Below, in pieces: positions 1 through 24,664 of a DNA stretch of 24,664 nucleotides. Position 1 is the stretch's first letter. Every line of letters starts with the position of its first letter. The notes beneath the pieces were generated by a model, which was given only the letters and a program-made list of their open reading frames with translations, searched no databases and was not told where the DNA came from. Made by a program: the position numbers and the translations under genes. The stretch is taken from positions 1 to 24,664 of IMG/VR virus record IMGVR_UViG_3300020581_000030; one strand, 5' to 3'. This DNA comes from a virus.

Positions 1-60
1 CGATTGAGGAGTCACTAGGAAAAGAAGAATATCGCCGGCTTGAGCTGGCGCGGCACTCAT
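1..60 (-). CDS. Start of a gene cut by the left window edge (possible NlpC/YiiX-like peptidase)
   Basis: ATG 60 overlaps the preceding TGA (ATGA) and opens a frame of 20 residues to the window edge. It contains AQAGDILLFLVTPQ. The 'pGDilLF' segment is typical of the start of permuted NlpC/P60 (YiiX-like) cysteine peptidases and lipid-modifying relatives, which occur in phages as possible lysins. Only this short piece is visible and the catalytic residues lie outside, so the assignment is tentative. Confidence 0.4.
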   Translation of the reverse strand, partial: MSAAPAQAGDILLFLVTPQS

Positions 61-170
61 TTTGGAATAAGAAGCCCAGGGTGCATCGTCCCGACCAACA
101 TTCCCAAGATCACCGCCAAACCAACGGCTAGCATAACGGCCAGGATGATGACCCCTTTATTGTTCTCCAC
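57..170 (-). CDS. Single-span membrane peptide, GTG start
   Basis: A frame of 37 residues from GTG 170 to TGA 57: a short polar start (ENNKG), one long hydrophobic span (VIILAVMLAVGLAVILGMLV), then GTMHPGLLIPK. It starts 2 bases after the preceding stop. Its TGA overlaps the ATG of the next frame (ATGA), matching the operon pattern. It probably inserts in the inner membrane as a lysis-related or accessory peptide. The function is unknown. Confidence 0.55.
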   Translation of the reverse strand: MENNKGVIILAVMLAVGLAVILGMLVGTMHPGLLIPK

Positions 171-172
171 GA

Positions 173-400
173 TTAAGCCGCCGGAGGGGTGCCAGTGGCC
201 GAAGTCGTGACGGTCGTTTGAAGCTTCCCGAAGATAGCGATCAAATCCGTCATCAACTTATTGGCATCCGCGATTAAGGCCGCTACGTCCGGGCCTAATT
301 CAGTAGTTGCCGGTCCGATAGCTGAAAGAATATCCTGTAAAATCGCGAGACCTTTTCCGCCGCCAGTAATGAGTGCTTGTAACAGTAGTGCTGGGTTCAT
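173..400 (-). CDS. Small hypothetical helical protein
   Basis: A 75-residue Ala/Leu/Ile-rich protein, predicted helical (LLLQALITGGGKGLAILQDI, then VAALIADANKLMTDLIAIFG), with a Thr/Pro/Ala tail. It could be an amphipathic or membrane-associated peptide. It overlaps the preceding gene by ATGA and is followed 2 bases later by the 37-residue membrane peptide. The function is unknown. Its place suggests lysis or another late membrane role. Confidence 0.6.
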   Translation of the reverse strand: MNPALLLQALITGGGKGLAILQDILSAIGPATTELGPDVAALIADANKLMTDLIAIFGKLQTTVTTSATGTPPAA

Positions 401-696
401 GGTGTAACTCCTTTTGGCGGGTTAGCCGCCAGTTTAGTTTGTGGTGTCACTGTAAATCGTTGCCAGAAATGCTCAATACCAATCCATCCTAGAGCGAAAT
501 AGAAAGCTACCATCCTCTCAAAAGCAGGGATGTCCGTAATGGTCGGAGCTGTCATATAGAGTTTTTTCCAAAAAGAGGCATAATCGGGTGTCGTCGTAAG
601 CCAAACAAGATGTGAGGCCACAAAAGACCCTCCCACGCCCCCTAGTTTGGCAAAGAGACGGTGAATATCATTCTGCTTAATCCAGTCTAAAATCAT
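397..696 (-). CDS. Small hypothetical membrane-associated protein
   Basis: A 99-residue protein with two moderately hydrophobic stretches: LGGVGGSFVASHLVWL (about residues 18-33) and MVAFYFALGWIGIEHFW (about 62-78). They may be two membrane helices joined by an exposed loop. The ends are charged or proline-rich (NPPKGVTP). ATGA overlaps occur on both sides. Two-span topology and position next to DUF5675 make it a holin candidate, but the hydrophobicity is modest and no family is recognised. Confidence 0.6.
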   Translation of the reverse strand: MILDWIKQNDIHRLFAKLGGVGGSFVASHLVWLTTTPDYASFWKKLYMTAPTITDIPAFERMVAFYFALGWIGIEHFWQRFTVTPQTKLAANPPKGVTP

Positions 697-1070
697 GCGT
701 AATCCTCCGTGTATTTTATCTTAATCGCAGGTTGATCGGTAATGGCCTGCACAAAACCAACCCAAGCATCCTTTGACTCTTCAATCATGTCATCCTGCAA
801 ATCCAGTTGTGTCCCTAGGGCCGTACAGCCATCCAACTGGGTTGGATAATTGGCCCAATGGACCTCTATGGCTGTACGTCCTGGCACAATCACATGCGGC
901 ATGATTTGTTGAAAATGCACTGACCACATAAATAAAAGATCGTAGACGCCAACCGGAATGATCATGGCCAGACGCTCAAGCGTCACGCATTTAAACGGAT
1001 CGTTATCGATATGAAGGTTTCCGAAAACCCCGTCAGCCGTTTTGTTCGTGCGTGTCACTGTGATCAGCAT
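693..1070 (-). CDS. DUF5675 family protein
   Basis: A 125-residue protein matching DUF5675: N-terminal LITVTRTNKT, then CVTLERLAMIIPVGVYDLLF, the signature VPGRTAIEVHWANYPTQLDG with CTALG, and a final DAWVGFVQAI helix. The family is common in phages and mobile elements near lysis genes. Its biochemical role is not established. ATG 1070 is preferred, with GGAGGAG about 8 bases upstream. The longer frame from 1085 begins before that site. It overlaps the next gene by ATGA. Confidence 0.85.
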   Translation of the reverse strand: MLITVTRTNKTADGVFGNLHIDNDPFKCVTLERLAMIIPVGVYDLLFMWSVHFQQIMPHVIVPGRTAIEVHWANYPTQLDGCTALGTQLDLQDDMIEESKDAWVGFVQAITDQPAIKIKYTEDYA

Positions 1071-1236
1071 CGAGGTCTCCTCCATGTCCGTCAGAATTTG
1101 TGACTACCCAAGAATCCCCGCAAACATTGCAACTCCATCTTATTTCGCCATTGCCCCATTTCTCGAAATCCAGTAAACGCTCTTTTCTTTGTGACAAGCA
1201 TTTAGCACAAAACTTAGTGCTTATCCTTTTCGTCAC
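1033..1236 (-). CDS. Small zinc-ribbon protein
   Basis: A 67-residue frame starting at GTG 1236. Two CxxC pairs (FCAKCLS at about residues 9-13 and SCNVCGDSW at about 35-39) form a compact zinc ribbon in the first 45 residues. The tail is acidic and His-rich (DGHGGDLDADHSDTHEQ). GGAAAG lies upstream at about 9 bases. It overlaps the gene before by 23 bases and the gene after by 38, more than is usual here. The tail may therefore be constrained by the DUF5675 start. A nucleic-acid or protein-binding role is possible. Confidence 0.55.
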   Translation of the reverse strand: MTKRISTKFCAKCLSQRKERLLDFEKWGNGEIRWSCNVCGDSWVVTNSDGHGGDLDADHSDTHEQNG

Positions 1237-1390
1237 TTAAAAGTCTTTCCAATTCTGCAATACGGTTTAATGCGTCGGACATCTTACTATTGACTAATGT
1301 GTGGATCTGGTTCGACTTTAAGATGTTCCATAGTGTCGCCAAGGTTGGTGCAGTACTGACAATCAAAGCAACTTTAATATCTTCGCTCAT
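1214..1390 (-). CDS. Small hypothetical protein of the lysis-like module
   Basis: A 58-residue frame from ATG 1390 (ATGA overlap with the preceding stop) to TAA at 1214. It has a hydrophobic N-terminal helix (IKVALIVSTAPTLATLWNIL), then HTLVNSKMSDALNRIAELER and a charged end. The 'h.lVNSkm...L.ri..LE' pattern occurs in small phage proteins near holins, of unknown role. It overlaps the next gene's GTG start by 23 bases. The gene-like pattern and snug fit support it despite its size. Confidence 0.7.
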   Translation of the reverse strand: MSEDIKVALIVSTAPTLATLWNILKSNQIHTLVNSKMSDALNRIAELERLLSDEKDKH

Positions 1391-1572
1391 TTATGGAATA
1401 CCGCATAACCGCTGACCAAGATCGCGATAATGGCAAGAATCTGAGCGATAGTGGTTTGTGAGCTATTGGTTGCTAGTTGCACTGTTTTCAAGGCAAGCTC
1501 CAAAGCTTTCTGTGCGGCATCTAGTTTTTCTTCTAAGCGAATGACTTTGTCATGATCTGTCTCTTCGCTCAT
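1387..1572 (-). CDS. Tail-anchored coiled-coil protein, holin-like (XhlA type)
   Basis: A 61-residue protein with an N-terminal charged coiled coil (HDKVIRLEEKLDAAQKAL) and a C-terminal membrane span (IAQILAIIAILVSGYAVF). This layout is known from XhlA-type lysis accessory proteins and some small holins. It lies in a run of small membrane genes next to the DUF5675 gene. Its start context AAATGAGCGAAGA is repeated at the start of the next gene (1390). A lysis role is inferred. Confidence 0.6.
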   Translation of the reverse strand: MSEETDHDKVIRLEEKLDAAQKALELALKTVQLATNSSQTTIAQILAIIAILVSGYAVFHK

Positions 1573-1793
1573 TTTGTATGTCTGTCAATAGCGGCTAAAT
1601 GCGTGTTCATTTCGTCTAAACGCTCAATAATGACCGCTAACTGTTTATCGTGATCATAAACTTTAGGACGGATTTCTGCCATCTCTTTGACCGTATGATC
1701 CCATTCAGCAGGTTTTGCATAGGCTTGCCAAATGACCCCAACCAAAGTCAGGATTGTCAAGGCTAGACCAAAATCTACTTTACGCCACCTCAT
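1569..1793 (-). CDS. Small membrane-anchored coiled-coil protein
   Basis: A 74-residue protein with an N-terminal membrane span (FGLALTILTLVGVIWQAYA, residues about 8-26) preceded by RWRK, then a charged helix (HTVKEMAEIRPKVYDHD, QLAVIIERLDEMNTHLAAI). The layout resembles small membrane proteins in phage lysis cassettes, including i-spanin-like proteins, but it is short for a spanin. The hydrophobic part is less likely to be cleaved than those of the fibre proteins. It overlaps both neighbours by ATGA. Confidence 0.65.
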   Translation of the reverse strand: MRWRKVDFGLALTILTLVGVIWQAYAKPAEWDHTVKEMAEIRPKVYDHDKQLAVIIERLDEMNTHLAAIDRHTK

Positions 1794-2560
1794 TCAAAAC
1801 GCTCCATTTTGGACATTTTAGAAGCACCTCCACCGGAAGGATTCGCATTTAAAGAAAGCCATGCCAAAGACCAACTTGTAGAAGTTCCCGTATTGCTCCA
1901 TGACATTGTTTGGCTTGCGGGAGCACCTTGAGGGCCTTTGTAGGAAGCCCCTATGATAGTCCCTTGATTTCCATTCGAGAAGTTGGATAGTTGTACTTGG
2001 CTTCCTCCTGGCGTCGCCGCTGATGTTGTGGTCGTTTCTTGAGCCGAATCTACTAGCATTTCCCCTGAATTGGTGACATTGATATTAGCACTAATACTAG
2101 TAGCACTTGCTGCCGCCGCACCCGTGCTCACATCCACAGGAGTTGTTTGGTTCACGCCTGCGAATGTCTCTGCTGTACAAGTTAATTGTTGGCCTGCCGT
2201 CCCTCCGCAACTACCTGCTGTTGGAGTCACGGAAACTGTCTTAGCTCCTGATGCCGCGCCAATCGCAACAGCCCAGACTTCCGAGCTATTAAATGTGGCG
2301 GCATTTGAGGTACGTTGCTTAAAGACGAAGGCTGTTCCCCCAATGGAAGCCGCAGACACATTTGAGCCCGTTCCGCCTACTCCACTACAAGAGAGCACCG
2401 CTGCTTTATTACCAGCCGCTGTTCCATTTCCAACGGTCATGCTCCATGTACAAGGACTTCCCACTGAAGCACTCGAACTGTAGGTGCTCGTGTCAAAGAC
2501 AATCGTATCTGCCCACCCCAAGACCGGAACACACAGAAGCAAAAGTAAAAAATATCTCAT
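1790..2560 (-). CDS. Exported beta-rich protein, fibre module
   Basis: A 256-residue protein with a signal peptide (MRY, core FLLLLLCVPVLG, then WAD). The mature part is Ser/Thr/Ala/Gly-rich and beta, like single-domain phage or surface beta-sandwiches (TWSMTVGNGTAAGNKAAVLS, VSVTPTAGSCGG, SWSLAWLSLN near the end). Four cysteines (37, 58, 118, 128) follow the signal. The end SGGGASKMSKMERFE is charged. ATGA overlaps occur at both ends. It is the last exported protein before the lysis-like module. The function is unknown. A surface-binding role is plausible. Confidence 0.75.
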   Translation of the reverse strand: MRYFLLLLLCVPVLGWADTIVFDTSTYSSSASVGSPCTWSMTVGNGTAAGNKAAVLSCSGVGGTGSNVSAASIGGTAFVFKQRTSNAATFNSSEVWAVAIGAASGAKTVSVTPTAGSCGGTAGQQLTCTAETFAGVNQTTPVDVSTGAAAASATSISANINVTNSGEMLVDSAQETTTTSAATPGGSQVQLSNFSNGNQGTIIGASYKGPQGAPASQTMSWSNTGTSTSWSLAWLSLNANPSGGGASKMSKMERFE

Positions 2561-2991
2561 GGGCCTACTTGAATGAGCGGTAAGAGAATTGCCGAATTGG
2601 CCGAAAGTTCGCTTGTAACCTTCGCTAATTGAGCGGTAAACGTAAGATCGGTGGCCAAAAGTATGTTGTGGCTAATAGCGACTTGCATTTGTTTAAGAAG
2701 TGTGTAGTCCGTTAGGAACTGTGTTTTAATCGCCGCATTGGGATCAATGACGGGCATTGGAATAGGCGTCGGAATGACTGGCTGTCCAGGGGCCGGAACT
2801 GCACTGACTGCCGCTTGTTGGGCCGTTAAATTAGCGATGACTGTGGCGGCTGTGTCTGGAATGAAGGTAGCCGGTGCCCCAGGAGGGATCGGATACCAGT
2901 TGGTATAGATCTTTCCAGAGACACTATCCGTAAACTGTAAATTTACGGCATTATTTGCGTCGGTCGCTAAAACAAGTACACTCCAACTCAT
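2557..2991 (-). CDS. Hypothetical virion-associated protein without signal peptide
   Basis: A 144-residue cysteine-free protein. Residues 1-50 are beta-like (WSVLVLATDANNAVNLQFTD). A Pro-rich segment follows (PGQPVIPTPIPMPVIDP, about residues 76-92), then a helical C-terminus (FLTDYTLLKQMQVAISHN, QLAKVTSELSANSAILL). The start at ATG 2991 is decided by an AGGAGGT site 4-5 bases upstream. Longer readings enter the upstream gene. It overlaps the next gene by ATGA. The family is not recognised. Helical end plus beta head might join a fibre partner. Confidence 0.7.
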   Translation of the reverse strand: MSWSVLVLATDANNAVNLQFTDSVSGKIYTNWYPIPPGAPATFIPDTAATVIANLTAQQAAVSAVPAPGQPVIPTPIPMPVIDPNAAIKTQFLTDYTLLKQMQVAISHNILLATDLTFTAQLAKVTSELSANSAILLPLIQVGP

Positions 2992-2999
2992 AAGACCTC

Positions 3000-4697
3000 C
3001 TAGGGCGTGATACTGGGTACTTCCATCCAACTAAACGTGGCTGTCATTGCACCGCCGGTCACAGTAGCACCTTGGATATTCAGGGCAACACATTGGCTTA
3101 TCCCGCGCAAAACAATTGGCTTCATGCGCCAATCGGCGGGAGAGATATAGATATCATTCGGGGTGGCCGTACCAGGAGCCATGCAACCCAGTTTGTAATT
3201 GTCCAAATATCCCACTAAAGCACCAGGAACAAGCGTGGCACTATTAATCGAAAAGATAGCCGTAGATGATGGAACCTCATAGTTGGAATCTTGAGCTACG
3301 GTCGTCATCGTAGACCAAACACCTGCGTACGTAGCACTTCTCTTGACTATGGCTAAGGAAATGATCCCTGCGGTTGTCTGAGTACAGGAAGCTCTGATGC
3401 TGTAAATAAGTACGATATCGGTTGCATTTCCACAAATAGCCGCCACATCTGAAGTATCGGAAGCAATCGAAAATGTGGTTGTTGACCCTGAATAAGAATC
3501 TGGGATGATCGCCGGAAGGACTGCCACATGTTCCAAATGATCAGTCCCAATCTCAATAGCCGCATTGTTTCCTGCTGTTCCGACCGTCCCGTTCCCGTAC
3601 CCATCGTTATAGACCCCAGGAAGCGTAGGCAAACGATTCGTACCAACAGCTACACCATTGTCAGACAATGTTCCTACTACACCAAGAGTCGAAACAAGAC
3701 TTACAAATCCAATTGTAGAATTTTGTACCTGGATCGGATTGACTGTCACAATGCCAACCGTTGTTTGGGCCAATGTCCAGTTTCCTATAGCTTGGATAAC
3801 TCCAATCGTTGAATTTCCTATGGCAAAGACGGAACCTCCATTAACAATTCCTACCGTAGAAGCGAGGATTGTATCGTTAAAAGTTGATCCACCATTGACA
3901 ATTCCAATAGTTGACGTGATAATGGCATGAGGTGCCACACCCAACGTAACGCCCGTTCCAGTAACCACATTAATCGTGCTAGCCAAAACCCCCCAAGAAC
4001 TTGTTATTACACCGAATGTAGATGGGCCCAGAGAGAAACTACCAACTATCCCAATAGTCGAATTTCCCACTTGAAAGACAGATCCACCATTCACGACTCC
4101 AAACGTAGACTGACCTAAGGAAAACGTACCTACAACCCCAATGGTTGAGTTTGAAACTGTCGTAGGAATAGTGCCAGAAATACCTACTGTTGAAGCCAAA
4201 ACAGTCGTATTCAAGATCACGCCTGTCCCCGTGACAACATTGATAGTGCTGGCAAGCACACCGAAAGAACTCTGAACAACTCCGAAAGTAGACTGAAAGA
4301 CCCCTACTGTCCCAGAAATAGGAACTGTCCCAAGAACATTAACTGCCGTTGTACTATTCCCGATAACCCAGGGAGTGGTTCCTTGGTTTGCCGTCACAGT
4401 TCCTGTTACACCGACCGTTGATGCAATTACTGTGGTTGTCGTAGGATTTATTACATAAATGGAATTAGTTGCTGAACTAGTTGCTAAATGAACAGCAAGT
4501 CCTGTTACCGGATCAACAGGCGCTACCCCTCCCGTCACATTCGGATCAGCAATCGTAATCGCTTGTCTAAAGTTTGTGTTTGCAGGAATAAAACCGTCAA
4601 CAGCTAAAAAAGTCCCAGAAGAAACAGTTAAAGATGAATTGGCTCCCCATCCTAACGATGGAAAAGCAAGAATGGCAAAAGCCAGAAGCTTTTTCAT
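3000..4697 (-). CDS. Exported repeat fibre protein (STxGVV repeats)
   Basis: A 565-residue protein. The signal peptide is residues 1-19 (MKK, core LLAFAILAFPSL, then GWGA). Residues about 91-345 are built of short repeats such as NSTIGVVGTFSLG, STFGVVNGGSVF and ASTVGIVNGGSVF, probably a beta-solenoid or trimeric shaft. The C-terminal 200 residues are globular, with four cysteines (422, 438, 505, 536) and the end KPIVLRGISQCVALNIQGA, TATFSWMEV, a pattern I associate with phage tail-tip proteins. ATG 4697 is preferred (ATGA overlap, GGGGGT 9 bases upstream) over 4703. The role is inferred as an exported adhesin-like appendage. Confidence 0.78.
   Translation of the reverse strand: MKKLLAFAILAFPSLGWGANSSLTVSSGTFLAVDGFIPANTNFRQAITIADPNVTGGVAPVDPVTGLAVHLATSSATNSIYVINPTTTTVIASTVGVTGTVTANQGTTPWVIGNSTTAVNVLGTVPISGTVGVFQSTFGVVQSSFGVLASTINVVTGTGVILNTTVLASTVGISGTIPTTVSNSTIGVVGTFSLGQSTFGVVNGGSVFQVGNSTIGIVGSFSLGPSTFGVITSSWGVLASTINVVTGTGVTLGVAPHAIITSTIGIVNGGSTFNDTILASTVGIVNGGSVFAIGNSTIGVIQAIGNWTLAQTTVGIVTVNPIQVQNSTIGFVSLVSTLGVVGTLSDNGVAVGTNRLPTLPGVYNDGYGNGTVGTAGNNAAIEIGTDHLEHVAVLPAIIPDSYSGSTTTFSIASDTSDVAAICGNATDIVLIYSIRASCTQTTAGIISLAIVKRSATYAGVWSTMTTVAQDSNYEVPSSTAIFSINSATLVPGALVGYLDNYKLGCMAPGTATPNDIYISPADWRMKPIVLRGISQCVALNIQGATVTGGAMTATFSWMEVPSITP
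3663..4427 (-). repeat. STxGVV coding repeats with a 90-residue higher-order duplication
   Basis: GVLASTINVVTGTGV occurs at residues 146-160 and 236-250 (4218-4262 and 3948-3992). Of the first 14 codons, 11 differ between copies, all silently. Shorter units (STIGVV, STFGVV, STVGIV) fill the rest of the region. Confidence 0.85.
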
Positions 4698-5005
4698 GGA
4701 CATGTTACCCCCAGTAAAATCCCTAATGGAATACCCGTGGTGCAAGGTCTAAAAAAAGGAGGAGAAGATACGATAGGGCATGTTTCCGTAATGGCTACCA
4801 AAATACCGTAAGGCATACCATTCAAACAAGAAATAAATGGACTACCACCTCCGCCACTTCCATTCGGAGGAGTTTGGATAATATAAGACTTCTCAGAATT
4901 CAAGCCAAAGCCAATCGTAGAAGCTATCTCCAATTCAGATGGAATATAGCCATTTAAAGTCTGCACCATCAAAACGAAAAGGACGATCTTATTGAGCCAA
5001 CGCAT
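4694..5005 (-). CDS. Small exported Cys-loop protein, fibre module
   Basis: A 103-residue protein with a signal-like N-terminus (MRWLNK, core IVLFVLMVQTL, then NG). After a PPNGSGGGGSP linker come two similar loops: C60 to C76 enclosing NGMPYGILVAIT, and C88 to C102 enclosing TGIPLGILLGV. Both end in CP. The four cysteines suggest two disulfides. GGAG lies 9 bases before the ATG. The last codons overlap the next start (ATGA) and supply its GGGGG site. The family is unknown. It may be a small exported appendage or tip protein. Confidence 0.7.
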   Translation of the reverse strand: MRWLNKIVLFVLMVQTLNGYIPSELEIASTIGFGLNSEKSYIIQTPPNGSGGGGSPFISCLNGMPYGILVAITETCPIVSSPPFFRPCTTGIPLGILLGVTCP

Positions 5006-5324
5006 AGTAAATTTCTCCGCTTACCTGTACGCCTACACTTGAATTAATAATAAATGCAGTATTAGGAGCTGTTATAAACCAAGGTTCGCCTGTTGCATCA
5101 AATGTAATCCCTTCGTTCGCCGCAAAAGGAACGGCTGCTGGACTTGGTAAATTATCTTTGAATGTTAAATTTGTCGCTCCTGCTACCAAAAACCAAATCC
5201 GATGCACTACAATTCGATTGCCATTGGTATCCGCTGCAATGACTGTTTGATCACCACTTGTGGAAAAATTTATTGCTATACGATTCAATATAGGAAGTCG
5301 AGGATAGAGACTAACAGCTCCCAT
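4989..5324 (-). CDS. Small beta-sandwich virion protein without signal peptide
   Basis: A 111-residue protein. The core SGDQTVIAADTNGNRIVVHR, then IWFLVAGATNLTFKDN, PFAANEGITFDA and VGVQVSGEIYYA, matches a common phage structural pattern ('s.dn.vVaA..gkrI.V......ag..n.tf.......g...l..n.G......p......t..g..l......v.v.G...Y'). I know this pattern from small tail or decoration proteins of unknown exact role. It has no cysteines and no signal, unlike its neighbours. ATG 5324 (TAATG junction, AGGA 9 bases upstream) is preferred over ATG 5354. Confidence 0.75.
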   Translation of the reverse strand: MGAVSLYPRLPILNRIAINFSTSGDQTVIAADTNGNRIVVHRIWFLVAGATNLTFKDNLPSPAAVPFAANEGITFDATGEPWFITAPNTAFIINSSVGVQVSGEIYYALAQ

Positions 5325-5776
5325 TAAAGAAGTCCTAATAGTTGCCGCAACCATAACACCCGAACGATCATTTTAACACCCTGATTGATTTGCGTTTGCG
5401 TCAAACTATTAAAGTTAGGATAAGCAGCAATGATAGCCGCTGTCGTTGTCGATAATTCCGTTTCATAAGAATTGATCTGGCCCGTAAGCGTTGTCAAAGA
5501 GGCAGGATTATTGGAGTAGAAATTAACTAGGCTAGTCGTCGATATCAGCGTGGTATCGAATACGACATCATTAAAACAGAGAGTCAATTCCGTTCCATTC
5601 AGGTTAGAAGTGGGAACTTGATTCAAGCCATTTGCCTGGGCCACGCCATAAGCCAAAGGTCTGGCTTTGGTAATTTGATCGGGAGTAAACTGCGCGACCT
5701 GAAGTACAGTACAAGAGTCATCTGACCAAAGAGCAGAAGCTAACAGCAAAAGAGGGATTACCTTACTGAAGCGCAT
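5324..5776 (-). CDS. Exported hypothetical protein, fibre module
   Basis: A 150-residue protein with a signal peptide (MRFSK, core VIPLLLLASALW, cut near SDD). The mature part has two cysteines (22 and 67), a Thr/Asn/Ser-rich middle (SLVNFYSNNPASLTTLTG) and a helical end (GVKMIVRVLWLRQLLGLL) that could be amphipathic. AGGAG lies 9 bases before the ATG at 5776, and the gene overlaps the fibre stop by 14 bases. The family is not recognised. It could be a fibre partner or chaperone outside the cytoplasm, by position only. Confidence 0.7.
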   Translation of the reverse strand: MRFSKVIPLLLLASALWSDDSCTVLQVAQFTPDQITKARPLAYGVAQANGLNQVPTSNLNGTELTLCFNDVVFDTTLISTTSLVNFYSNNPASLTTLTGQINSYETELSTTTAAIIAAYPNFNSLTQTQINQGVKMIVRVLWLRQLLGLL

Positions 5777-8447
5777 AATGATTGGCTCCTAACAAGTCGT
5801 CGATAAAATACTGAATGACCGTTATGGTATAGTTTCGGTTGGCTCCATCTGTTGCTAATAAGATTCCGCCTCCAATCCCTTGTCCACTTAACCAACTTTC
5901 GAAGACAACAGAACGTCCTCCTTCGTTGTGAGGAAGAAGCGCAATATATCCAGCCCCAGGCTTATCAGCCACAATCATATCACTAGCATTGGAAGAACCT
6001 GCGAATCCAAAATTGACGCTTACTTGCATGTTATCAGGAAGTCCAGAATTCAATGCAGAACTAATCGCCCATGTCCACGTCAGAGTAGCTGCTGTTCCTG
6101 TCGTTGAGGAAATAACAACTCCTGGTAGCCGACCGCCGTTATTTCCTCCAATAATCGCATTGAAAGAGACTAAAGACCCCCTCTGAACAAATGACGTTAT
6201 TTGGGTATCGACATCATTGTTGTTTCCATATGGAAGTAAACCAAGATGCGCCCATTTATTAAACCCATAGGTCGTATTGAGATAGGACACCCCTGCGGAA
6301 GTCGCGGGAGAAACAGTATCAATAATGCAACTGAAATCGGTGCTAGTTTGTGAAGATTCCACAGCATAATATTGGTACCAGGTATTGGTTGTCAAGACAT
6401 ACCCTGGCGTTAAGCCAGACTGAGGAACAAGACCCCAATTTCCTGTTTGATTAATATTACAAACACGAGTACTTCCGAAAATGGCCGGAACGGATGTCTC
6501 AGCTCGCGTGGTTCCATCCCGAAAGGTTATACTAGACGTATTAGTCGTCATGGTGTTTGTATCAAGAAGCACACTAATAGTGCTATAGAAAATGAGGTTT
6601 GGGAGGGCAACAGGAGCCGAAGTTCCTCCGCTTCCTGTACCACAAGCACTTCCCGTCCCTGTTAAAAGACCTCCAGTTCCAGTCTGAACGCATTGACCAG
6701 AAGTAAGCCCAGAAACTGCCAAAGCCGTGAAGGTCGAAGGTTTAGCACTTGTCCAACTGGCTTGACCTGTCCAAGTAGGAGAGGAGTCAATTAAGTCATA
6801 CCATTGAGGAGAACTTCCTGATCCTTGAGAACTAAGGAGATTTCCGCTGACACCTACCGAATTATTGGTTTCGAAATCGCCTCCGCCTAAAATAAATCCA
6901 TGAGTATGCCCTGCGGCATAAAGACCTACAGCGGTTCCATTGGTGTCGTTGTCAATAAAATAGCCACCATAGGTTGATCCTCCTACAACTTCATTGGCCG
7001 TCCCATAAACACCATATCCCGTTGTTCCCGCAGACTCAGATAAACCATGACCATAGATTGCATAGTTACTGGCTGATGATCCTGACGCCTCTCCTGCCGT
7101 CCCGTAGACTCCGTAATTATTGTTATTTGACCTAGCGGCGTAGAAGAACCCTCCGTAAGTGGAACCCGTTCCTCCTGTGGTCAACTCATTGACGTCCGAA
7201 TAAACTCCATAGGCATTCGCTCCCGAAGAACCCGTATCTCCCATAAAAATCATATGGCCTATAGATGCATTAGCCCCAGGATCGCCCAAAGGGCAAGTTG
7301 TTCCTTGAAGTGCTGTTACGCCAAGCTCCGTACATTGAGCAATGGCAGGAGAGCCAAATGTATTGACGTAAATATTACTCGTCACAAAGACTAAATTGGA
7401 ATTCAGGGAATTGGCAGTTCCAGAAGAAGTATAAAAAGTCGCACTTTGTAATAAAGTAGTATTTTGAATGTAATTGGTATCACCCACCGGCAACGGAAGC
7501 CCAATATTTTTAGATCCCCATGACGGAACAGTTCCTGAACCACCTGAAGTCAAAACTTGCCCGTTTGTTCCAGCTCCTCCCAGAATCAAAATACCACTTG
7601 AAATATTCAGATTCCCAGAAAATGTCGTACTACCACTTACATTATTAAAACCACTCCATACGTTACTTTGTGTCAAAATGGGGCCATTCAACGTCACGGA
7701 AGACGAGCTTAACGTCCACTGGGCAGTTGTTCCTCCTCCTACAGACGTAATTATAAACGGAGGAGAAAGGGCATTAATTGCTATGGTTGGACTCGTAATT
7801 TGAACGGAATTCTGATTGACCGCTAGAAGAGAAGCTCCGCTAGCTCCTCCACTTCCGGTGTTATACCAACCCAAATGGGCCGCACCATCAGTCCCCATCA
7901 CTTGCCCATTAGCACCATCTCCTTTAGGCAAAGACCAAAGAGTACTAGCCGAAATAGGAGAAGTGGCCGTAAATCCAGAATAAGCTATGGTCGTATTTTG
8001 CGAGGAACCAATTACGGCAAAAGAACCATAAATATGACCCGTTCCACCAGAAATATTAAGATCGGCAGAAGGATAAAAACTGTTCCCGTTAATAAATAGC
8101 CCATCCTGAGAAGAAATTGTCATTTCATTTCTATGACCCAAAATTCCTAAATTTTGGATAGAAGAACTATGTGCTATATCACCAGAAACCTCATAGATAG
8201 TCCCGCCACCCATCATTGTTAAAGAATTTCCTCCCGAAATTGTTTGAGGTTGTGTAAAAGTATTTGAAAGAGTCGGAACACACATGGACGAGTCAATAAT
8301 ACTGAAATTGTTGCGAATCCCTACATCCCAGTTCTGCTCCCCAAAAGGCTGAAGAACCAGGCCGACACGGGGAGTAGTAGGGTCAGCGGCATGGCAAACC
8401 CCCGCTAGAAGGCCCATTAAAGCCCCCAAAATGGCGATTCTACGCAT
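5763..8447 (-). CDS. Large exported fibre-like protein
   Basis: An 894-residue protein. Residues 1-20 form a signal peptide (RR, core IAILGALMGLLAGV, then CHA). Directly after it, the segment RVGLVLQPFGEQNWDVGIRN with NFSIID resembles the short conserved start of many tail fibres. A long Ser/Thr/Gly/Asn-rich beta shaft follows. At about residues 410-505 are YGVYG-type repeats. The last 230 residues (from NLIFYSTISVLLDTN) look globular and end NYTITVIQYFIDD. Seven cysteines lie after the signal. It overlaps the next gene by 14 bases. A receptor-binding or adhesive appendage role is inferred. The combination of fibre start and signal peptide is odd. Confidence 0.8.
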   Translation of the reverse strand: MRRIAILGALMGLLAGVCHAADPTTPRVGLVLQPFGEQNWDVGIRNNFSIIDSSMCVPTLSNTFTQPQTISGGNSLTMMGGGTIYEVSGDIAHSSSIQNLGILGHRNEMTISSQDGLFINGNSFYPSADLNISGGTGHIYGSFAVIGSSQNTTIAYSGFTATSPISASTLWSLPKGDGANGQVMGTDGAAHLGWYNTGSGGASGASLLAVNQNSVQITSPTIAINALSPPFIITSVGGGTTAQWTLSSSSVTLNGPILTQSNVWSGFNNVSGSTTFSGNLNISSGILILGGAGTNGQVLTSGGSGTVPSWGSKNIGLPLPVGDTNYIQNTTLLQSATFYTSSGTANSLNSNLVFVTSNIYVNTFGSPAIAQCTELGVTALQGTTCPLGDPGANASIGHMIFMGDTGSSGANAYGVYSDVNELTTGGTGSTYGGFFYAARSNNNNYGVYGTAGEASGSSASNYAIYGHGLSESAGTTGYGVYGTANEVVGGSTYGGYFIDNDTNGTAVGLYAAGHTHGFILGGGDFETNNSVGVSGNLLSSQGSGSSPQWYDLIDSSPTWTGQASWTSAKPSTFTALAVSGLTSGQCVQTGTGGLLTGTGSACGTGSGGTSAPVALPNLIFYSTISVLLDTNTMTTNTSSITFRDGTTRAETSVPAIFGSTRVCNINQTGNWGLVPQSGLTPGYVLTTNTWYQYYAVESSQTSTDFSCIIDTVSPATSAGVSYLNTTYGFNKWAHLGLLPYGNNNDVDTQITSFVQRGSLVSFNAIIGGNNGGRLPGVVISSTTGTAATLTWTWAISSALNSGLPDNMQVSVNFGFAGSSNASDMIVADKPGAGYIALLPHNEGGRSVVFESWLSGQGIGGGILLATDGANRNYTITVIQYFIDDLLGANHYALQ
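6925..7222 (-). repeat. YGVYG-type coding repeats in the fibre
   Basis: Repeated short motifs (AYGVYSD, STYGGFFYAA, NYGVYGTAGEAS, YAIYGHGLSES, GYGVYGTANEVV, STYGGYFID, AVGLYAAG) recur every 15-25 residues. This pattern is known from shafts and tips of phage fibres and of collar-type adhesins. DNA copies are well diverged. Confidence 0.7.
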
Positions 8448-8453
8448 TATTTA

Positions 8454-8467
8454 GCCCCTTTTGGGGC
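8454..8467 (-). promoter_or_regulatory. Hairpin covering the ribosome site of the 894-residue fibre gene
   Basis: GCCCC and GGGGC form a 5-bp stem with a 4-base loop, extendable by one G-U pair. On the minus-strand RNA the 3' arm (AAGGGGC) is also the likely Shine-Dalgarno sequence, ending 6-7 bases before the ATG at 8447. The hairpin could therefore limit translation of the large exported fibre or slow transcription. Confidence 0.45.
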
Positions 8468-8518
8468 CTAGGATGATTTGGGCCTTGTTTAGCAAGCTCT
8501 TTGGGGATAGAATGAAGT

Positions 8519-8596
8519 ATGAAAAACTTCATTGAAGGTTTTATAGAAGGCTTTATGGCAGTTGGAGCTTTCATGCTCATTCGTTTCATCTTTTAA
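8519..8596 (+). CDS. Possible plus-strand 25-residue membrane peptide
   Basis: An ATG at 8519 opens a 25-residue frame with a doubled FIEGF and a hydrophobic C-terminal half (MAVGAFMLIRFIF), the profile of a single-span peptide. It fills most of the 145-base gap between two minus-strand genes and its stop overlaps theirs. Support is weak: GGGGAT lies 10 bases upstream, and a TTGTTT-17-TAGAAT promoter-like pair (8485-8513) sits just before the ATG. A 49-residue frame on the minus strand (8440-8589) competes for the same DNA. It would be the only plus-strand gene. Confidence 0.35.
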   Translation: MKNFIEGFIEGFMAVGAFMLIRFIF

Positions 8597-9798
8597 GGAT
8601 TTTGATTATTTTTTCCAAGAAGCTTTTTAACTGCTTCCACGGCTAAAGTTCCACCAGTTCCCCATCCTAAACCTTTTTCAAAATAAGGTGCTATTTTCCC
8701 AAAAGTAGAAATTGGTTCTTTTGCAGTCGCGAAAGTCGCAGCTGATTTATTGATATCTGGCATTAAACGCATTAACTTTGAATACTGAGCATTTGATTGC
8801 AAAAAGTTATCTCTTAAAGAAGGATCATTTGCTTGTTGAGCAATAGTCGATACAACATTATCTCGCGCATTAGCTCCTGCTGCATAAATCTTTCGATAAA
8901 TTGGTTGTAAAGCTTCAGGCCCATCATAAGTTTTAGGACCTACTTCATGAAGAAAATCATCTAAATTATCAAGTGTCAGTGAGCCACCTTGTTGTTTGGC
9001 AATATTGGCTAGACCTTCATAATATTTACCAAATGTTCCAATAGTTCGACCATCCGGTACAATCGAATTTATTTCTTTAGACCATCCTTGATAAAGAGGC
9101 CCTAAAGCTGTCTCTGGACTAACAGCTAATGCTCCTGAGCCTGCTGCTTGAGCTATGGCTGATTTTGCTCGTGCTACTGAATTTCCAGAAGTTTTAATAG
9201 CATTAGAAAAATTATCGAATGTTTCCGGCGGTGTTTTTCCGATAAGATTTTGTGCATTTAATTGGGTTTCAAGGTCTTTACCAAAAGTAGCAGGATTAAC
9301 TCCTGCTGGTGTCATACTTTGAAGTGTCGGACGTTTTATTCCAGCACTATTAAGTGTAGGTTCTTCTTCAAATAAAGAACCGATCCCACTTGCAGCACCA
9401 CCGATTGCTTTTCCTGCCCCATAAATGGAAGTAGCTGTAGTAACAGGATTTCGATACATTGCCCCAATAGGATCAGAAGCAAAATCCTCAATACCTTGTT
9501 TTATTCCTTGTGTTCCTTGTTTTGTGAATTTCCCCAATTCAGTATTTTGTATTGGTGTTCCTTGTAGAACTTGCGCAGGAGAAACAGCAACGGCTTCTGG
9601 AAGATCAACTGTTCCTTGTTTAATTAAATTAGCCATCCCAACTGCAGATCTTCCAATATCAGGCAAAACATTTTTAGCTAAACCTGAAAGACTGTAATTT
9701 TGAGATGGTAAGGGCGTAGATGATCCATCATCAAGATACTGAATCTTTGAAGTGGTAGGAGAAACAGAAGATTGATTGTCTAAATATTGAATTGGCAT
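8593..9798 (-). CDS. Candidate internal (ejection) virion protein, AT-rich
   Basis: A 401-residue cysteine-free protein. It begins with a doubled motif: IQYLDNQSS (residues 3-11) and IQYLDDGSS (residues 19-27). There follow a moderately hydrophobic segment (AGKAIGGAASGIGSL) and a long helical part (ARAKSAIAQAAGSGALAVS, LDDFLHEVGPKTY, IYRKIYAAGANARDNVVS), then WGTGGTLAVEAVKKLLGK near the end. It is the last gene of the candidate internal-protein block. The DNA is AT-richer than the head genes (20 G/C in 60 bases at 9241). Its stop TAA overlaps, in converging orientation, the stop of a possible plus-strand peptide. Confidence 0.7.
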   Translation of the reverse strand: MPIQYLDNQSSVSPTTSKIQYLDDGSSTPLPSQNYSLSGLAKNVLPDIGRSAVGMANLIKQGTVDLPEAVAVSPAQVLQGTPIQNTELGKFTKQGTQGIKQGIEDFASDPIGAMYRNPVTTATSIYGAGKAIGGAASGIGSLFEEEPTLNSAGIKRPTLQSMTPAGVNPATFGKDLETQLNAQNLIGKTPPETFDNFSNAIKTSGNSVARAKSAIAQAAGSGALAVSPETALGPLYQGWSKEINSIVPDGRTIGTFGKYYEGLANIAKQQGGSLTLDNLDDFLHEVGPKTYDGPEALQPIYRKIYAAGANARDNVVSTIAQQANDPSLRDNFLQSNAQYSKLMRLMPDINKSAATFATAKEPISTFGKIAPYFEKGLGWGTGGTLAVEAVKKLLGKNNQNP

Positions 9799-11042
9799 TA
9801 ACGAATTACCGCTTTGCGTCCAGCCACGTGAATAATGGTTCCTTGCGGAAGATTAGGATCAACATCTGCTTCAGATTCAAAATATGTATTTGGCGGAATT
9901 GCAGGCTGTTGAATATCCCCACCAATTTGATTGGCTGCTGCGTTAAATCCTTGATAATTACGATTCACCGTACTTGTCAAAAATTGGTGCATCGCAGCTA
10001 CTTTATTCGATGCAACTCGTGGATCGTCTTCTACTTTTGGCGTCATACTTTCGACTTGAGCTAAAAGAGCTTGATTTTGACGACCCATAGGATCAAGAGC
10101 CGCCGCAAAATTGCCAATAAAAGCATGACGTGCCTGATTGTAAGTTGAAAGTTCAGGAGATGTAGCTCCTGCGGCTGTTCCCCCATATTTAGTTATTTGA
10201 CCAACATAAGCTCCTTTCTGAGTAGGTGGAATTTTGTCATAGAGAGAATTAAGTTGATCTAACGCATCAAAACCAGACATTGTGCGATTAATCGATTTTG
10301 TAAACTCATCTTGTTGTGCTGCAAGAGCCCTATTTTTTTCGTTCGTTTGGGCAGTAGAAAATTGATTAGCTTCCTGTACTTTTCCCCTCTGAAATCTACT
10401 CTCTTCTCCTGCTTGATTTTGTTGGAATTGCCGCCCTTCCTGTCCTGCTTTCAATGCTGGAAGAACGACATTCTGGAAACCCTTCATAGACATCCCGCCA
10501 GGGGGTAAAGTCAGAGCAGGGCCACTACTAGGCGCAATAGTATCTGGTGTGCCAGGCGGAAGATTCGCTCCGCCGCCTGCACCGGCTCCTTCTGTACTTC
10601 CTAACGCCGTAGCCCCAGGAGTTTGGGGAGGATTGGCAGAACCGGCAATGGCCGGAGACGGAGAAGGAGGAGGCGGTGTACCGCCGCCACTTCCATCACC
10701 TCCAGCTCCACCACTACTTACATTGGCACCAAAAGCTTTCGCGGCCCCTCCCAAAACATTGGCTGGAACATAATTCTCCATCGCCGGAGCAATAGTCAAA
10801 AGATCTTTAACGGTGTGTTGCGGCCCTAGACCAAATGGGATTTGACTAGGATCGGAATACATCGATCCTAATGGAGTCGAAAGAAGTTTGTATTGTTCAA
10901 GTTGTTGGCCGAGTTGCTTGCCTTGCATATAACCGCCAATGATCCCTTGGCCTGCTTCTCCTGCCGATTGAACTGCCCGAAGTGATTTGGACGGTTGAGA
11001 AAGAGCATTGGATAATGCTAAAAACAGAGCATCGCTAGCCAC
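9798..11042 (-). CDS. Candidate internal (ejection) virion protein
   Basis: A 414-residue protein with no cysteines. Residues 1-50 are helical (SKSLRAVQSAGEAGQGIIGG). A Gly/Pro/Ser/Ala linker spans about 108-185, including a PPPPSPSP run. Residues about 195-395 are helical (EESRFQRGKVQEANQF, NRALAAQQDEFTKSINRT). The end PQGTIIHVAGRKAVIR is beta. It starts at GTG 11042 with a strong GGAGGTGG site 6 bases upstream. It joins the next gene by TAATG. Size, helicity and position fit the internal protein block that short-tailed phages eject with DNA. I do not recognise a specific family or a lysozyme domain. Confidence 0.7.
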   Translation of the reverse strand: MASDALFLALSNALSQPSKSLRAVQSAGEAGQGIIGGYMQGKQLGQQLEQYKLLSTPLGSMYSDPSQIPFGLGPQHTVKDLLTIAPAMENYVPANVLGGAAKAFGANVSSGGAGGDGSGGGTPPPPSPSPAIAGSANPPQTPGATALGSTEGAGAGGGANLPPGTPDTIAPSSGPALTLPPGGMSMKGFQNVVLPALKAGQEGRQFQQNQAGEESRFQRGKVQEANQFSTAQTNEKNRALAAQQDEFTKSINRTMSGFDALDQLNSLYDKIPPTQKGAYVGQITKYGGTAAGATSPELSTYNQARHAFIGNFAAALDPMGRQNQALLAQVESMTPKVEDDPRVASNKVAAMHQFLTSTVNRNYQGFNAAANQIGGDIQQPAIPPNTYFESEADVDPNLPQGTIIHVAGRKAVIR

Positions 11043-11572
11043 TAGTAACCACCTCCGTAATATTGGGAAGCACCACCGCCAGGATAAAGAGACAAACCAG
11101 GAGGCATAGACCCACCACCTCCTCCATATCCTAACCCTCCTCCTCCACCACCACCACCACCACTAAACCCACCCATTCCAGCGTAAGTCGCTAAAGGCTT
11201 TCCAACAGCCCCTACTCCCATCATGATCTGTTGTAAAAGGTCAGGACGATTCAACGACGCCACTTGTCTCGCTAAAGCTTCATTTTGTGTGAAATCGCGC
11301 TGTTGTAGCGCATTGTTGTAAGACGTATTGCCTAGCGAATTACCGAGTCCCGTCGCAAGATTCCCAATATCAAGCCCTTGGGTCGTATTCAATCGCTGTT
11401 TCGTATAGTCCGTCGGCCCTCCACTAAAACCTTGTGCCGAAGCGTCGCCTGTCGCTTTAGATAATGCACCACCGTAGTTCTGACCAATCTGATTATAGGT
11501 ACCTGTTCCAATACCCCCAAAAACAGAGGAAAGATCAGGTGGTAATGCTACTCCGCTAGCTGTAAGTGGCAT
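11042..11572 (-). CDS. Candidate internal virion protein, paralogue 2, with polyglycine tail
   Basis: A 176-residue cysteine-free protein. Residues about 55-125 are helical (LQQRDFTQNEALARQVASL, then LLQQIMMGVGAVG) and align by pattern with the preceding protein. The last 45 residues are glycine-rich, with runs of nine and five Gly and a Tyr/Gly end (YYGGGY). AGGAG overlapping the upstream stop supports the start at 11572. Its own stop overlaps the GTG start of the next gene, and its Gly codons supply that gene's GGAGGTGG site. Confidence 0.65.
   Translation of the reverse strand: MPLTASGVALPPDLSSVFGGIGTGTYNQIGQNYGGALSKATGDASAQGFSGGPTDYTKQRLNTTQGLDIGNLATGLGNSLGNTSYNNALQQRDFTQNEALARQVASLNRPDLLQQIMMGVGAVGKPLATYAGMGGFSGGGGGGGGGLGYGGGGGSMPPGLSLYPGGGASQYYGGGY
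11111..11163 (-). repeat. GGN-rich low-complexity tract (polyglycine)
   Basis: Plus-strand CCA/CCT runs encode glycine runs on the minus strand in the 176-residue protein. It is a simple coding repeat prone to length change, not a CRISPR or intergenic satellite. Confidence 0.7.
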
Positions 11573-11580
11573 AAATTCTC

Positions 11581-11985
11581 CTAAAGTAACGCCGCTCCCA
11601 TTGCGGCCGTCGGCCCAAGGGCCCCTATTCCTTGAAAAACTTCATCTAGAGTCGATGGTTTATTGAGACTCCCAATCAAACTTGCTAACTGAGACGACCG
11701 GCTAAAATTCTGGCTATTCAGCCAATCTTCTGCCGGAATTCCTGCTGTTTCATTTGCTGCGTTGGTTTGAATCCCCGAAAGTCCCTGTTGATATTGCGTA
11801 TCCAAATCCGTCAAAGGATAGCTACTTACTCCCGACATCAAACGACCCGACGACGCCTGATCGGCCACCGCTTGCTTTCGCTGTTGTTGGTAAGAGTCAG
11901 TCAAATTTGCCGTCTGTGATCCTGTACTTTGATTGATCACATCTTGCAGATTTTGCGGATTGTAACCATTAGGTAAAAGTGGCAT
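11581..11985 (-). CDS. Candidate internal virion protein, paralogue 1
   Basis: A 134-residue cysteine-free protein rich in Gln, Ser, Ala and Gly, predicted helical. It has a YQQQRKQAVADQASSGRLMS helix followed by NFSRSSQLASLIGSLNKP, and ends LDEVFQGIGALGP plus an Ala-rich tail. The SLNKPSTLDEVFQGIGALG part matches SLNRPDLLQQIMMGVGAVG in the next gene, so the two look like diverged tandem duplicates. AAGGAG supports the start. The position after the nozzle-like gene and the composition resemble internal or ejected proteins of short-tailed phages. The function is inferred. Confidence 0.65.
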   Translation of the reverse strand: MPLLPNGYNPQNLQDVINQSTGSQTANLTDSYQQQRKQAVADQASSGRLMSGVSSYPLTDLDTQYQQGLSGIQTNAANETAGIPAEDWLNSQNFSRSSQLASLIGSLNKPSTLDEVFQGIGALGPTAAMGAALL

Positions 11986-11995
11986 TCGCTACTCC

Positions 11996-12235
11996 TTAAG
12001 TGAACTGCACATAACGAAGCGTGTTATCCGCTACTGTATAAAGCCGTAGAGCCGTCTTGTCAAAAACAAACTCGCCTTCTGTCACATCTTTATTTAAAAC
12101 CGGAGGACTATTCTTCGAAAATCGCATTTTCTTCGGTGCAAAGAACCGGAACAAGTCACTCATCGAAGTGAAGGTATTGCCCTCATTCTGAAAGGTTCCT
12201 GATTTGTTGGTAGTGGGTTGCGGCAAAACACTCAT
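11996..12235 (-). CDS. Small hypothetical protein after the nozzle gene
   Basis: A 79-residue basic protein with a disordered N-terminus, a short amphipathic segment (SMSDLFRFFAPKKMRF), and a beta-like end (EGEFVFDKTALRLYTVAD). The latter resembles short phage peptides that carry a 'dg.....yty.g..lr.v.f' ending. No function is known. It overlaps the nozzle-like gene by ATGA, and its stop is part of the ribosome site (TAAGGAG) of the next gene. It is probably a minor tail protein. Confidence 0.65.
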   Translation of the reverse strand: MSVLPQPTTNKSGTFQNEGNTFTSMSDLFRFFAPKKMRFSKNSPPVLNKDVTEGEFVFDKTALRLYTVADNTLRYVQFT

Positions 12236-14958
12236 CGGGCTATTGTCCCCCTTTGCATCGATGGTTTGTAGTACACAATCAAATTATGCACCTGCCAAGG
12301 CTTATCCACGTCATTGATTAAAAAACGGACACGCAATTTATCCGTAGTCAGGTTCAAATTTCTAATTTGATACCAAAAGCTAGTCGCTTCATCCGCATCA
12401 GCGGTCAAATCAATCAGATGGTCAACCCAAGTTAATCCTTGATCCGTCGATGTGCTTACCGTTAAACTATAGGGCCCCAGTCGTTCCGTTTCTATCAGCA
12501 TTTCAATAATATTGACCTGAAACCCTTTAAATGTAAAATCACCTGTTTCAAAAATGGAATCCAAAGCCGCCCCATTCTTAGAATATCCTGTATCGAGCTG
12601 GTAAATATTTGGGCCGGTGCTGTCGGTGCCGTAGAAATTATCCAGGTATCGCGTAAAAGATAAAATGTTCCAATCTTTCAGTTGCCAAGGACTTTTAAAT
12701 GTTTTTTTCCCACGAATTAGGATTGTATTATTCGCTGTTGCACTTGCTCCTGCCGCCGAAAGCCAATAGCGATTACGCCAAAAAAAAGAGGCCACATTCT
12801 GAAGAACCTGCGTCTGACCGACAGTGCCTGTCACCCAATTTAAGGTAACGCTATTGACAACGGGAGGGTTGTTCCCAGAGGTAAGTCCTGAGATTTCAAA
12901 CTTGAATTGAACGAAACGATTTGAAACAGGTAAATTGATAGCCCCACCAGGTACAATAAGATTCCAGGCAGCACCAGCCACACCACCACTTGTCGTGGCC
13001 CCACGGTAATAGAACGTGATCGTCTGTCCGTTAAGCGCATAATCCGATTCAAAGGCCCCCCACGCAAAGATATTCCCTCCCGTATCATGGATTGCTGATT
13101 CATAAAGAGTTCCTACCCAAGCATCAGACAAGATAGGAGTATTTAGACCATCAGATGTAAAGTTTCCTATCCAACGTAAATACCTTCGTGGCGTAGATCC
13201 AATCGCTGTACCATTGGTTACCGTTACTGCCGCATCCCAGGTCGTTCCATCTGATGAACTTTGCGTTTGGAATGTCAGTCCTTCGCCATTTAAGACATAA
13301 TCCGAGAAGAAATTGCCCAGAGAAGCAGGTGTGTCGCCTAAATCGAGAGTACGCGAAATAATCTGACCCGATGTATTAAATGCTGTTTCATAAACTTCAA
13401 CTTCTGTATAAGTAATAGATGAACCAGAAGGAGTTGCAAAACATGCAAAAAATATTCCTGTAGTAGAAAAAGGAGAAAAATTAAGTGTTATATCTGAAGG
13501 CAAAGAAGCCAATGGGATTAACCATCCATTTGCTCCATCAGAAGCACCAATACTTCCAGAAGTAGGTGCATGATTTGTTCCTGTGCTATCACTGATAAGA
13601 AGATCAACATTTGTACCATTTGCACTTAATTTCCTAATAATAATTTGAGAAACTTGCCGACTTTTAGAAAAGACAATTTTTATATTAAAATTAGCCGAAC
13701 CACTGCCTCCTGGAATTGAAGCTACAAATCCAACAGCATTTGTAAGATTTCCATCAGTTGCGAAAGGAAGTGCTCCAATTAAACTTCCTTGTAAAACTTG
13801 TTGAGTTACAGATTGATTTAACGCTACATTTGGAGAAGAAACTCCACTTGCTGAATGTGTAAGTTGAATAGGTATTATTGTAGTATCTATATTAGTTTGC
13901 GTAGGAGCTGATTGAAAATCTGAGAGAACACTATCTTTAGCTTGTAAAGTTGCTTGATTAGCAATCGCTAAATTCTGCGGAACAGTTCCAGCATTAAAAT
14001 CCGCTGTTGCTGTCACTTCCCAAAATTGGTTATTTAAATTCGGCTGTTGAAGTTGGTTGAAACCAAAGGCAGTCTGTTCGGCAGTAGATGGATCAATAAT
14101 GTCAGAAATACGGTCTGTTTCTTCTCCGTCAAAAACATAAATCCCATCGATTCCAATGAAATGAACTAAACTATCTAAAATTTGCAACGATTCATTAAAT
14201 CGTGTTCCTGTCGAAGCACGGGTTTTGACCCGCGTGTACGTATACTCGTCATATCCTACCAACCGCCAAATCGAATACTGTTTGAAAAAGTGAAGATATC
14301 CGCGATAAAGCAAAAGCCCTGTCAAAAAGTCGGCATCGCCTTCCGAGACTTGTAGAAAGTTTTGACTGGGCCATGCTGACGCATTGTCAGGCGTGATGAT
14401 GTTCGCGCTAGCATCCGTCAACGCCGAAAAAAAACATTCCGAACGGGCCGACGCAATGTGGCCTATCCAAACCCGTTCGTCATGGTAGGCAATATAACGA
14501 CCACGAGGAACATTTGGAGTACCACCCGTACCGTCTAATACCGTTACTGTCGTTCCGTCAAACGTTCTGACAGCATCGCTTCCATTGGTCAACCAAAGTT
14601 TATCGCGAATAACAGCCCCGCGAAGTTGAAATAATGCAGAAAGACCCGTAATAATTGCTGTGAATGTCTGAAAATCTACTGTTGTCCAAACTGTTGCATT
14701 GTCAGATACAACAAACGTTTGGGTTCCCGCAGAAGTCTTAAAATAGTTGATGCAAAACGTCCCAGGATTGCCGGATGGAACTGCACCTACTTTGATAAAG
14801 CCATTCGCCGTAATCACTGATCCTGGTTTTTCATCTACCCACGTATTAAAAGCGTAAGGGGTTTGACCAGGTTGGAGTTTCGTCGGACTAGGTGCTGTTG
14901 CTAAGGTCAACCATTGCTCTAAATCAATCGTCTTAACATCTTCGAGCGAAGAAGTCAT
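12232..14958 (-). CDS. Tail nozzle / stabilisation-like protein with discoidin-like insert
   Basis: A 908-residue protein following the adaptor, where T7 gp12 or P22 gp10 lies. Residues about 65-300 look like propeller blades (RYIAYHDERVWIGH, LLLYRGYLHFFKQYSIWRL, LVHFIGIDGIYVFDG). Similar blades return after residue 725 (FFWRNRYWLSAAG, RYLDNFYGTDSTGPNIYQL). Between them lie an AT-rich insert with a discoidin (F5/8 C)-like domain (about 375-525, ending SITYTEVEVYE) and two tandem beta modules (about 545-615 and 633-710) sharing 'SDYxLNGxxxTF'. It has three cysteines and no signal peptide. The nozzle role is inferred from architecture and order. The insert probably binds a surface sugar or protein. 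Confidence 0.82.
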   Translation of the reverse strand: MTSSLEDVKTIDLEQWLTLATAPSPTKLQPGQTPYAFNTWVDEKPGSVITANGFIKVGAVPSGNPGTFCINYFKTSAGTQTFVVSDNATVWTTVDFQTFTAIITGLSALFQLRGAVIRDKLWLTNGSDAVRTFDGTTVTVLDGTGGTPNVPRGRYIAYHDERVWIGHIASARSECFFSALTDASANIITPDNASAWPSQNFLQVSEGDADFLTGLLLYRGYLHFFKQYSIWRLVGYDEYTYTRVKTRASTGTRFNESLQILDSLVHFIGIDGIYVFDGEETDRISDIIDPSTAEQTAFGFNQLQQPNLNNQFWEVTATADFNAGTVPQNLAIANQATLQAKDSVLSDFQSAPTQTNIDTTIIPIQLTHSASGVSSPNVALNQSVTQQVLQGSLIGALPFATDGNLTNAVGFVASIPGGSGSANFNIKIVFSKSRQVSQIIIRKLSANGTNVDLLISDSTGTNHAPTSGSIGASDGANGWLIPLASLPSDITLNFSPFSTTGIFFACFATPSGSSITYTEVEVYETAFNTSGQIISRTLDLGDTPASLGNFFSDYVLNGEGLTFQTQSSSDGTTWDAAVTVTNGTAIGSTPRRYLRWIGNFTSDGLNTPILSDAWVGTLYESAIHDTGGNIFAWGAFESDYALNGQTITFYYRGATTSGGVAGAAWNLIVPGGAINLPVSNRFVQFKFEISGLTSGNNPPVVNSVTLNWVTGTVGQTQVLQNVASFFWRNRYWLSAAGASATANNTILIRGKKTFKSPWQLKDWNILSFTRYLDNFYGTDSTGPNIYQLDTGYSKNGAALDSIFETGDFTFKGFQVNIIEMLIETERLGPYSLTVSTSTDQGLTWVDHLIDLTADADEATSFWYQIRNLNLTTDKLRVRFLINDVDKPWQVHNLIVYYKPSMQRGTIAR
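13384..13836 (-). other. Discoidin-like domain inserted in the nozzle-like protein, AT-rich DNA
   Basis: Residues about 375-525 read like an F5/8 type C fold: NVALNQSVTQQ, PFATDGNLTNAVGF, VSQIIIRKLSANGTNVDLLIS, and the typical closing strand ITYTEVEVYE. I counted 17 G/C in 60 bases at 13441 and 16 in 60 at 13621, against 33 in 60 at 14401 in the same gene. This suggests acquisition of the segment from another source. Confidence 0.6.
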
Positions 14959-15173
14959 TGCACATCATCCACAACCCAAACCGGTTGCGCCGTTCCCGTT
15001 TGGGTTTGACTTCCTCCAAAACCACCTTGCCCAAATCCCCCTTGACCAAAACCAAAACCACTAGAACCAGTGAGATTAGGAATTCTTTGCCAGGAAACCT
15101 GTAAGCCTATTTGAGATGTATACAGAGGCCGACCCAAAATGCCAATTGTCCAAGTAGGAGTTGCAATACTCAT
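14955..15173 (-). CDS. Small Gly/Gln-rich hypothetical protein
   Basis: A 72-residue protein with a beta-like N-terminus (TPTWTIGILGRPLYTSQIGLQ) cut here for length, then a Gly/Phe/Gln repeat (residues about 38-54, GFGFGQGGFGQGGFGGSQ) and a short hydrophobic end (PVWVVDDVQ). It overlaps both neighbours by ATGA. No family is recognised. The position between adaptor and nozzle-like protein suggests a minor tail component. Confidence 0.65.
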   Translation of the reverse strand: MSIATPTWTIGILGRPLYTSQIGLQVSWQRIPNLTGSSGFGFGQGGFGQGGFGGSQTQTGTAQPVWVVDDVQ

Positions 15174-15841
15174 GGATTCCTACTATCGGGCCATGAATTC
15201 CAAGCCCAGCGAAACCGCTTCAAATCATCAGCAAACTTATCCAAACGACCCATGAGGGCCTTGCGATGCTGGTCATACCGTTTTAAATTCAAGTCCGCCC
15301 TGTCACTGTTGCCTAGCCTATGCTCGCAAATAAAAGCCGCATAGAACGGAAGAGCCATGTGGTACATGCTCTGTAAATCAGGAATATCGGAATCGTTTAT
15401 TAATGTCGGAGGGATGGCAATATAAGTGATTTGAAGTTGATAACTAGACACACCATTTAACTGTTGAAGTGTATCAGGAACATTGTAGAGCCCTATCGTC
15501 TGCTGGTCGAATCGATAGGCAATACGTGGCGTTCCGATGGGATCTTGTTGCCACGAAGGAGAGATTTCGCCCATATCCGCCCGATCCAGAAGCGGAAGTT
15601 TGGTTTGATTCCAATATATATCCAGCAATTCAATAAAGTCACTTGGAAGCTGATAGAGTGCCTGATTCGGAGAAGCTGTCGCAAGTTCGGTCTGAATGGG
15701 CCACTCCATCTGCGTCCCAAGAAACTGCGTGGCCTGATTCAAATAATCGGTTAACTCAGGATCAGTAAAATTCGAGTTGGTGTTGTCTAGCTCATTAATG
15801 TAGCGACGGACAGCTGTCCGAAGCGTCGCTAAAGTTGACAT
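15170..15841 (-). CDS. Head-tail adaptor protein
   Basis: A 223-residue protein matching the phage adaptor family that docks under the portal. The N-terminal helices LATLRTAVRRYINEL, then FTDPELTDYLNQATQFLG, are characteristic. A beta segment follows (YQLPSDFIELLDIYWN, later SYQLQITYIAIPPTL), then a closing helical part (YHMALPFYAAFICEHRLGN, RYDQHRKALMGRLDKF). T7 gp11 and P22 gp4 play the same role. It precedes the nozzle-like gene, as in those phages. It overlaps the next gene by ATGA. Confidence 0.85.
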   Translation of the reverse strand: MSTLATLRTAVRRYINELDNTNSNFTDPELTDYLNQATQFLGTQMEWPIQTELATASPNQALYQLPSDFIELLDIYWNQTKLPLLDRADMGEISPSWQQDPIGTPRIAYRFDQQTIGLYNVPDTLQQLNGVSSYQLQITYIAIPPTLINDSDIPDLQSMYHMALPFYAAFICEHRLGNSDRADLNLKRYDQHRKALMGRLDKFADDLKRFRWAWNSWPDSRNP

Positions 15842-16254
15842 CAGGCATCCGGCAGAACGTTATAAGCCCTACGAATAGCCTGAATAAAATCCTCTACCAG
15901 TTGCCGTTTACCGTCTGTGCGTGATTTCTCCTTCACAAACTCCGCTTTATCAAAAGCCAATTTCGACTTTTCTTTGTCATGAGTTTCCAAAATCGTCTTG
16001 AATTCATTGCGTTGGGCTTCTAAAGTCGTATTGCCTTTGGCAATCGTATCCAGTCCTTCTCGGATCTGTTTTTCATGCGTCGAGATATAATTCTGATACT
16101 CGGTACGCTTTTGGTCAATCTCTCCTTGCAAGATTTCGCTTTGTCTTTTCAAGTTCTCATGTTCGTTCCGTGCATGTTCTACGCGGTTTTCCCATTGTGT
16201 TAATTCCGTCTGTAAGGTCTTGGCTGATTTTAATGCTTCTGACATTTGATTCAT
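15841..16254 (-). CDS. Coiled-coil hypothetical protein
   Basis: A 137-residue protein that is almost one continuous coiled coil (LTQWENRVEHARNEHENLK, IDQKRTEYQNYISTHEKQI, KSKLAFDKAEFVKEKSR), ending in a short helix. It has no cysteines or membrane segment. TAGGAG 6 bases before the ATG supports the start, and the stop overlaps the adaptor start (TGATG). It lies between the head genes and the head-tail adaptor, so a structural or assembly-chaperone role is plausible. The function cannot be named. Confidence 0.75.
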   Translation of the reverse strand: MNQMSEALKSAKTLQTELTQWENRVEHARNEHENLKRQSEILQGEIDQKRTEYQNYISTHEKQIREGLDTIAKGNTTLEAQRNEFKTILETHDKEKSKLAFDKAEFVKEKSRTDGKRQLVEDFIQAIRRAYNVLPDA

Positions 16255-16263
16255 TTTCGTCTC

Positions 16264-16533
16264 CTATTTCGGGAAGAAATACCGTCTGTTATGCCCGATT
16301 TCCTGCGAATAGTAAAACTGCCTTTTTTCTTGCGGGTGCCACCGCCGGTCTTTGATATCTCGCACATGGGCCGTAGAACCCCTAGGGTCAGAGGGGTTCT
16401 CGTGCCCAAACTCAAAAAGCCTGCACCCAATAAACTCAAGACCAGGTGCGCATAAGCGGCACACCCAACGATCCCCCACCAGTCGAAAGGTGGCGGCAGG
16501 CTTCTGACACTCTGGACAAATCCCATCATTCAT
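16264..16533 (-). CDS. Small zinc-ribbon hypothetical protein
   Basis: An 89-residue basic protein with two CxxC pairs (ICPECQ and VCRLCAP, residues about 6-9 and 25-28), a probable zinc site. Its C-terminal half is rich in Arg, His and aromatics (HVRDIKDRRWHP, then YYSQEIGHNRRYFFPK). No named family is recognised. The start lies 19 bases beyond the terminator-like hairpin and lacks a good ribosome site. An overlapping frame (16251-16529) was rejected because only this frame keeps the cysteine pairs and spacing. Nucleic-acid or protein binding is possible. Confidence 0.65.
   Translation of the reverse strand: MNDGICPECQKPAATFRLVGDRWVCRLCAPGLEFIGCRLFEFGHENPSDPRGSTAHVRDIKDRRWHPQEKRQFYYSQEIGHNRRYFFPK
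16375..16400. repeat. 9-bp perfect inverted repeat
   Basis: AGAACCCCT (16375-16383) and AGGGGTTCT (16392-16400) form a perfect 9-bp stem around an 8-base loop inside the zinc-ribbon gene. There is no T run on either side, so it is not a classical terminator. It could be an RNA stem or a chance result of the codons used. Confidence 0.6.
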
Positions 16534-16551
16534 AGTTCAAATCAAAACCCA

Positions 16552-16574
16552 GGGAGGGGAATTTCACCCCTCCC
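16552..16574 (-). terminator. Terminator-like hairpin after the head module
   Basis: An 8-bp perfect GC-rich stem (GGGAGGGG with CCCCTCCC) encloses a 7-base loop. CCC (16548-16550) and GGG (16577-16579) could extend it. On the minus strand it is followed by TGGGTTTTGATTT, T-rich but without a clean T run, so termination may be partial. It lies 15 bases after the secreted protein gene and 19 bases before the next start. It is the only such structure seen in the late operon. Confidence 0.6.
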
Positions 16575-16588
16575 ATGGGCATTTGAAT

Positions 16589-17056
16589 TTAATTTCCCGA
16601 CAATCCTCTACCCGTCTCGAATTCCACCGTAGCACTATCATTCGCGGATGTACAAGCTGTGTACAAACCGTTATAGAAAATGATCGGAGGATCAAACGTA
16701 TAGATGGTACTTGCCGAAGTTGAACCAAAGAACAAGCGTGGCCCTAATTGGGATGCAAAGTTCGTATTATTTGCACCTCCAGGTGCCGTAAGAGCCAACG
16801 CCACATTCGTGTCATACAACACACAATAATCACCCGACGCTCCAGTTCCTAAATACACGTCATACACCGCACCAGGCATCGTCGAGGTGCTAAGTGAAAC
16901 CGTGTTGAAGGAAGTAGCCGTGATCGTTGTGATTACCGTTGTATAACCGATGTTCTTTGTTTCTTTCGGTCCGCGAGCATATGTTGCCGCATCCGAACGA
17001 GATGCCAAACAGAAGAGCCCGAAAACGACAAGGATGAGACTAAGTGTTTTTTTCAT
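16589..17056 (-). CDS. Secreted small beta-rich protein next to the coat gene
   Basis: A 155-residue protein. Residues 1-23 form a clean signal peptide (KK, core LSLILVVFGLFCLA, then SRSDA before ATYARG). The mature part is Thr/Ser/Gly-rich, predicted beta, with two cysteines (78, 135). It shares the 'NGL...D-x-TV-x-F' ending with the 18863-19240 protein. The start at 17056 is clear: GGGGG 5 bases upstream, 11 bases after the coat stop. Longer readings of this frame run into the coat gene and are rejected. Decoration or head-fibre function is inferred from location. A terminator-like hairpin follows. Confidence 0.85.
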   Translation of the reverse strand: MKKTLSLILVVFGLFCLASRSDAATYARGPKETKNIGYTTVITTITATSFNTVSLSTSTMPGAVYDVYLGTGASGDYCVLYDTNVALALTAPGGANNTNFASQLGPRLFFGSTSASTIYTFDPPIIFYNGLYTACTSANDSATVEFETGRGLSGN

Positions 17057-17066
17057 AGTTTCCCCC

Positions 17067-17933
17067 TTACGAATTCGTTCCCACAATGTAAGCATGATCA
17101 TTACGAAGTTGCGCCACCCCGTACAGAGCACTTCCTGCATAGGGCTGGCTGAATTTCGTGCGAGCAAACTTTTCCATTGTGAAGTTTTTCTGCATGACAA
17201 TCCCGATGGCTTCTTTGTGGAACAAGGCATTAAACCGCACCGACGCCGTGTTGTTCACGAGCGGCGTGACGGTCACATCTGTTCCATAAAGCCCCGTGAT
17301 GCGCCCTCCTTCCACCTGCAAGCCTTTCGTGAAGCCTGTGGTGTTGGCCAGCGAGAACTTATCAACAGCCAAAATATCCGCTTCAGCGACTGGAGCAATC
17401 GCCCAGTGCCGATCTTCCTTTGGAATTTTGTTGTCGTCAAGTGTCCGCTGTGCCAGGAGAATCAATCCATCCGAGAACGGCACGTTCTGCGGCGTATTCG
17501 AAAATAGCCACGTCGCGCTCTGGAATAGGTTGAGCACATCAACGTCCTGTTGCTGAGAAATGGCCTTGCCGAACGCATCAGCAAATTCCGCTTCCCAGTC
17601 CAAGACCGACTGAATACCGGCGATATCCACCAAATCGACATTGACAGCTTTCCAGCTGTTAATAACGATGGTTTTATCGGTCGGCGTTACAACTTGGTTC
17701 GTGAAACTCCCATCTGTCGTCGAAATGTTACCGACCGTCAAGACGGGGAAAATCTGGAAGTGGACAGTGTCGCCCATCTTCGTAATACTCCCTTTAACGT
17801 TCGGATCGCCTTCGACGCCATTGATGCAGAGCTTCCAAACCTTCGATTCCGCATACCTTGCCTTTAACGCTTTAACACGCCATAGTTTTGGTACGGAACC
17901 CGATACGTTTGATAAGCCTGTTTCGTTAGCCAT
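17067..17933 (-). CDS. Major capsid protein
   Basis: A 288-residue coat protein candidate immediately after the scaffold, with AGGAAG upstream. Seen: a hydrophilic N-arm, a beta-rich central part (GDTVHFQIFPVLTVGN, then TDKTIVINSWKAVNVDLVDI), a long helix (LDWEAEFADAFGKAISQQQD), and a C-terminal core (HWAIAPVAEADILAVDKF, then KEAIGIVMQKNFTMEKF). This order fits HK97-fold coats of podovirus-like phages: E-loop, spine helix, P- and A-domains. It has one cysteine and no signal peptide. The codons are GC-richer than in the tail genes (one 60-base sample at 17281 has 35 G/C). Confidence 0.9.
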   Translation of the reverse strand: MANETGLSNVSGSVPKLWRVKALKARYAESKVWKLCINGVEGDPNVKGSITKMGDTVHFQIFPVLTVGNISTTDGSFTNQVVTPTDKTIVINSWKAVNVDLVDIAGIQSVLDWEAEFADAFGKAISQQQDVDVLNLFQSATWLFSNTPQNVPFSDGLILLAQRTLDDNKIPKEDRHWAIAPVAEADILAVDKFSLANTTGFTKGLQVEGGRITGLYGTDVTVTPLVNNTASVRFNALFHKEAIGIVMQKNFTMEKFARTKFSQPYAGSALYGVAQLRNDHAYIVGTNS

Positions 17934-17952
17934 TTGGCTTCCTAATTTTTAT

Positions 17953-18819
17953 TTACCTCACACGTCCTTCTTTGGCCGCCGACATCAGCTCATCCAAAAG
18001 TTTCTGATCGGCCCTATGGCCTTGTTTGTCCAAGGCATCCACTGTGGCGTCAAATTCCGCTTTTGACCATACCTTCCCAGAAAGTCCAACACCAGGAGGC
18101 TGACCAATCACGGAAGAAGCTCGCGCTCTTGCCTGAGAACGGTTCCCAACTCCACGGTCTTGATTCAGTTTCAACCAAGCCCATTCAGCTACCCATTCAG
18201 GATCAAGCGTCTGCCTTCTTTGCACAGGAATACTTTCAATAATGTCGATCAAGTCTTCATCATCTTCAGGAGCGTAGTTCGGCTGCGAACGTATGAATTC
18301 GACGGCTGAAACCTGTCTTTGAGCAAGTTCCTGTTGCTGCGCTTCCATCTCTCGCGACATCTGAAAACGATCTAAAAGGCGTTCTTCCATGCCTCCTAAA
18401 CGTTCTTCCAGAAGTCGCTCTTGCGCCGCTAATGGATCTTGCCAAAAGTCGGCAGGGTTCCGCTCAGTCCCTTTGCGTCCAGGCTGTTGCAGTTGACGAA
18501 GCTCCTCAAGCTGTTGGCGAACACCCGCGAGTTCGGATTGATAACCCGCTTCGCGCTGTCGTGCTTCACGCCTCCATGCTCTTAGATCACGTATTTCATC
18601 AACTTTTGACCATCCACGCCTTTGACCGCTTTGCGACTGGCCGTCATCGGTAGAACCTTGCGGTTCTCCGGCATCAGACTTGGGCTCAAGATCAGCCCCC
18701 AGTTGAGTTCCGCTACCCGCAGCGCCCGTCTGTGATGGCGCTGTTTCAGTTCCGGCGGTTCCCGACGGCATGTCCGTAATTGTCACGTTTGCCGTCGGCG
18801 TTAATGTTGCATCAGCCAT
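17953..18819 (-). CDS. Capsid scaffolding protein
   Basis: A 288-residue acidic, Gln/Glu-rich, cysteine-free protein directly upstream of the coat gene. Residues 1-65 are disordered (Ala/Thr/Gly/Ser). Residues about 70-185 form long helices (WRREARQREAGYQSELAG, RLLEERLGGMEERLLDRFQM). The C-terminus (VWSKAEFDATVDALDKQG, ending AAKEGRVR) is the short helical coat-binding end typical of scaffolds. Scaffolds guide prohead assembly and leave before packaging. The start is supported by GAGGTG 6 bases upstream. Composition, architecture and position agree, though the sequence family is only weakly recognisable. Confidence 0.85.
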   Translation of the reverse strand: MADATLTPTANVTITDMPSGTAGTETAPSQTGAAGSGTQLGADLEPKSDAGEPQGSTDDGQSQSGQRRGWSKVDEIRDLRAWRREARQREAGYQSELAGVRQQLEELRQLQQPGRKGTERNPADFWQDPLAAQERLLEERLGGMEERLLDRFQMSREMEAQQQELAQRQVSAVEFIRSQPNYAPEDDEDLIDIIESIPVQRRQTLDPEWVAEWAWLKLNQDRGVGNRSQARARASSVIGQPPGVGLSGKVWSKAEFDATVDALDKQGHRADQKLLDELMSAAKEGRVR

Positions 18820-18862
18820 AAGTACACCTCATCCATTCTCTACGATATCGCCCGTAGGTGCG

Positions 18863-19240
18863 TTAGTACCTGTTGAACAAAATCGTGACGTCGGCTGTCC
18901 CTGTTTTGTTGTAAGTCAAACCGCTCGATACATCCACATCGTAGAAGTTACACGGCACAGCACTGGACGTGCTCACCGTCGCAATAATGTTTGACACCAC
19001 ACCCGATGAATTGTAAATAGCTAAATTCCCAGGAGAGGATGTATTAATGCAAATGCCATGAAACATACATCGTATCGAACTTCCTGATCCGCCACTGGGT
19101 TCACAGAGATTTAAAAATGAATCTGCCGTGGCTGTATTGGAAGAAATCCAAGCCGTTGTTTGAAACGCTGCGCCATGCCGACGCAATAGAAGCAAAAACA
19201 AAGAAGTCAACAACATCACAATTAAAAATCGCTTTTTCAT
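18863..19240 (-). CDS. Secreted small beta-rich protein, head module
   Basis: A 125-residue protein. Residues 1-25 look like a signal peptide: KKR, a hydrophobic core FLIVMLLTSLFLLLL, then RRHGAA. The mature part is Ser/Thr/Asn/Gly-rich and predicted beta, with four cysteines (46, 58, 64, 97) that could form two disulfides. The ending SGLTYNKTGTADVTILF resembles the YNGLYTACTSANDSATVEF ending of the secreted protein at 16589-17056. The pair brackets the scaffold and coat genes and may be paralogous. A decoration-protein role is inferred from position. The N-terminus could instead be a membrane anchor, given the RR after the core. Confidence 0.75.
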   Translation of the reverse strand: MKKRFLIVMLLTSLFLLLLRRHGAAFQTTAWISSNTATADSFLNLCEPSGGSGSSIRCMFHGICINTSSPGNLAIYNSSGVVSNIIATVSTSSAVPCNFYDVDVSSGLTYNKTGTADVTILFNRY

Positions 19241-19539
19241 TTCTCGTCTCCTTTGATCCGCTTCAATAAATCCTCAACTTGCTGTTGCGCTTCGACATTC
19301 GCTACAGCATCTTCGCCTTTTTCTTCCATATCCTTCATGGCCCGTTCCACTTGTGTAATGGCTACTTCAAATCCTTCCAGTTGCCCTGCATAATATCGCC
19401 ACGCACTTTCTTTACCGCTTTTCCCAGATTTCCGCATCGCCTGCACAATCTTTTCGTGTTGAAGAGCCCACAACGCCAACAAAACCGTGTATCCTTGCGA
19501 ATTCCGAAGCGCCGTCAAATAGTTATATTCCGCCGTCAT
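19237..19539 (-). CDS. Hypothetical helical (coiled-coil) protein
   Basis: A 100-residue, mostly helical, charged protein. Residues about 52-97 look like a coiled coil (QLEGFEVAITQVERAMKDM through VEDLLKRIKGDEK). There are no cysteines. It overlaps the portal stop and the next start by ATGA at both ends, so it is translationally coupled to both. Small helical proteins of this kind often lie between portal and scaffold in podovirus-like genomes. A head-assembly role is inferred from position only. Confidence 0.75.
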   Translation of the reverse strand: MTAEYNYLTALRNSQGYTVLLALWALQHEKIVQAMRKSGKSGKESAWRYYAGQLEGFEVAITQVERAMKDMEEKGEDAVANVEAQQQVEDLLKRIKGDEK

Positions 19540-21380
19540 ACCCCAGCCCCCTGTAAATTAGTCCCTGCCTGTTCACTTGATGCTTGCCCTAATCCCCCCG
19601 CCTGCTGCCGCATTTGTTCGGCAATCTGCATCCCATTCGCCGCTTGTCCAACGGCCCCTCCTGGTTGTCCAGGTTGACCAGGCCCACCAGGAGCCCCGCC
19701 AGGGCCTGGGGAGGCCGCTAGGAGCGACTTTAAGACCATATTGGGGTCTACTTGCACTCCGCGAGCAAACTCTTGAATAAAGGGCATTAGAAGCCCTATG
19801 GTTTGAGGCGTGATTTGGGAACGGATGGAAGAAACGACCTGAATGAACTGCAAAAGGTCTTTGTTCCTCTGGGGTCTGAAATCTTTGTCGTTAACAACTT
19901 TGACCACGACCTGCGCATCCTGGGCAAAATCTGAAGGAAATACCCGCACCGGCTTATTTGGATCGCCTGTATTGGCCACCCAGAACGGCTGATCCAAGAA
20001 TGTCCCGTTATTCTCAAGACATTTCGAGATATGTTCCCGCACCAAGGGCTCGGCAATAATTTCCGCCATGACAGAAAGTCTTCTTACAGCTTCTGTCTGC
20101 GCAATAGAAGATTCGGTGGCCGTCGCTTCCGTCACGAGTGCTTGAAGGTTGTCCGTCGCTCCCGTCGTCGCGCGGAATTCGTTTTTCATAAGCGTTTCAA
20201 GTTGGATGCCGAAATTGACGCCTTCTAGTTGAGGACGTATTGGTTTGAGCCCTTCAGCATCGTCAGTTTCCACAACTCCCCAGGGTTTAATTTTGAGTTG
20301 GGAAGTCTTGATATTCGCCATCCGACTGGCAATCCACATATTGAATAATGAGAAGGTAATCGTATCGTGCATCCGTCCACGGTTTGAATTGATTTCAGGT
20401 TGTAAAGATTCAGCGACGCGACCGACCCCATAACCATAAGGTTCCAGTTCAAACTCATTGAGGTGGGCGAAGACGAAAGGGCGTCTTTTATAAGGGCTCG
20501 GATGCGCTCGTACAATGTGTAAGTCATTGACAACAGACACCACCCATTCCTGGCCGTTGGGTAAGGGATTATCATTCAACGGGCCATAATACGTCACCAA
20601 ATAAAACACATGAGATACATTCGCCGTCGTCGGGCCACCTGTAAACGAATAGTACCCTGCCGCCGCTAATCGCGCAATCACTTCGGGCGTCATGTTTCCA
20701 TACTGTTTCGCCGAATCACACACTTCTTCAATGACTTCTTTGTCCCAAACTTCCGGCATCTTCTGGGCTAAGTCCCGAAGCATGTCTTCCGTCACAAAAT
20801 CAATGGAGGCGTGCCAACCCGAACGCTGAATATCAATGGCAATCGGATCAAACGCTATTTGCAACAAACTGCGGGGAATAAAATCGGTTGCCTCGTAATA
20901 CGGTTTGTTGGAAACAAATGGTTCTTCGACGGCTACCGTCCCCATGAGTGTGCAGGAACGAAGGCCCTTCAAAAGTTTCTTGTTATAGCCCGTTACGCGC
21001 TGCTGCCAATCAAGCACAATCTCCGATTTAAAAAGAGACTCTTCTGTGACGTTCGGATTATGGCTCAAAAGTTGAAAGTTCGGTTGTGCCGACGTCAGAG
21101 CACGATGCAGGAAAGTCGCAATTGCTTCTGTTGCACGAGTTGTCTCAGTGACTTGAGGGTTTGCAAAACCGTCCAAAGTACCTGATCGGGGAGGTTTGAT
21201 GAGTCTCCACATATCAGCGTAAGTGTTGAATCGGTAGAGTTGGGAAACCAACCGTGAGTGCCAGTAGTCGATTTTCTCTTTGATTTCATAATGGGCTTTT
21301 CCTTTGAGAGGATAAATCGACGAACCCTCCGGCGGTTCCTCCGTGACATCATCGACTTCCGATCCATCAACCGTCTGCAT
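19536..21380 (-). CDS. Portal protein (head-tail connector)
   Basis: A 614-residue protein forming the ring at the capsid vertex through which DNA passes and to which the tail attaches. Its size and sequence features match portals of short-tailed phages: an N-terminal YWHSRLVSQLYRFNTYADMW helix, a FIPRSLLQIAFDP segment, a central RPFVFAHLNEFELEPYGYGV segment, the long helix EINSNRGRMHDT, and EATATESSIAQTEAVRRLSV. The C-terminal 80 residues are Gly/Pro/Gln-rich with a collagen-like PGGAPGGPGQPGQPGG stretch. The ATG at 21380 is chosen over TTG 21383 because GAGGTGG lies 4 bases upstream of the ATG. It follows the terminase and precedes the head genes, as usual. Confidence 0.92.
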   Translation of the reverse strand: MQTVDGSEVDDVTEEPPEGSSIYPLKGKAHYEIKEKIDYWHSRLVSQLYRFNTYADMWRLIKPPRSGTLDGFANPQVTETTRATEAIATFLHRALTSAQPNFQLLSHNPNVTEESLFKSEIVLDWQQRVTGYNKKLLKGLRSCTLMGTVAVEEPFVSNKPYYEATDFIPRSLLQIAFDPIAIDIQRSGWHASIDFVTEDMLRDLAQKMPEVWDKEVIEEVCDSAKQYGNMTPEVIARLAAAGYYSFTGGPTTANVSHVFYLVTYYGPLNDNPLPNGQEWVVSVVNDLHIVRAHPSPYKRRPFVFAHLNEFELEPYGYGVGRVAESLQPEINSNRGRMHDTITFSLFNMWIASRMANIKTSQLKIKPWGVVETDDAEGLKPIRPQLEGVNFGIQLETLMKNEFRATTGATDNLQALVTEATATESSIAQTEAVRRLSVMAEIIAEPLVREHISKCLENNGTFLDQPFWVANTGDPNKPVRVFPSDFAQDAQVVVKVVNDKDFRPQRNKDLLQFIQVVSSIRSQITPQTIGLLMPFIQEFARGVQVDPNMVLKSLLAASPGPGGAPGGPGQPGQPGGAVGQAANGMQIAEQMRQQAGGLGQASSEQAGTNLQGAGV

Positions 21381-21513
21381 CAAGCCACCTCAATCGATCA
21401 TTCAACTCCCGCTCTATTTCTTTGGGGGTTTTATTCAACGCCACGCCAAACCCAGAACCTCTCTCATTAAAAAAAGAAATGACTAAATGCGCATCGGCAT
21501 CACTCGATTCCAT
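21367..21513 (-). CDS. Small hypothetical protein between terminase and portal
   Basis: An open frame of 48 residues (MESSDADAHLVISFF at its start, DRLRWLDADG at its end) begins 11 bases after the large terminase stop and runs 14 bases into the portal gene in another frame. It has an ATG start with a GAG-type site (GTGAGAG) about 8 bases upstream. It also contains the portal ribosome site (GAGGTGG), so its translation would couple to the portal. Short hydrophobic patch (HLVISFF), then charged helix (KEIERELNDRL). The family is not recognised. Its fit in the gap makes it likely real. Confidence 0.6.
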   Translation of the reverse strand: MESSDADAHLVISFFNERGSGFGVALNKTPKEIERELNDRLRWLDADG

Positions 21514-21524
21514 AATGCTTACTC

Positions 21525-22940
21525 TCACAAATACCCAGCCGCCGTGTCTTCCATCTGCGTTCCAAACTCTTCGTGAGGATTAAAAATACTCGGCACTGTC
21601 GTACTCGGATGCCGCCAACTTTCTAACCGTTCCTTGGCAATCTCGGCATACATCTGATCGCGTGAAAAGACATCATCTTTTTTGCGGTTCATAAACAGGT
21701 CAAACTGAAGCATCTCGACGAGATAATGCAAAGCGTCAACAGCATCGTCATCGCCCAAGTCATCGGGCTTTTCCATCGTTGTGTCTTTCCATTCGTAAGA
21801 AAGAAGTTGCTTTCTCAGTTTCGGACATTTCTCTAAATCAATGACCAACCGGTTTTCTTGAATGAGCTGATTGATCATGGCGCGAGAATGTTTCTTATCT
21901 CGTGTGCTGGGCTGAAGAGGACTGATCCCTGCTTGCCTAAAATGCCATAGCACAGTCAGTCCCCGCATCGCCGGATCTTCTTTGGCAGAGTCATGCGAAA
22001 TGGCCGTGCGCTTCACTTGCTCATTACGCCCCGTCATGTCTTTTATAATTTTCGCCTGCGCCGGAGCCGACAGATTATTACCCAAATACTCACGATAGAT
22101 ATAAAGCTTGCTGTTTTGAGAATAGGCCCAGAGACACGCGGTATTATCCCGCATCCCCCAATCGATCGCACGGTAGCACTCGAAGTTTCCAAGAGGCACA
22201 CTCACTTTCTTCATATGCTTCGTCCCGTCAAATTCCGAGAAGACGCGACCTACGCTTGATTCGTATTCCGCTAAATATTCCTGCCGCCAAACTTGCTCGG
22301 AGGCGCAATCTTTCCGCGATTCTTTGATTTCATCCTTCGACAGGTAAGGATTGTCAAAACACGTCGCATGAGAAATAAACCATTCTTTATCACCCAGTGA
22401 AATTCGTCTCTTGGCTTCGTCTTCTAAATCTTTGAACCAGTTGAACCCCGCAGGCGTCGAGATAAAAAGAGCGGGGCCTTGCTTCGGCATCAAAGCCGGT
22501 CTCAGAACTTCCGACCACACGCCGCGTTTATGATAGGCCGCTTCTTCGAGCGTCATACCATCAGGTTCAGGGCCGCGCAGAGAATTGGGATCGTCAGAAC
22601 CCATCAGAAAAAGCTGGCTACCATTTTTAAGCGTGATCGTTAAATCCACGTCATTGGGCTTTTTACCAAAAGCCGCCTGGGGAATGATGCGCTTGAATTT
22701 CTCCCAGGAAATCAACTTTGCTTGTTTGTATGTCGGCGCAATGTGCCACCACACGGAATTGGGCGGCCCAAGGCCTTTCAGAGCGCGTCTTTCAGCGTAG
22801 GTAGTCTTTCCGGTTTTTCGTCCCCATCGCAAGATTTTAAAACGCGCCGTCGATAAATCCGCTTCCGCCTGTTTCGGCGTCGGCATAAAATCTGTCTTAA
22901 AGACAAGACGCTTCGAGTCGCGTTCAGGAAGAAGGTTCAT
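21525..22940 (-). CDS. terL: Terminase large subunit (packaging ATPase/nuclease)
   Basis: This 471-residue protein is the motor that cuts concatemeric phage DNA and pumps it into the prohead through the portal. Visible motifs are Walker A GRKTGKTT (about residues 40-47), a Walker B-like segment DGMTLEEAAY (about 127-136) with the catalytic Glu pair, the coupling motif FISTPAG (about 159-165), and an RNase H-like nuclease with AIDWG (about 258-262), an HDSAKED segment, and DDDAVDA (about 397-403). Length is normal for the family. The start is taken as ATG at 22940, forming TGATG with the DUF6496 stop, rather than the preceding TTG at 22943. This is one of the two most secure calls in the window. 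Confidence 0.97.
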   Translation of the reverse strand: MNLLPERDSKRLVFKTDFMPTPKQAEADLSTARFKILRWGRKTGKTTYAERRALKGLGPPNSVWWHIAPTYKQAKLISWEKFKRIIPQAAFGKKPNDVDLTITLKNGSQLFLMGSDDPNSLRGPEPDGMTLEEAAYHKRGVWSEVLRPALMPKQGPALFISTPAGFNWFKDLEDEAKRRISLGDKEWFISHATCFDNPYLSKDEIKESRKDCASEQVWRQEYLAEYESSVGRVFSEFDGTKHMKKVSVPLGNFECYRAIDWGMRDNTACLWAYSQNSKLYIYREYLGNNLSAPAQAKIIKDMTGRNEQVKRTAISHDSAKEDPAMRGLTVLWHFRQAGISPLQPSTRDKKHSRAMINQLIQENRLVIDLEKCPKLRKQLLSYEWKDTTMEKPDDLGDDDAVDALHYLVEMLQFDLFMNRKKDDVFSRDQMYAEIAKERLESWRHPSTTVPSIFNPHEEFGTQMEDTAAGYL

Positions 22941-23140
22941 CAATACCCACGAAGAGCTTTGTGCAGAGGATCGTGATGGGTGCGCTTCGCTTGATATTCT
23001 TTATTGCCCTTTTTCGCTTCGCCCTTCTCAGAATACATGATCGCCACCGCTTGTTTGGGGTTCGTCACCTTCGGGCCGGATTTGGAACCGGAATGCAATT
23101 CCCCTTTGGAAAACTTCGGCATTACTTCGTTATACGGCAC
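22940..23140 (-). CDS. DUF6496-like small basic protein
   Basis: A 66-residue basic protein. The core VMPKFSKGELHSGSKSGP, then KVTNPKQAVAIMYSEKG, matches the DUF6496 pattern I know from phages and bacteria (VMxxFKxGxLxSGSKxGPxVxxxKQAxAIAxSE). Its function is unknown. The start is a GTG at 23140, just after the upstream stop, with GGAGAAG upstream. This keeps the conserved EVM segment, which an ATG start at 23122 would lose. The stop overlaps the terminase ATG (TGATG). Its place beside the terminase suggests a DNA-associated role, by inference only. Confidence 0.75.
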   Translation of the reverse strand: MPYNEVMPKFSKGELHSGSKSGPKVTNPKQAVAIMYSEKGEAKKGNKEYQAKRTHHDPLHKALRGY

Positions 23141-23142
23141 GG

Positions 23143-23370
23143 CTACATCTTCTCCGGCAATTCTTGATAGCCATTTTCGGGAAATTCTCGGTCTTTGGAA
23201 ATACTCTCAGGCGTTTCGTCCTGATATTCAAATTCCGACTTTCCCGTCCAATTCGATCCTTTGTCGTTGCCGTGTTCTTTCCAAGTCGTGAAGCCAAACT
23301 CCGGTTCTCCGGCGTATTCCCAATCGGGATCGCGTCCGTCTTTACCGCTCTGATATTTCGGGCCACTCAT
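23143..23370 (-). CDS. Small acidic hypothetical protein
   Basis: A 75-residue protein rich in Glu, Asp, Lys, Tyr and Trp (SGPKYQSGKDGRDPDWEYAG near the start), with no recognised family. The ATG at 23370 is preferred over the adjacent GTG at 23373 because an AAGGAGG ribosome site sits 6 bases before the ATG, which also forms a TGATG junction with the upstream stop. It is followed at once by the DUF6496-like gene. A second frame in this region (23130-23366) was discarded because it lacks this site and breaks the overlap pattern. Confidence 0.6.
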   Translation of the reverse strand: MSGPKYQSGKDGRDPDWEYAGEPEFGFTTWKEHGNDKGSNWTGKSEFEYQDETPESISKDREFPENGYQELPEKM

Positions 23371-23639
23371 CACAATCCTCCTTGCGGGGCCATTCCAGGC
23401 TGTGTCTGGGCCGGAACACCCGCTCCCATCGGCGGTTGAGACTGCTGTTGTAGTCCGCCGCCGTATTTCATTTTGAGTTTCAGCATCTTCATCGCGTGGC
23501 TCGCCTGCTCTTTCAACATCTCACCCGCCGCCTGATGTTGTGAAAGAGCCTCTAAAAGAGCGTCTTCAGGCCGGCCTCGCGGCATCATCGACTGCTGCAT
23601 ACGCATTGCCTGCTGCATCTGTAGCGAAGGCGGGATCAT
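23370..23639 (-). CDS. Small Met/Gln-rich hypothetical protein
   Basis: An 89-residue protein. Residues 1-20 are rich in Met and Gln (LQMQQAMRMQQSMM). A predicted amphipathic helix follows (residues about 24-58, EDALLEALSQHQAAGEML through MKMLKLKMKYG). The tail is Gln/Pro/Gly-rich. It has no cysteines, signal peptide or recognised domain. It overlaps the upstream gene by ATGA and is coupled to the next by TGATG. The composition suggests a small helical protein with a flexible tail, perhaps a packaging or head accessory factor, but this is guesswork. Confidence 0.65.
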   Translation of the reverse strand: MIPPSLQMQQAMRMQQSMMPRGRPEDALLEALSQHQAAGEMLKEQASHAMKMLKLKMKYGGGLQQQSQPPMGAGVPAQTQPGMAPQGGL

Positions 23640-24193
23640 ACGCGGTGTCCGTGAGGCTTTGAGAACCTCGGACGAAACGTGCTCGCTAAAGCATTCTCGC
23701 CAAAACGGTTCGGAGGACTCCCCACCGCATTCTCTCCGTCTCTGCGGTTCTCATGCCCTCGCACGGCGTTCTGTCCGCGTCGGGTATTTTGATGACCAGG
23801 CAACGCATTGTCCCCGTCTCGGGTGTTCTGGTGCCCTGGAACGGCATTGGCCGACGGCGCGCTATGCCTATTTCTGCCGTAGCTGTACACCCCACGCCCC
23901 GCGCCAGTGCGTTCCCGCTTGCCGAATTCACCCGCCGGAGAATAGTGCACCCCACTCGGGTGCACTCGCGAACTCGGACGGTACTCGTGATTGTCGCTCG
24001 GCAATAACGGTATCCGCGCCGCCAAGGCCGCGTGCAAAGGATCGTCATCCCCAGACATATGCGTAAAGCTCATGTTCGTCTTGACTTTGATCCGCTTCGG
24101 ATCTCGGTTCTGCGGATCTTCCGGCACAGCGTGTTTGTTGCTCGGCCCCTGTGAATCATTGAACGGCGTCACAGCTGTCATTCGGCTCGCCAT
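23636..24193 (-). CDS. Hypothetical protein with 13-residue tandem repeats
   Basis: A 185-residue basic, hydrophilic protein of unrecognised family. Residues 1-60 are polar and include DDDPLHAALAARIP. The segment DPLHAAL recalls DPLHKAL in the DUF6496-like protein three genes downstream. Residues 116-166 are tandem repeats of the form NA(V/L)PGHQNTRDGD: three 13-residue units and one degenerate 12-residue unit, followed by another NAL. The C-terminus is Arg/His-rich. No signal peptide or membrane segment is seen. The start is fixed by the TAATG junction with the upstream gene, and the end overlaps the next gene by ATGA. It is probably disordered. A DNA-associated packaging or head role is possible but unsupported. 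Confidence 0.7.
   Translation of the reverse strand: MASRMTAVTPFNDSQGPSNKHAVPEDPQNRDPKRIKVKTNMSFTHMSGDDDPLHAALAARIPLLPSDNHEYRPSSRVHPSGVHYSPAGEFGKRERTGAGRGVYSYGRNRHSAPSANAVPGHQNTRDGDNALPGHQNTRRGQNAVRGHENRRDGENAVGSPPNRFGENALASTFRPRFSKPHGHRV
23696..23848 (-). repeat. 39-bp tandem coding repeat (13 residues, about 4 units)
   Basis: Inside the 185-residue protein, units begin at residues 116, 129, 142 and 155. The first two share PGHQNTR exactly and the third reads RGHENRR. The fourth is shorter and diverged (GSPPNRFGE). DNA units are about 39 bp and imperfect, so the array is not very recent. Confidence 0.8.
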
Positions 24194-24664
24194 TAGTCTT
24201 GCCCTCCACTTTCAAACACAATTTCCGTTTTCTCGAACTGGTGATGCACCCGCTCAATCTTCGGAATCAATCGCGCCCCTAGTTCCACCCATCCCTGCAC
24301 TTGCTCTCGCGACGGCTTGAAATCCACTTCGTGAAATACCCAATTCGCAGGCGCATAACACACCGGACACGGCACCGCTAAGCCCATATCGTCCGTCCTG
24401 AACGTTTCGACTTCATACGGCGTCATCATCTGCTTGTGCCCACAAGCTTTACACTCCACGTCATACCAGTCCTTCTTCCCCTCCGCCACCCACTTGCCAA
24501 ACTGATACCACCACTCCACCGTCAGGCCGTTCTTGACGGAGAACTCCTGCATCTTCGAGTTGATGTAGCTCTTGAACTTGGCACTCTTCAAGAACCTCGT
24601 TCCCCACTCCTCGTCTTTGCCGATGCTTAACGCCGCCGCCGTCACGTTCTTCATTTTTTGCAGG
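24193..24664 (-). CDS. Small terminase subunit-like protein with zinc ribbon (5' end cut by window)
   Basis: The N-terminal part reads like the Terminase_2 small subunit pattern: a NVTAAAL helix, a RFLKSAKFKSYI stretch resembling 'sRLLknpkVqayI', then a helix ending KNGLTVEWW. Small terminases recognise phage DNA and hand it to the large subunit for packaging, and the gene lies upstream of the large terminase as expected. Two CxxC pairs follow (ECKACG and PCPVCY, about 30 residues apart), a probable zinc ribbon. The frame is open to the window edge. The first ATG (24654) has only a CCTGCAAAAA leader with no ribosome site, so the true start is probably outside the window. The stop overlaps the next ATG by one base (TAATG). 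The terminase role is inferred from pattern and position. Confidence 0.6.
   Translation of the reverse strand, partial: LQKMKNVTAAALSIGKDEEWGTRFLKSAKFKSYINSKMQEFSVKNGLTVEWWYQFGKWVAEGKKDWYDVECKACGHKQMMTPYEVETFRTDDMGLAVPCPVCYAPANWVFHEVDFKPSREQVQGWVELGARLIPKIERVHHQFEKTEIVFESGGQD

Follow-up and report, generated by a model that had tools for sequence, protein, structure and literature searches.

The window analysed here is a 24,664-base virus record with its genes on the minus strand. Seven of them, SP1 to SP7, encode proteins with predicted signal peptides (Table 1). Read along that strand, the genes for terminase, portal, a 100-aa protein, SP1, scaffold, coat, SP2, a zinc-ribbon protein, and a coiled coil are followed by those for adaptor, tail nozzle, four cysteine-free candidate ejection proteins, the SP3 fibre, SP4, and a signal-less protein, and then by SP5, SP6, a second signal-less protein, SP7, and the lysis genes. 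In many cases a gene starts before its predecessor has ended, a layout like that of one operon. By its predicted terminase large subunit (PHROG match, 5.1e-40), portal, and major head protein, the phage is a tailed, podovirus-like member of the Caudoviricetes; the adaptor and an internal-virion-type match would fit a short tail. A filamentous-type phage was ruled out by the terminase and portal genes. The zinc-ribbon-like small protein (16264-16533, minus strand), located between SP2 and the coiled coil, has five cysteines and recurs among relatives with four to five. A DUF5675 protein in the lysis region (693-1070, minus strand; E 7e-19) is a candidate lysis gene.

Table 1. Features of the window discussed in the text.
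Feature	Position	Strand	Description	Basis
Portal	19536..21383	-	head-tail connector	PHROG 332, E 4.8e-13
SP1	18863..19240	-	125 aa, predicted exported; signal about residues 1-25 (19166-19240)	16 homologues, all with signal
Major capsid protein	17067..17933	-	no signal, 1 Cys; marks structural module	PHROG major head protein, E 2.8e-18
SP2	16589..17056	-	155 aa, predicted exported; signal about residues 1-23 (16988-17056)	14 homologues, all with signal
Candidate internal (ejection) proteins and small tail protein	8593..12235	-	all without Cys, without signal	
SP3	5763..8447	-	894-aa tail-fibre-like protein, predicted exported, 7 Cys; signal residues 1-20 (8388-8447)	N-terminal motif, conserved place
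SP4	5324..5776	-	150 aa, predicted exported, 2 Cys; signal about residues 1-15 to 1-18	signal score 4.25
Internal control	4989..5324	-	111 aa, no signal, no Cys, embedded among exported	signal score 1.79
SP5	4694..5005	-	103 aa, predicted exported, 4 Cys; signal about residues 1-19	signal score 5.12
SP6	3000..4697	-	565-aa repeat protein, predicted exported; signal residues 1-18	signal score 4.61
Internal control	2557..2991	-	144 aa, no signal, no Cys	signal score 1.92; homologue in G001
SP7	1790..2560	-	256 aa, predicted exported, 4 mature Cys; signal residues 1-17	signal score 5.01

The original prediction held that these seven open reading frames begin with Sec-type signal peptides. N-termini were scored for a basic N-region, a hydrophobic core, and cleavage residues, with a threshold of 4.0. 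Among known signal peptides of E. coli, 17 of 18 pass, and of 1266 internal Met starts 4 do; the score placed 12 of 18 known cleavage sites correctly, so predicted sites are approximate. All seven window proteins scored above the threshold (4.25 to 5.12), and the basic N-region, hydrophobic core, and small residues at -3 and -1 were present in 7/7 of them as well as in 30/30 homologues (16 of SP1 and 14 of SP2). All seven frames open with ATG. Chance hydrophobic N-termini or misplaced starts could be suspected, as the scoring is simple and a rule decided where genes start. That explanation is hardly credible given the contrast between 4/1266 internal starts and 30/30 homologues, and given that most of the seven starts either have a Shine-Dalgarno-like site ahead of them or overlap the stop of the gene before. 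The seven N-termini are thus predicted signals beyond chance, and Sec export of the proteins that bear them is well supported at the sequence level. Lipobox-like motifs were not common to the SP families, and a lipoprotein reading was rejected on that ground. No further membrane segment was found in the mature chains of the downstream proteins. An eighth signal-like N-terminus, on a 74-aa protein without cysteine (1569-1793), is more likely the signal anchor of a lysis cassette.

Viral contigs were searched with coat and portal to collect relatives. The result is a group of about 15 related uncultured podovirus contigs: seven are close relatives or fragments, with about 75 to 87% identity in coat or portal, and eight stand further off, their coats being 55 to 62% identical. 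A host search found no portal or coat relative in genome contigs and none in plasmids. Signal-scoring genes account for 60 of 468 predicted genes in the group versus 6 of 387 in seven control phages, T7, P22, phiM5, HTVC010P, Vibrio 1.206, MW202601, and MW202496 (Fisher p = 8e-11); none of the six control genes is a capsid, tail, or fibre gene. The nearest coat proteins in deposited phage records, at 22 to 26% identity, belong to the cyanopodoviruses Mastigocladus phage CHP58 and Arthronema virus TR020. TR020 shares the terminase, portal, and capsid order of the group; CHP58 has no signal-like gene, and TR020 has one tiny early gene and one ambiguous upstream start. The latter is a late case, in which starting upstream of the annotated position gives a putative endopeptidase (L059:27324-30512, minus strand) a signal-like N-terminus.

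SP1 and SP2 are conserved small proteins, and wherever a contig extends across the region their genes keep their position next to portal and coat. The SP1 family has 16 members, present on a contig as a single gene or as up to three in tandem, in each case between portal and scaffold; the 14 SP2 members lie directly after the coat gene in every case. Tandem diverged SP1 copies, two or three in number, are found at G010 17672-18373, G013 1679-2685, and G016 5595-6296 (oriented coordinates). Within both families, the signal sequences have diverged to about 31 to 34% identity on average, and the predicted signal is a feature kept although its letters change. Loss of the N-terminal segments from homologues had been named as grounds for abandoning the original prediction; the segments are retained in 30/30 SP1 and SP2 proteins and in 8/8 fibres. 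When the SP1 and SP2 profiles were compared, the match was weak (probability 6%), and common descent is accordingly not claimed. Neither SP1 nor SP2 found a match by tblastn against 50,697 phage records, and the SP1 and fibre alignments were too variable for a collection scan.

The mature SP1 chain is a jelly roll with four cysteines (46, 58, 64, and 97). Four cysteines are conserved across the family; the only two-cysteine member, from G012, lacks those of alignment columns 82 and 126 together, and the alignment points to probable pairs at columns 82-126 and 53-158. Window SP1 lacks the column 158 cysteine and has gained Cys58, so its total remains four. An AlphaFold2 model (pLDDT 88, pTM 0.80) shows an eight-strand jelly roll in which Cys37 and Cys70 (mature numbering) are in register on neighbouring strands D and G, and Cys19 sits at a hairpin base opposite Cys31, beside the C-terminal strand that carries the usual partner. 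Judged by strand order and register, this cysteine swap would fit the SP1 structure. In the SP1 model and the weaker SP2 model, strand order and register would be compatible with adjacency of the paired cysteines. The predicted pairs, in mature numbering, are 19-97 and 37-70 for the SP1 family, 19-31 and 37-70 for window SP1, and 53-110 for window SP2.

The SP1 fold resembles nucleoplasmin-type folds, a phage cement protein, and predicted small proteins of uncultured tailed phages (TM 0.71 to 0.79 for the last). The trimeric cement protein of KHP40 (7dou) is a similar jelly roll (Z 6.4, 3.3 A over 92 residues); compared with it and with uncharacterised Caudovirales proteins, SP1 adds a signal peptide and four conserved cysteines. 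This modelled likeness is one of fold only and does not place SP1 on the capsid. Subunits of Bacillus endospore appendages (ENAs; 7a02, 8pdz) are jelly rolls of similar size with disulfides (Z 7.0 to 7.5 to SP1). ENAs are spore fibres with no sequence relation to SP1 found, and the resemblance was set aside because its score is tied with unrelated jelly rolls. Z values near 7 are common for jelly rolls and show no function; the modelled similarity of SP1 is middling and proves no capsid or tail role.

The mature SP2 chain is beta-rich with one cysteine pair (78, 135). Across the family, cysteines are never single: five different position pairs are used, each by two members, and four members have none. 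When cysteines were placed at random, all-even counts arose in 0.02% of trials, or 0.7% when each position pair was counted once. The predicted SP2 disulfide is optional, as four homologues are cysteine-free. The SP2 model is weak (pLDDT 70) with an uncertain fold, and no PDB match to it fell below E 0.001. The coat gene is likewise followed by one for a small protein in phiM5 and HTVC010P, where this protein has neither signal nor cysteine; for phiM5, the annotation records its detection in particles.

According to the general view, tailed-phage particles are completed in the cytoplasm, an environment in which disulfides do not form. Mature cysteine counts of SP1 to SP7 are 4, 2, 7, 2, 4, 4, and 4, a recount that agrees with the original prediction. 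It was also correct that the signal-less proteins it listed lack cysteine and that there is a single cysteine in coat and in adaptor. To be added to that account are the portal and the 908-aa tail protein, with three cysteines apiece, and the zinc-ribbon-like protein with its five. Group-wide, cysteine-containing proteins with a signal split into 41 with even and 8 with odd counts, versus 41 even and 66 odd among the others (Fisher p = 7e-8, not corrected for kinship), and cysteine density is 14.3 per 1000 residues in signal-bearing proteins versus 5.5 in the others. Some large fibres have odd counts (7 in the window, 9 in G005). We read the paired, even counts as disulfides, and hence as folding outside the cytoplasm. 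The cysteines, conserved and gained and lost in pairs, behave across the alignments as disulfides would outside the cytoplasm, which gives the predicted oxidation strong support at the sequence level. A precedent for another origin of removable N-termini exists in P22, where the record states that the first 20 residues of gp7 are removed by a host oligopeptidase. Propeptides of this kind, cut in the cytoplasm, would leave unexplained both the paired cysteines and the recurrence of a basic, hydrophobic, and small-residue pattern across unrelated proteins, and we consider them very improbable here.

The mature N-terminus of SP3 is a fibre motif, TTPRVGL..WD..IRNNFSIIDSS. Fibre genes were found after the ejection genes in eight contigs (G000, G001, G003, G005, G009, G010, G012, and G015), and a signal is present in 8/8, with those of G003 and G009 requiring a start further inside the open reading frame than the gene caller's first choice. 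The mature fibres of the group begin TTxxGLxxPxxGxxxWGxxLxxxFxIIDSS and contain 4 to 12 cysteines. Over about 35 N-terminal residues only, the motif matches fibres of other phages at E 5e-4 to 5e-3. Four matched fibres (phiM5 gp19, Tunturi_4 gp112, MW202879, and MW202496) are signal-less and carry the motif right after Met. The G010 fibre, for example, reads ...GYA before the predicted cleavage and ADTYTTRMGLTKPEDG...WGTKI..DFDIIDSS after it, and the signal-less MW202496 fibre reads M-ADTYTTNLNLTKPEVG...WGTKLN.DLDTLD. Sinorhizobium phage phiM5 also shares the portal, scaffold, and coat order of the group. Its gp19, a host-binding tail fibre by annotation and noted there as "detected in phage particle proteome", shares with similar podovirus fibres the N-terminal motif L-T-K-P..G..WG..LN.D.D.ID; it has no signal and no cysteine, whereas the group fibres have a signal before the motif and cysteines behind it. 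By sequence, the exported fibres look like cytoplasmic fibres with a signal placed in front, and cleavage would restore the usual N-terminus. That the motif begins at the predicted cleavage site is the best evidence that the exported proteins are virion parts, and the term appendage in the original prediction gains support from this alignment with cytoplasmic tail fibres, one of them virion-annotated.

The same alignment bears on whether the N-termini might be uncleaved membrane anchors, or hydrophobic virion segments acting at infection, with the proteins remaining membrane-bound or entering virions with the segment attached. Signal anchors do resemble signal peptides, and both the lysis-cassette protein described above and the P22 spanin score positive. 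We nevertheless find uncleaved segments improbable: A-x-A type cleavage motifs lie at a regular place behind short hydrophobic cores, the fibre motif starts where cleavage is predicted, and it is difficult to account for the cysteine pairing unless the proteins reach an oxidising environment.

In distant relatives, the ejection genes are followed by one that resembles glycosyltransferases (PHROG 1574, E 5.9e-14; weak Glycos_transf_2), at G010 L036:7994-8692 (minus strand), at G015 L043:3953-4690 (minus strand), and in G011 and G016; in G010 and G015 it immediately precedes the exported fibre gene.

Downstream of the fibre, the remaining signal-bearing genes differ between contigs, and Pfam and PHROGs scans of SP1 to SP7 gave nothing usable. 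SP4 has no homologue in other group contigs. The cysteines of SP5 lie in two similar CxNGxP/CTTGxP-type repeats, and its homologue in G001 has a signal and four cysteines. SP6 has STVGI-type repeats with four cysteines in its C-terminal part; homologues in G001 and G012 carry signals and four or six mature cysteines. No sequence homologue of SP7 was found, and at its place G001 encodes a 256-aa protein beginning MKRFIALML. The two interleaved control proteins serve as a comparison within the same module: the one at 4989-5324 is conserved in G001, G003, and G005, and homologues of the two in G001 and G005 are likewise signal-less and cysteine-free. Outside the virion operon, early regions of G003 (9271-9570) and G005 (4410-4697) encode small proteins with signal peptides and two cysteines, beginning MKNKFWLLSVF and MKKTMILVLLL, respectively. 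The much more distant phage G007, an AT-rich contig with a coat 24% identical, encodes a 302-aa signal-peptide protein with two cysteines among tail and ejection genes (23061-23969); judging from this protein, exported late proteins may occur outside the group.

The signals, their conservation, the paired cysteines, and the fibre motif at the cleavage site are seen in the sequences; that the proteins are exported and cleaved in the cell, that disulfides form, and when and where docking occurs are what we infer. Head, portal, adaptor, tail nozzle, and ejection proteins would be made and assembled in the cytoplasm, while the SP3 fibre, SP1, SP2, and the variable surface-type SP4 to SP7 would leave by the Sec route and lose their signal peptides. 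In the oxidising space outside the inner membrane, the exported proteins would fold and their cysteines pair. Once the inner membrane fails at lysis, they would meet the cytoplasmic particles and dock by self-assembly, the fibre via its new N-terminus. The best explanation, to which we assign a probability of about 60%, is that exported, oxidised appendages join virions at or after lysis. Docking at this stage is favoured as the simplest way of uniting exported fibres with cytoplasmic heads, and is consistent with the fact that phage particles lacking fibres can acquire them in vitro.

Another destination would have the proteins exported and oxidised but never in virions, coating or leaving the infected cell to block superinfection, bind receptor debris to free progeny, or act as decoys. 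Variability of SP4 to SP7 and their lack of virion homologues fit such roles, as do Cor and lipoproteins such as T5 Llp, which other tailed phages encode and which act in this way after export. Against this stand the virion-type fibre motif exactly after the signal, the small SP1 and SP2 genes kept beside portal and coat, and the presence of seven such proteins inside the virion operon; to our knowledge, exclusion systems use far fewer. We regard a purely non-virion destination as rather unlikely. Of the three fates that the original prediction had allowed (virion, cell display, and release), the sequence comparison favours a probable virion destination for SP3, and less firmly for SP1 and SP2; its interpretation is supported as largely right.

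Virion proteins with cleaved Sec signals are familiar from filamentous phages, whose coat proteins pIII and pVIII are exported in this way, with disulfides in pIII. There, particles are assembled at the membrane and secreted; the present group has instead a tailed-phage portal, terminase, major head protein, and candidate ejection proteins. Searches of open-access papers turned up no tailed phage in which a set of virion proteins is exported. We consider it slightly better than an even chance that one lineage of tailed phages makes its particle in two places, the DNA-filled head and tail core in the cytoplasm and the disulfide-locked fibre and shell proteins beyond the inner membrane, and that the two sets come together only upon membrane breakage. 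This possible two-compartment assembly is the novel part; otherwise, these would be tailed-phage appendages. If the model is true, a lineage that consistently exports its fibre along with the conserved SP1 and SP2 would have a second compartment for assembly. This would account for the use of disulfides to stabilise a tailed phage and keep receptor-binding fibres apart from the cytoplasm.
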